Of a stretch of 64,000 nucleotides of DNA, positions 1 through 64,000 are shown one piece after another. The notes beneath the pieces are model-generated. The model worked only from the letters and a program-made list of their open reading frames with translations. It made no database searches and was not told where the DNA came from. Made by a program: the position numbers and the translations under genes. This stretch comes from Bryum argenteum. Its lineage: Eukaryota > Streptophyta > Bryopsida > Bryales > Bryaceae. Location of the stretch: the NCBI GenBank assembly GCA_037043015.1, contig CM073321.1:6716001-6780000 (forward strand), in the 5' to 3' direction. Position 1 is the stretch's first letter; each line of letters begins with the position of its first letter.

Positions 1-330
1 ACACACAATGTAAGGCAACATAGTTATCGTCGGCCCGACGATAAACTACGTTGTAAACACAATGTAAGGCAACAAAAGTTATCGTCGACCCGACGATAAA
101 CTATGTAGCAGACACTATTGAAGGCAACATAGTTATCGTCGACCCTACGATAAACTACATTGTGACATTGTGTAATGCAACACAGTTATCGTCGGCCCGA
201 CAATAAAATACGTTGTACGAACAATGTAAGGCAACATAGTTATCGTCGACCCGACGATAAACTACGTTGTATACACTATTTAAAGCAACGTAGTTATCGT
301 CGACCCAATGATACCAGTAACAATTGCCAA
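1..330. repeat. Tandem array of element-A palindromes
   Basis: Six units of about 53-55 bp, each centred on a 21-bp palindrome whose arms read TTATCGTCGG or TTATCGTCGA and the reverse complement. Cores are at 24-44, 79-99, 133-153, 186-206, 240-260 and 294-314; the last is degenerate. The palindrome is embedded in a wider imperfect one, because CAAC...GTT flanks one side and AAC...GTTG the other. A 70-codon open frame at 175-387 is just the repeat read as protein (SYRRPDD units) and is not supported as a gene. Confidence 0.9.
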
Positions 331-1110
331 CGCAGACTCCGGAAAATGCGGCACATATATCGGACCGTGAATAACTCTATGCATTGAAGTTTACAAACGA
401 TTCATAGAATACATCCTGAAATGATCTTCAACTCCAACTCAATGAAGGGCCTTGCTATCACTAACCTCAAAATGATTCTCAATTTTGAAATTTTAGAAGA
501 AGAAATATACATACAACACTTGAGGAACAGCAACGATTCTACAACATTTTGAGACTCGCGCGAAATTGAAAAACTTTCCGAAGAATACGAAGAATCAAAG
601 ACAAATGGTTGCAATACCTTGGAAGAAGAACTGAAGCAGGTATCACAACGTTGGCAAGCGGCGAAGAAAGGAGAGACCCAGCGACGGAATCGCAGGACTT
701 CAGAAAGGCTCTCGACCTTGCACTCTAAGATCGTACTAAGCAATTGAAACCGCGAAATCTGAGCGGGAGAATGTAAACCGCGGGAACGGCAGAATTTGAA
801 CGTTAGCTAAGAGACGCGGGAATTAAAAAAGTGCCACCAACTCGTCCACGTTCTCTAATCCTTTACAATTGGACCTTATCCTCGTCTTCCCGAAATATGG
901 GTGCCTTTTGCCCTGGATTCTTCTAAAAGATTACATTATTAGAAACAACCAATCAAAAGTTGTTCTTTTCGGATGAGATTTTTTTTATTCCTACTAAATA
1001 AAGCAGGAATTCTATAATTTGTGTCTTTTAGTATTTGTCCATACGCCTTGGAGTTCAATGAAACTACCAAGTTAACGATACTTTACGGTGTACTATTTCT
1101 GATTCAAGGT
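331..1110. other. No gene seen; possible 5' region of a leftward gene
   Basis: A minus-strand open frame at 402-743 has no recognisable motif. In element B the equivalent stretch (49.9-50.4 kb) is the upstream side of the minus-strand transposase gene, so this may be promoter or leader sequence of a leftward gene beyond the window edge. That is inference from position only. Confidence 0.3.
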
Positions 1111-1111
1111 G

Positions 1112-1285
1112 TAGGGTTTAGGGTTTAGGGTTTAGGGTTTAGGGTTTAGGGTTTAGGGTTTAGGGTTTAGGGTTTAGAGTTTAGGGTTTAGAGTTTAGGG
1201 TTTTAGGGTTTTGGGGTTTTAGGAATTAGGAATTAGGGTTTAGAGTTTAGAGTTTTGGGTTTTGAGTTTAAGGTTTAGATCTAAG
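1112..1285 (+). repeat. Interstitial telomere-type repeat (TTTAGGG)n
   Basis: About a dozen perfect or near-perfect TTTAGGG units at 1,112-1,200 decay into TTTAGAG, TTTTAGGG and TTAGGAATTAGGG variants up to about 1,285. This is the Arabidopsis-type plant telomere unit. With AT-rich DNA on both sides and genes nearby it is an internal array, not a chromosome end. Confidence 0.9.
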
Positions 1286-1399
1286 GGGTTTAGGATTATG
1301 GGTTTACTAAGAATCGAAATATTAAAAAGACACAAGCAATTGCCTTGTTGAAGTTTGAGATCGTTTACAACCACCAAACTTGGCTTGAGTACTGTTGAG

Positions 1400-3110
1400 A
1401 AAAGGCCTCGAAGTATAGTGGCGATCCGAAATTAAAAACCTCCCATGGCCATTCAATATCATACTTATGATAACTTACTCAATTTACAAAATAAAATTCC
1501 TAGAATACCACACCTAATTTAGTAAATACTAATCTTCCGCTTCGTAACATACTTTAGTAAATACTTATCTTAGAGTACCACACTTAATAAAATTGAATAT
1601 AACTAAATTTTTATCTTAGAATACTTGAACTTATTTCACTAAATACTTATCTTAGAATACCTCACATAAATAAATTGAATATTATACTAATAATAACTCT
1701 TTTGATTTACTTATAAAGTGTTTTACACCTAATTTACTAAATACTTAGCACACTTAATTTACTAAATACTAATATTAGATTACGACACATGAAAAATTCA
1801 ATTGTAATTTTAGATTAACACATTCCGGATAATTGAATACTATACTTAATGTATTACACCAAGTTTAGTAAATACTAATCTCAGAGAACCACAATTAAAT
1901 AGATTGAATATTATACTCATAATAATTGAAATAATTTACAAAATAATAATCTTCGAATACCACACCTAATTTAGTAAATACGAATTATACAATATTGTAC
2001 ATCAGTTGACGGATTTGATAAATACAAAATAATCTTTGAGAATAAAGGCACCGCAAATCTTACAAGCGTCCGCAAGTTTACATGCTTCACTCCGAAATAA
2101 ACCCAACAATTGTCACGATTAAAATTTTGAAGTAAAGCAAACTGATACATCTTCATAATCGTTGTCAATGCTTACGGGGCTTCATCCCATTTCGCAATCC
2201 GTTCCATCACCATCACGAATTACAACTCACAACCTTCTCTCCTATCAACTTGTATCCTACACCCTTGGATCATGAAGATCAAGAATTGCGATTAAAGAGT
2301 GCAGAATCGGTTATGAACGATAACCGACTGGCTACTACGCGTCTCTGAACAGAAAAACATTGAAAAATACTGTTGATGCGAAATTATAAACCTCTAGTGC
2401 CCATTGACTATTATACATATAATAACTAACTTAATTTACAAAATAATAATCTTAGAATACTACACCTAAATTAATAAATACTAATCTTAGAATACTACAC
2501 CTAAATTAATAAATACTAATCTTAGAATACTACTCTTAAATAACTTGAATATCACACTTAAAATACCTCACCAGATTCATTACGTAATAATATTAGAATA
2601 TTCCAATAGATTTAGTAAATTCTTGTCTAAGAATACCTAACTTCAATTAATTAAACATTTTAGGTATAATAACTCACTTAATATACCAAATAATAATCTC
2701 AGAATACATCACTAATTTGTGAAGTACCAATCCTAGGATACGTCACATACTTTGGTATATACTTATTTTAGAATACCACTGACACTTAAATAGAATGATT
2801 ATTATACTTATAATAATCGACTTAGTTAACAAAATATTAATCTTAGATTACCACACTTATTAGAATCCAAGATATACTTCACCAATTCCTAGCACAAATA
2901 TGACTAATTTTAAAACTTAGAGTATTTTATAAGCTTCCCAACTTAGCAAATATCAGATTGAATTCCGAAGCACCTTATGATAGGCTCATAATTGTAAATG
3001 ATTCTACTTTGAAGACATAGACTTTTTGCATTTGCAAATTCAACTTAGGAATATATGTTTAAACAAAAGCAAAAGTACAAAGAAAAAATCAACAACATGT
3101 TTTTAAAAAT
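1400..3110. repeat. AT-rich degenerate short-period repeats
   Basis: The stretch is built from variants of a 40-60 bp phrase containing TTTAGTAAATAC, AATCTTAGAATACC and ACACCTAA, repeated many times with drift (clear copies near 1,500-1,640, 1,730-1,780, 1,960-1,985 and 2,440-2,530). The minus-strand open frame at 1,971-2,168 falls inside and has no support. The position matches the AT-rich spacer of element B at 50.5-52.1 kb. Confidence 0.7.
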
Positions 3111-3131
3111 TCAAATATAATAATTTACATG

Positions 3132-3236
3132 GCCATCATTACTCCACATGAACATGGTCATGTGCATGGCCATGTGCATGGTATATGCATGCGCATAGCC
3201 ATGCGCCTGACCATGCGCATGGGGAGTAATGATGGC
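3132..3236. promoter_or_regulatory. CATG-rich long hairpin upstream of the element-A gene
   Basis: Inverted repeat with 49-bp arms (3,132-3,180 and 3,188-3,236) matching at 42 of 49 positions, around a 7-bp loop. The arms are built largely from CATG, GCATG and CCATGG tetramer units. It marks an abrupt change from AT-rich DNA to a GC-richer leader rich in CTCTC and GCGC. Element B has a hairpin of the same kind, in the same place, with a different exact sequence. A role in transcription start, small-RNA production or element structure is inference. Confidence 0.75.
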
Positions 3237-3239
3237 TGG

Positions 3240-4908
3240 GTCATGATGACCCAGTGCCGTAATTCTCACCTTGCTGCTCCGAACTCTCCGCGCGCTCTCT
3301 TGTCTTCGCAGCGCCGTCATTCTCACCTTGCTGCTCCAAACTCTCCGCGCGCTCTCTTGTCCTCGCCCCAGCCTGTGCGCTCTCTCTTCCTTGTTCAGCC
3401 TTCGCTCTCATCTCTCCCGTCGCTCGCCCGAAATTTTGGTGTCGCTTGTCGCGTTGTTGCTGTGGTGATTGTTGCGGTGCTTTCCGGTGATCGTTGCGCT
3501 CTCCGATTCATTGGCTGTAAGCTTCCACATTCAAAACCATTCGTTCCTTATGCCTTTGTGTGAAGCTCGCAATTAGGTATTTTCTGTGCTTTTTCTAGTT
3601 GCTGGGTGGTGCGTTCAGCTGAGCGCCTGAACGTGGAGCGCGTGCATTTGCAGATCGATGTGTTCATTCTCACCTTTTCAGGCTGGCAGTTTCGCAAGGA
3701 CGATACGGCCTTTATTTCAGGTGATGCAACGTCACTAGCTCCAGTACAATTGTTTTGTTCTCGAAGCTTACATTTTTCGCCCATGTTGATTCTGTGAGCT
3801 GGTTAATTAGGTCTAGCTTTTTAGTATGGCAGGTATTCAATTCAATGCTTTTCGTGTCTTCATTAGGTTTTCTTCGTCATTTACGGCTTCTGGACTGTGA
3901 GGTACTGAGAATTGTTCTACACACAGGCTTCAGACCTGAAACTTGCAGTTTCAACAGGTAATACTCAATTTCAAGATTTTAAAGATGTTGGTAGGTGCTG
4001 TACAGCTTTGATTCGTATTCTGCTTTTATCGTTGTTGAAAGAATGAGAAATGCTAGACCTTGTAATTACTGGTGGTCGCTAGAATCTACAACTGTCATAG
4101 ATGTTAGATTGTACAATTGAATGGAAAAGATAATCTGGCAATTTTGTTATATGCTATAATCTACGTCTGTAGTAGATTTTAGGTCTAATTGCCATTGAAT
4201 AATCTTCGATACTAGCTTTTCCAGCGTTTCGATATTAGCTCTTCGATACTAGCTTTTCTAGCTTCACATCTGTATCGTCGCCTCGACGATAAGTTTAGAG
4301 TTTATTTAATATGCATATTTGACCTAGTAAAACCGAGACAACGCTGTTATTGACTCGATGGTAGATATTCAATTTTTTCGAAAGAAACGTTTATCTTCAT
4401 ACATGTGGGTAAAATTGGGTAAACATGGGTAAATGTGGGTAAATGTGGGTAAATGTGGTTATCGTCCACTCGACGATAGGCCGGGTTTGTTTTCGAACTC
4501 CTTAAAAGAGCTGAACAACAGTTATCGTTGTGTCGACGATAAGATTTTCCAAGAGTTGGCTAAATTCATTGATATAATTCAAAAAAAACGACACGTGATA
4601 CAAAATAAACGTAGATACATAGCAGTTTGACATAAAGAAACAATTATAATAAGATTCGAAAATATGCACATCATGTTTAATATAATTTTATATCAGGTAC
4701 TTTACTTATCGTCGACTTGACTTAAAGCTTCTTATCGTCGACTTGACTTGACTTAAAGCTTGAGCTTTTGTCACTTAAAGACTTAGTCTGTGAAGCTGAT
4801 TAGAAACTCGTTGTAGTTATCGTCGGGTCGACAATAAGAACATTCCTTAGATATAGTGGGAAAATAGAGGTATAACATGATAAAATCTGGACTTTTTCAG
4901 AATTGCAG
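3240..4908 (+). promoter_or_regulatory. Leader region with intronic palindromes, element A
   Basis: GC-richer, pyrimidine-rich sequence at 3,250-3,560 looks like a promoter or 5' untranslated exon. Two related blocks in tandem at about 3,265-3,360 carry the phrase TCTCACCTTGCTGCTCC. From 4,270 the DNA is intron-like and holds palindromes at 4,272-4,292, 4,459-4,479, 4,522-4,542 and 4,817-4,837, with degenerate half copies near 4,346, 4,706 and 4,732. A short GGGTAAATGT tandem lies at 4,404-4,458. The open frames at 3,129-3,961 have no recognisable protein features and are not called. Confidence 0.5.
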
Positions 4909-4947
4909 AGGACAAAGAGCACCGCTAGAATTGTTCGGATCGAAAAC

Positions 4948-7900
4948 ATGAATGCTGATCAACCGTCGGGTGATACATTAAATCAAACTGAGGTACGACT
5001 TCCTTAGAGTAAGTTTATAATTTCAACACACATGTTTGCATGATGTCGAATTATCATTGATATGAAGATTAGTTTGAACTGATACTAAATTAATTACCTA
5101 CATATAGTGACCCTTCCTCCCTATCATATTTCTAGATATTCGCACCGCTATAAGAATCATCAACTCTTATCGTCGGGCCGACGATAAGAATATTACTCCT
5201 CCATTCTTATTAGTACACTATGCAAGAGGTGGACTTAGGATATCGCTGAGTCGACTATTCATGAGGTTGCTAAGCCATGCAGTACTATGTCATTTTGATC
5301 CTAAAGTAAATAGCTAAGGTTTCTTCTTACACTCTGTTCAGATGGCGATAATGACATCCGAAGATACATACAACTACGCTGTAACTCGTCATCATCTCGT
5401 ACCGTTCCAGAATCCCTTCGAGCCGGAAGCATTCAGCGACATCCAAGACACATACGGCCAACTCTTTGAGTTTCGAGATAACATAATACAGTGGTCCTTC
5501 GGTGTAAACAAGTTCAAGAATTTCGTCATGCTGCGAATTCAGGTCGGAACCTCAGGGATGTTTAGTGTTTGGAACTTAAGCGAGAAGGTCTCAATCATCG
5601 AGAATGTCCGGGAACACTTCATTGTAATCGTACTTAGAGCGGTAGATGACGATGGGAAGGAGCTCGATCACCAGCACTCAATCGTCTTGGATTGTAGAAA
5701 GGAGCATGCGAGGTTCAATCTAGAGAACCTTATGTCATTCATCGATTGAATGAATTAGGAGCCCCTCAATGAGCAATTTAAGAAATCTAGTTATATTCTT
5801 TGGGTGCACAATAATGGAAATAGTATTTCCAATTGCCTTAATAGGATTTTTGCTTCTCTTGATCGATACGCTAGTGAATCCGTCGTGAAGACCCCAAGTA
5901 TTGGGGGCAAACCAAAGAAGAAGGTCGCGGCTCCCACGAAGTCGCAGACGAACCTTACCTCCAGTGGCGCAGGATCTGGTAGCCGCGCTCCAAAGCCAAG
6001 TCAGCCAAGAGTGGGGGCGACGAAGAGAGATGCCTCCGTTCCGGCAACTCCTAGATCGAGCCGAAAGCGGAGGAAGAGCACAGCATCGGCTCGTTTGGTA
6101 GCTGCTGAAGATCCTCCTGTTGGTAGCGGTGTTTCAGCTATCACAACGGTTACAGCCGGCCGCACATCTTCCAAAGATGAAGTGTCCAATTTTGAGAAGA
6201 TAGCGGCAGATCAAAAGGAATTCTAGGATAAGCACACGAGTTGCTTTCTCTTCGATATGGAGCATGTGCAAGTGACCATCGAGCAATGCATCCTTGCGAA
6301 TGATCAGTACATCATTCAAACCCTTCAGAAGGACATTATGGAGAGTGTAAAGGTTAGTCTTGTCAATATGATTGACGTCCGGCAGATACAGAAGGTCTGC
6401 TTGACGCCGGTTGATAAAAATAATCAACTTTTGAAAAAGAAGCCTTCAAAATGGAAAGACATCAAGGACGGCAAGTTTATGATCATAAACGGCCAGCACA
6501 ACATCTTCGCATCGAAGGCACTCTAGACAGGAGGTTGCGGAGCAGATCGTCGTGAGAAGCTTCGCACATGGAGTGCATTTATCGTGTGGTCCTTGGATCC
6601 AACTGAGCTGAGGGCTATTTCGAAATTCTATAACATCACAAACCATCTGGACCATGCCAAGCCAATATGGGGCAACCAGATTGTGAGTTGTAGAAACATC
6701 TGGACCATGCGAAGCCAACATGGGGCAACCAGATTGTGAGTTGTAGAAACATCTGGACCTCGCTCAAACGTCCTCGAATCCAAAGAGAGGGGTAATAATG
6801 CAATCTTCAACGAGGCTAACTACAAGGTCAACTTGCAGTTCTGCTTGTTATCGTCGGGTCAACGATAAGGCTCTCTATTGCTTGGGCGATTCTTGTTCCC
6901 TAATTACATTGGTTTTTTATTTCAGAGCTTCACGGACGCTGTCATGGAGAGGTTCCGGAGCATCAACCCAGAAAGTGAGGGAGCTAAGATCCACTCATTG
7001 AAAGATCTGAAGAACGAGCTCCAAATGATCACTTTGCCGGATCATATCTGGAATCACTGGAAGGAATTTCTCACGTTGCACCAAGATGGAGAAATTATCG
7101 ACCCAACCACAATGGAGCCGTATAAGCTTGCGAAGGGGTACAGAACGTACGTTTTGAAGCGCGAGTTCTTCAAACAATTCGGTTGGTTCACGGACAAGGA
7201 CTTCGAAACTATGGTTCTGCATTTGCTCACCTTGACCCCGGGCCGGATTGCACCGTATCCCAAAGTTTCCACCAACCGAACGAAATATCTTGTACTCGAC
7301 AACATGTCGAGCGCTGACTGGGTTGAGCGGCATAAGCGCAAGAAGGCTGTGATGCAAGAAATCATGGACATTAAGCCTTCACTTAAGCTCGTGGACAATG
7401 GCGGTGATGTGATCAAGGCAACGTGGTCTGCCTGGAAGCTAGGCACAAGTTTACGTCGGCTACATGGGATCATCTTATTGCACTTACGCTTGCAGATTTT
7501 TTCAAGAAAAGGCTCCGCAATGAGGCAAGGTATCGCAGAGCAAAAGATATGGCCGACGCTCATCCCGAGGTACGGTATATGTTCACAAGGTTTATGGCCT
7601 TGACATACCGATTACCGGGGAGTACAGGAGGGGTACAGATGAGAGGCATAGATTGGCCTGTCACGACGCTTGTTGTAAGTTCTACTTATACTTACACTCG
7701 TCGGCCGGTAAACCTCGCTCTATTGGATGTTCGGAACATTCCACGTCCCCCTAGCACCGACACACGACCAGCCATCGATCCGTTCCTGAACTTCTTGCAA
7801 GAGAATTTCGAGCCTGCGATCGATACACCCAAGATTTGGCTCTTTATCCTGCTCGGTAAAGACGACATTCGAGTCGCATCATCATTTGCTGCTCGGGAGC

Positions 7901-8244
7901 TCTCCGGATATGAGGCAAAAGTCTGTACATACGTTCCCGCTAGAGCAGAAATGCTCGATAACGTCACAAACCGGGCAATTTCTCCGGACGTGACACTTCT
8001 CTTCTTGTTCAAGAAGGGCGACGAGTTTGCAAGTTTAGCAAAAGCTTTAATCAAGGATACATATTCCACCCCTGCAACTTGTGTGTATTATACAGACATC
8101 TCCAAGAATACAGAGGCGAAATGGAGACATTACGCAACTAAACTCCGCATGGAGTTTTACTTGGAGATACTACACACGTGTGCCGAGCCGAACGAAAATG
8201 TGATCGGGGTGTACGCCGGCGCAAACTTTCTTCTAGCGTCGAAG
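4948..8244 (+). pseudogene. Element A gene, N-terminal and methyltransferase-like part
   Basis: The likely start is the ATG at 4,948 in a short exon (4,948-4,992, MNADQPSGDTLNQTE) spliced in phase to 5,342. Further exons are about 5,342-6,826 and 6,926-8,244. The protein shares collinear blocks with the element-B gene, for example FIVWSLDPTELRAISKFYN here against FVVWNEDKSIIRRISAFYN, and KLRMEFYLEILHTC against ELRMEFYLKLLDLF. The last block (EFYLEIL...VIGVYAGANFLLASK) resembles the C-terminal part of amino-methyltransferases with a D-x-F-x-G-like motif, but I see no DPPW or NPPY motif, so this is weak. A 53-bp tandem duplication at 6,643-6,748 and several in-frame stops and shifts show decay. 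Stops mostly sit where Gln or Arg is expected. Confidence 0.6.
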
Positions 8245-8492
8245 GTAATGACACATCCTTTGCTTATCGTCGGGTCGACGATAACTTTTGGAGGATTACA
8301 CATCTTCCTGATTGCATGTTTGGTTTGGTATGATCTAGCCCATATCGTCGAGTCGACAATAACATTCAGTATACTTCATAGGTCTTTGATTCTTTCATAT
8401 GTGGAGATCCTATGCCTAATTATTTAGGCGAGGCAATGTTTACGTTTGGCTTGAGCTCGTCTGGTAACTGCTATCATCGACGCAACGATAGC
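5167..8492. repeat. Element-A palindromes in introns of the gene
   Basis: Copies sit in the first coding intron (5,167-5,187, perfect; a degenerate one near 5,239), in the 99-bp intron at 6,827-6,925 (6,848-6,868, one mismatch), and in the intron at 8,245-8,543 (8,264-8,284 perfect, 8,342-8,362 and 8,470-8,492 variant). The coding exons between them contain none. Confidence 0.85.
6643..6748 (+). repeat. 53-bp tandem duplication inside the element-A gene
   Basis: Two adjacent copies (6,643-6,695 and 6,696-6,748) of a 53-bp coding segment beginning CATCTGGACCATGC differ at only two or three bases. A third copy begins but diverges at once. The element-B gene has no counterpart, so the duplication arose after A and B split, and it shifts the frame. 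Confidence 0.85.
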
Positions 8493-8543
8493 ATGCAGAC
8501 TCGTTTTAAACTAATTATCTGGCTCCTTGATTGTTTTTATCAG

Positions 8544-10417
8544 ATGTTCGAAGCATACTATTTTGGCTTTACAGACCAGAAGAAAGTGAAGGGAGCCTTA
8601 AAAGTTGCTAGAGTCGCAAAGAGGATGGACAAGAACGATTTCATGTTTGCGAATTCTCCATATTCGCTCACCTACGAGCGCCCAAAGAGTCGCGTGCCTA
8701 TCGTCGTGCACTCTGATTCTCCCACTTCTTCAGATAATTCTCTTCAGTCAGCCTTGGAGATATTGCCTACTGTTGTTAGAGACATTGAGTGTGTGGGTCC
8801 ACATGTCTCTAACGATCCTGGAATTGAAGGTCTCGATCAGTTTGGAACAAACACATTCCGGATCATGTCACTGTTGTCATCTTCCTCCATAATGTCTTTA
8901 AATCCGACAGAGGAAGGGGGTGATGTGTTCGTGTCGCAGACTCAGATTCCCATCGGCGACGTGGCGCATGCGACAGAGACGAATGAGAGCAGGTCGGATT
9001 CGGACTCTAAATCAGAGACACATGATGATCTTGACCCATCTTCACCGTGCGAATCTGCTCAGGACACAGCAGATCCGGATGACTTCAATGCAATCGTTCC
9101 ATTCGACGAAGCCGTTCCAGACATTGCAGAGAACAGCCGGATCATACTGCCGCAGGTCTTCCTATCGACGAGGATGTCATCATTACAGAAGTTCTCGGAT
9201 ATGTGGTTAAAGGATTTCTGGACCAGATCCTCGACGAGGATCAGTTGGGTTCCGACAATCAGGCGGGGGAGGTCAGTTTGATGGAAGAAGGTCATGATAG
9301 GCAGGCCGCTGGCCAAGATGGGCAGGCCGCCGAAGGTTTGGTGGCCGGGGATGCTCCACGGGCGAACAAAGAGGAAGAGATGGAGGTCGTTAATGATGAC
9401 GATGTCACGATCTCTGCAGTAGTCGGAAGACAACCTCCCGACCCCAAAGACATCATTGACTTGAGTGATGATGAATTCAACATCCACTCTTCCGATAGCG
9501 ATGATGACGAGGATGATCAAGTCCAGCCCGACATGAAAGCCATTGTTCGTAAGGGGAAGACGATTAAGGTGGAGAAGGACTACTGGAAGAGGTCCGAGGA
9601 GAAGTATGCCAGGAAATTGGAGCGGCGGAAGGTTAAGGCGCAAAAAGAGAAGGAGCGGCTTGAGGAGCAGCAGAAGCTTGCTGATGCCGAGGAGGCCATC
9701 AGATTTGCAAACGAGAAGGTCGCCCATGTTGAGGTTGAGGCTGCGGCAAAGATCAGGGCTCTACAAGATGAGTCAAGGGAGATGTTCAAACATTTGCAAG
9801 CTCAGATGGTTGCCTTGGCTGCAGCGGCTTCCGCTTCTCAAAGCCAACCCTTTACGACTTCGTGAGCTGCAAGCGCATGTCTTCTGTCGCCGTCCAGGAG
9901 CGCTCCACTGCCTCAGCCTCCAAAAGATGTTGTACCTGTCTATCGCCGACCCGACGATACGGCTGGCACACATTCTGAGGTTGTCACCCCTTCCGGTGTG
10001 AATCAGCTTGTCTTCGATGCTGTTGCTGAGGTTCAGCAGCCTGAGGTTTATCGTCGACCCGACAATACGTCTCACATCAGTGGTGAGCGCGAGGCTACTG
10101 CTACCGAAGCTAGCGAAGCAGTTGGTGCATCCGATGAGGTTCAAATCCCCATGGATCAGGTTCAGGTTGAACGGAATGACCTTCCTGAAGCCCAACAGTC
10201 TCAGGATTATCGTCGAGCCGACGATACAACTCACCTTCGTGCTGCGCCAATCAATGGTGGCAATGTGGTCGAAGGTTTGAAGGAGTCGCACTCACCATCC
10301 GTAGCGGATGTTGATTTTGTGGACTACGAGTTGGGAGCTGAGGACATCGCCTTCACCGGTCACGAAATCCACTGTCCTCCTGCCGAACATCCTCCCGCCG
10401 ATGACGACCCCAACCAG
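8544..10417 (+). pseudogene. Element A gene, acidic and coiled-coil part with exonic palindromes
   Basis: The exon begins after the acceptor at 8,543 and ends at the donor at 10,417. In order: a short block related to the element-B protein (YYFGFTDQKKVKGALKVAR); a long Ser/Asp/Glu-rich stretch with a SIM-like IIDLSDDE followed by an acidic run; a Lys/Arg/Glu coiled coil (about 9,550-9,810) rich in KLERRKVKAQKEKERLEEQQ; and a tail with three copies of a YRRPDDT-like unit. Those units are the element-A palindrome itself at 9,940-9,960, 10,048-10,068 and 10,207-10,227, read in the same frame each time. One frame change near 9,150 and one stop near 9,863 mark it as decayed. The acidic stretch and SIM-like motif suggest a nuclear, chromatin-associated protein (inference). 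Confidence 0.6.
9940..10227. repeat. Three element-A palindromes inside a coding exon
   Basis: The cores lie 108 and 159 bp apart, both multiples of three, so all three are translated in the same register as VYRRPDDT, VYRRPDNT and DYRRADDT. In the homologous element-B gene the palindromes are all outside exons. Confidence 0.85.
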
Positions 10418-10921
10418 GTACAGACATCTGACCCTTATTATTTTGGGTGATTCCATCTTGCATGGAGTCTTCTATCCGGCACTCTAGGAAACTGATTCTA
10501 GTTCTGTTTTCTAATATGATATCATTCGTCTAGCTAGGATGTCAACACCGGTTCATGATGACTTGCGCGCGGACAGCCACCCCGTCTGTGGCGATTTCTT
10601 GTGTACCCTATTGTACAATAGTGTGAAAAGTAGTAATGAGTATATACAGACTTTGAGGATGTATCCATTTCAAACATATATATAAAGAGTGACGATTTGT
10701 TCAATGACTTGCGCATGTGTCTAATTGTCATTGCTTGTCAATGTCTATGTTGCCCAGCTCCGGAACAATATTTGCGTGCATCATCCAATTACCTTGGAAG
10801 CTATCTCTAATGGGGGACCGCAGTTGATTAGGAAAGCTGATTGCTCCTATCCACTCTCGGCCTCCCCTATTTCATCATTTAATCAGGTAACCTCATTTCT
10901 TTGTTGTTCTGTATTAATCAG
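10418..10921 (+). other. Intron of the element-A gene
   Basis: The donor at 10,418 (GTACAG) and acceptor at 10,921 (TTAATCAG) are both in phase 0 with the flanking frames. It contains no palindrome and no other feature I recognise. Confidence 0.5.
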
Positions 10922-11773
10922 GTAGAGTGCCTCGAGGGTAGGAGGGTGATCGTTCCGACACCGCCGCCTCCGTCGCGGAGGAAGTGGCTGAATATTGTCT
11001 TCAACTTGAACGGTATACTTTGTCATACAGCGTTTAGGTCGACGGCTGTTGGACAAAGGTCGTACAAGTTGGAAGACAATGTTCTCTGCCACCGAATTCC
11101 AACTGTAGTCGTTCCCAAGGTTGTTTTCGCCCGTCCAAATCTTGGAGATATCCTACGCCAGGTCTTCGGGATGGCGAATAATGTCTTAGTCTGGACCTCA
11201 ATGCAAAAGCGGAATGCAGATGCCATCGTTGGCCATCTCTTCCGCGGTACGCAGGCTCCAGACGCCATCTTGAGCCAGGAACAATGTTCGAAGATTGAGC
11301 TCTCTCCAGGGCGATTCTTCCACGTTGGTCAGAAATTGATGTGTATGAAGGTCCTCTCGGAGACCTTGTTCACCAACCCCTATAGGGGCACATTATTTTC
11401 GTCTGACAATATTCTTCTCATTGATGACTCTCCAATAAAGAGCATCTGCAATGAGAATGGCAACGCTGTGTTCCTTCATACTTGGAATCTCCATGTTGGA
11501 GAGGACGACTTTTTTCTGGGAGAACTCTTACCATGGCTTCGAGGGTTAGACTCTAGGTGCCAAGCGGGTGAGCTACGGAGATATGTTGAAGCCAATCGAA
11601 TTGGTCTCTACCCGTCAAGTGTGGGTGACTTGGCTGTAGATGACCTCATTGCTAGGATGAGAGAATCCTCGAAGAATATGGGGACGCGGTTCAATCTTCC
11701 TGGGTTGGGCATGGTTGTTGAGGGAGGAAGGGTTAGATCTAAGTCTCCGATGCGGGCATTGGATTTAGCTTAG
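10922..11773 (+). CDS. FCP1/SCP-like HAD phosphatase domain, element A
   Basis: Open frame of about 284 codons with the FCP1-homology fold. Motif I is KWLNIVFNLNGILC, motif II VLVWTSM, and motif IV NILLIDDSPIKS, followed by an ELLPWLRGL block. Active family members use D-x-D-x-T/V in motif I to dephosphorylate Ser/Thr, classically on the RNA polymerase II CTD. Plant relatives often read D-L-N-G. Here motif I is N-L-N-G, so the nucleophilic Asp is missing and this copy is probably inactive or a binding pseudo-phosphatase; the element-B paralogue keeps the first Asp. The exon joins upstream in phase 0. It ends at a TAG directly before a GTAACA donor, the position where CAG|GT would be expected, so the tail exon may once have continued the protein. 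Confidence 0.8.
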   Translation, partial: VECLEGRRVIVPTPPPPSRRKWLNIVFNLNGILCHTAFRSTAVGQRSYKLEDNVLCHRIPTVVVPKVVFARPNLGDILRQVFGMANNVLVWTSMQKRNADAIVGHLFRGTQAPDAILSQEQCSKIELSPGRFFHVGQKLMCMKVLSETLFTNPYRGTLFSSDNILLIDDSPIKSICNENGNAVFLHTWNLHVGEDDFFLGELLPWLRGLDSRCQAGELRRYVEANRIGLYPSSVGDLAVDDLIARMRESSKNMGTRFNLPGLGMVVEGGRVRSKSPMRALDLA

Positions 11774-11960
11774 GTAACAAACAATTTACCATGGATACAA
11801 TTTTGTGTAACATATGTATTTGTAGTTAAATAATTCAAGCGGTGCTCTGACTAAATATGAAATGTTATTGTTTTTTGTTGGATTTCTCTTGCTTTTGAGC
11901 TTCTCTGAATATGCTTAATGGTTTGTGTCGGAGTTTATTCTAAGCATTGTACAACAACAG

Positions 11961-12745
11961 GATGGATCTACTAGCATCCCTGAACCAAGGAGTCCCCGAA
12001 TGTTGACTAGAAGTCTTCGCTCGGGATCAGATTCTGGAGGATGGAGTTGCAACTTACTTCCATATCATACTTGTTGCGATCTGCAGCCGACGCCATCTCT
12101 GCGGCTATAGACTATTCAAGGGCGGATATTGAGGATGGCGTAGTGAATAGTCCTCCAAGTCGCGGACCAATCAGAACTCCCATGTGTTCGCCGTCCCCGC
12201 TGAGGCACGTATCATCGAGTCGAGAGGATTGCTTTTCGCCAAATGCTTCAGCTGGCAAGGGGACCAACCGCAATTTTAACCTTACCTTCATGGAGACGCT
12301 CGAACCCCAACAAGTGAAAGAGATGCGCAAGGTTGCGATTGTTGAGCCAACTATGCAAGCGGCCGTCATCACTAGATCTCCGTATGTACGCAAGGAAAGT
12401 CTTCCTAGGACCCTTATAGTTGCCGAACTTGCTCACACTGAACCGCCTAAACCAACAAGTATTCCAGATATGTATAGAAAGAAGCTCAATGACACAATGT
12501 CCCCGCTTCCTCCTCTAGGGACACGGTCACTTTCGGAGGGCAAGGTGGGTAGGGCTTTAGATAGCAATGGAAGGAAAAAATCAAAATACGGGACATTAGT
12601 ATACGATAGTGCATGTTATAATGGGGCAACTGTCTGTTACTCCTCCTATCCTTCTCGCCGGGACGGTATCATGAGAGGTATGGCCAAGGCCGAAAGCGAT
12701 TTAGGTCACGCTAAGGCAAGGAAGGAAGGATTATCCAAGAAGTGA
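11961..12745 (+). pseudogene. C-terminal tail exon, element A gene
   Basis: It starts after an ACAACAACAG acceptor. It shares with the element-B tail a block around DGVVNSPP...CSPSPL, a hydrophobic VAIVEPTMQAAVI stretch and a KLNDTM block. Otherwise it is Ser/Pro/Arg-rich and of low complexity, with many SP and RSP sites. The opening frame (MLTRSLRSGS) gives way to the conserved frame near 12,040, implying one frame break. No known domain is recognised. Confidence 0.5.
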
Positions 12746-12922
12746 GCTCTCCAAGAGAAGATTCTTGTCTATAATAAGTTTTAGCTTGGTATATAATTTT
12801 AGAAATAAGAATCATAAATAGACATTTCATATTCCATTGGCATGTATCCACCACATGGTGCCTATATATAGTATAGAATCATTCATATGTATGTCATTTT
12901 CATCAATGTTGAGAATTCATAA

Positions 12923-12984
<62 letters not shown>

Positions 12985-13260
12985 AAGAATATTAAATAAT
13001 CTTGTAATTTTTATTAAGACTCCCCTTCATCATGGTTCATCGGTGCCATTCATTGCAAGTGTTTGGTACTAACTGTTTATCTACATCTTTTATTGTATTG
13101 ATGGTCTCCTCGTTATATATTTCCTAAATTTACCTCAATTCATGTCCAATTAATTTTATAGTTATCGTTGGGTTCAACAACTATTTTTATTCAACAACTA
13201 TTTAATAATCTCAAAATGTGCATTTTGTCTCAATTTAACGAATATGGTCTTAATTGCATA
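12746..13260. other. Downstream AT-rich region with (TA)n
   Basis: A perfect (AT)n microsatellite runs from about 12,925 to 12,981. A degenerate element-A palindrome half (TTATCGTTGGGTTC) lies near 13,161. Nothing else is seen. Confidence 0.7.
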
Positions 13261-13261
13261 A

Positions 13262-14160
13262 ATCCAATCTCAATACATTTGCAAAAAAATGAAAAATGCG
13301 ACACACAAGGACGGATTGAGTATCACTTCAACAGTCCTCCCATACAAGGATTGTCCCGGGTCTAGACAAGGGCTGTGACTCCGAAGGCACTTCATAGCAA
13401 CTTTTGGCACCGAAAGCACGTGACGGACTCCAAAACTGCAGATATCCAATCTCAATACATTTGCACATAAATGAAAAACGCGACCCACACGGAGGGTTTC
13501 GGTATCACTTGAACAGTCCTCCAACACACGGATCATCTTAGGAATGCAAAGGGTCTATGACTTCGAAGCACTTCAAAGCAATTTTGAGCACCGAAAGCTA
13601 GAACAGACACAAAAACAAGGACAAAGAATCATACGTAAAACCTTTCAAAAAAAAGAAATCCTCCACCGAGACGGAATCTGTATCTCATGAACAGATCTCC
13701 TATGCAATGCACGGATCATCTTGGGTTCGCACAAGGGCTTTGACTCTCGAATACTTCAAAGCAATTTTCGGCACCGAAAGCACAGGACGGACTCCGAAAC
13801 TGCAGAAATCCAATCTCAATACATTTGCAAAAAAATGAAAAATGCGACCCACACGGAGAGTTTTGGTATCACTTGAACAATCCTCCCACGCAAGGATCAT
13901 CTTGGGTCTGCAAAGGGGCTATGGCTTCCAAGCACTTCAAAGCAATTTTCCGCACCAAAAGCTAGAAGGACGGACACCAATCAGGGGCAAAGAATCATAC
14001 AAAAAACCTTTAAAAAAAAATGAATCCTCCACCAAAATGGGATGCGTATCTCATAAACAAATCTCCGACGCACGGGTATTTTAGGTCCGCACAAGGGAAA
14101 TAACTCCGAAGCACTTCAAAGCCGTTTTCAGCATCGAGTGGACAAGCGAGGACCTCATCT
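13262..14160. repeat. ~185-bp tandem repeat, five diverged units
   Basis: Units start near 13,262, 13,444, 13,631, 13,807 and 13,999. Each carries CACTTCAAAGCAATTTT, a CACCGAAAGC phrase, a stretch around ATCATCTTGGG and an AAATGAAAAATGCGAC-like phrase. Two sub-types alternate, so the higher-order period is about 370 bp. On the minus strand it lies downstream of a short exon at 14,245-14,493 and may be intronic. The minus-strand open frames at 13,270-13,900 are the repeat translated. Confidence 0.8.
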
Positions 14161-14244
14161 GTTGAAAGCACGCGACTACGGAGCAAAGTCAAGGTACATA
14201 ACAGTTTTGGAAAAGAAGAATAACGGAACAATTTAGGTTTTTAC

Positions 14245-14493
14245 CTCTTCCAAGATTTGACCTTTCTGTCCTCGGCTGACGATGTTCTCCATATGCGATC
14301 TGGAAAGCAAAGTATCTGCATTCTCGTGCAACTCGTGGAAGCCATTATTCGAGAGGTTGTAATAATTGGAGCTTACTCTTTTGTGGTTGACGTCTAGGGC
14401 GTGGACAGGATATCCCCCAAGCTGGGACTTACCACGCCGCTTGCGTGGATGAATGCCGTCGAAGTTCACATCCAACGGCGAAGTGTCGCTCAT
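14245..14493 (-). CDS. First exon of an unrecognised leftward gene
   Basis: The ATG at 14,493 opens 83 codons (MSDTSPLDVNFDGIHPRKRR...) up to a GAAGAG|GTAAAA donor. Basic at first, then polar; no known domain. A GCGGCAGGTATTGC motif, the same as in the repeats flanking the Mutator-like element, lies a few bases upstream, so it may be a second, divergent gene of that element. Later exons were not found in the tandem repeats to the left. It could also be a chance frame. Confidence 0.35.
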
Positions 14494-14598
14494 GTTGCAA
14501 TACCTGCCGCACAATATTTGCCACGACCAATAGAATTTATTTTTTTGGCTGCCCAAAGTTTGAACTAGGTTAGGGTTTGAAGGAGGTGCGAGTGTAGG

Positions 14599-14944
14599 AT
14601 TTACGCGTCCCCAAACCACTCTTTCCTTTATGAAATGGATGGATGTGGAATGTGGGTCCTAGGATGCGAAACTACGGAACAAACTATATAACATGTTTGT
14701 ACTGATTTAGGGTTCCTTTCTTCACTTGTAACTTGGAGCATGAAACGAGGGCGTGGACAGGGAGATCCAAGGCACATTTATTTTGCGGCAGGTATTGCAT
14801 TATCTTCCGTGTCCTTCATTTACGCAAGCATGGAAGGTGTCCAAAGACTGTATAGCATATTATGTTGTGCCAGGTATTGCATAGTTGATGTGATTACTTT
14901 TCATAATGTGTTTGTGGAATTAATTTACGCGTCCCCAAACCACT
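14599..14944. repeat. Direct repeat pair flanking 0.3 kb
   Basis: The 20-mer TTACGCGTCCCCAAACCACT occurs at 14,601-14,620 and again, same orientation, at 14,925-14,944. The DNA between includes left-end MULE motifs. This suggests a local duplication or insertion at the left end of the MULE. Confidence 0.8.
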
Positions 14945-15277
14945 AAAAGAACATATTTTAAACAATAAAACATAATATAACTAAACAATAAAACACATTT
15001 GTGTAGGTCAATTATAACACTATAGCTCACATATAAAATGTTTTTTCTTTGTATGATTTAGCTGAATTTCTTAAAGTTTATGTTTTATTGTTTATAATAT
15101 GTTCTTTTTTTGTTTCACAATTGATTTCCTTATGTTTTCCATAAATGTGAATGTTTGAAGCCTATTGTATGGATTGATTGAATGTAATGTAGAAATCATG
15201 GCCATGTTAGTTTCCGAGTGTGTTGAAGTTTCAATTAACATTATTTTTTGTTGGTTTTGTAAGGTAAGATAAGTACC

Positions 15278-18001
15278 ATGGGCAAAAAAAAAGAGATACC
15301 ATGTATTCAATATCCAAGTGAAGGTCCTATTCATTACGAAGATTTGGTATGGACTCAAGGGACGAGACGCGGTACAAAAGACTCGTCTATTTGTACAGTG
15401 ATGACGGCGTATATTTTGTGGGAACGAATTAATGACTTTATTGTTGGGCAAGTCATGGACGATGGTTCTTCAGTTGAATGGGCCAAGGAAGATACAAAGG
15501 ACAACAAGAGAGAGGTCAAACGCATACAATTAACTTCATCTATTATTCAAACATGGTATGTAATTTCATTTGTTTATTTGTTTGTTTATTATTTAGTACC
15601 CCATTTAATGAAAAATACAAAAATATTATTATAATTGAAATTGAATTAACTACTTGTATTTTTTAGGTTTTATTGTCCTTACGGAAAAGAAGATCACCGA
15701 TTTGATCCTAAACATAAAAAATCCAAGAAAAGGGGATGTTTAGCACGATTTGCTGTGAGGCAATTACTATTATATCCTCATATTGGTGAGGTTATCTACT
15801 ACCATAGTGACCATACCAGGGAAAATGGTGAAGTTGCACATGGATTGATGGATCCTGATTCAATAGCGAGGAGAAGTGAGGTAGCTCCTCGAATATCTGA
15901 AGATTTGAAGACATGGCTTATTAAACGGTTGGATGATGGACTTACGGCTAGACAAGTTTTTGAAGAACATAAGAAGGTATGGTATGAATGTTGGACAAAA
16001 AATAGAAAACATTGGAAGGACAACTCTTTACTTCTTAAGCATGTTCGTTATTATGAGTATCAAAGAAAAAAAAGTATTTGGTACAGGCATAAAAATGCAT
16101 TGATGAGTGTGAATATGTGGAGGTTGGAAAATCTTGATGCGAAAGATTCTACTTTCAAAATGGTGACGCTTCAAACGATGTTCCTTTCACTATTGGTATT
16201 CAAACACCATGGCAAAAAGCAACTCTTTTGAAATATGGAAAAGATGGATGTATTTCTATGGATGCAACCTTTGGCACAAATGATATGATGTACCACTTGT
16301 TTACTTTAGTGGTTTTTGATGAGTGGCACAACGGAATCCCGATTGCATGGGTTATCACATCACGACAAAGAGAAGATGATATTTATGATTGGTTGTGGGC
16401 ACTAAAGTTGTTTATTAACAACGAGGACTCTGATTGGAAACCGTCGTGTTTCATAGTAGACGATGCAATTCAAGAAAGAGAAGCAATCAAGTAAGTATCT
16501 TATTGTTTTATTTTTTATTTTTTATGCATTTGATGTAATTACATTTAAGATAGAATGTTTTATTGGTTGGCAATGAAATTATAATTTTGATTTTGATGTT
16601 CTTGTAGGAAAGTGTGGAATGATGCAAAAATTTACTTATGTGCATTCCATGTTCTGAACAATTGGAAAGAAAAATGTAAAACAAGAATACCGGGTGACAG
16701 TTTTGCAAAGTGGGAAGTATTTTGGGAAATGCAACAAGTGTTGTACCTGAGCATTGAGTACAAAGAAACTGAAGAGCATTTTATTGAACGGGCTAAGATT
16801 GTTATGAATAAGATATTCGAAGAGTATGATGTACCTTCTATTAAAATATATTTTGAAAAACACTATGCCAAGATATATGGTACGTCTCTCTAACTTCTTT
16901 GACTTCAGAAGTTTTATTTTGCATGGATTATCTTGTTTTATCCTTTATTTCATTTTTGTCATAAATCTACATTGGTTTCCAATTTTTGAGTTTTAATTAT
17001 AACTTATATCTTTATATGCAGAGTTATGGCTCGTTGGTTTGCGTCGATTACCTCATGCAAACCAGGATACCAACAACAGTATCGAGTCTTACCATAGTGC
17101 TTTAAAGAGATGGCTTAGTGAATTCACAAGAGGAGCGTCGGGAAGAAGACTAGATTGGTTGGTGTGGCGTTTAACAAAATCTATTGTTACTCACTATATG
17201 TACATTGAAGAACAAAAGCTCAAAGGTTTCATTCCAAACAAGAAAGTTGAAGCAATCGTCTGCAAGGGTATTGAGAAAGCCCGTCACATTCCTAATGATG
17301 ATGTCCTAGAACCAACATCTTGGGAGAATCAATGGATAGTGAAGTCTCAAACCCCTAGAACTATCATTCAGTGGTATGTATTTAGAGGAAATCCATTTGT
17401 AGATTACGCTTGTTGTTCTTGTGAACATGCTTTGAGAGGTAATTTTTGCAAACATCAGATTGCTATTCTTCTAAAGTTTTTGCCAGATTGCCGTGAGAGT
17501 TCCATATTAGAATATTGTGGAACTTACTATGGCACTCAACGCGGCGGCTTAGAGGCTTTGTGTTTGTTTTCGAAGCCAAATGAAATCAGTGATTTCGAAG
17601 AAGAATTGGAAGAAGGCGCAAACGGTGATGGATACAGAGAAGAAGAAAAACATAGTAATACTGATGATGAGGCAATTACAAATACATTGACAGGTACGAC
17701 CCCGGAAAGAGTTGCATTGAGGATGAAACAACTTCTAGAGGAGATACAAGAAGAGTGTGTTACGGGAGGAATGTTGTTGATGCAACATACGAACGCAATT
17801 CTTGAGAGGCTACATACTGATGTGAGAAATTTACGAAGATCAAATGCGGTTGGTTCACTTCACCCTAATGTACGTTTTGAAGAAAGGACGGATATTACTT
17901 CAAAATCTATCAAGCGGACCAGAGACCATATGGAGATTTACATAGGGGGGGAACACCGAGAGCAAGAAAGAATAGGGGTGAGTAGTATAGTACAGGTATA
18001 A
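15278..18001 (+). pseudogene. MULE transposase with SWIM zinc finger
   Basis: Four exons with clean splice sites in phase: 15,278-15,555, 15,667-16,490, 16,608-16,879 and 17,022-18,001. N-terminal FAR1-like region (WFYCPYGKEDHRF, FAVRQLL), then the DDE catalytic domain: CISMDATFGTN, FIVDDAIQERE and the LCAFHVLNNW block typical of MULE transposases; then a SWIM finger CSCEHALRGNFCKHQ of C-x-C...C-x-H form near codon 600; then an acidic, coiled tail. It would cut and paste the element in the nucleus. One single-base frame change near 16,140-16,150, between WRLENLD and YFQNGDASND, separates the N-terminal and catalytic parts. Otherwise the gene is whole, so it is young, or this is a sequencing error. 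The stop is TAA. Confidence 0.85.
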
Positions 18002-18247
18002 GATACTTATTATATACTATGTTTTCAATGTGTTTTTATAAGTGTTATTCTTATTGATTTCCATGCAAGTTTAATTTTTATAAGTATTTTCAAACAAGCT
18101 ACAATTTCGTAAAATTTTAATTTCATTTATTTTGTATGTTATTTATCTATGTTCATTGAATACAAATTATATGAATATAATTTGTTGATGTCATTTCTCA
18201 TATGATTGCTTTAGAGACTTGCATTTCTACAAATACCAAGAAAATGA

Positions 18248-18480
18248 AATACCTGCCGTGCATATCTTGCCACACTGTGTGAGAAATACTCAGAACAGAA
18301 CAGTGGGAAAGCAATACCTGCCGCGCGCATTATGCCACACTGTGTGAGTAATTCCGAGAAAGAACAGTGGGAAAGCAATACCTGCCGCGCATATTATGCC
18401 ACACTGTGTGAGTAATTCCGAGAAAGAACAGTGGGAAAGCAATACCTGCCGCGCATATCTTGCTGCACTGTGTTACAAAG
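18248..18480. repeat. 64-bp subterminal tandem repeats of the MULE
   Basis: About 3.6 units with starts at 18,248, 18,313, 18,377 and 18,441. Each begins AATACCTGCCGCGCATAT, then CCACACTGTGTGAG, then GAACAGTGGGAAAGC. The first 14 bases are the reverse complement of the motif left of the transposase gene. The minus-strand open frame at 18,330-18,620 is the repeat translated. Confidence 0.85.
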
Positions 18481-18739
18481 CATCTGTTTAAGTGCCGAGA
18501 GAGTGATGTTTGCCTTGTATTATTTGGTGCATTGTTTTCAAGGTATTGTATACGTTTAAAAACATAAGAGTATAAGCAGTCATCGTGTGTAGTCTTTGAA
18601 TTGCAATCTTTATGGATCATGTTTCACATAGGTAAAGATTGTTCAAAAGACACAACATTCATAGTCTTTACAAAAAGGGTCTTTATTGAATTATTTGAAT
18701 TCAACATCATAAGCTAGAAAAGAAAACTACGCTACGCCT

Positions 18740-19898
18740 TTACTCATGGAAGTAATGAGGATATCGACCGCGATAATCCTCTACTTTCTCCTCAACCTTA
18801 ACCCTAGTTGATGTGGATTTCATATTCCACAAACTCTCTTCTACATTGAGCATCTCTTGCTCATACTTCTCCCATCCAAGATTGTACCTTTCACCAAGAA
18901 AAACATTTTAAATGTTAAGTATAAATTAAACAATAAGATGCCCACATACAAAGATATAAGAAATCATTCAAACGCATATAGATTAAAAAGAACATACCAA
19001 TAAAATACTTCTTGGTCTTTGTGAAACGCAAGCAATTCCTCCTTCAATAATTCTCGCTCTTGAGGAATGTGATTCTTCGAAAAGTGTTTGACCACATGCG
19101 CATATTTTGATGCTCTCGAAGTTGCGAGCTTTCGAAGGAATACATCATTTGACTCCAATGAAGTCCATAGTTGGGAATTAATCAAACCAACCCCCCATTC
19201 TTTAATTCCAAGAATTTCTATCTTCTTTGAATCAAGAAAGCTACAAAGGAGAGGTTTAGGCAACGGCTCACGATCTTGGGCATGTTTTTCAATCTCACTC
19301 CAAGAAGACAATGCTTTTTGCCTCCATACCTCCATTTGTTGATGGTGAATTTTTCGTAGCCGTTTCTCCACATCACCCATGATTTTGGAATTCATTTTTT
19401 TGTGGTCTTGAACTCGAATGCGATGACTTTTTTGTGGCCGCCCCGGTTCTGCTTTCTCTATGAAGAGATTGTGTTTCTTCTTCATATGACCCCGAAGATT
19501 CTTCAAATTTTTGTATTTGCAAGTGCATTCTTCATAACGACATTCAAAGGCTTGAGAAATGCCTTCTCGGTCCTTTCGATCTTCAGGAAACCAATAATGA
19601 GTTTCAAAATCCGCAATGGGCAAACCATCCTCTACACCATAGAAGAAATAAATTACCATTTTAGAATCAAAAGGTGATAAAATCACTAATCTAAGAAATA
19701 TGCATCACTACATACTTACAATATAAAAGGACATTTAAAATAACCAAGTATTATACATTTGTAACTATAAATTGAAAGTTTTGTACCATTTGTCCTCATA
19801 TTTGGAGGAAGATGCATCTGTGATCGCTTGGTATCAGATGTCTCACTCTCGAACCGTAAACTCGCATCTTCATTCTCCGAAATGATTGCCTCCAACAT
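18740..19898 (-). CDS. C2H2 zinc-finger protein, MULE-associated
   Basis: Three exons on the minus strand (19,898-19,787, 19,631-18,998 and 18,887-18,740) join in phase to an unbroken protein of about 297 residues ending in TAA. Near residue 60 is one C2H2 finger of C-x4-C-x12-H-x4-H form (CRYEEC...HMKKKH), followed by a basic stretch (PGRPQKSHRIRVQDHKK) and a helical C-terminal half ending GRYPHYFHE. It converges on the MULE transposase, with the 64-bp repeats between them. A transposon-encoded DNA-binding partner, like the second gene of some Mutator elements, is plausible but inferred. It could instead be an unrelated host gene. Confidence 0.65.
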
Positions 19899-19899
19899 A

Positions 19900-20480
19900 G
19901 TGATTGATCAAGATCTTCTAAGCAAACTTGTTGATCTCGAGATCAAATTAAGTTAACCTAGCAAGGACACAAGTAAGAGGATTAGAGTTCATATCAAAAG
20001 CATTGGATAATATTAGCAGAATCTCCAGCAGAGATACAAGTCATCCGAGAATGGACAGGCACCAATACTATCCTCTTGAGAAAAGCTTGCTCTTCGAGTA
20101 TGATGCTTTACCTGCACTTTGCATCAGATAAAGCAATCACGAATCCACTTGCAAAAACGTAAGAACTCACTCATCACACAAGGAGGTGCATCACCTCTGC
20201 GAGCAGTATCGATGAGCCTCTGCAATAACCACATCTGCTTCAGAATTGAGATGAGTCCACACTTCACCTCTTCATCTCTGCCATCTCCAAAAATGCACTT
20301 CGAATAAAGAAAATCTCCTTAATCAAGTTCATGAACTCTAATTCTTTAATAATGTCAACACATGGCATTTACTGCTTGCATCGAAACAATCCATACAATA
20401 GGCTACACTGCTACATTTACAGTCAAATTCGAACATTTAGGGTTTAAGGTTTATGAACCTAGTGCGCGGAGGGGATTTGC
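19900..20480. other. No gene seen
   Basis: Upstream side of the C2H2 gene. A telomere-like TTTAGGGTTTAAGG element at about 20,437 could be a telo-box. The open frames here lack support. Confidence 0.5.
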
Positions 20481-20815
20481 TCAGTTTGGGAGTCCGCGGC
20501 AGGTATTGAACGCTAAGCAATGGGGCGGCAGCGGCAGCAGGAAACACGACCGTCGAAGGAGCGAAGCTACCTCAGGAGTGGAGCCGGAGCAGGAGAGAAG
20601 CCGCCGCAGGAGCGGAGCCGGAGCAGGAGCGGGTGCGGAGGCGCGAGCAGGAGCGGGTGCGGAGGCGCAAGATGGGGCGGGCAGCGAGGGCGGGCAGCGA
20701 GGGCGGACACGGCGTGCAATGAGGGATGAGCTGGGGGGCAAACCGGATGATGGATGTACCCCACGCGTGGTAAAGGCCCAGCGTGGGGGATATCCCGCCA
20801 AAGCGGACGTCTAGG
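20481..20815. repeat. GC-rich minisatellite-like stretch
   Basis: Imperfect repeats of GGAGCAGGAGCGGGTGCGGAGGCG and relatives give open frames on both strands with Ala/Gly- or Ala/Pro-rich low-complexity peptides. This is base-composition driven and is not called as a gene. A MULE motif copy (GCGGCAGGTATTG, 20,496-20,508) lies at its left edge. Confidence 0.65.
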
Positions 20816-21418
20816 GACTCGTCTCCTCCGTGTAGCCTCATCACTTCTCCACGTCTTTCCGCCATTGCCTTTGATTTCGATTTCAACCCTAACCAGTCTC
20901 TGACTTCATTTAATTTATCTACCGCGTATTTCCAATTCTATTTGCGTCTACCATTTTTGTCACTAACTCCATACAAATCCGATCGCACCTCTTACACCTG
21001 CCGAGCAATGAAGATTCAAAACCCAAAAGAAGCGCCGAGCTCAAACAGCCGAGCCGCCTCACAAAGGACAACTGGCCAGCAGAGTTTGGCAGCAGACATC
21101 GAGCGCCGAACGATCTGACTGGCGCACTCCCCTCTCGCGACTACTGTCCAAGAAGTGAATGTTTGACCGGGCTATTGATATCCGACCCTCTATCTTTTTA
21201 CAATACGCGCTGCTTAAGAACCCCGATATCGGGTCAATAACCCGGTTTAAATAACCGTAGTTCATCGAAACTCTACATCTACAAGGACCTTCGACGTATC
21301 TTCCTACCCGATATTTAAGAGTTCAAAATTAATACGTCCTTCTAAAACTTAGATTTTTGCTAGTCAATGTAGGAAAGTATTAAATCCAACAATAGGCTTA
21401 AACGGCGGAATTGACAAG
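20816..21418. other. No gene seen
   Basis: Around 21,170-21,320 the phrase CCGATATCGGGT, a perfect 10-bp palindrome CCGATATCGG with flanks, and partial relatives (GATATCCGACCC, CCCGATATTTA) recur, so another short palindromic motif may be present. No supported coding sequence. Confidence 0.4.
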
Positions 21419-22075
21419 TTAGCCTACATCAACCCAGAATTCCAAAAAATAAGGCTTTTCTTTTACCTCGTCCTCGATCTGCTTAGACCTTCTAACTACT
21501 TCTTCACTTGATTCTAAGCACTCCGCATTCTCAAGCCCATCGCCGTTTCCGTCTTCTTCTTGCGTCTGTTCTTCGAGTACATCGTCGTCACCATGGCTGT
21601 CTGCACCAAACTGCATACCATTCAAGGTGTTTAGCATACATAGCAATTTATGCAAAACGTATCAAACTATGAACTCTTATCCATACCTGTGCCCTCGATT
21701 CCGCGGCTCCACCTTCACTTACCGCTGTATATTTCGGTGACTCGCTATAATTTAAAGACTCCGTCCTAGGACCATGATCTGCACTCATATCTCTAAACAC
21801 CTCTAGATATTCCCCTTTGGTTGTTTCAGCGATCTCTTCCATTGTGTCTAAACTGAGGGACCGCATCTTTACGGTACGCGCGGTCTATCTTCATCGAATC
21901 CCTCAAACTCGTCAACTTCTTGCTCGTCACCTGTTGAGCTTGATCCACCTCTCTTACTTAACAATTTTTGTTTCAAAGTTTTAGGAGCACTAAATTTCTT
22001 CCCTCCTCTCTTCTTCTTCACAAGATCCTTGGCTCCATCACTATCACTTCTATCTGCATCCATGCGGCCTCTCAT
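21419..22075 (-). pseudogene. Unrecognised short acidic/basic protein gene
   Basis: The ATG at 22,075 opens a Lys-rich then acidic protein (DLVKKKRGGKKFSAPKTLKQ...EVDEFEGFDED). A second frame at 21,866 (MEEIAETTKGEYLEVFRDMS) ends at a CACAG|GTATGG donor near 21,687, and an acceptor near 21,612 leads into a Glu-rich exon (EEQTQEEDGNGDGLENAEC) ending at 21,419. The first two frames do not join in phase, which implies one frame break or an unseen micro-intron. No domain recognised. It may be an accessory gene of an element carrying the GACGGCCGTC motifs just upstream. Confidence 0.4.
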
Positions 22076-22269
22076 AGATTGCCACTGTAAAACACTACGT
22101 TCTATTACAACAGCTCAAGATAACAAATTAAAGACTAAAGAGGTTGATTTCCTCAAGTCTCTCTCGCTATATACCTTTTCCAAATGCGACTCGATGACCT
22201 AATGTTGCAAACGAATGTAATTATAATGTCATCCACGTTGGGTTACAATATGCATCTCATCCACAACCG

Positions 22270-22480
22270 CAGCTGCTTGACAGCCGTCTCAACATTAGTG
22301 ATTGAACTAATATAAAACAATTCTAACGGCCGTCCCTGAATTAAATCTTGAAATAATCTAAAATACTATTGACGGCCGTCCCTTATTCATTCTTCAACCT
22401 AACATAGATTGACTTTGACGGCCGCCTCTACTTTATTCTTTTAAATTATATGGAACAATTTTCACAATGACGGCAGTCAA
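22270..22480. repeat. Cluster of GACGGCCGTC palindromes
   Basis: Five copies or near-copies of the 10-bp palindrome GACGGCCGTC in about 200 bp of AT-rich DNA: near 22,279 (GACAGCCGTC), 22,327 (AACGGCCGTC), 22,371 (perfect), 22,418 (GACGGCCGCC) and 22,470 (GACGGCAGTC). They lie upstream of the minus-strand gene at 21.4-22.1 kb. Confidence 0.75.
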
Positions 22481-22749
22481 CACTTTTAAGAATATTTAAC
22501 AGTTGTATTTTATTACTTGCAAGAACATTAATTATGTAATAGCTACTTACCTTTGCCTTAACTTCATTGTACTATTTTACAATAACAACATGCAATTATG
22601 CATCATTCAAATTACTGGTTGGTAATTATCAAATTTTTTGTCTCTAACGTCATGATTAACTTCATTACAGCTGCGCACTAGCAATCTTCTCTTATAAACT
22701 GCTGCATACAAAGTGTACATCCTTTGCGCACATCCTTTGCCCATGCACG

Positions 22750-23219
22750 TTGTCGCTCTCGCGCATCATGGTTGCCTCCTCCTCTCAACCCACTCTTGCA
22801 GACATCATTGTGATTAGGTCACAGGGTGCACTTGCTCTTATTTGCATGTCCGCAGGGCTTGAAGGTGTTGTAGAGATCAATGCATCGTGGCTTGGAATTC
22901 GTTTTGGCTACGATGCATGTTCCCTTTGGTTAGAGAAGGAAGTTCTTGACCCAGTTACTAACCACGTTCAGTACTCCATGGTCGTAGATCTTGTTATATT
23001 AGAAAATAATGTTACAATCTGGAAGCTTACGCCCGAGAAGTATTGCCTCTATGGCTTGACAGAGTCCGTCATGAACGCGTCAACAGTTTTCTTGACTCCA
23101 CGTAGTTCTTCTACTATCTCTACCCTAGCTCTTGCACTTGCATGTGTCAAGGTCGAACCAGGTCTTCAAGTCACTATTGACATTTTCGATTCATATGAAG
23201 ACGAGAGAAAGTCATCTTT
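22750..23219 (+). CDS. Unrecognised ORF interrupted by a solo LTR
   Basis: Open frame from ATG 22,750 (or the in-frame ATG at 22,768, MVASSSQPTLADIIV) reading about 157 residues to the LTR insertion point: LADIIVIRSQGALALICMSA...WLGIRFGYDACSLW...EPGLQVTIDIFDSYEDERKSS. It has alternating hydrophobic strands, no signal peptide and no motif I can name. The open frame into the LTR is incidental. Just beyond the LTR, after the target duplication, the reading continues for a few codons and stops at about 24,594, so the insertion hit near the 3' end of the ORF. It could be a host gene or part of a neighbouring element. Confidence 0.45.
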
Positions 23220-24542
23220 TGTCGCGGCCCTAATTACTCCCAACTCTTTTTCTTCAAGTAAGCCTTACTAGGTAGCGGAATCCCAGCTCACTTAGTTGGT
23301 AGCAACCGGCCACGACTTTGCTAACACTTGCATGTGCCCCACACACAATGTTAGCACTCTTTCTAGTCAAGGTGTCCAACCCACCTTGACTCCCCCAACT
23401 CATTACCCGGAACCCGTAAACCGGAACTCCCACAAAACACATGGGCATGCCACTTGGTGGCACGGGGCGGCCTTCCACACATGTCCAAGCTCCCAAGGGT
23501 GGCACTACTCACCCCCGGAGCTAACCGCCCTTGCATATTGTCCAACTCCCCACTAGTCCCCTTCCATTCATGTCTACACTCTCTATTCGGGACATTACCG
23601 GAAACCGGCACTACTTTTCACAGGAACTAGTTTGGAGCGGGACACTTTTCCAACCCAATGTTTCGGGATGCACACCACAAGCATCCCATAGTGCCCAAGG
23701 TGCGGGAGTGAGGCTCCATCCCAAGCCTCACCCCTTAGAGCCACCCCGGCTCTCCTCGGCACCATGTGGAAGTGAGGAGGGAGACCACTCCTCCTCATAG
23801 TACTCTCTGGAGTCTTCGGTAGGCCCCCCCCCTCTTGTGTTGAGGGGCCTTCCGTGACACACTTTTGTTTTGGAAGACCACCCGTTTTTGCCTTAGCCTC
23901 AAAAACGGGCCGTATCTTCTTCTCGGGCTAACTTGTAGCTCAGTTATCCAAATGGGGCGTGCGAGCCCATTTTCGACATCTGTTCTTTGAGTAGATGTCG
24001 ATGGACTCCTCACTTGTCCCAATCGGAGCTTCCATGTGGGAGCTATGCTCCTCTGAACATTCGGGAGTCCCGGGAGGCAGCAGTCCCGGAGTCCCGAAGT
24101 CCCGATGCTTTGGAGAGCCATATCTCCCAAAGCATTGCTTTGCTCCTCACGAGCCTTAGCATTTTGGAAAGCTCTTGTCCAGAGCTTTCCAAAGACATGC
24201 AACATGCCGCCATCAAAGAAGGACGACATTTTGAGTCCCGAAAGGCAACACTCCCGAGTCCCGGAGTGTCCCGGAACGCGCTCCAACTTTGGAGAGTCAT
24301 ATCTCATGACTCACAACTCCAAATCGCGCGTTCTTTGGACCCATGGGTGCGTGCTCAAACAAGGTTTCTAACCATGTAAGACACGCCACCAAGTTTGTCC
24401 CGAGCACGATGCCATTGCGTGCTGTTTGCTCGGGACTCCCCTTGGTCACCTCACCTTGTCTCTTGCCAAGCCCGGGGCGTCACTCCCGGGGTCCTCTCGG
24501 CTCACCACGGTGTTCGGGCATCCTTTGGAAAGGGATGTGACA
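23220..24542 (+). mobile_element. Solo LTR, copy 1
   Basis: A fossil LTR of 1,323 bp, beginning TGTCGCGGCCC and ending GGGATGTGACA, so with TG...CA ends. It is flanked by a 5-bp target duplication TCTTT (23,215-23,219 and 24,543-24,547). No internal retrotransposon genes are present, so it is a solo LTR. It is homologous along its length to the copy at 42,613-44,101, with many differences, so neither is recent. The family cannot be assigned from an LTR alone (Ty3/Gypsy or Ty1/Copia). Open frames on both strands within it are not genes. Confidence 0.9.
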
Positions 24543-24688
24543 TCTTTGCAGCCATGTCGTCCATCGTCACATATTCCATTGCCGTCTTCTATTAGAGACA
24601 ATTATCTGAGATCCACCCCATCTTCCCTCCTTTCATCGCAAATTAAAAATCCAAAAAAATTCTTCCCTCTCTGTGCAATCTTGGTGGT

Positions 24689-25100
24689 ATGCCTAGTAGC
24701 AAGACTCTCCTCAAAAAAATTGATTTCAATACCATTCGCACTGTCAACGTATCTTTCTTGCCTTCGTCTTTCAATGGCGATGTTCCCTTTATATTCCCTC
24801 CCTCTAATCCGTCTGCAACTCACAAGGTCGTGAAGTCCATGGAAGGGATGGATAAACAGTATGACGGACATGTGTGGACAAGGACAATGACTACCAACAT
24901 CAGCAACACCCAAGGGTTGTCTTTGCGATACTCGAACTCTGTTGGTCATCTACAATGCCACAACCTAAACTGCAACTTCTTGCAACGGCCTGATCGAGTC
25001 GCTGGAATGAACGACGTGGAGTTTGAAGGCATTCCCAAAGAACCCTTCCCAGTAGGCAGAGTGGCCCCGTCCACATCGTCGTTGGTATGTTGTGAACCGC
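24689..25100 (+). pseudogene. N-terminal fragment of a SWIM-MULE transposase
   Basis: Open frame MPSSKTLLKKIDFNTIRTV with a Cys-rich block HLQCHNLNCNFLQR and a following PFPVGRVAPSTSSLVC block. This is the N-terminal zinc-binding region of the MULE-like family whose later parts are seen at 37.7-40.4 kb (where the corresponding ICKLCKEPPVCVAP is present). It breaks off after about 130 residues, with no catalytic domain following, so it is a truncated relic. Family assignment rests on remembered relatives in non-seed plants. Confidence 0.5.
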
Positions 25101-25144
25101 CGAAACGTTTTACGCTTGTACGAAATACTATCTATAAACGTTAG

Positions 25145-25650
25145 TCTAATGCTTTTACATTCAAAACCCCCAGTTGGGACATTTAGGTTAATTCCTTCGG
25201 TCTCCGGAAATTCTATGATAATTGGAGGGGTCTTGCCTAAATGGCCCGGTGGTTGTTTAGTCTATTCTAAATTAGTAATATTAAATTGTGTCAAAGTAGT
25301 ATGACATGTTTTTGGTTATGTTTTATGAATTTAGCATTATCCATAACTACCTAGATCCATCCTAATGAATAGTCATAATCCAGGTAATTAGTTAAACGTT
25401 GCGGATGAAATGCTGGATGAACAAAGTTTCATCCGGTTGAATCGGATGAAATTCTACCACATCCAAGTGCACAACCAGGGAGAGGAATGAGAGTTAGGGT
25501 GCTAGTTTTTGGGAGGTAGTGTGTAAGTTTTTTTTGGGGTGTGAAGGGAAGTGTGTGTGGGGGAGCGATGAGTGATTGGAGTGAGATCTAGCGTGTAATT
25601 TAGTGGCATTGTTCGTGGTGTGTTTATGCATGTGTGAGCTTAAGGGAGGA
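25145..25650. other. No gene seen; imperfect foldback
   Basis: Near 25,406-25,452 GGATGAAA and TTTCATCC alternate (GGATGAAATGC, GGATGAAC, TTTCATCCGG, CGGATGAAATTC), forming small hairpins. Nothing else is recognised. Confidence 0.4.
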
Positions 25651-26096
25651 GGTGTGTGAGAATCTTCTGTTGCAGAATAGCGGGAGAGGAGCGACCCGTA
25701 AGCAGCTCCGAAGTACGCGCGAGGGCTGATTGGTACACAGCATTTCACCGGCGAGCACTGGCGCCATCACCGAAGCTGCTCATCCTCGGCGACCAGAAGC
25801 AGGATCCGATCCGCCACACGAGAATCAGCAACGCCGGGGGGGGGGCTGCTAGAGCGGCGATCAACGCGGCCCGGCCTGGAGCGGCAGTCACGGGGAGCAC
25901 GGACAGCCGGCAGATCGCTGGAGTGGGATCGCTGACAGCACCGACGGCGAAGTGGAGCAGCATCGGAGTGGGATCGCTGGCAGCACGAACAGCCGGCAGA
26001 TCGCTGGAGTAGGCAAACAATACGAGGGCGATCAGGCCGAGGGGGGTGTTCGGCATTACCGGCGTGGAGCCGCATTATTGGCGGAAGAACAGCACC
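25651..26096. other. GC-rich left flank of element C
   Basis: GC-rich and partly repetitive: GGCAGATCGCTGGAGT occurs twice, and GGAGTGGGATCGCTG twice, around 25,915-26,010. It resembles in composition the right flank at 37,050-37,200, as expected if element C split one GC-rich locus. Open frames on both strands look composition-driven. The last four bases, CACC at 26,093-26,096, are the left target duplication. Confidence 0.5.
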
Positions 26097-26205
26097 GGGT
26101 GGAAGCATGCTAGGGTGGATCACCAAAGGCATGTACTTGTACCCATGGGAGTACCCAAAGTCAACGGTCTTTTAGCCCAGCAGTACTCAGGGTACTCGAT
26201 ACTAT
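26097..26205. repeat. Left TIR and subterminal GTAC cluster, element C
   Basis: The 26-bp TIR contains two GGGTGG units around a GCATGC palindrome. Just inside, five GTAC tetramers occur in about 70 bp (26,130-26,200), including the foldback GTACCCATGGGAGTAC. Clustered short motifs inside the TIR recall the subterminal transposase-binding sites of Ac and En/Spm elements. Confidence 0.8.
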
Positions 26206-26439
26206 TGAAGGAAAATAACTAGCTGGAAATTACGTGTCAGATACGCGTGGCCGTATATTAAGGATTTGCAATGATGACAAAGATTTGAATCGGATTGTAG
26301 ACCGGCAATCACCGGTAAGTAAAGGCGCGAAACTGGTGGTTGTCGGTCGCTCCCATTGAGGCCTCGAGGGGAACCGGTGATGCGCGGTCTTCGTCTCGCA
26401 CCTCGGAGGTCGACTGGTTTTGCCTTGCAATTTTTGTTT

Positions 26440-26940
26440 TGAGGGAGCGCTGCTGCTTGCTGCTGTTAGGTCGCGCTGATGCTTGCTAATGTTAGGTCGC
26501 GCTGATGCTTGTTGATGTTAATTAGGTCGCGCGTGGTTGGAGCGGAAAGCTGTGAGGGTGTTCATGTAGTTTGTAGGCGGATTTTTGCGAGGGCACGTTT
26601 AGCGAGAGAAATTGCGGCACGATTGTTTGTGAGTGGTCGAGTGCGCAGTGTGAGTGGTTTAGGGTTTAGTGTGAGTAGTCGAGTTTATTGTGAGTGGTCG
26701 GATGCGCAGTTTAGTGTAAGTGGTCGGGTGCTGTGACTGTGCGAGAAAAGCTGTGAGGGTGCTGTGCGAGGGTGCTGTGACTGTAGGAGGGTGCTGCGAG
26801 GGTGCTGCGAGGGTGGTGTGATTGTGCGAGGGTGCTCGGAGGGTGCTGTGACTATGCGAGGGTGCTGTGACTATGCGAGGGTGCTGTGAGGGTGCTGCGA
26901 GGGTGTTGTGACTGTGCGAGGGTGCTGTGAGGAGCACCTC
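26440..26940. repeat. Minisatellites upstream of the SET gene
   Basis: A 26-bp unit TTAGGTCGCGCTGATGCTTG... is repeated at 26,466-26,530. From 26,740 to 26,935 there are about ten imperfect units built on GCGAGGGTGCTGTGACT. They sit in the probable promoter or leader of the SET gene; open frames across them are not supported. Confidence 0.75.
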
Positions 26941-27006
26941 GATCGGTGCTGTGAGGTTTAGGGTTTGTTGGGGTTTTTTTGCAGGTAGTTCGAGCGGTCC
27001 TCTGCA

Positions 27007-30000
27007 ATGTCGATGATGAAGAGAACGCCAATCCACGGCACGTCTACCGAGCCGACATCTCCCTCGAAGACTGCCTCGAAGTCCGCGAAGGCAAAAGAAA
27101 AGCGAGACAAGGCTGAGAAACCGGAGAAGCCTGCCAGAGAGGTGGAGGTAATCGAGGATGCACCAAGCGAAGAAGATGACGAGTGTATGGAGCTCGTGGA
27201 CGTGGACGCTGCAATTTTGAAGTGCAGAGCTCCACCGAAACGACTTCTGGTGGACGATTGGATGGAGTTGCACGGGCTGGAGGGGATGGGGTTGAACCCG
27301 AAGAGATTCGGCCCGTCGTTCAAGACAGAGGAGGAGATGAAGAAGGTCTTCGGTCCGAAGAAGGGCAGAAATGGTTACAAGTGGCAAGATTGTGCCATTC
27401 CAGAAGTGTTGGCGAGGGTGAGAAAGCTTCACCCGATAATTTATCAACATGACGCGAAGGACATGCCAACAATTTTGAAGATCAAGTTTGCTGAAGGGAT
27501 TCAGCATGAATTCGTGAATGGCATCGGCTCTATCAACTAGGCTCAGTTTGCTCAGGAGGTGAATAACATTCAGCGCAAAAGGCGATCTGAGACGCGCGAG
27601 AGGCTCCAGTACTGCAAAGACAAGGGAGTCATGAAGGTCAACAAGGAAGAAATTCTGAAAATCAAGCTTGAGACTCCTACAGCAAGTGCGCAAATTCCTG
27701 GTTCTTCTTCAAAGAAGGTAAATTTGCTTTCATTTCAGTGAGGTATTTAGGGTTTAGGGTGCCGCACAATCTCTTCTCTTTGGCTGATTGCTTGTTTGGT
27801 TGATTGCTTGTTTTTCGGTTTTTTGTTGCAGGATGTTTCAGAAGTATGTGCAAGTAGAATTCCCACTAAGCAAGAAGAAGACCTTGGGCACTATACCGCT
27901 GAGCAAATTGCGAGAATGGAGAATATTGGGCGAATCTTGAAGAAGGAGATCGCCGTGAGCAAAGCAGGTCAGGCCGCAGCGGCTGACAAGATCGAAAAAG
28001 CGAATGACGTCAAGAGGGCGTTGGAACAGCATTTGTCGATGTTGGAGGGACAATTTGCTGGGGTCGGCTCAGAGGCCTAGGACGAGGACGTTGAAGCTCA
28101 GTTTCAACTCAAGGTTTTCAAGAGGATGAAGAGTACCAACACCGCAAAGTTACATGCAGCTATTTTGGAGACCAAAGTAGCTGAGGCAGAGCTCGAGAAC
28201 ATCGAGTTCAAGCTCAAGCTACAGGAACAAGAGTTAGCGGCCATCACCAAAGAAGCAAATCACCTCAAGTCTGGAGGGCGACCTGCTGGGTTACATCTAT
28301 GGCCAATGTTCTACCCTCAACCTTCACGAGAAAAAGTATCAATAGTGAATGTCTCATTGTGTAGCTTGTGTAGTTTTGGATTTCCCAATCATGACGTAGT
28401 TGTAGCTAGTTGTATGCATGTCTACCATCCGTGGTGTGCATATTTAGTTTTTGGCAAAGGATTTAGGTGTGTGCAGAGAAATTGCACTGCATCCGTCCAC
28501 CCTAGTTGGTATCAGAGTTTCGGGTGGGGGATTCCTTCTGATGAGCTAGTGCAAAAAGCTGCCAAGCTCGATGCAGATGCGGTTTCCTTGAAGTTTATGC
28601 ATGACCGAGAGGAGGCTATCAATCCCAAGCATCAGGAGGACGAGAGGTGTAACAAGGAGAAGGATCAGCCAATTGGTAAGTGTTTTAGCTAAATTAGTCT
28701 ACCTTTCAGATGACAGTAGTGATTCACTTGTGTATGCTTGTTTGAGTGGCGTATGGGATTTTTTTAACGATGCAGGAGGTTGTAGGTATTGTACTCGATG
28801 TATTTACTAGAGGTACTGTAACTTGTTCAGGTATGCTTGGGTCGACTTGTACATTACTAGTCTGGGATGTAGGTATATGCTGGTACATTGTGTATGAAAA
28901 AGTATCAATAGTGCATGTTCAATACTGTGATGTGTAATTTGGGTACCGTGTAGATCTACTGTATGTAGCCTTAGGTACGACGTACTAGAAGCCGGATGTA
29001 CTATGTGGTTACTATTTGTACAATGTTAGTATAGAGGGTAGCATACAATGTACTCATTCGCTCACTTAGCAATTTTGATTTCCGAATGGTACATTAATTC
29101 GATAGTCTGAGTACATTTATAGTGCATTGGGTATCATAGTATACAATCAATGCGTCGAAGTAGCCATGATGTATCAGTTGAATTACTTAGGACAAATATG
29201 AGGTACTCAGATCAGGTTGGTTAGAGTACTTAGAAGCAGATTTGTGGTGTAGGTACTTGGGTACTCCAACACAGGCACCACGTACGTACACATTTCGAAT
29301 GTTTACTTCAATTATTGTACCTCCATTGAAGTTTCATTGGAAGACGACTACTAAGCTTTTTTAGGGGCTTTCTGCAGCGTTGAGGAAGATGAAGATGGTG
29401 GGGAATGAGCTCCAGGTTTCCTTACCAGCTGTCCCTAGTGTGCTTCCTCATCAACCGGTTGCAACTGCCACTCCTACAAAGCAGCATGTGTTCATTCCCC
29501 CAGGACCTGTCTCGGTGTCACCGAAACATCAAGTCATTGTATCCTAGCCATCAAAGAATGTAGGTTATGATTTTTCTCTTAAGTGTTGCTCAATGCTAAT
29601 GTAACTCTTTATCGTGTAAAATACGAGTCTTTGACAATTTTTTTTGTTGTGACTCACAGGTTTGTTGAAGGGCATACCAAGGCAAGAGGAGGACTCTGAT
29701 GACGATACCGCTTCTTTTAAAAGAGGTGATGCATCAGACTTCGACGGTGAGTCAGAGGATGGGGGAGAGTCTCCAGTAGGGATGCACGATCAGGGGACAT
29801 TTGTGCTAGAGGCAGGACATCCTGAGGTAGTCGGAGCACCTGAAACGCAACTTGAGGCTCTTTTAAAGTCGACACATTGCGCCGCTCCTGAGGTTCACAT
29901 GGCACCTAGTACGTCGATTAAAGAGTTGAGCAAGGTAGCACCCTGCTCAGCTCTGATGGTGGTCAAATCAGCCTGTGCGTCCAGTGAGGCCTTCAGCAAG

Positions 30001-32028
30001 GCAGCGCCCTGCTTAGCTCCTACGGTGGTGAAGGGAGTAAGCTCGCCCATCGAGCCACCGAGCAAGGCAGCACCCTGCTTAGATCATGCGGAGGTGAACG
30101 CAGCGAGCTCGCCTATTGAGCTGCCGAGCAAGGCAGCACCCTGCTCAGATCCTAAGCTGGTTACCACACCCTACAGGGCCATTGAGCCGAAGCAGACAAG
30201 CAACGAGCAGGAGAAGACAGTTTCAATGGTCATGGATTTAGCTCGGGAGTTAGAGCAACACAATGAGCCGAAGGCCTTGGAGGCTGAATCTAAGGCAGCG
30301 CCCTGTGAGACCCTCTTGTCTGAGATTCGCCCTCCAGACTTGATGGGTAAGGCTGAGGCGATGATTTCGGAGCATCCTGATTCAGAAATCAAAGGGCCCG
30401 GAGCAATGGACATTGACGTGTCATCAGCGGCACTGACGGAAACTAAGGACGAGCCGCAGCAGGTTAGGAGGACAAGGGCTCGAATGACGCCGTTGGATGT
30501 GATGGAGACCGACAATCCTGATGGAGTGCCTGAGGGAAGTTCGAAGAAATTGAAGAAGGTCCTCGAATTGGAGGAGGATGGAAGTCCAAGTCGGAAACGG
30601 AGGGAGTCGGTGAGCAAAATGAGGAGAGGAAAGCGCTAGATTCTTTGCCAATTGTGTATGATTTTGTTTAGCAATGCTGTAGTATAGCATTGCCTTTGTG
30701 AATGATGATAAGTTTATAACTTATTGTCAACTATTTTATTCTGAAATGAAAATTGTGGTTCACTTTTGTACTTGACCAACGCAGGTGTTGTGGTTTGATG
30801 AGAATGACATTACTAGAGGGATGGAGAGCGTGCCTGTAACGGTTGATGTGCCTGTGGGAGGCTCCGCCCCCATGGCTCCTTTTGTCTATATCCAAACCAG
30901 TATTCTGTCTGAGCAGGTTGTTGTAGATAACGAGCGTGAGAGCAGTTGTAAGTGCTACGGTCAAGACTGCTCTTTAAACCCGGGTAGTTGTGAATGCTTG
31001 CAAAAGAATGGAGGTAGCTGTGCATACGACGCTGCTGGACACTTGCGAGAGGTCGACGACAGTAATGGATCCGAGGTAAGCACCATGTTCTATTCGTCAC
31101 TTTATTTTACTATTTGCAAGATTCAGAATGGTTTGGAAGAATCCAAATTTATCTTGGTTTTGTAATTTTAAGAATGGCTTGGATTCTTCATCACGCTCGC
31201 CATATTGCTTGTGCATATTGTGAAGGTTTCCGAATACCAATATTGTCAACCGGGGGAGGGGTGTTACATGGAAGAGAACACAAAGTCTTGGGACCCTCAG
31301 GACGGATCTGTAGTTTGCGAGGGACATTACTCTCAAAAATTCATTTTCGGATGCAATTTGACTTGCTTGTATCATGCCTCATGTCGAAATAGACTTGTCC
31401 AGAAAGGATTAAAATTGAAGTTTAGCCTATTTTGGACTGAGGGTCGGGGTTGGGGTATCAAAACACTTGAACCTATTGCACGTGGACAATTTGTTTTTTC
31501 GTACCACGGTGAGATTTGCACCAATGCAGACACAATGAGAAGGACGGAAATGCGGCTGAGTAACGGCTGGTATTCCATGAGTCTTGACGCTGACTGGCGG
31601 GCGGAGGCTGCCAGCAACGATGACACAGCTTTGAATATTGATGGACTACGGTATGGTAATGTATCCCGATTTTTGAACCACATGTGCGAAGATGCAAATC
31701 TATTGGACATGCCGGTGATGATAAACTACGAAGACCCACGACTCTATGAAGTTGTTTTTTTTTCACATCGAGAGATCAAGGCTCTTGAAGAACTTACCTG
31801 GGTATGGGTAATAATTTCCCTGTATAGCTCTTTGATGTACATGTTCTTTCATTCTGTAAGCGTATCCTTTGAGTTTTGAGCAAGTTTAATGACGGGTTTA
31901 TGATTGGCTAACAGGATTATGGTCCACAGTACCAGGGGAGAGGAGCGCTCAATGGGCCCTGTTTGTGTGGAAGTTTGTTATGTAGAAAACTACCCAGCCA
32001 TAGGAATTCAGATGTAGTTCATGTATGA
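27007..32028 (+). CDS. RING-like plus SUV39-type SET-domain protein, element C
   Basis: Seven exons keep phase throughout: 27,007-27,717, 27,832-28,675, 29,378-29,563, 29,660-30,609, 30,785-31,075, 31,226-31,801 and 31,915-32,028, giving about 1,223 residues. Order: basic/acidic N-terminus; coiled coils (GRILKKEIAVSK..., VAEAELENIEFKLKLQEQE); a RING-H2-like cluster near residue 410 (CSLCSFGF...SCMHVYHPWC...CVQRNC); five SKAAPC repeats; a Cys-rich pre-SET (CKCYGQDC...CECLQKNGGSC...CNLTCLYHASCRNRL); SET (GRGWGIKTL, RFLNHMCEDANL, EELTW|DYG); post-SET CLCGSLLC. Suv39/SUVR enzymes methylate histone H3 lysine 9 and the key residues look intact. Three in-frame TAG codons lie in exons 1-3 (27,538, 28,078, 29,545), all where Gln would fit, so full-length product is doubtful. 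The SET half alone (from 30,785, or a Met near 30,823) is unbroken. Confidence 0.8.
28676..29377 (+). repeat. GTAC-rich long intron of the SET gene
   Basis: By eye there are about 19 GTAC tetramers in some 570 bp (28,776-29,330), against roughly two expected by chance. Many sit in GTACTT, AGTAC, or paired forms such as GGTACTTGGGTACTCC and ACGTACGTAC. The neighbouring exons show no such excess. Confidence 0.8.
29925..30310 (+). repeat. SKAAPC coding repeat
   Basis: Five copies of a Ser-Lys-Ala/Val-Ala-Pro-Cys unit (LSKVAPC, FSKAAPC, PSKAAPC twice, ESKAAPC). The first four have DNA spacing of about 60-66 bp; DNA identity is highest around AGCAAGGCAGCACCCTGC. Regularly spaced Cys in an otherwise Cys-poor acidic linker between the RING-like and SET domains. 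Confidence 0.85.
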
Positions 32029-32218
32029 AGTGCATGAGACGTATGTACCATTTCACTAGGCCATTTTTGTGTCACAGTTGCCTGGTTGATGATAATGGAA
32101 TTTTCGGCCATCACTTATCATGTTCTGTTTATCAAAATCTAATGCTCCTGCTCAATGGTGCGAGATGTTGTAAAATTGTACAATTGTGAAAATGAAACAT
32201 TGATTAACTCTGACAACT

Positions 32219-32360
32219 GGTATGTACTTCTAGTACTGAATAATACCATTGCGTTAAGTACCAAATGGTATGTACTTCGAGTACTGAATAATACCATTGC
32301 GCTAAGTACCAGATGTTACGTACTTCGAGTACTAAACAATACCATTGGGGACTTGAGAAT
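32219..32360. repeat. Three 48-bp repeats between the convergent genes of element C
   Basis: Units start at 32,221, 32,269 and 32,317. Each contains GTACTTCGAGTACT (first unit GTACTTCTAGTACT), AATAATACCATTG and AAGTACC. The GTACTTCGAGTAC core is an imperfect palindrome. The array sits between the 3' ends of the SET and transposase genes. Confidence 0.9.
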
Positions 32361-32574
32361 GCCAGACTTCATGGTTAAGTGTTATTCCCGTTGAGAGAAA
32401 TTTTGCTACACACTGATTGGCCAAAGTGTAGTAATTAGCTTCCAAAACATGCCAATGGTTGCAGAAAAGATGTCAAGCCTTTACTAACATGTAAACAAGC
32501 CCTAAGGAAGCTCAATGTGACTTTATTCAAAATACAATAAAAATACAAGCTGCCATATGAACGGATTGTTGCAA

Positions 32575-35500
32575 TCAACCCATCACCTCATCTGTTGCCC
32601 ACCACGCAGACAGGACTTGTTGTATCATTTCTAGTGTATCACTTGTCATCTTGTAAACCGCCATACCACTCCTAAGTGTATGTGAAGCTAATATCATTGG
32701 GAATTTCACAGCTCGTACATGAAGTGCAAAAATATAGGCCACCGGGTGTGCGTCTAGGTACAAATATGTGTTGGACCCTCTTTGCGATTTCTGATAGTAA
32801 GTGCCAGCCGCAACATAATCCCCCCTTTGAAACTCCTCTCCCCATGGGCAAACGAAATCCTCTTGAACCTCAAACTTGGACTTTGTACATTGCAGCACGT
32901 AGACGTCAACTCCTTCCTCATTGCCATCTTTTGCTGGAATCATGAAGTTGTCAACTACTTGTAAAAGGGCTGCGTTAGAGTCATCAACACCACCCGCATG
33001 TAGCCAAGTCTCTGGATCATCATGGCTCTGGATTTGCTCCTGCACAGCTACAACGTTTGTTGGCCTAAGGCGGACTACACGCCAAGGTGCTACATATGAA
33101 TTCTGTTTACAGTTTTGCCACTCGTGGTTAATACATGGAGCACAGAAACATGACAAATCACGAACCAAGAGAAGAGTAGGATCAGTCTGCGAACACCCCA
33201 ATATACTATGGAATTGCCGGGAACCTGGAATGGTTTTGCGCTTCCACTCATTGACTCTATCCACGTCTCCAATGCCAATATGCCAAAACTCTCTATATAT
33301 GGGCACTTCCTTTGCAGCATTTGAGGACTCAAAACACGATGGCTGAACTTCGACTTCAAAAAATCTACACATTGTTGTGCATTGGCTAATTCGTCCTGTG
33401 GGTGTTGGATTTGATGCGTGCGTAATGCCCTCTTTGCAACCGCTCCAGCTCCGTCCCACTTTCCTGCAGTTCCAACAATCACGTGCCAACGGAGGTCAAT
33501 AGTAGTTTTTAATACCCTAAATCATGCTAAATGGTCGGAAAATATTACCTTTTCCATGGCCACTACCAAAGTAATTCCATCTCATGGTGCAACCCGTGAG
33601 GCCCGGATATCGTGCCACAAAATACATAGCTCGGGATCCTTTGAATTGGGCTGCACATCCGTCGCTGTAGACCCAATGCTCACTGGGTTTGCAACCTGCA
33701 GCATCCAACCACTTCCAGTGCAAAAGGAGACAATGTTGTACAAATAACGAATCATGTTTCTTGTCATCACTAATATAATAGTGAGTGTGCTTGATTATAC
33801 GAGAATCCTCACCTTCTTCTGTGGGTGGTGCCTTGAACAATGTAATGTGAACAAGGATCGTTATAGATGTACTAAACCAATGCATGCTTTGAACCTCATT
33901 TTGAATTGCAAAAGTATAATTTTCTGTATAATCTATGTAAGAGATTAACACACCACGAGGCACATTCTCCATCATTTTCCTACATTCAGTGTCTTGCCAC
34001 GATGCAACAAAGTTGTGAGTGACAAATTGTTGCATTTTTTTCTGGAAATAAGCTACAAACTCACCTGGAGATGTTTCCTTGAACACCTCTGTGATGCGCT
34101 TCTTTTCATAACCTGTTTCTTCATGGAGACCAACAACTTCATTTCAAAGCATCTCCACTTGACCAAGAGATCAGTAGCTACAGAGCACCCCTGAGGACAG
34201 AACTTCACTTTCTTCACACCACAAGATGCGCATTCACCCATTAAGCAACTAAGTTTATGCCACTTATCAAGGTCCCCCTTAGGACAAACAAAAGCTTGCC
34301 ATAATGTTGAGAGACGGTCTTATTTGTCGTAGCAAGACATTCATCTTCTGTAATACCACATACCCCACATCCGCATGTACAGCCCATATGACAATGACTC
34401 TCCTTTGAGGTATCTCTAAAACCACTTAGAGCTTCCCTTAACAGGTCTACCTCGACATGATTCACACAACAACAACTATTTTGATCTTTGAGAGTTTTTA
34501 CATACCAAGGCTTGAGATACTCGAAAGCTCTTTGTCTTATGCGACACTTAGGATGTGCTTCCTTGTAACCTATAAACAATTGGGCCTGGCACAGAGTATC
34601 CGGATCAGAATTAGTACATCTGCAGCACCATATTTAGTACTTGACACATACAAAGTATATTCGGTACACAGTGCACATGATCATGTGTATGCATTCTGTA
34701 TGAAAGACTACTCCAAGTATTGTAGTACATATGAACCAATGTAATGCACAATCTAGTACAACAAACGATAGTACCATTACCTTATATACCAACTTGGACT
34801 TGTGTATTACAGAACGTAATTTGAGTACTTAGTTTTCTACCTTCTATACTGAATCCACGACCCAACTGTACCACGAATACGCTGAAGTCACACGTTGTCT
34901 ACTCAGTATACTTAGAACTGTATTTCCAGCACATCAAAAGTAAACTACATACAAGTACTTAATGACAATTTGTACCTTTACTACCATGCCAATGAATTGA
35001 TTACTTCTACAAGTACCATGTGCCACTCAAATTGACTTATGAGTATTTATGTACGCATAAAACCGCATGAGTACCTTGCTTCAATCCACTGAAAGTAATG
35101 AGTAACTAGCTTACCGTTCTACTTGTACATATGAACAAACACTGAACTTAGCTTATAACATGTGAGTCCAAAGCCAAGCCTTCACCAACACAGAGAAACA
35201 TTCAATTACACAAAGAATATAGTAAACATCGAACCTGAGTGTCTGTGAGGAAGTGAGTAGCATGCACAACATATTCATTCCTCCCTGTACGACGCCGTGT
35301 CACATCTTTCTTGTTGGGTGAGACACGAGATCTCCCATGCCACCAAGCTCGCACAGTCTCCTTCACGTAATCCGACAAACCAGCACGCTTTGACCGCTCC
35401 AAAAGTTTGTACTGCTCTTGAACGTTGAAAGAGCCACTTCTCCTTTCTATAGCGTTCAGAATTTTTCGGGGATGCACCTCCACACCAAAGTAACATCAAC

Positions 35501-36420
35501 ACCATATTCAATCGAATATTCTGACCAAGCCACATGGAGTTCAGTCAAGACACAACAATACTTGACAAATTGTTGCATTAAAACTCAACTCTATTCCAAT
35601 ATTGATGGACAATCGAAGTAAACTCTCGAACTTCAGAAGACACAAACACTTGCGCCCTGACTTCCACACTAATAGTAAGTATGTTGACTGAATTGCATAA
35701 ATTCAGCAATACACTTCACTCCTTGAAATTGAGACATAAACCCTAAACCGTAATGAACAATCTTGTGTCAACACGATCTGATCTACACGATAGAAAAACC
35801 GCATTATTCTGACAGCACGACAATAAGGTAGGCAACAACTCAAACACTGGCAGAATGGGAGTGATTCGGTGTACCTGCAAGACCCTAGAAAGAGATCGCC
35901 TCGATGAAGTGCCGTCAATAACAGCCGCATCCAGAAGAACCCCTTTCCGTGCAAGGAAATTCCTTGACTGTGCACCCTTGACTGCTTGAAGCTCGGCGCG
36001 GTAACTCTTAACAAACGAGTAGATCGATTTCGCCTCAGAAGCCTGTGGATAATACTCCGGGAGCATGGGAGTTATCCCGTTGTGATTCAATATCTTCTCG
36101 ATGACAATGCTTTTACAAGATGCCGTCTCGCAATCTTGGAGCTCCGACATGATGCAGAGCGCTAGCTTGTTCGACTTCAAGGTGCTCAACCGCTCAACGA
36201 TTCCACCTGATTCCACCGAACTTTCCTTAGGCTGTTGAAGATTTTCAATATTACAATTTCGCGTAGCTATCCTCGCCCTGTATGCTCGCATTCTCAGTCG
36301 CGAACCTTCTGCTAAAGCCGCGCGTTTCACTTCAGCCGCAGCTGCAGCGGCAGCTCGTGCTTCCGGACCAGGTCGAATAACTCCAAGTCGACACCGCTGC
36401 CGATTCCGTGCGTTACCGAT
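32575..36420 (-). pseudogene. DDE-like transposase of the SDG/GHGKG family, element C
   Basis: Minus-strand exons at roughly 36.42-35.875, 35.48-35.235, 34.57-34.09, 34.08-33.55 and 33.47-32.575. Features in order: Ala/Arg-rich basic N-terminus (VIRPGPEARAAAAAAAEVKR); GYKEAHPKCRIRQRAFEYLK; Cys/His cluster SCCCVNHVE...HMGCTCGCGVCG and CASCGVKKVKFCPQ; then the presumed catalytic core with HYYISDDKKHDS, HWVYSDGCAAQFKGSRAMY and YFGSGHGK|GKWDGAGAV. I recognise this motif set from uncharacterised transposase-like proteins of many eukaryotes but cannot give a superfamily name. At least three frame changes (near 34,300, 34,140 and 33,345) show it is inactive. The stop at 32,575 is TGA. Confidence 0.7.
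34586..35234 (-). repeat. GTAC-rich long intron of the element-C transposase
   Basis: About 14 GTAC tetramers in some 530 bp (34,600-35,120) by eye, mostly in AGTACTT, AGTACC or TGTAC contexts. This is the second large intron in element C with the same enrichment. Confidence 0.75.
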
Positions 36421-37045
36421 CACCGAGTTCCACACAATTCTATCTACGTTCTTCAGACGGCGGAATTCTCTAAATAATTCCGACACCAGACGGCGGAATT
36501 CTCTAAATAATTTCCACTTTCTGCTAGACGGTTTTGCCACCAAAAAACTGCTGTTCGTACCCACCCCCATCTGTATCTCTGAATTATCTCCACGAATGCA
36601 AAAAAAAAACAAAAAAATTTCATTTTTGACCACCCTCGACCATGTCAAAGTTTTGGCTATTTGACCAATTAAGAACGCAATGTTAGAACATGTTTTTGGG
36701 AAGTAATGATACAACATGTAGAGCATTTGAAGGTGCTCTTTTTGTGTACATAATTTTTGGAGTACTTTGGAACTTAATTTATACCAAACTTGAGTACTTT
36801 GTGATTTTTTGGCAGCCAGTAACGTACTTTCCTGAAACTATAGATTGGCAAATTACCATATGTTGCGAATGTTTTTGTAAGAAATTGTTTAGTGATTGCA
36901 AGCATAACCACCTCTTCTACCTATATCTACAAAAACATTAGTACTTAAGGATGTGTGATGTTCTAGAACGGCGATTGAACAAACAAAGGTACAGGAATTA
37001 GGGGGCGTAACGTACTTTTTGATCCACCCTAGCATGCTTCCACCC
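36421..37045. repeat. Right end of element C: leader, GTAC cluster and TIR
   Basis: A direct duplication of AGACGGCGGAATTCTCTAAA (near 36,454 and 36,488) lies in the transposase leader. About seven GTAC motifs occur between 36,740 and 37,016, then the TIR at 37,020-37,045. No other gene. Confidence 0.75.
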
Positions 37046-37049
37046 CACC

Positions 37050-37590
37050 GTGAGGAGCGGCGACGATCGCCAAGGGAGAGGTCGGTGCTGCCCTCGCAGC
37101 AGGGATCAGCGAAGACCAGCGGCATCATCACCGACCAGCAGGAACGGTGCACCATCGACGCCGACATCAGCAAAGCCTTGTCCTCTCTTCGTGATATTAC
37201 GGAGGGTGGATAGGGTGATATTATAGAGGGAGCTCCATTTTCTCCTTCCTTGCTCTTTTATGCATTGTCCTTTTTGCTAGGTTTTGTGGGTTGAAAACGG
37301 TAGAGTTTATAAACTTTATTTTAAAAAACATTGGCAATTTCCTTCCCCAAAAATTGGTTGTGATAATTTAAATTGTGTTGCATGCTCTTGTCTTGGTGAT
37401 TGGCCTAGGATTGGAATGTTTGTGCCTTGCTTACCCTTGCTGATTTAAATGGTTAGATGTGAGTGTGCACCACGAGTAAGGGTAGTGCGGAAGCGCTGCC
37501 CAAATTTTATGCTGAATTCACAAGTTTAGGTTAAAAAATTCGGGGATTGGGGACCAAGCGCGGAAGCGCTGCCCAATTTAAATCCGAACT
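37050..37590. other. Right flank of element C, no gene seen
   Basis: GC-rich to 37,200, then mixed. The phrase GCGGAAGCGCTGCCCAA occurs twice in direct orientation (37,488 and 37,559). The open frame at 37,019-37,213 crosses the TIR and is not a gene. Confidence 0.5.
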
Positions 37591-37689
37591 TCAGAGTTTA
37601 TGTTGAAGAGATTTGCTAGTGTTGCTAGGGTATCCATTGCTTGGAAGGTTGTTTTGCTTGCACCCACCTTCACGGCCCAACCTTGTGGC

Positions 37690-40395
37690 TTAAAAACCGG
37701 GTCACTGGTATTTAGGCGCACATCTGTAAGCTTTGCAAAGAACCTCCTGTTTGTGTTGCGCCTTGTTGTACCAAAATCTTTTACGTAGTTGGAGACGATT
37801 GTCAAGAGCGTGTATGTGTCCATGTAGGAACCCACGAACACCCTGTCAAAGTCGGAGATTATAGATGAGTACGGAAAAAGATAGATGAGCTACTAGAAGA
37901 GCATGTCGACCGTAACCCTCAAGCAACCGTTTCCAAAATAGTTATGAAAACCAGCAAAGGCTTGTTAGGTAACTTACTTCTCTGTGATGAAGGTGACCTC
38001 GAAACCGGCAATCTTTCTCTCCAGCAGCTAGAAACTGTCTTTGAACAATGCAAAGAGTTTAACTCTCCGAGCATGCGGAATCATAACTACACTTTCAAGT
38101 ACTTGCGTAGGTATGGCATTCTCGATGGGATCACAAAGCTCAGAGGTCTCAGCAACTGGGCGTATGTGCAACGCAACATGTTCCCGGGCCAATTGGAGAA
38201 AGTCTTCATCTTCAAGATGTCCAAAGTCGGCCCTGGTAGCAGTGTTGATCTTGTTCGCCGTCTGCAGCCTAGAAGAAACTTCTCCCACGCATGGATGATG
38301 TTTGACCATGTCAAACGCGTTATGGATTGGACAACCATGGCATGCCATGTGTACGACTCACGTTACCAACGCATTCTAACCATTGCATGCTGTGACTTCC
38401 AGTCAGAGGACAAAGAATCTCAACTCGTGGAAGGCCGCAAACGAACATGTTTCTTCCATTGGACACAGTCTCTTGAAAAACACACAAAACTATACATTGT
38501 GCACGAATTGCAAGACGAAGACCGCATTCTCTGTAAGCACTGTAAGGATGCGCGCACCATGGAAGAGGTTGAGATCCGGTATTGGGGTATCAGAGCATGG
38601 TGGGCATCTTCAAAGGCCACCTCCAAAGTTGGCTTACAACACTTAGGTCATTCGCTTGCGTACTGGCATTTCCGATACAGACAATGGGGTGGATTTATGG
38701 AACTAGTAAGTATACAACTACTTTGTGATATCTTTGCTGATTTCATGGATTACAATAGTTTTTATATTTTATGAAGGTAGCAAATAAATTGACAATTAAT
38801 GTCTTCATAATCTTGATTATTAGTTGGTTTTGTATAAGGATGTATATATTGTGAATCTATGATTAGAAGGCAACTTTTGGCACCGAAAGTTGCCCAATAC
38901 ATTTTGAAATTTTGAAAGTACTTCTTAAAAGTTTGTACACTGCAGGAAAAAAAATATTCGGCAGAAGAACTTGCAGAGATGCCTTCATGTAACCTTGCGG
39001 AGTCAATCTATAACAAATGGTTGCAAGCGTCTGGCAATAAGGGTAGGGATCTCTACGTTGCCACTGTTTTCGATTACGTTCAAGCCTTCCTTCAAGTGGT
39101 GGGCTACCTCAATTCAACAAAGGTGGAGCAAGTGGTTCTGGACCTTCTCTGGAAGAACTTCGTGAGCGTCTTTACACCGCCCAACGTCGAGCTAATCGAT
39201 CTGGCGATCCATCGTGCCTCAACAAGGCAGTTATGAACTTCAGTGAAGCAGAGGCTTACTGTACTCGTGACGCCTACTTGGAGGGGGGAGAGGTTTTTGG
39301 TTCGAGGAAACGTAAGGCAGATGTTGCCATTGGTGCTGAAGACGAAACTCAGCGGCCTCACACCATGAGCTATTGACGTCCTCGAATAGAGAGAAGGGTC
39401 ACACGAGCGTGTGCTGAGAATCTCAGTACTATCCATGAAGAAGATGAAGTTCAGGAGCAACCGCTGGAATCGTCCTCTTCTCCTGGACCTAGTATTCAAC
39501 GCGTCATTGTTGTCCAAGAGACAAAAGTGAATGAGAGGCTATGGCACATTGCCCGTTTGAAGGAGTCTTCATCTAAGGCTTGTTGGGGTATTATGGCTAA
39601 GACTAGGAAGAAATTTGAATTCCGCATTGTCCAGAACGGGAAGGCTACCTCAGCTCCAACTTACACAGGAATATGGCAACCTCCTCAACGTGGTAGCAAA
39701 ATAGTTGATCAGTTTTTCTTTTGTCCAGACAATATAGAGCGGTGTGTGAAGGGATCCCGTCGTAATCGATTGAGCCGTTTTCTCGGAAACCAGGTCGACC
39801 CCCTATTCCCTCTGTTTGGCCCGTGAAGATTGAGACTAATCTGACAAGTGATGAGATAGAGGCGTTGGAGAATGCAGGCTCTCGGCTCTTACAAAACGAA
39901 CGGCTTCCACTTCAGCGCACATTCAATAATGTTGCACCACCGCGAGACTCGTCACATACTCTAGTGCCGGAAAAGGCTGATGTTTCCCCAAAATCACGAA
40001 AGTCTAAACTTCTTCGACGCATCAAGGCTGTAACACTTAAGCACATGAAGAACATCGATTTTGTTCATGCCATGGAGGCAAAAATTCTTGAGGTGACCAT
40101 GATACCACAACCTGGTTTTGGATGTATTGTCGCTTTGGAGTTGGATTCGGAGTCTATTTACAAACTATCTATTAGTGAGAACCCAGGGTGTTCTTGTCTA
40201 GTGTTCAAAAAAACCATTACTAAGTTAGGACGGAAAGGCAAACCGTATAGACATTGCAAGCACCTATACTTCGTCTTGGTATTGGTATGCAAATTTGATG
40301 TCGATAGAGACCTCTTCATCCACGCGCCCACCCTTAGTTTCAACGAGGTGAAAATGATTCTAGAGAGGGGAATCCTAGATCAAGTTACATATTAG
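37690..40395 (+). pseudogene. Decayed SWIM-MULE transposase, copy 2
   Basis: Reading frames in order: HICKLCKEPPVCVAP and CVHVGTHEHPVKVGD (Cys/His-rich N-terminus); VFIFKMSKVGPGSSVDLV; the first catalytic block FDHVKRVMDWTTMACHVYDS...LTIACCDFQSED; RTCFFHWTQSLEKHTK; LAYWHFRYRQWGGFMEL with an intron after 38,705 and an acceptor near 38,945; and a C-terminal SWIM finger CSCLVFKK...YRHCKH with a longer-than-usual spacer. As I remember relatives, the stretch between SEDKESQ and RTCFFHW should hold the second catalytic Asp region and appears deleted here. Several frame breaks and stops. A hairpin GGCAACTTT...AAAGTTGCC lies in the intron at 38,870. Confidence 0.65.
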
Positions 40396-40821
40396 ATTAC
40401 GTAAAGATCATTTTACCTAAAACAACATCTACATCTACCCACTCCATATGTTATCCCTATAATCGTCTGTTTCACAAGGTATGTATCATGATTTCACAAC
40501 TTAGTGCAAATTTATAAATGTATTCTTATTTACAACAATTGTTGATTTTCTATACAACTAAGACTTTTGATTTCACATTAGTATGATACTAGTCTCCTCT
40601 GCAAAAGTCTTAAATGTCTTCTGATGCCTGTTGCATGTGGTTTAAGTCGGCCCAATTCTAGAATCCAAAGCCTCATCTCCACGGGTTTAGGATCACTACA
40701 CCACAGTAATAAGTCAAGAATATTCCCATATTCTTGAGAATATTCAAAAATAAAATAGAATAAATTTTTAAAAAAAATTACTAAAAATACCAATTCACCG
40801 CACAAATGACTTGAATCTGAT

Positions 40822-41018
40822 AGCTCACCGCTCATTGCTCACCGCTCATCGCTCACCGCTCATCGCTCACTGCTCATCGCTCACCGCTCATCGCTCACCG
40901 CTCATCGCTCACCGCTCACCGCTCATCGCTCACCGCTCATCGCTCACCGCTCATCGCTCACCGCTCATCGCTCACCGCTCATCGCTCACCGCTCACCGCT
41001 CACCGCTCATCGCTCACC
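40822..41018 (+). repeat. 14-bp minisatellite
   Basis: About fourteen tandem units of GCTCACCGCTCATC and close variants. It ends exactly where the LTR fragment begins. Confidence 0.9.
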
Positions 41019-41019
41019 G

Positions 41020-41235
41020 CGCGTTCTTTGGACCCATGGGTGCGTGCTTGAAGAAGGTTTGCAACCACGTAAGGCACACCACCAAGTTTGACCCGAACAC
41101 AACACTATTGCGTGTTCTTTTCTCGGAACTCTCTTTGGTCACCTCACCTTGTCTCTTGCCAAGACCGGGGCGTCACTCCCGGGGTCCTCTTGGCTCACAA
41201 CGGTGTTCGGGCATTCTTTAGAAATGGATGTAACA
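41020..41235 (+). mobile_element. 3' fragment of the same LTR family
   Basis: About 215 bp matching the last part of the solo LTRs at 23.2 and 42.6 kb (GCGCGTTCTTTGGACCCATG ... ending GGATGTAACA). Fossil fragment; only the 3' end is present, joined to the minisatellite. Confidence 0.85.
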
Positions 41236-41441
41236 CTGAGCCTACAAGTAAATCTCCTTGCCATACTTTGATAGCGGACGTAGGCGGGGCTTGAGTGTAG
41301 AGCGTAGAGCGGTGAAAATATAGTTTTTGAGCTTAGAGCGACGAGTTTATATTTTTAGTAAAAAAATATTAAACTTATTATTTTAAAATTTTCAAATAAT
41401 ATTCTTGAGAATATTCGAATATTCTTGACATATTACCGTGG

Positions 41442-41940
41442 ATTTTTGAGTCTCTACTCGTGGAAATAGGAGATAGGATTGAGAAATTATGCATGTTCGG
41501 GATGCATATAGTGACATTTGTGAACTCAAACTATAAGATTAAATGTGCATGATAACTACTTACAAGCATATAATCTGTTAAAGAGGAGTAGAGTTTTTGA
41601 GACATGTATAATTATATTTATATTTATTTTCACTAAATTGTGAAATCATACTACATAAGATAGGAAGGACACATTATTATAGTATAACATAAAGAGTATG
41701 TGTAGGGTGTCCTCTATGTCCTTTTGTCTATTGCATGGTTTAGCACTCCGCTCCTTAGAATCCTTATCACCTTGTTGAAACTAAAGGTAAGCGCATGGAT
41801 AGAAAGGTCTCTATCGGCGTGAATTTACAGACCATAACAAAGACATAGTATAGGTACTAATAAGGTCTATATGGACATCCTTTCCTACCCAATTTAGCAA
41901 TCGTGTCCTTGATCAGTGCGTAAGTACGATTAGGCAATGC
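41442..41940. other. No gene seen
   Basis: AT-rich sequence between the foldback element and the inverted transposase fragment. Confidence 0.5.
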
Positions 41941-41943
41941 ACT

Positions 41944-42549
41944 TTATAAATTGACCACGAACCCGACTGCAAATCGACAATACAACCAAAACCAGGCTCC
42001 GGTATTGTGGTCATCTTGAGTATGTTGGCTTGCAAAGCTCGAGTCCCTCCATATGATTTGGTGTTGCACAAGTAACTCGACGGATTTTCTTGATTTGGGG
42101 AAGACATTTACATCGTCTGGCACCAGGCTGTGTGACAAGTCCCGTGGAGGGACAACATTATTGAATGTGCAGTTAAGACGGAGGCGTTTCTTATATGGAA
42201 GTTGGAATCTTCCATTCTCTAACGCCTTCATTTTGCTCCGAGTCAAATTTGTCCGTATTTTCACGGGCCATACAGAAGGGATAGGTGGTCGATCTTGGGT
42301 CCGAGAGAACTGCTTGACCCATCTCCGTCGAGTACCCTTTCTACACCTCTTAATATTGTCTGCATAGAAAAAGACTTGTTCTTCCACTTTGCGGCTGCGC
42401 TTAGGAGGCTGCCATATTCTAGTGTAAGTGGGAGCCAGAGTAGCCTTCTTGTTCTTGATTATCCGTGATTTACACTTCTTCTTAGTTACAGCCATATTTA
42501 CCCAACACGCCTTTGACGATGTCTCTTTGAATCGAGGAATGTGCCACAA
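41944..42549 (-). pseudogene. C-terminal fragment of SWIM-MULE transposase, copy 3, inverted
   Basis: Minus-strand frame WHIPRFKETSSKACWVNMA...TRIWQPPKRSRKV...FNNVVPPRDLSHSLVP...FGCIV matches the C-terminal part of the gene at 39.5-40.4 kb (WHIARLKESSSKACWGIMA, GIWQPPQRGSK, FNNVAPPRDSSHTLVP). It stops at the block before the SWIM finger. Diverged, so an old copy; with 39.5-40.4 kb it forms an inverted pair around the foldback element. Confidence 0.75.
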
Positions 42550-42612
42550 ACTCCATATTTGTTAAATTCGCCCAATCCCTGCTATATTTGGCCGCACACT
42601 ATTCAAATAAAT

Positions 42613-44101
42613 TGTCGCGACCCTAATTACTCCAACTCATTTTTTTTTCTTAGTGAGCCTTACTTGGTAGCAGAATTCCGGCTCACTTAGTTGGTAGCAA
42701 CCGGCCACGACTTTGCTAACACTTGCATGTGCCCACACACACAATGTTAGCACCATTCTAAGTCAAGGTGTCCAACCCACCTTGACTCCATAACTCATTA
42801 CCGGATACTCATTACCCGGAACTCCCACCAACACATGGGCATGCCACTTGGTGGCACGGGGCGGCCTTCCACAAATGTCCAAGCTCCCAAGAGTGTTACT
42901 AATCACCCCCGGTGCTAACCGCCCTTATCCATTGTCCAACTTCCCACTAGTCCCCTTTCACTCTTGTTTCTCACTCCATTTGGGACTTTGCCGGAAATCC
43001 TCCCGGAATCCGGCACTAGTTTTCCCGAGGACTAGTTTGTAGCGAGACTCTTTCCAACCCAATGCTGCGGGATGCTCAAGAGCATCCCACAATGCCTAAG
43101 GTGTAAGAGTGAGGCTTCTTTTCTATGGCTCACCCTTTTGAGCTATTCCCGGTCACTCCCGGGAACCGGCACTACTTATCACGGGGACTAACTTGGAAAG
43201 GGACACTTCCCAACCCCATGTTTAGAGATGCTCCAAAGCACTCTCCATTTTCCACAAGGTGCGGGAGTGAGGCCCCATCCCAAGCCTCACCCCTTGGAGC
43301 CACCCCGGGTCCTCATGGCACCATGTGCAAGTGAGGAGGGAGACCACCCCTCCTCTTAGTACTCTCTGGAGTCTTCGGTAGGCCCCCCCCCCTATTGTAT
43401 TGAGGGGCCTTCCGTGACACACTTTCTTTTTGGAAGACCACCCGTTTTTGCCTTAGTCTCAAAAACGGGCCGTAACTTCTCCTCGAACTAGCTCCTAGCT
43501 CCGGTATCCAAATGGGACGTGCAAGCCCATTTTCGACATCTACTCTTTGAGTAAATATTGATGGACTATCTACTTGCCTCAATCGGATCTGTCCCAAGGG
43601 AGATATGCGCCTCTGAACATTTGGTGTCCCGGGAGGCAACATTCCCGAGTCACGAAGTCCCGACCACTTTGAGGAGCCATATCTCCTAGACTATTGCTTT
43701 GCTCATCATGAGCCTTAGCATTCTAGAACGCCCTTGTCATTAGCTTTCCGGCAATATGCAACATGCCGCCCTCCACGAAGGTCGAGATATTGAGTCCCGA
43801 AAGGCAACACTCCCGAATCCTGGAGTGTCCCTGAACGCGCTCCAACTTTGGAGAGCCATATCTCATGACTCACAACTCCAAATCGCGCGTTCTTGGGTCC
43901 CATGGGTGCGTGCTTAAACAAGGTTTGCAACCATGTAAGGCGCCCCACCAAGTTTGTCCCGAGCACAACTCTATTGCGTGCTGTTTGCTTGGGACTCTTC
44001 TTGGTCACCTCACCTTGACTCTTGCCAAGCCCGGGACGTCACTCCCGGGGTCCTCTTGGCTCACAACGGTGTTCGGGCATCCGTTTGAAAGGGATGTGAC
44101 A
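42613..44101 (+). mobile_element. Solo LTR, copy 2
   Basis: A fossil LTR of 1,489 bp beginning TGTCGCGACCC and ending GGGATGTGACA, with a 5-bp target duplication TAAAT (42,608-42,612 and 44,102-44,106). Same family and orientation as 23,220-24,542 but about 170 bp longer, the extra sequence lying mostly around 42,960-43,130. No internal genes. It inserted beside the MULE fragment at 41.9-42.5 kb. Confidence 0.9.
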
Positions 44102-44106
44102 TAAAT

Positions 44107-44660
44107 AGAGTAAAGTGAAACATAGAGGGGGTCTTAAATACTATGGGTATGAGAAATAGTAATAATTTTAATTGCTTAATGTGATGGTTGTGTGACGTGG
44201 CGATTAAATCTTCAAAATGCAAATACAATGCGTGATATAATATGGAGAAGAACATGATTTTTTAAATAAAGAAAAGAGGTAAAAAAATACGGTATAGGCA
44301 AATGATATTTTTGTATCTGTAAATGAAATCTATTGGAAAGAAAAGAAACGAAAGTAGAAGATACCGAAACCGAAAGATAAAGATAAAGAAAAGCATAAAA
44401 GAAAAAGAAGCACATAAAATGAAAAAGAAAACGAATGAGAAATCTAAGGTAGAGAGATATTTCAAATTGCTAAATGAAAGTGAAATATTAAAATACACAT
44501 CATACTTGCAACAATCAGGCCTTAAAGAGAGCTCAAGCGCACGTGTTGTTTGAAGTGTATCTCATACTCTCTAGGTTTTCTCAAACTCTTTAATACGGTG
44601 TAGATTGTCAAGAGCAAATTGAATCTGGGATGCCGGGGCAAATTGTATCCTGCCTTTCAG
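44107..44660. other. AT/purine-rich low-complexity DNA
   Basis: A-rich run with GAAAGAAAAG-type repeats at 44,260-44,450. The open frames on both strands are lysine- or phenylalanine-rich products of composition. Confidence 0.6.
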
Positions 44661-44666
44661 AGGCCT

Positions 44667-45391
44667 CTAAGAAGCAACAACGCAATCTGTAGATATGGTA
44701 TCTTCCGTTTTTGCTGAACGATCTAGCTTGTATGGAAATTCATGAACTGTATCCCATCCTCGATACAACTCTGCAATAGTGTTGCCATTATTATGTGGCA
44801 GCCACCAACGTACCTTGAAGTCTTGAAATTTGGTTGCGCTGGGTCCGTTTGTAGTTGGTTCATAATCTTCCCAAGCCATATTGGTTCCTCACAACCTTCC
44901 GCTGGTCCGACAAAAACCAGAATTCCCTTCTGAATATCTCGTACAGAAGTAAACGAAGGCGGAGGACTGTCATCTAATGTTCCAATATAATCGTCTTCTT
45001 TTTCCTCCACGTCAACCTCTCCAAATACAACTTCTGGCTCATATTGTTGGCCTCTTCCGTTTACTAATTGTACATCATCCGTGTGGGGTCCGATTGTGGG
45101 CCAAAATCCACTTTTCAACGGGACATCACGTTTGATTCCTGCAACATTTTTCATTGACCTAATTGCATCTCGTACCCCTGTCCAGTACTCCACGTAATGA
45201 GAATGCTCTCCTCTGAATGCGATAATCACATTCGCATTCAGCAGTACATTGTAATGTGCAATGAATCCATCAATACCCTTCAGTATCTCATCTTCATGCT
45301 TCAATCCTTTTGATTTCATAGCAAATGGCTCAGCATCTTCTGGAGGTAACAACACAATCTTCATTAATTTGAGAGTTAATAATCCTCTCAA
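44667..45391 (-). pseudogene. VGHTHDDID-type transposase, C-terminal fragment
   Basis: Minus-strand frame with GIDGFIAHYNVLLNANVI, YVEYWTGVRDAIRSMKN, KSGFWPTIG, PPPSFTSVRDIQKGILVFVGPAEG and PIWLGKIM. It is collinear with the C-terminal third of the transposase at 46.2-49.0 kb (GIFGFIKYWEAM, DGFWPLLR, PQPSFRVACDVYKEYFVAIRPADG). After a frame change near 44,820 the conserved frame continues as VRWWLPHNNGNTIAELYRGW. It is the most diverged of the three copies and lacks the catalytic half. Confidence 0.65.
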
Positions 45392-45565
45392 AATGAAATT
45401 GAGAGGTTTTAGATTGACGTTTTGTTGTACACAAATAACTTAGAAAGTTATGAATCTTAAAGTTTCCATTCAAATTATAGTATAATATGGGGGAAAGTTT
45501 GTGCATCGTGGACTTTCCAAGCCAGACTTCCAATTGATTAATATAAAGACCGGAGTAATTTTGAA
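45392..45565. other. No feature seen
   Basis: Short AT-rich spacer between the transposase fragment and the probable SINE. Confidence 0.4.
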
Positions 45566-45760
45566 ATGGACACCAAGTCATGAGCTCAGTGGTTGGATGA
45601 GAAGGAGTCTCTGTATAACGCAGGTGGTCCGAGTTTGATTCTGATCAGACTCGTTTGAGCAGCTAAAATGTATACATGACTTGGTACTGCTAAGTAAGCT
45701 TCGGCGGGCAGGAAAATATGTGCTACCAACCAGCCACGTACCCTTAATTGTGACATTTAT
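45566..45760 (+). mobile_element. Probable tRNA-derived SINE
   Basis: A tRNA-like head: TGAGCTCAGTGGTTGGATGA at about 45,581-45,600 matches a D-arm/A-box, and GGTCCGAGTTTGATTCTGA at about 45,626 matches a T-arm/B-box at close to tRNA spacing. A non-tRNA body follows (CAGCTAAAATG...CTTCGGCGGGCAGG). No clear 3' tail or target duplication was seen, so the ends are approximate. Confidence 0.5.
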
Positions 45761-46183
45761 GACGCACATAAACATCAGTGGTGCTAACCATTACTACCTT
45801 TTATAACAAATTAAATACATGTTATCATTTTTAATTACATAAATCAATCGACAAAAGTACTAAATGGAAAGAACAAATCAACACTATATTTTCATAAATG
45901 CGTACAATGTACTTTTGATTTCTAATGAAACCCAATACCACAAACAAAGTGTTTCTCGAAGCAAGCTAAGTAACTTGAAAATATTCCATATTCCATCAAT
46001 ACTACCAAAATCCTAAAACACACATCCTTGTAGATCATTTGGTCTAACATATCTTCTATATTTATTAATGCCTATAATCTTTTGAATTTAAAACAAAAGA
46101 TTAATATTTCTAAGTCGTAAGACAAAGCCATGACTATGTAGTTGTTACAACACACAAATACAAATTTAATACATATAAGACCT
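45761..46183. other. AT-rich spacer, no gene seen
   Basis: Left end of element B is expected here. I searched by eye for inverted repeats shared with 60.2-61.1 kb and found none. Confidence 0.4.
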
Positions 46184-49034
46184 TCAAGCATTTGAAAATT
46201 CAACTATAGTATCGTGAATGACTTTAATTTGATCCACTGGAATTTTTAAAGTGCACTCGGTTGTATCCTTCTTCACCTTTGACTTCGATGATGTCATCAA
46301 TGAAGCTGTATTCTCCCACAAAGGAGGTTGAGTACCTTCAACCTTCCAACGCAATTTTTTGTCCGAATGCCATCCTTTGTAGGTCTCTTGTACATCTCAA
46401 TTTCTTGATGTAGGCCGAAAGAATTATATAAGGATGCAATTTGGCTGCTCAAGATTTATGTTCGGATCTGACAACGCTCGAGCAATCCACACCGGTCGTG
46501 AGTCACCATCAGCAGGCCGAATAGCAACAAAGTATTCTTTATAAACATCACAAGCTACACGAAAAGATGGTTGAGGGCGATCTCGGATCTCTCCAACATA
46601 GGCCTCATCCTCTCCAAACTCCTCAAGATATTCGCCATCTTCAGCAAATTGGTCCTCCAAGGTCGCATCTATTCTCAATAATGGCCAAAATCCGTCCCGA
46701 AGAACATTCGATGGTTCAATGGGAACCTCTAGTGCTGCCTTCACAGCGTGCCAATAGAACAAAAGATGTTCATAGCGTCTCCTATACTCTCCAGTTCTAT
46801 CTTCATCAGACATTGCCTCCCAGTACTTAATAAATCCAAAAATGCCCTTCACAATGTCCTCCACACCCCTCATTGCACGATGCATCGTAGGAGTTGGATC
46901 ACCACGTGGCCACAAAGAACGACCTTCCGAGTCCTCTCTCCACAACTTAATTCCAGTTGTATCATTTGGCAACCAATCTTCTGCTGTGCACAAAACGTTG
47001 TACTTCATAACGGGACAACCTCTAGAATCCAAAAAAAACTTGAATTGTTGTGCCTTCGTATGACCAACAAGTGCTTTCCCTCCATCCTTGATAAACCCAT
47101 CGATAAATCCTTTAAAATCCGGCACCTCTTCAACAAGGTGGGGGATGGGTGGAATAGATTCCACGTCCATGAAAGATTTCATGGGTAACGGAATAGTGGG
47201 GAAATTGTCTTTCCTCAACAACATGCTCCACCTCCCAAACATTGCATCAATGTCATCATGGGTATGCCCAACTAACATGATATTGACTTATACCTCGCAG
47301 AAGATCTTCTTTGCAACAAGGAGAGACCAAAAACAGAATACATATCTATTCTTGTTGTCACTTGCTGCATTGTCCATCTCAACATTGAGAATCGGCGGAA
47401 GACGAATCCTTTGAAGTGGAAGAGCTGGTGCTGGACGGAGTGACGATACGCAAGTCTCCACACCTTGGAGAACAACATCAAAAATAGGTGCCGACCTCGA
47501 CCCAGCAAAAAGCTCCCTTGAAGAGTAATTTGGAGGCAACTCTATATCTCGGAGCAGCTTAGCAAAAGAGCCCACCGTGTAATTTGAATCGTGTGCAAAA
47601 ATATCTAGACCGTAATGTACGTAGCGTACATCTCCGTGGCCATGAGCGATCATTCTTGTGACGGATACTGGTAGCTTCATTAGACCATCAAGCTCCTTAC
47701 TCTTGTGAGAAAAGACAGGGGAAGCGGTCTTCGCATGATCCATTTTGTCATGCATAATGGTCAAACACTCATGCGGATAGGTTTTTGACCTATACCTGTT
47801 TGCATATTATAACTCCCGATGAGCACGGGCTGCAGCCGAGTGTACCTTGAGCTTCTTTGCCCAAAATAGTGCTTGTTGCGACCCAGAAATAGAGCCACGA
47901 CAGAGTGTGTGCAACCGATCACGTTTGGAGCACCAAGCAAAGTTATCCCCGGATTTCTTCGCATCAAATTCAAGAAAGCGTAACTTCCGAATTCTACCCG
48001 AACAAGATGGTGAGACCATCTTCAAACCGAAGCCTTCGTTTGCGGCGTTGATTTCTGGGATGGCACTCTTCTGTTTCCATGTAGCGGGAAGAATCATCTA
48101 TGCAACCTTCTCTCCAGATTTTAATGTCCTCGTTCGGTGCGGCATGTGATCCGCAAAGTTCTCCAGGATGCAACGCAGGGTTTCAGTTGTGTGCGACGTG
48201 TGCTTACGCGGTTTAAGTAAAGACAAATTTCCATGGGGATGGGCCATGACGCCATCGGCCACGTATGTTTGAAACCAACGAAAGGTTGCCTCGGACACTC
48301 CAGCAATATGTCTCCACGCAGGCAAGTAAACATCGATTCCCTCAACCGTGACCACCCTCTTTCCGTCAGCATTTTGATGAACCTGCCTGTGAACGTCAAG
48401 CTTCATCAAGCTTCATGTGAAACGTGAATTGGTAGGTGGTTCCACTATACATCCGTTCTCGGAAACATCGGATCTTCTCCCTCGGGAAGGGCTGAACGCA
48501 GTTCCTAGTGCAGCATACTTTGCTTGGGATAGAATTGATAGATTCCTGAGTTAATAAGCCTTTGGATTTGACGGATGTTTCAGGAGGCGGGTTCCTAGAT
48601 GTATTGTTGTAACTCCGGCTACGCGATGACTGAGGTCTCGCAAGACGTGCAACACGAGAGTCATGATCGTGTCGTATCTCATGGTCTTTGACACTAGCCC
48701 CATTATAGAAGACTTTATCGATCGGCCACGCTCTGACAAAATATCTCCACTCATCTGGCACCATTGTGGCATCAAGGGTCCTCGAGATTTGAACTGTGAC
48801 TCGGGAGTGCCCAAGTGGACCGTTGCTTCCGAGGACGAGATCGTAACTGATGCTGTGACAAAGGCCCTCCGCTACAGGGCGACCCTCGTCACCATAAAGA
48901 GTAACGAACTTTGTAGCCCAAAGACGCCGAGGGATACCTTCACACATTGGAACGTCTTCCGGAACCTCGGGTTGCTCCACAACCTCCTCATCAGAGGAAA
49001 AATCACCAAGCAATTGAACATCTTGAGCAGCCAT
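46184..49034 (-). pseudogene. VGHTHDDID-type transposase-like gene, element B
   Basis: Minus-strand frames from ATG 49,034 (MAAQDVQLLGDFSSDEEV). Later blocks: TLRCILENFADHMPHRTRT; KMDHAKTASPVFSHKSKELD; then a presumed catalytic core with MDNAASDNKNRYVFCFW and VGHTHDDIDAMFGRWS, giving conserved Asp-rich motifs like those of DUF7869-type proteins; then PMKSFMDVESIPPIPHLVEEVPDFKGF, HTKAQQFKFF and PSFRVACDVYKEYFVAIRPADG; and a C-terminus ending at 46,184. A 10-bp tandem duplication at about 48,396-48,415 shifts the frame and about five in-frame stops occur, most explained by C-to-T change of Gln or Arg codons. Likely a DNA transposase; the DUF7869 link is from memory. Confidence 0.7.
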
Positions 49035-49092
49035 GGTAGAGTCTGCAAATTAATCACAAACGCTACTTGAGGAACACAAGAATATGTGGCGG

Positions 49093-49852
49093 TTCAACTC
49101 GACTCGAGTTGAATACAATAATGACATAAATCTAATAAAATTATTTACATGTAGACAAGATGTTGGAATAGATTCTCTGTCACCTAATATGTCCATGTAT
49201 TCAACTCGAGTCGAGTTGAATGCCCACAGATAATTAATGCGAATCAACATCACGGAAGAGTATATTTATAACTATGTGCTAATTCTGATTTAACTCGATT
49301 CGAGTTAAATATTGTTGGGGTGGTTACAATATCACTTGTCTCAGCCGGAGATCTGAACCGTTCATTTCGACACGACTCTAGTAAACGATTGGAATGCATA
49401 ATGATATTATACTCCCACGGACAAACAAGAGGACATTGAGTGATGACGAATTCAACTCGACTCGAGTTGAATGCCAAGACCCATGACTATAGCATTTCAG
49501 ATTCCGTGAGTTATATTGATACATATAGATTATATCACATAATACGTGGAAATTCACATTTTACTCGATTTGAGTTAAATATAATTTGGCTCATGTAATG
49601 TCCATAACGGGGCCGGATATCCACACCGAGATTCAACTCGACTCGAGTTGAATATCCGCACCATAAAGGGAACATCTCCTTATGACATTGGATGATTTCC
49701 AACTCAACTCGAATCGAGTTGAATGTCACCGCCTAATACTGTAACATCCTTATTATGAAACCATCACTGAATTACAATTTAACTCGACTCGAGTTGAAAT
49801 TGAACAAACATACATACTATGGCAATATAAATTCAACTCAACTCGAGTTGAA
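49093..49852. repeat. Nine element-B palindromes
   Basis: Cores at 49,093, 49,200, 49,289, 49,451, 49,559, 49,632, 49,704, 49,778 and 49,832, each 19-21 bp: TTCAACTCGA (or TTTAACTCGA), one central base that may be A, C, G or T, then the reverse complement. Five or more are perfect outside the centre. Spacing is irregular (54-162 bp) and the DNA between them is unrelated, so this is a dispersed motif, not a tandem repeat. Short open frames beginning MTFNS or MAFNS here are the motif translated. Confidence 0.95.
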
Positions 49853-50450
49853 TTTGTTCACTATGGACTAGTGTGCTTAAACATTCACCCGGAAATAATG
49901 GCGTAATTTACGGAACTTATAACCAGCTAACACTCAATAATATACAGTAAGTGTTGAAACACCGAGAAATTCCGAACCACGCTCACCTGCAAATTGCAGA
50001 TTTCAAGAGGAATAGTAGGGCTCGCAACTGAAGAAATCACGCACAACAATCAGTAGCTAATACAAAAGTCAAAGAATACATGATGAGCAACTGTGATAAC
50101 TTGAAACGCAATCAAAGTATGAGAGCATGCGCCTCTTCTAGAATACTGTAACCTCTAAATGCGAAACTACAATAAACGCAGTCAGCACCAACTCAAATAC
50201 AATCTACACACACACGCAACCTTGAAAACGCCCAGCGAAACGAAATCAAAGTAAGCGCACCTTGAGAGCACGGACGAGAGTGAGAGAAAATGAAAGGAAA
50301 CATGAGAGACTGAGTTAGCACCTCAACCCGACCTCAGCGGCTACATCTTGAGAGTATCCTCCACGCCCGATATCGTGCAAAAAGCCGACACATTTTGTCG
50401 CAACCTGAGTTTTGTCTTGATTCGGCTTCTAAATAATATTCCATTTTTTA
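49853..50450. promoter_or_regulatory. Probable leader/promoter of the leftward transposase
   Basis: Richer in G+C and purines around 50,240-50,400 (GAGAGTGAGAGAAAATGAAAG) than the AT-rich DNA to the right. CTCACCTGCAAATTGCAG at about 49,983 read on the minus strand could be an exon-intron junction of the leader. No gene seen. Confidence 0.35.
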
Positions 50451-52170
50451 AAACTGAATTTTGAAAATATTCGACAGCAAAGATGTTTCGGCGGGAAACT
50501 GATTTTGGAGAGAAACCTATTCATAAATATGGATTTTTTAATTTTTTACAAACAATTGTATTTTCATGTTTTCTCCATAAAATTAAACATTTAATACATA
50601 ACTATGAGTTGTGGAAAAAAATACAAATTCTTATTCATATATTTATTGAATAAAATATAATAATTACAAAATTAGAGTAACTAGAGTAATTGAGAACATT
50701 CCATTGACAAAACTTTACTTAGTAACGCAGAATCAATGGAATCAAATATATGATACACTACTAATAAAAAATACCTTAAAAAATATAAAATACTAACATA
50801 GAATAAAAATAGTACAAATAATTGGGCATATGAATAAATATTAATATACATCAATATATATATAATATGTTAAATACATAATATTTTAACTCAATTATAT
50901 ACGAGTACAAATGTATATGAATAGATAACTAAGTACGTATATATACATAGATACGGGTATAGATGTTAAATACATAATAATTCAACTCAATTATAATTGA
51001 TTATAAGATAAATTTGAATTTATAATAAGCATTTATTGTGCTATCTTAATATAGAGAAGGAAAGCGCAATTATATGCCCATACGAGTTCAAATATGTATA
51101 TATATGAATAAATAAGTAAATATATGTATATATAGACATATACCCGAGTACAAATGAATACTAACATAGATAAATAAGTACGTATACATACATAGATACA
51201 AGTATAGATGTTAAATATATATAATATTTCAACTCATTTAAAATTGATTATAAGATAAATTTGAATACTAATTACGTATTTATTGTGCTATCTTAATTTA
51301 GAGTAAAAAAGCGCAAATAAATGCCCATTTGAGTACAAATATATGTATACTAGTAAAGAAATTAAATTCATAAAATCTTAATTCGATTATATTAATGGTA
51401 AGATAAAGTTGATTACTAATTAAGAAACAAGGGTAATTCTCTCTAAATTTACTCTAGTTCGTTTTGTCATGTGTTTTTTGTTTTTAACAACACATTACAT
51501 TATAATAATACATTAATAAAATACTATATTAGCTGTATTATCTGACCTTTTATTGTTATATTCCTAGTATAGAAGTTATAACAATTGTCCATGATCAACA
51601 TTTACATATCAATTGAGTGTTGACAAATAAGTTTATATTTCATCATTATATAGGTTCAAAATAACTAAATTGACTCTCATTCTATTGGTATGTGTGAGGT
51701 ATGGCCATGGTATGTGTGATGCATGGCCATAGCATACATAATGTTTCTCAAAGATATCTTCTATCTATATATCTATGTATATTTGTTTTACTCTGATGAT
51801 CACAAAATTACACATCAATTAGAAAGTGAAGAGCCTTATATCAAATTATTTTTAATCTAAAATGGTTTTTCATGCATGTCTACTGTAGGGGATAAAAACT
51901 AAACATGAGAGACTTTTTATTACAAAAGACATGGAACAATGTACTCTCTAAATTACGTGTTTAAAACTAACAATTTAGAGTACTTTAGAGTACTAAATTT
52001 ATTTACAATTTAGTCAGAATCTTCCATTAACAACCTACACATTTACTTAGTCATAATTTGAACAGAACTTAGACATAATTGTAGTCAAAACTTAGTCAAG
52101 AATTAGTGGAAAAATAACAAAATTATACTTAAAAAGTAACAAACTTACAACAAATAATCACTAAAGTAAA
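50451..52170. other. AT-rich spacer of element B
   Basis: Very AT-rich, with drifting repeats: two long related blocks at about 50,880-51,060 and 51,180-51,320 share GATGTTAAATA, CAATTATAATTGATTATAAG and TATTGTGCTATCTTAAT. A GTATGTGTGA/GGCCATGG/GGCCATAG phrase pair lies at 51,688-51,735. Counterpart of 1.4-3.1 kb in element A. Confidence 0.6.
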
Positions 52171-52178
52171 AACGTTTG

Positions 52179-52268
52179 CCATGCCCATGATCATGTGCAT
52201 GGGCATGGTCATGTACATGGCCATGTATGTGTGTATGACCATGCCCATGCACATGATCATGGGCATGG
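52179..52268. promoter_or_regulatory. CATG-rich perfect hairpin upstream of the element-B gene
   Basis: Perfect 34-bp inverted repeat, arms 52,179-52,212 and 52,235-52,268, around a 22-bp centre that is itself made of CATG units (CATGTACATGGCCATGTATG). The arms are built of CCATG, GATCATG and GCATGGG units. It lies at the boundary of the AT-rich spacer and the GC-rich leader, as in element A. The open frames crossing it (Met/His-rich or His/Gly-rich) are products of the CATG repeat. Confidence 0.9.
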
Positions 52269-52269
52269 A

Positions 52270-53845
52270 ATACTTTTTCGTAAAAGGGTACCGACGTCCC
52301 ACCACCGCTGCCATTACGAGGCACTCCCCATCTCCCCCACCCACTGGCCATTCCTCCCCTATCTTCTGCGCGCTGTGCTTTTGCTTCTTCTGCGCGCATG
52401 CATTTGCTCCATCTGCTTTTGCTCCCTCTGCCATCCGCGGAGTTTGTGCTGTCATCTTGTTTTTGTCTTTTTGCGCTGTCAACTCTGTTGTCGTTTTGCG
52501 TTGGCTTTTGAGGTTCTAGGGTTTTGTCGTTTAGCAGTGGTGTTGAGCTCGTGTTTGCTTTGCCGCCATTTCGTTCGAGGCGCACTACTGTAAATAGGTT
52601 TAGAGTTTTTGGGGTTTGCGCCGATGAGGAATTTGGGACGGAGCTGCGAAGAGGAGCGGTCGTGGCAGAAACTCTGACCTGCGAAGAGGAGCGCGGTCGT
52701 GGCGGTGAAGTTTTCGTTCACACGGCGGCGGCGGCTGCGGCGGAGTGCTTCGAACGTTGTACGGGCGAAGAGCTTGAATTGCGGCGGCGGACGACGGAGT
52801 TCAGCAAGTTGCTGGTAAGCTTTAGGTTTTTTTTTTTTTTTGAATTTGTTCAATATGGAGCGATTCCTGATCATGCAATCGAGTTGCAGCCTGCAATCCG
52901 AATCGAGGCCAGGATTTTGAGGTTTTTTGAGGCCGGGTTTTCACCGGCAGTCTGTTAAGAGTCTTGTCCAGCAGAAGCCCACAAGAAACTGATGTTTCAT
53001 CGAGCAGCTAGCTTCAATTCAGAATGTGGTTGAGTTGATGATGCCCGTTGCCTCTTGTGTTGGTCTTCTTTCAGTGCAATTTTTTCTCTGGATGTTTTGC
53101 ATCAATGATGTTGAGTCTTTGCCTCTGCTTTTTGTGTTGCCTTATTAGAGGTTTTACAAATCTTGTGGCATATTTCTCTTCGTTTCAAGAGATATTATGG
53201 TTGTTTCTTGTACTGGTACGCAATCACGTTTGATCCATACATGAAGTACTTAGCACGAGCCACTCTTGTATGAGTGTTTAGCTAATTAGTCAATGTCTCA
53301 AAGTTTTGCAATTTGATTTCAGTGGCGTTACATTCGGATCTCCTATCTGCTTTTATCGAAGTATATCGGTCAACTTGGTCTTGTATAAATAGGCTCTGAA
53401 TACGACAGTGATCACCAGCACATTTAATCACTTGCAGGAGCCTAGATCTTTGATATTGTTTGCTGATTCTGGTGATGTTAACCTAGACTTTTGTTTTTCT
53501 TAGCATGATCACTTGTAAATGGTCTCATATGTGGTGACTTGAGGACTTTTCTGCATGGATTGTTGGTGCTATTCTACTGGATTGCAGCGAATTTTGTTTT
53601 AATGCAATATTGATCAGATTCAACACTGATCAAATTTGAATGCAATTTTGTTCCTTCAGGATCAGGACAAAGCTGAGCCTTGTTGAATTGCGTGCGGTAT
53701 TCACATAGTAGAAGAGAAGCAGATCTATCAATGGGTGAGTAAACACTATTTTTAGTCGTTCAGTCCGAAGTTGTTTTAGCGGAATCCGAGCAATTAAAAA
53801 AGCAGAAGATCCAAATGCAGCCCCTCCTTTTGACGTAGGAAGTAA
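52270..53845 (+). promoter_or_regulatory. Leader region, element B
   Basis: CT-rich promoter-like start (CTCCCCATCTCCCCCACCC), GC-rich to 52,810 with a poly-T tract at 52,829, then intron-like DNA. A CAATGGGTGAGTAAAC junction at about 53,732 and an acceptor at 53,838 suggest untranslated exons before the start codon. The open frames at 52,181-52,958 carry only low-complexity peptides and are not called. Confidence 0.45.
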
Positions 53846-53847
53846 GC

Positions 53848-56192
53848 ATGCACAGCGGCCGCCACGAGTCCATCTTATATCACACTCCTGAGTCGACGGG
53901 AACAAGGAGGCGCAAGGCGAATCCGTCCCAAACACAGCGGGGGCATACATCCAAGAAGCTCAAATCAGTCACAACGAAGAAGTCGACCCAGGCCGGTCCC
54001 ACTGAGATTGAACAGGCGAGCTTAGTGTCGGCCTTGACGGAAGTACCCATCGACAATGTAGAGAAAGTTGTCAATTAGAAGGAGTCCATGAATGCATTCA
54101 AGAACTACGGGGCACTATGCCAAGACTCTTACATCTTCGGCTCAGATGCCACTTACGAGATTCCAATCGAGCGTCTCTTTACCCCCCCCCCCCCGCGGAA
54201 CTGAACATCCGGAACATTGAGCAGGAAAAAGTAAGGTACACAATGCATTTCCTTATTGAGATGTGCGATAAGGAGAAGAAGAACACCCTCTGCGTCTTCC
54301 CAAAGAATAAGCTCGTAAAACCCCAATCTTGGGAGGAGATACACAACGGGGAGTTCTACAATCATGGTCAATGGACAACACTGCGTCGAGGCCTCCAAGC
54401 AGTTGCAGAACAGGCTCGATGTAGATGCTAACATCAGGGACGCTTTTAAGGCCTGGAACTGCTTCGTAGTATGGAACGAAGATAAGTCCATCATTCGGAG
54501 AATCTCCGCGTTCTACAACGGGGTCAACCACTTCATGAATACAAATCCAACGTGGGCGACAAACATCATCTGGGCGCGGGAGCTGTGGGAAAGCCTCGGT
54601 AGACTGGAGAATCCAAAGGAGGCTACTGAGGTTGGCAGGACCGTCACACAGAAGGCCTCCAAGAGCAAGAAACCAGCAAAGGACGCATTCAACGTATGTG
54701 CAACTCCATTCAACTCGATTCGAGTTTAAGACTGTTCTACACTACTAACGATGATATTTTGAGTCCATTCCTGCTGTAACCTATTTCAACTCAACTCGAG
54801 TTAAATATCTAACTCAATATCGTACTCGGTTGATACATGAGTTTATAGAAGCTATCAAGCTTAGATTTGCTCTCATTGACGTGAAGGGCGCCTAGAAAGG
54901 AGTAACAGCAAGCAAGGCGGCCAGAGAAAAGCTCAACATCCAGAATGAGCTTAAAATCATTTGTGCTCCAAATGATGTCTACGAGGTCTGGCTTGAGCTT
55001 ATCTCAGCCGCATCCCAAGGGAAGCTCATCTACCCCCACACACAGGAAGGAAGATGAAGGAGTTGGGGAAGTGGGAGCTTGAGCATGGACACATCACCAA
55101 GGAGTTCTTCAAATGGATCGTCATCACAAGCTACCCCCAGCTCAAGCGATTAGCCAAGCATATGCTGAACAGACCGGACCCGAAACGGCGATACACATAC
55201 CCCAAAGTCACATTGAAGCAGATGAAGGGTGTGTTTGTAGATTGCTACAGCTCTTACGGCTGGTTGGAGCGCTGCAAGAGAAAGACCATCGTGAAGCGCG
55301 TGATTCACAGCATGCGCCCTGACTTAATGGTGTTCAATACGAGTGGGGACTTCAGGAAGGAGAGCTGGAAGAAATTCAAGATTGATTTTAAGATAACGCC
55401 AGCTACACTGAACGTTTTGATCACGAATCCCGGGGAGTCCTTCTTTACGCTGGCGAAATTCCCCGGCAACAAGAACAAGTCCATTGAGCAACTCTCGCCG
55501 TATGCAGCAGAGTTCTTCAGAGTCTTCCTCGCCAACAAGAGGAAGTTCCAGGTTCCAAAGGGCGAGACAAACTTCAGGGCCTACAGCCTGGAGGACGATG
55601 TGCTGGGGGAATGGCACAATGACTCTTGGAACGAATTATCTTCTAAGAGAATCAAGGTCGGAATAATGGACTTTCGTAATCTCCCTGGAGCACAGGAGGT
55701 ATCAGCTTCATCGAGCTCGTCATCAGGCTCGTACTTTTACAACGTCTTCCACGTCCTAAAGTCTATGACGGACCCGGTAGTAACTGAAATCCCTGTTTGG
55801 GTTTGGATTTGCGGAACTAGGGATGCTGAGGCGAAGATGAAGAATCACCTCGATAGTTGCGAGTTTGGAAACAACTACAAGATAGAGTATGCGGAATATG
55901 TTCCGGCTCCATATGAGCGACTCGAGGACCAAACCCTGTCTGCCAAGAAGGCCAAGGATCATGTCCAGATCCTCTTCTTGTTTTGTAAATCTCAGAAGTT
56001 GAAGATTTTGAATCTCCCCAAGTTTTTCCAAGCCCCTGACATTCCACAGTTCACCATCTGCCTGAGATACAACGAACTCAAGTACCGGAATTGAGGATGG
56101 AGTTCTACCTGAAGCTGCTTGATCTCTTTTGCAAGGAAGGGGATGCGATCCTCAGTGTTTTTGGGGGCAGGAAGCTCTACTGTGCGGCCTGG
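53848..56192 (+). pseudogene. Element B gene, N-terminal and methyltransferase-like part
   Basis: The ATG at 53,848 lies just after an acceptor; exon ends at AAC|GTATGT (54,693); the next exon starts at 54,896 after CCTAG and runs to TGG|GTAAGG (56,192). The N-terminus is basic (RRRKANPSQTQRGHTSKKLK); then blocks homologous to element A: WEEIHNGEFY, ASKQLQNRLDV, AWNCFVVWNEDKSIIRRIS; the longest frame (55,054-56,094) includes KVGIMDFRNLPGAQEV and VTEIPVWVWICGTRD; the last block ELRMEFYLKLLDLF...ILSVFGGRKLYCAAW is the weakly methyltransferase-like motif. A long C homopolymer near 54,182 and several frame changes and stops break it. Like its paralogue, it has no match I can name with confidence. 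Confidence 0.6.
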
Positions 56193-56601
56193 GTAAGGAC
56201 ATCTATATATTTCAACTCGATTCGAGTTGAATAGTTCGTCATGACTCTGTTGCTTTCTAAGCTCGTTGTATTCATGTGGAGTCGAGTTCAGTGTGCACTT
56301 CAGTGTCCAAGGATCATTTCACACTAACTTGGATTCTATTCAAGTCGACTCAAGTTGAACGGATTATTTAGTCTGCTGCAAAACCTTCTTCTTACATGCG
56401 TTCTAATATTTAACTCAACTCTAGTTGAATGTGATGTTTGAAGGCGCTTAGAGTTTATATTTGGTATTCAACTCGACTCGAGTTGAATGCGCACAACAGA
56501 GTAGTATTGTAGTGCTTTCACACGCCAACTCCGTTTCAACTCGATTCGAGTTAAACGTACAAATGATTGACATTGTCATCTCCTGCTATGTCTACTAGCA
56601 G

Positions 56602-57555
56602 ATTTGTTCGCTGATGAATTACACAATCAGCTCCAGCGACGAGCACGACAAAGTTGTCAAACTTTCAATGGAGGTCTTCAACTTGGATCGTCGAGATTTC
56701 GAAGGTGGGCACCATCTCGGTGAGGCTTCCGGATCCAGGGAGAGACTGAACCACCACCACCCCCTATAAAGGCTGAGAAGGGGAAGGCAAAGAGGAAAGG
56801 CAGGGCAGTTGAGTTACCACTTGACGTGAATGACCAAAGGCCGATAGTAATCAGGTCAAGTGAAGACAATGACGATCCTAACCAAGATGTTGAGGCCTAC
56901 GGATCCCAACTCCTGATAACGCCCCAAACTGGACGAGGCTCATCTTCTCATCTTCCTCATCCCCAGGAACAAGGCTTCTCGGATAGTTGTCTTCCGACTT
57001 CCACGCCATCGCCTCTGAAGAGAAGAAGGGAGTCACTATTCGTTGACGCTCTAATGGAAAGGCTCGTTGGAATGCAAGAGGAGGCGCAGGCGCGAAAAAG
57101 GGCCGAAGTTGAAGCAATGATTGCTTGAGAGCGCGAGGAACGCAGACTCCAGAGACAGGAGGATGAGCAACGATGGGGCGTAATGATGTCTGAGGCCTTC
57201 GCGAGAATACCTGGGGTAGTAGTCCAAGCAATTTCGCACCTCAATGCAAAGCCGCTCCTCTCGCTCGATCCAAGTTATAGAGAACCTCTGCTTCTGACCC
57301 ACGGGGCTACTCAGTCTTCCGAAAGCGGTGCAGCTCGACATGCATCTCCTCGACGTTCCGTCCAAGGCACGCCTTTTGAGTCGACTGCAGCTCCCTCACC
57401 TGCGGGCAACATCGATCAAGTTGTTTGTAGGGATTAAGGCCCATCAAGTCGCTCCATACCCTCGGACCCAGTCGATTTGAAAAGGAAGACCTTGGATAAG
57501 GAAGACCAGATAGGGACACAGGATGAGACTCCCGATCGGAACGTTACCGGATCAG
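56602..57555 (+). pseudogene. Element B gene, acidic/coiled-coil exon
   Basis: Begins after CTAGCAG with MNYTISSSDEHDKVVKLSME, the counterpart of element A's YYFGFTDQKKVKGALKVAR. It continues Pro/Lys-rich (IKAEKGKAKRKGRAVELP), acidic (RSSEDNDDPNQDVE), and a coiled coil (ALMERLVGMQEEAQARKRAEVEAMIA and on). It ends at a CAG|GTTGAAC donor. A frame change near 56,760 and two stops at Arg/Gln-type positions. Shorter than in A, without the SIM-like acidic run and without exonic palindromes. Confidence 0.5.
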
Positions 57556-57811
57556 GTTGAACTCCACGATCTAGTCTTTCATTTTACTCGACTCAAGTTG
57601 AACTTCTCGTTCGATTAATGGAAGATCGCTTGTAGAAGCCTTCGAGAGTTGTTGTTAGCCTAGTATATATATTCCCCTAGGACAGTTTTGTTAGATTGGA
57701 CTTAGTGTTCATCGTGTAAATACTTTTTGTATAGGACGCTCATTTTTGAACGCAAAGTTTGGAATACTATCATATTTTCTTACACATTTTCTCCCTCTGA
57801 TTTCTACGCAG

Positions 57812-58041
57812 GCTCTATTGATTTGCGAAGTGTTCCGAATGTTTGTTTGTCTCATGACGTCATCCCTATGGAAGGCACTAGTCCTATGAGTCTGTTTCAT
57901 GGTGAGCCAAGTAACACGGCGCAAGATGATCACAATGAAGGTTACATTCCGGATTCAATCTTGCTCGAGGTTCACATTCCTCTTCCATCCTCGACCGCTG
58001 TACGAGATTCACAAACAGCTGAAACTCAATCAGAGACGCCG
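57812..58041 (+). CDS. Linker exon, element B gene
   Basis: Exon between TACGCAG and GCCG|GTAAGC: GSIDLRSVPNVCLSHDVIP...SILLEVHIPLPSSTAV...ETQSETP. Open throughout. Polar, no known domain; it corresponds in position to the palindrome-bearing linker of element A. Confidence 0.45.
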
Positions 58042-58215
58042 GTAAGCTGCTCCTATTCCAAAATCTCATTTTCATTCAATCCTTTATTTATTAGGTCGGT
58101 GTGATCGCATTGTTTGGATTTGGGATTTCTTAGTGTTATAGTAATGATCAGTCTTAAAATGTGGCAGGTGCAGTACTTAACTGTCTACACATTTTTCTGC
58201 CCCCCTTCTGAACAG

Positions 58216-59020
58216 AGGATGAGTCATTCGCACAGTCCGGTAGTTGCAGCTGTGGAGGATATCCTTTGTTCTATTCCCTCAAGGGTGCCATGCAAGTGGC
58301 TCAATGTCATCCTGGACTTGAACGGTATTCTCTGTGTCTGCAAGGACAACAGATTTATGCCAAAGGACCAAGTTTACAACATGGTCGCGAGTGCACATTC
58401 CTCTGTCCTACCCACTCCGATTCGTCCCAAGGCTGTTTTCGTTCGGCCCTTCTGCCTTGATTTCCTTCGTGAGTTGAGTGAAGTTGCATACATCTCCATA
58501 TGGAGTTCGATGGTTCATGCGACCACGAAGTCCATATGTGACTACTTGTTCCGGGGTGTGCCATCCCCGTGCCTTGTTTGGGGGGCAGAACTCATGTGAG
58601 GTTGTCAAGGTTCGTGGACCACGGAATACGTTGTCTAACTTCAAGTTGAAGGGGACTCATAAGGATCTCTTCCTCAAACCACTGGATATGCTTTTCAATG
58701 GTCTAAACTCAAAGTTTAATGAGCATGACACGATCATCATCGACGATAGCCGTGAGAAGCACGTCGTGAATGAACCAGAGAATGTCGTACTGCCAATCTC
58801 GTGGTCAGAGCATGATGTATCTGACAGATTCTTGGTGGACGAGCTCCTCCCTTGGTTTCAACGTCTACATCAAAGCCGCGGTTAGGGCTTGTTGTCTTTC
58901 CGTAGGGAAGACAACATTGGGCGTAGAATGCTCTCTGAAGAGCTCGATACTTCAGAATACAAAGAGCTTATTAACGCCGTAGAGGCTTCTAGGAAGCTAG
59001 TGCTTGATTACGCTAGTTAA
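58216..59020 (+). pseudogene. FCP1/SCP-like phosphatase domain, element B
   Basis: Exon starting after CTGAACAG. Motif I is KWLNVILDLNGILC, so the first (nucleophilic) Asp is kept and the second position is Asn, as in plant D-L-N-G relatives. Motif II is ISIWSSM, motif IV DTIIIDDSREKH, then VDELLPWFQRLHQ and a helical extension ending LVLDYAS at a TAA. One frame change near 58,590 and one internal TAG near 58,883 break it. Closest relative in the window is 10,922-11,773. Expected family role: Ser/Thr phosphatase acting on nuclear phosphoproteins such as the polymerase II CTD. Confidence 0.75.
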
Positions 59021-59277
59021 CCAAGATTGGTCTCACCAGACAAGATTCAAATTTGTCATGTATATTTTGTAGATTATAATAAATGATTTCAATATCAATT
59101 ACTCCTTTTGGATTGATTTCATTTCAGAGCGGGCTGGTGTCCGACCTTTTATTTTATCGTAGTATTTGATGGTGCTAGTTCTCTCAGCATTGGTTTAACT
59201 CGAGTCGAGCTGATTTGGCTATATCATATTGCATATCATCCTTGTTGATGATTCCTTTTAAATGAATTCGTATCCAG

Positions 59278-60150
59278 GTGTCCAATTCCGTCACGGTTTC
59301 GGACAATGATTTTGATTTCCGTTGCGCTGCTTCTGCTGATTTGATTTTGGACTACGGAAAATACACAATTTTGCACAGTAGAATGGGCCATATAATGTAC
59401 TCAGTAGCTACTGCACAATCAACTATGGACTACTCGACAATGGCAATTGATGATGGTGTTGTGCATAGTCCTCCTTTTGGCGGTAAACGACGACACTGTG
59501 CATGTTCTCCTTCCCCGCTGAAGAACCGTACTATGATAGACGAATCAAGTCGAGGTGGCGCTCCACAAAGAAAGCTTTATGATGATTCTGACTTAGTTGA
59601 GGATGCACTTCCGGTACAGCTATGTAATAAATGAAGCAGTTCATCTATGAGTTTTTTTGTGGTTGTTAAATTCAATCGTAGTTTGATTTACTTACATTTC
59701 TCTATCTCTTTTCATGGACTTAGGCAACTGTTGCAGCTATCGTGCCCATACCGGTCATCTTTGAGTCCTCGGCTCTTCGTGTATCACCTCATAAGGTATC
59801 GTTGCTCAAAATATCTTGTGGTGCGTCGACACATTCTCTCTCTACGCCTTATCCATTGAGGTCTTTGGAGTCGGCAGCAGAACTTGGAGACTGCATGACA
59901 GAACTAATGGGGCCACCTGTTGCCCACGCTATTGATACCTCGCGTTTGCCCTTCCGTACTATGCGCCCGCTATTACACAAGGGTCACCGCCAGACTCAAT
60001 GACACGATGGATTTCAGCCCAGAGTTAGTTGTCCTCCAATTGGTGATGCATTGGAGCAACGGATTTTGAAGCTTCAAAGACGTCAAAATTCAAGTTCGCG
60101 TTCGTCACCATACACAGGCTACAGTCGTGGACCAGAAGTGTAGAAGGCAC
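59278..60150 (+). pseudogene. C-terminal tail, element B gene
   Basis: An exon from 59,278 (SNSVTVSDNDFDFRCAASADLI) with AIDDGVVHSPPFGGKRRH and CACSPSPLKNR blocks shared with element A, ending near 59,611 at a GTACAG donor. A further exon from about 59,725 (AIVPIPVIFESSALRVSPHK) and a RLNDTM block near 59,990 follow the same order as A. Low-complexity Ser/Pro content, function unknown. Confidence 0.45.
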
Positions 60151-61120
60151 TAGATGAAATTTGAAGCCGTTCGCACTTGTCATACGGCAACAGTCTTTAT
60201 ATGATTTGGAGGACATTGATCGGCATGGTTCTTTATGGATAGCCCACATTCAACACGATACTGTATTTTTCTAATGGTATAGAAAAATCGTATTTACCAT
60301 CGTACATTCAGATCATTCATATGTAACTAGAGCTCACATTTATATCTGGATGAGCATATTTCCTTTGACGGGGTCAATTGGTGTATACAATGTCTATAAA
60401 TAAACATACATTCATGTATATTCCATTGTGGTATACAATTATTCATCCAACTATATCTACTTTATACCATTTTTAACGGCCTATTTGGCTTTTTATCATT
60501 ACTTCTGGGACTCAACAATACTCTCATTATTGAGGGATACTCTCAAAATAATGAATATGGTGTTTAATATAGGCCTACTTGTTTCGTCAACCTTCCACAA
60601 TTTGATCCCAGCTGAATGTGTTGGTTTCCATTTTCCTTCGTACAGGCTAATTTGTATTGCATTAAAGGCCATCAACTCATAATTCGTTATAATGGTAAAA
60701 TTCAAACTCTCAAAAACCAATCGACCTAAATTCCAACATATGTATCGAGCTAAACGCGCGTGTTGTAGAGCTAAAGTGAATACAAAAGATGATGAAAGTA
60801 GCAAACGCAAAATGCATTCCGACATCAATTTGCAAAAAGAGCACAATAAAACGATAAACTCAATTAAACTGGGAATCGACAATTAACGCCGAAAAAATAC
60901 AAACACTTGAATCATTGACCTTTAAGGCACAACGATTGTACCAATACTTAACTACGGATATCAACCGCTAGCATAGATAAGAGATAGGACTTCTACGTGC
61001 ATTTCTAAGATGATTCTATTGGCAAAAAGTCACGACACGATAAATTGATTGCTCAAATTGCACTGAGGTCATTTAGCTCGACTAGAGCTAAATTGGGATG
61101 CCCGAATAAACTAGGGATGT
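60151..61120. other. Spacer, no gene seen; one variant palindrome
   Basis: AT-rich. A variant palindrome with arm TTTAGCTCGA lies at 61,072-61,092 (AGCTC where element B has AACTC), with one arm mismatch. The open frames at 60,428-60,886 have no recognisable features. Confidence 0.5.
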
Positions 61121-61124
61121 CAGG

Positions 61125-62560
61125 CTACTCCTCTCCACCGTCGAACCGCTCAATACTTTGTTTGATGATGTCGATTTGACGCTTCGATATTAAAATAATT
61201 GGACGCCGAGAGCCAAGTCATGCACTTGATTTCCATGACGTAAAAATAGCATCAGCATGAAGCCATTCCGGAATGTGAGTGTCTTCAACTGTCCATTTAA
61301 AAGTCTTCTTCGTATTTCAACCAACATAGGTTTCCTGAACAATACTATTGTTTTAAGCAGGTTGAAAATATTGCATTTGAATACAGCCTGGATAGTTGTG
61401 ATCAACATTGAAATCAGTTAAAGCCCTAGAAATCCAGAAAGGACGAGCATCCCCATCGGCTGGACGTAGAGCTACAAAATATCCAGCAAAAACATCTCGA
61501 CCAACACGAAACGACTCCCTTGGTCTATCACACAACCGTCCGATAAAGTGCGGATCACGCCCATATTCCTCTCGCAATTCGCCAGTATTTAAGAATTCTC
61601 GTGTCGCAGGTACTCGAGTTAAAGGCCAACACCCGTTATTCAAAAATGAAGACACTTCTTTAGGCTCAACCAACGCAATGTTCACAGCTCGCCAATAGCG
61701 AATAACAAATTCATGACGCCGACGAAATTCTCCAGATATGTCCTCCGCACATGAAGTCTCTCACATCTTAATAAACCCTCCAATGCCTTTTACAATGTCA
61801 TCACGGTTCTTCATGGGAATGGGCGCCAAAGGTTTCATCTCACCTGTAGGTAACAATTGTTTGCCTGTACTTCCGTCCTCTTTCCACTATTTTATACCTC
61901 CATTAGTAGAAGGTAACCACTCATTGTCTGTGCATAACATCTTGTACTACATCATGGGCCATCCATTGTCATGCTTGTAAAACTTGAATTGTTGACCCTC
62001 CAAATGCCCAACTAGAATTTCATCTCTAGAACCAATGTAGTATTTGATATAACCCTTGAAGTCAAGTATTTCCTTTATCAAATGAGGAATAACTGGCAAA
62101 GACTCTACGTCCATAAATGACTTCATCAACTGAGGAAGTGTGAGAAAGTCATTCTCTTTCAGATTCATGCTCCAACGTCCAAAGAGGGCATAAATATCTT
62201 TGTGGGTATGTCCAACTAACAAAAAATTGACATATACTTCATGGAACACACTCATGTGTCAGTACCAGAAGAGACCAAAAGCAAAACATAAATCTATTCT
62301 TGTTGTCAGAAGCTACGTTGTCCAGTTGCACATGCGGGACATGAGGTAGAGGCTCCGCCACTCCAGAAACTTCACTTTCAGGAAGAAGAGAGTTTAAACA
62401 CCATTCTTTTCCAAACAATACACCTTCAAATAAAGGTAGCGACCCTGAATTTGCGAATAATGATTTTGAATACAAGATTGGAACACCTTCTAGATCTCGT
62501 AAAAGCTTTACTAAACCGGAAGCACAAATGGGAAACTGAGGATATGCAAAATGTAGTATA
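61125..62560 (-). pseudogene. VGHTHDDID-type transposase, copy 3, 5'-truncated
   Basis: Minus-strand frames: ICASGLVKLLRDLEGVPIL; VQLDNVASDNKNRFMFCFWS; VYVNFLLVGHTHKDIYALFGRWSMNLKENDF; LMKSFMDVESLPVIPHLIKEI; GQQFKFYKHDNGWPM; then after a break EVSSFLNNGCWPLTRVP, PRESFRVGRDVFAGYFVALRPADGDARPFW, and a C-terminus ending at 61,125. The conserved HTHDDID reads HTHKDIY here, so a presumed catalytic Asp is lost. The N-terminal half is replaced by purine-rich low-complexity DNA. Several stops and at least one frame change. Confidence 0.7.
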
Positions 62561-62930
62561 GTGCGACGAAGGGCAGAGGTGCGGAGGTGCGGAGGTGAGG
62601 CGAAGGGCAAATGTGTGAAAGTACGAAGGTGTGGAGGAGCAAAAGAGCGGAGGAGCAAAAGGGCCGAGCAGCAGAGGAGCGAAGAAGCGGGATAGTGCGC
62701 AGTGAGAAAGAAGTGCGAGCAACACCAAGCGGGAAGAGAAATGGCGCCAAAATAGAGCACGAACAGGACAGAGAAAGGGCGCCAAAAAAGGCCACTAACG
62801 GTCAGAGAATTTTGAGTAAAAGCGATATGGTTGGGAACTTCGGGAGGAACGGGGAACTTCACGAGGAACGGGTACATCTTGGGAACTTTGGGAGGAACGA
62901 GGACATCTTGGGGGAGTAAAAATCATTTGA
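62561..62930 (+). repeat. Purine-rich low-complexity and short tandem repeats
   Basis: Imperfect repeats of GGTGCGGAGGTG, GCGGAGGAGCAAAAG and GGAACTTCGGGAGGAACG. Open frames on both strands across it (Ser/Leu/Phe-rich one way, Arg/Glu-rich the other) come from the composition. Confidence 0.7.
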
Positions 62931-64000
62931 AGTTAGGTCACCCGGAAATCCGGAATATTTCTAAAAATAGAAATTACATAATTGTAATAAAAAATACCGG
63001 ATTCGCGAGGAAAATGGATAACCCAAACTCAAATTAACAAACTAATCACATATTGGGCACTAGAATGTTGACCCCTAAATGCGCCGAATGTCGAAAAACG
63101 ACATTTTGGATGGAAGGCAGAATTTTGAATAGCCATATCTTCTTCATCCGAGGTCCGTTTTGGATGAAATCACTTGGGTTATGCTTCAAATCAAGTCTAT
63201 TTTGTATTGTAAAATTTGCAATAAAGTATGATGTAATGGAATGCACTTTAATGAAGACAACTCTTCTATTTTATTAGAACTCCAAGCATGGGACATGTAT
63301 TATCATTGTAAGCCAATTATGTGAAATTAAAACCAGTTTTTCATGATTTGCTTTTCTTGGTCATGATCTTAAGGTGATTCTTAACAACTTTATAGTGACA
63401 AGTTTACAGATTATAATGATTTTGCTATTCGATTTGCAATGATGTTTCTTCAACATAAAAAGTAACGAAATGGATGATATTTGAGGAGCTATATCTCCTT
63501 CATCCACCGTTGAAATTCAACTTAATTTATTGGGATGGCCTATAATTACAGTCTTGTCTAAGTGATAGAAGTCTTAACTAGATCTAAGATGTTTTGAAAA
63601 TAAGGCATGAAATTTAATGCAAAGGTTCTAGGTTTCGACTATTTTTTCTTTGTAAAATTTCCGGTGGTTTTTACCAAGGCATTCATTTACATTGCTTTTA
63701 ATTGAGCCAAGAATTTTGAAAAACTAATTTTTGTGGCGAGTTAATGTATAACGAGTCAATGTATTATTAGTGAAGAAATTAGTCAAGTTTACATGAAACC
63801 ATAAAACCGTAATGAAAAACTCTAAACCCTAAACCATAACTAACTTAACTTTTGATATCTTAAAAATCGATAACTTCAATAATAACGGAAATTTAACTAA
63901 TTATGGACAAATTCCGAACTTATGGATAATTTCACTAAAAAAATAAGTATAAAAATGTATGGGAGATTAATAAATAATAGAAAATCAAGCAAGATATATT
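62931..64000. other. No gene seen
   Basis: AT-rich. A small telomere-like CTCTAAACCCTAAACC at 63,819 is the only element noted. Confidence 0.5.

Follow-up and report, generated by a model that had tools for sequence, protein, structure and literature searches.

We found that two large elements in a 64-kb window of Bryum argenteum DNA (the whole stretch that was analysed), A and B, both broken copies, carry versions of a single 21-letter palindrome, TT-N4-TCGR-N-YCGA-N4′-AA, in which a constant frame is common to the families and a four-base word (N4; ATCG in A and CAAC in B) is family-specific. The placement of the palindromes, their privacy in the searched data, the shared frame, their conservation and the match between word and protein within a single region are directly observed, and we favor the inference that they are candidate dyad sites for an element-encoded dimeric protein, serving self-recognition.

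Within the window, the A arm (TTATCGTCGR) has 21 exact matches, all within 24-10216 (0.20 expected), and the B arm (TTCAACTCGA) has 17, all within 49093-56544 (0.15 expected), which bears out the sequence-only reading that had confined about 20 and about 18 copies to the respective elements. When whole palindromes with at most 4/20 mismatches are counted, each family has 18 sites in the window (A, 24-10227; B, 49093-59214), none of which lies outside its own element, against means of 0.08 (A) and 0 (B) in 40 shuffles at the same threshold. Loosening the threshold to 5-6 mismatches yields one A-type and one B-type match outside their own elements, which is at chance level. Two sites with five mismatches are found inside A, namely 4732 in the 5′ noncoding region of the accessory gene and 8471 in intron 2. 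Privacy was checked in two places, the window and the MAG of the relatives described below (Table 1 lists the features of the window).

Table 1. Palindromes, genes and domains of the elements in the 64-kb window
Feature	Position	Strand	Remark
A array: six palindromes (24, 79, 133, 186, 240, 294) in 54-bp tandem repeat	24..314
A palindromes 4272, 4459, 4522, 4706, 4817, 5167 in accessory-gene 5′ noncoding DNA	4272..5187
A accessory gene region	5318..12742	+	several in-frame stops
A palindrome in predicted intron 1	6848..6868		donor uncertain
A predicted intron 2, with palindromes 8264 and 8342	8245..8543	+
A palindromes 9940, 10048, 10207 inside open frame	9940..10227	+
A NIF domain	10883-11770	+	E 5.7e-10
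Element C	26097..37045		perfect 26-bp terminal inverted repeats, pre-SET/SET gene, GTAC-rich noncoding blocks
DUF7869 gene D1, putative transposase	46427..49034	-	broken: in-frame stops and frame change
B array: nine palindromes (49093, 49200, 49289, 49451, 49559, 49632, 49703, 49778, 49832)	49093..49852
B accessory gene region	53860..60140	+	in-frame stops; limits approximate
B intron 1, with palindromes 54709 and 54785	54697..54896	+	acceptor approximate
B predicted intron 2, with palindromes 56211, 56339, 56409, 56467, 56535	56193..56601	+
B palindrome	57582..57602		3 mismatches
B NIF domain	58105-58596 and beyond	+	E 2.3e-7
B palindrome	59194..59214		3 mismatches
Palindrome TTTAGCTCGA-C-TAGAGCTAAA, beside D2	61072..61092
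Second DUF7869 gene, D2	61356..62258	-	broken

The proposed homology of A and B is confirmed by protein comparison, with a NIF domain present in both. Their palindromes had been described as unrelated in sequence, which does not hold: in the same register, the arms share 6/10 bases (about 0.03 by chance), and the frame is found again in relatives. The claimed noncoding placement applies to all 18 B sites and 15 of the 18 A sites; the remaining three A sites lie in an open reading frame and translate in frame as YRRPDDT (9940), YRRPDNT (10048) and YRRADDT (10207). Gene models are approximate throughout. The homologous intron 2 contains A sites in the A copy and B sites in the B copy; in the splice search, another donor-acceptor pair scored 59 vs 56 for the reported intron, which was chosen over it by reading frame. 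The exon following intron 2 matches weakly when taken alone (score 24, with 71/1000 shuffles as good), and the stretch joined across the intron scores 62 (0/1000 shuffles as good).

Relatives of these elements are found on eukaryote-like contigs of a 4.8-Mb cyanobacterial MAG, the only one among 291 genomes of its class in which DUF7869 was found. With N4 left free, the frame has 12 matches in this MAG and none in the backward control; all 12 fall on four contigs, each encoding homologues of the element proteins, and 10 are perfectly symmetric, with the other two showing one mismatch. The words are TAGC, ATCC (in L012) and CAGC (in L013 and L014), with one word per contig. By number alone, a relaxed frame, TTNNNNTCGNNNCGANNNNAA, does not stand out from its control (18 sites vs 17), though 14 of its 18 sites are on the same four contigs. 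None of 30 palindromes of the relatives lies in coding DNA as approximately modeled, a count that omits three L001 sites with six mismatches (79, 205, 4202). Scans of viral contigs with part of D1, the B ORF, L014 exon 2, L001 and both palindromes returned no matches.

The arms are conserved beyond their surroundings: in four palindromes aligned between L013 and L014, 80/80 arm bases are identical and the central base differs in 3/4, vs 411 matching columns out of 885 in the surrounding noncoding DNA. L013 lacks a counterpart to a fifth L014 palindrome (5988), which aligns at 16/20 positions to non-palindromic DNA; when this palindrome is included, the agreement of arm bases becomes 96/100. 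Some L013 palindromes likewise lack a counterpart in L014. The 54-bp tandem repeat that makes up the A array might suggest passive, functionless repeats that multiplied through tandem duplication or as very small mobile units, but the retention of arm bases against this background, the single frame across families and the absence of palindromes from the relatives' coding DNA render such an origin highly improbable.

Alternatively, the palindromes might work in RNA, as intron hairpins that affect splicing or stability. The first palindrome lies 12-25 nt past the donor in the eight introns measured (A intron 1 was excluded because its donor is uncertain), and B arms show four same-base double changes vs 1.23 expected, which would suit a hairpin too. 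However, paired changes in A arms are no more frequent than expected (1 vs 1.15), so that their changes look independent; arrays are also placed in promoter-side DNA; and introns as short as those of the relatives would by themselves place sites near the donor. We therefore consider a role in RNA quite unlikely.

The DUF7869 proteins are putative transposases. Against a cut-off of 26 bits for PF25273 (DUF7869), D1 scores 45.9 and 62.9, D2 63.8 and the relative C71/L001 128.6; DUF7869 is the sole profile match of the D1 ORFs, with no Mutator-type transposase found in them, and a structure model of D1 has a mean pLDDT of 31.8. D1 (minus strand, 46.4-49.03 kb) probably belongs to B, whose array sits between D1 and the accessory gene. 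The palindrome at 61072-61092 has one mismatch to the word of L001 and five to that of B, and therefore probably belongs to a neighboring DUF7869 element rather than to B. D2 itself is not clearly nearer to L001 than to D1 (identities of 61 and 52% to L001, 57 and 52% to D1), though the palindrome beside it carries the word of L001.

In a further alternative, the palindromes would be binding sites that the transposase uses to move the element, in end recognition or synapsis, and would have no part in expression or silencing. The model for it is provided by the Spm TnpA protein and the Ac transposase, which bind subterminal repeats near the element ends; these resemble the present sites in being many copies of a short element-specific motif, but here introns and mid-element DNA are also used. 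In L001, palindromes flank the DUF7869 gene on both sides, and some 60 bp separate the D1 start codon from the first palindrome of the B array, as might be expected of such sites; on the other hand, many palindromes are intronic or mid-element, and no clear terminal repeat containing the palindrome was found for B. The best inverted pair around B (45351-45376/60539-60564; 23/26, with 0/200 shuffles as good) has no palindrome inside and no flush target duplication. Sites dedicated to transposition are, on balance, rather unlikely.

Returning to self-recognition, the word follows protein similarity in one conserved region. In the INGQH region, the A fragment is 64% identical to L012 (words ATCG and ATCC) and 37-38% to B, L013 and L014, and B is 46-47% identical to L013 and L014 (words CAAC and CAGC). 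Exon 2 identities scarcely split the groups (B-L014 36%, L012-L014 36%).

We posit that the palindrome would be a dyad-symmetric site for a dimeric DNA-binding protein made by the element, with TT....TCGR N YCGA....AA as the constant frame and the four-base word setting specificity. The NIF-domain accessory protein is the likelier candidate binder and the DUF7869 protein the less likely one. NIF/FCP-type phosphatases have the catalytic motif DxDx(T/V), which is absent here: A reads NLNGI, whereas DLNGI is found both in B and in L013, whose NIF domain has E 2.4e-14. A profile scan recognised no DNA-binding domain above the curated cut-off, PDB sequence searches gave no credible match, and the structure model of the B accessory ORF has a mean pLDDT of 40.8. 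A ParB match is lacking in Pfam, PHROGs and NCBIfam; in a family comparison by hhalign (12 DGQHR proteins from 13 loci, 15/16 ParB and 19/20 methyltransferases), ParB/DGQHR-like similarity reaches E 0.0056 across 18 columns with a probability of 6.6%, and similarity to N6/N4 DNA methyltransferases reaches E 0.017 with a probability of 2.7% (Pfam E 0.033, below the cut-off). A bolder, quite doubtful version would make these elements a transposon superfamily in which frame and word form a rewritable address code, whose reader, derived from a ParB/DGQHR-methyltransferase-like ancestor, would load at many parS-like palindromes, spread over the element and cover and protect only its own family's copies.

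Sites retained in the divergent promoter region, introns and 3′ noncoding DNA could thereby let each family mark its own copies, and the marking would most plausibly activate these or counter silencing, comparable to VANC for VANDAL; by this analogy, the anti-silencing step taken alone is possible but tentative. No clear protection signal was seen in the CpG content near the palindromes. To our knowledge, no other sequence-specific anti-silencing by a transposon has been studied as well as VANDAL/VANC. In Arabidopsis, the VANC motifs are family-specific, 8-9 bases long and arrayed in one orientation; they occupy introns, intergenic DNA and the noncoding ends as well as the region upstream of the transposase gene, and binding and demethylation have been shown for them (PMC5735166, PMC10398659). 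Both systems have short family-specific motifs in noncoding DNA, including introns and DNA upstream of the transposase gene, with tandem repeats, and an accessory protein that differs together with the motif between related families. The present elements depart from VANDAL in that their motif is a 21-bp palindrome combining a fixed frame with a changing word, DUF7869 takes the place of the VANDAL transposase and the accessory protein bears a NIF domain; they are known from sequence alone. The anatomy of the VANDAL-like self-recognition proposed earlier is upheld as to family-specific, mostly noncoding, conserved motifs, but not as to the A and B motifs, which are related, nor as to elements C and E, whose designs differ. 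Its description as apparently unrelated to VANDAL stands because no VANC-type domain (DUF1985 or DUF287) was found in the scanned accessory ORFs (Pfam, E up to 1 and up to 10).

Sirevirus motifs, too, are conserved, repeated and noncoding within transposable elements of plants, and the text of that paper includes the word "palindromic", but Sireviruses are LTR retrotransposons, with no frame-plus-word design in the part of the paper considered (PMC2829016). Fungal TET/JBP DNA transposons also encode enzymes that could act on silencing marks, but these are other enzymes, and palindromic sites are not mentioned in the portion of the text considered (PMC12730594). If the present elements do constitute a second, unrelated dispersed-motif system, such a strategy would seem to arise repeatedly. 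The frame-plus-word design makes protein/DNA-site co-evolution directly testable by swapping word or protein, and it could yield families of orthogonal DNA-binding proteins.

The broader idea that every large element has a private noncoding motif fits A, B, C and E, but it does not describe a single system, since the designs of C and E differ. Element E has the private noncoding motif CAATACCTGCCGC, unlike the A and B palindromes in design. For C the motif amounts to a 4-bp core rather than a 10+1+10 palindrome, and the reported piling-up of GTAC in its noncoding parts is seen in the counts: 54 in 2138 bp of noncoding blocks, picked after the GTAC bins had been seen, vs 15 in 7364 bp of coding DNA.

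Each of the two large homologous transposons in the window, A and B, carries a palindrome private to itself, as the sequence-only reading had proposed: the A half-site occurs in 21 exact copies, all inside A, the B half-site in 17, all inside B, and a scan for whole 21-bp palindromes (at most 4 of 20 mismatches) recovers 18 of each, every one in its own element (shuffle means 0.08 for A and 0 for B). The same reading held the two palindromes to be unrelated in sequence, and this has to be given up. With the arms TTATCGTCGR (A) and TTCAACTCGA (B) aligned in one register, 6 of 10 bases are identical, an agreement that random arms reach in about 3% of cases, and by this comparison the A and B palindromes are related through a common frame, TT-N4-TCGR-N-YCGA-N4'-AA, whose N4 "word" varies by family. 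In the window, the frame is found only in A, in B and at 61072-61092, where a palindrome lies 1 mismatch from the word of the relative L001 (see below) and 5 from that of B; elsewhere it is found in the relatives. The window itself looks eukaryotic and plant-like, given its predicted introns and a TTTAGGG-type array at 1108-1278.

In a scan of GTDB contigs, D1, the DUF7869 gene probably belonging to B, picked up one relative, L001 (CADCWO010000071.1, or C71, assigned to a cyanobacterial MAG), whose open DUF7869 frame of 963 aa (57% identity to D1) is flanked by palindromes with a third word, TTTAGCTCGA. Searching this 4.8-Mb MAG for the frame with N4 left free gave 12 sites versus 0 for the backward control; despite the free N4, symmetry is perfect in 10 and broken by a single mismatch in the other 2. 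All lie on four contigs, with the words TAGC (C71), ATCC (C74) and CAGC (C243 and C269). C71 encodes DUF7869, C243, C269 and C74 encode homologs of the B accessory protein (38, 36 and 32% identity, respectively), and C243 also encodes a NIF domain. The four contigs, those of the transposon relatives L001, L012, L013 and L014, contain predicted introns; the MAG to which they are assigned (isolate AVDCRST_MAG81) is a reference genome, and they probably represent eukaryotic contamination of it.

At up to 5 mismatches, L001, L012, L013 and L014 display 7, 5, 9 and 9 palindromes, and none of these 30 falls in an exon (exonic share of the contigs, 50-66%). The proposed noncoding placement holds throughout B (18/18) and for 15/18 sites in A, the other 3 being coding; the gene models behind these counts are approximate and assign a coding fraction of 0.485 to A and 0.497 to B. 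As array sites are not independent, binomial values for this placement are a guide only. The first palindrome begins 12-25 nt past the donor in the eight introns measured. L013 and L014 share 77-81% identity in their two main exons, and four of their palindromes align, in introns 1 and 2 and in post-stop DNA, with 80/80 arm bases the same and the center base different in 3/4; the remaining alignment matches at 411/885 columns, gaps scored as differences. L014 has a fifth palindrome that lacks a partner in L013. Within 9866-10450 of A, three in-frame readings of the palindrome give YRRPDDT-like peptides, such that the site doubles as repeated peptide-coding sequence.

The preferred reading of B is a two-gene element: D1 (minus strand), starting about 60 bp from a nine-palindrome array, is followed by that array, an AT-rich stretch and the plus-strand accessory gene, whose NIF domain lies toward the 3' part. 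From its array onward A is laid out alike, and its DUF7869 gene would lie beyond the left edge of the window. The predicted intron 2 occupies an identical place in the A and B proteins. For B, the best inverted pair gives candidate ends: none of 200 shuffles equaled it (the best scored one point lower), and no flush target duplication was found at this pair. CATG-rich inverted repeats (3132-3236 in A, 52169-52278 in B; 12 and 13 CATG) occupy matching positions on the upstream side of the accessory gene, a cis feature common to both elements, unlike their differing words. Several frames of the A, B, C and D1 genes are broken by premature stops, many of them TAG/TGA, the types expected from C-to-T changes of methylated sites.

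Coordinates of introns, candidate ends and additional elements in the window
Feature	Position	Type	Details
Intron 2 of A (predicted)	8245-8543		holds A palindromes
Intron 2 of B (predicted)	56193-56601		holds B palindromes
Candidate B ends	45351-45376 / 60539-60564	best inverted pair	23/26 bases
Element C	26097-37045	DNA transposon	perfect 26-bp terminal repeats, pre-SET/SET gene, GTAC-rich noncoding blocks
Element E (fourth)	14400-20810	SWIM-like hit	imperfect inverted ends 14408-14430 / 20773-20795

In the accessory protein, NIF is the sole domain to pass the curated Pfam cut-off, and A, B and L013 all depart from the catalytic motif of this domain, DxDx(T/V). PHROGs and NCBIfam searches with this protein returned nothing usable. 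Two weak profile matches, of the INGQH region to DGQHR proteins (E 0.0056, probability 6.6%, 18 columns) and of the exon 2 end to N6/N4 methyltransferases (E 0.017, probability 2.7%, 40 columns), beat all cross-comparison, reversed and column-shuffled controls (E at least 0.13); they are leads only, and the unlikely idea of a ParB/DGQHR-methyltransferase-like ancestor for the binder draws on them.

Dyad symmetry with a free center, independent arm changes in A, promoter-side and intron placement and strict conservation suggest that the palindromes are bound by a protein dimer. Of the two candidate binders, the accessory protein is the more probable, since the word follows it in the INGQH region: here, the A fragment shows 64% identity (42/66) to L012 (words ATCG and ATCC) and 37-38% to B, L013 and L014, while B shows 46-47% to L013 and L014 (words CAAC and CAGC) and 38% to L012. 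Exon 2 identity hardly separates the word groups (B-L013 38%, B-L014 36%, L012-L013 34%, L012-L014 36%, A-L012 37%, A-others 33-35%). The DUF7869 protein is a less likely candidate than the accessory protein. The two fragments of D2, the second DUF7869 gene, match L001 at 61 and 52% identity and D1 at 57 and 52%, with no clear preference. With agreement in INGQH and near-indifference in exon 2 and D2, co-divergence of word and protein is suggested rather than demonstrated. By analogy with VANC, such binding could serve self-recognition for activation or anti-silencing. VANC21 is reported to bind YAGTATTAY in noncoding DNA and to bring about demethylation, while other motifs mark the targets of VANC6 (PMC5735166). 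CpG content near the palindromes gives no clear signal.

The open-access literature searched yielded no mention of DUF7869, no description matching palindromic noncoding anti-silencing motifs and, among the papers found on transposon-encoded SET or NIF domains, no mention of NIF; as most subscription literature lay outside this search, the novelty of the palindrome system is provisional.

The idea that each large element owns a private motif extends to C and E, and private noncoding motifs are thus common in the window, but the palindromic frame is confined to A, B, the 61072 site and the relatives. The claimed pile-up of GTAC in noncoding DNA of C is seen as 25 per kb versus 2 per kb in coding DNA, in blocks picked after inspecting the GTAC distribution. 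The pre-SET/SET gene of C is histone methyltransferase-like. Related repeats at 23245-24542 and 40817-44101 (85-90% identity) are perhaps LTR pieces. The motif CAATACCTGCCGC has six exact copies in the window, all in E, three of them in a 64-bp array.
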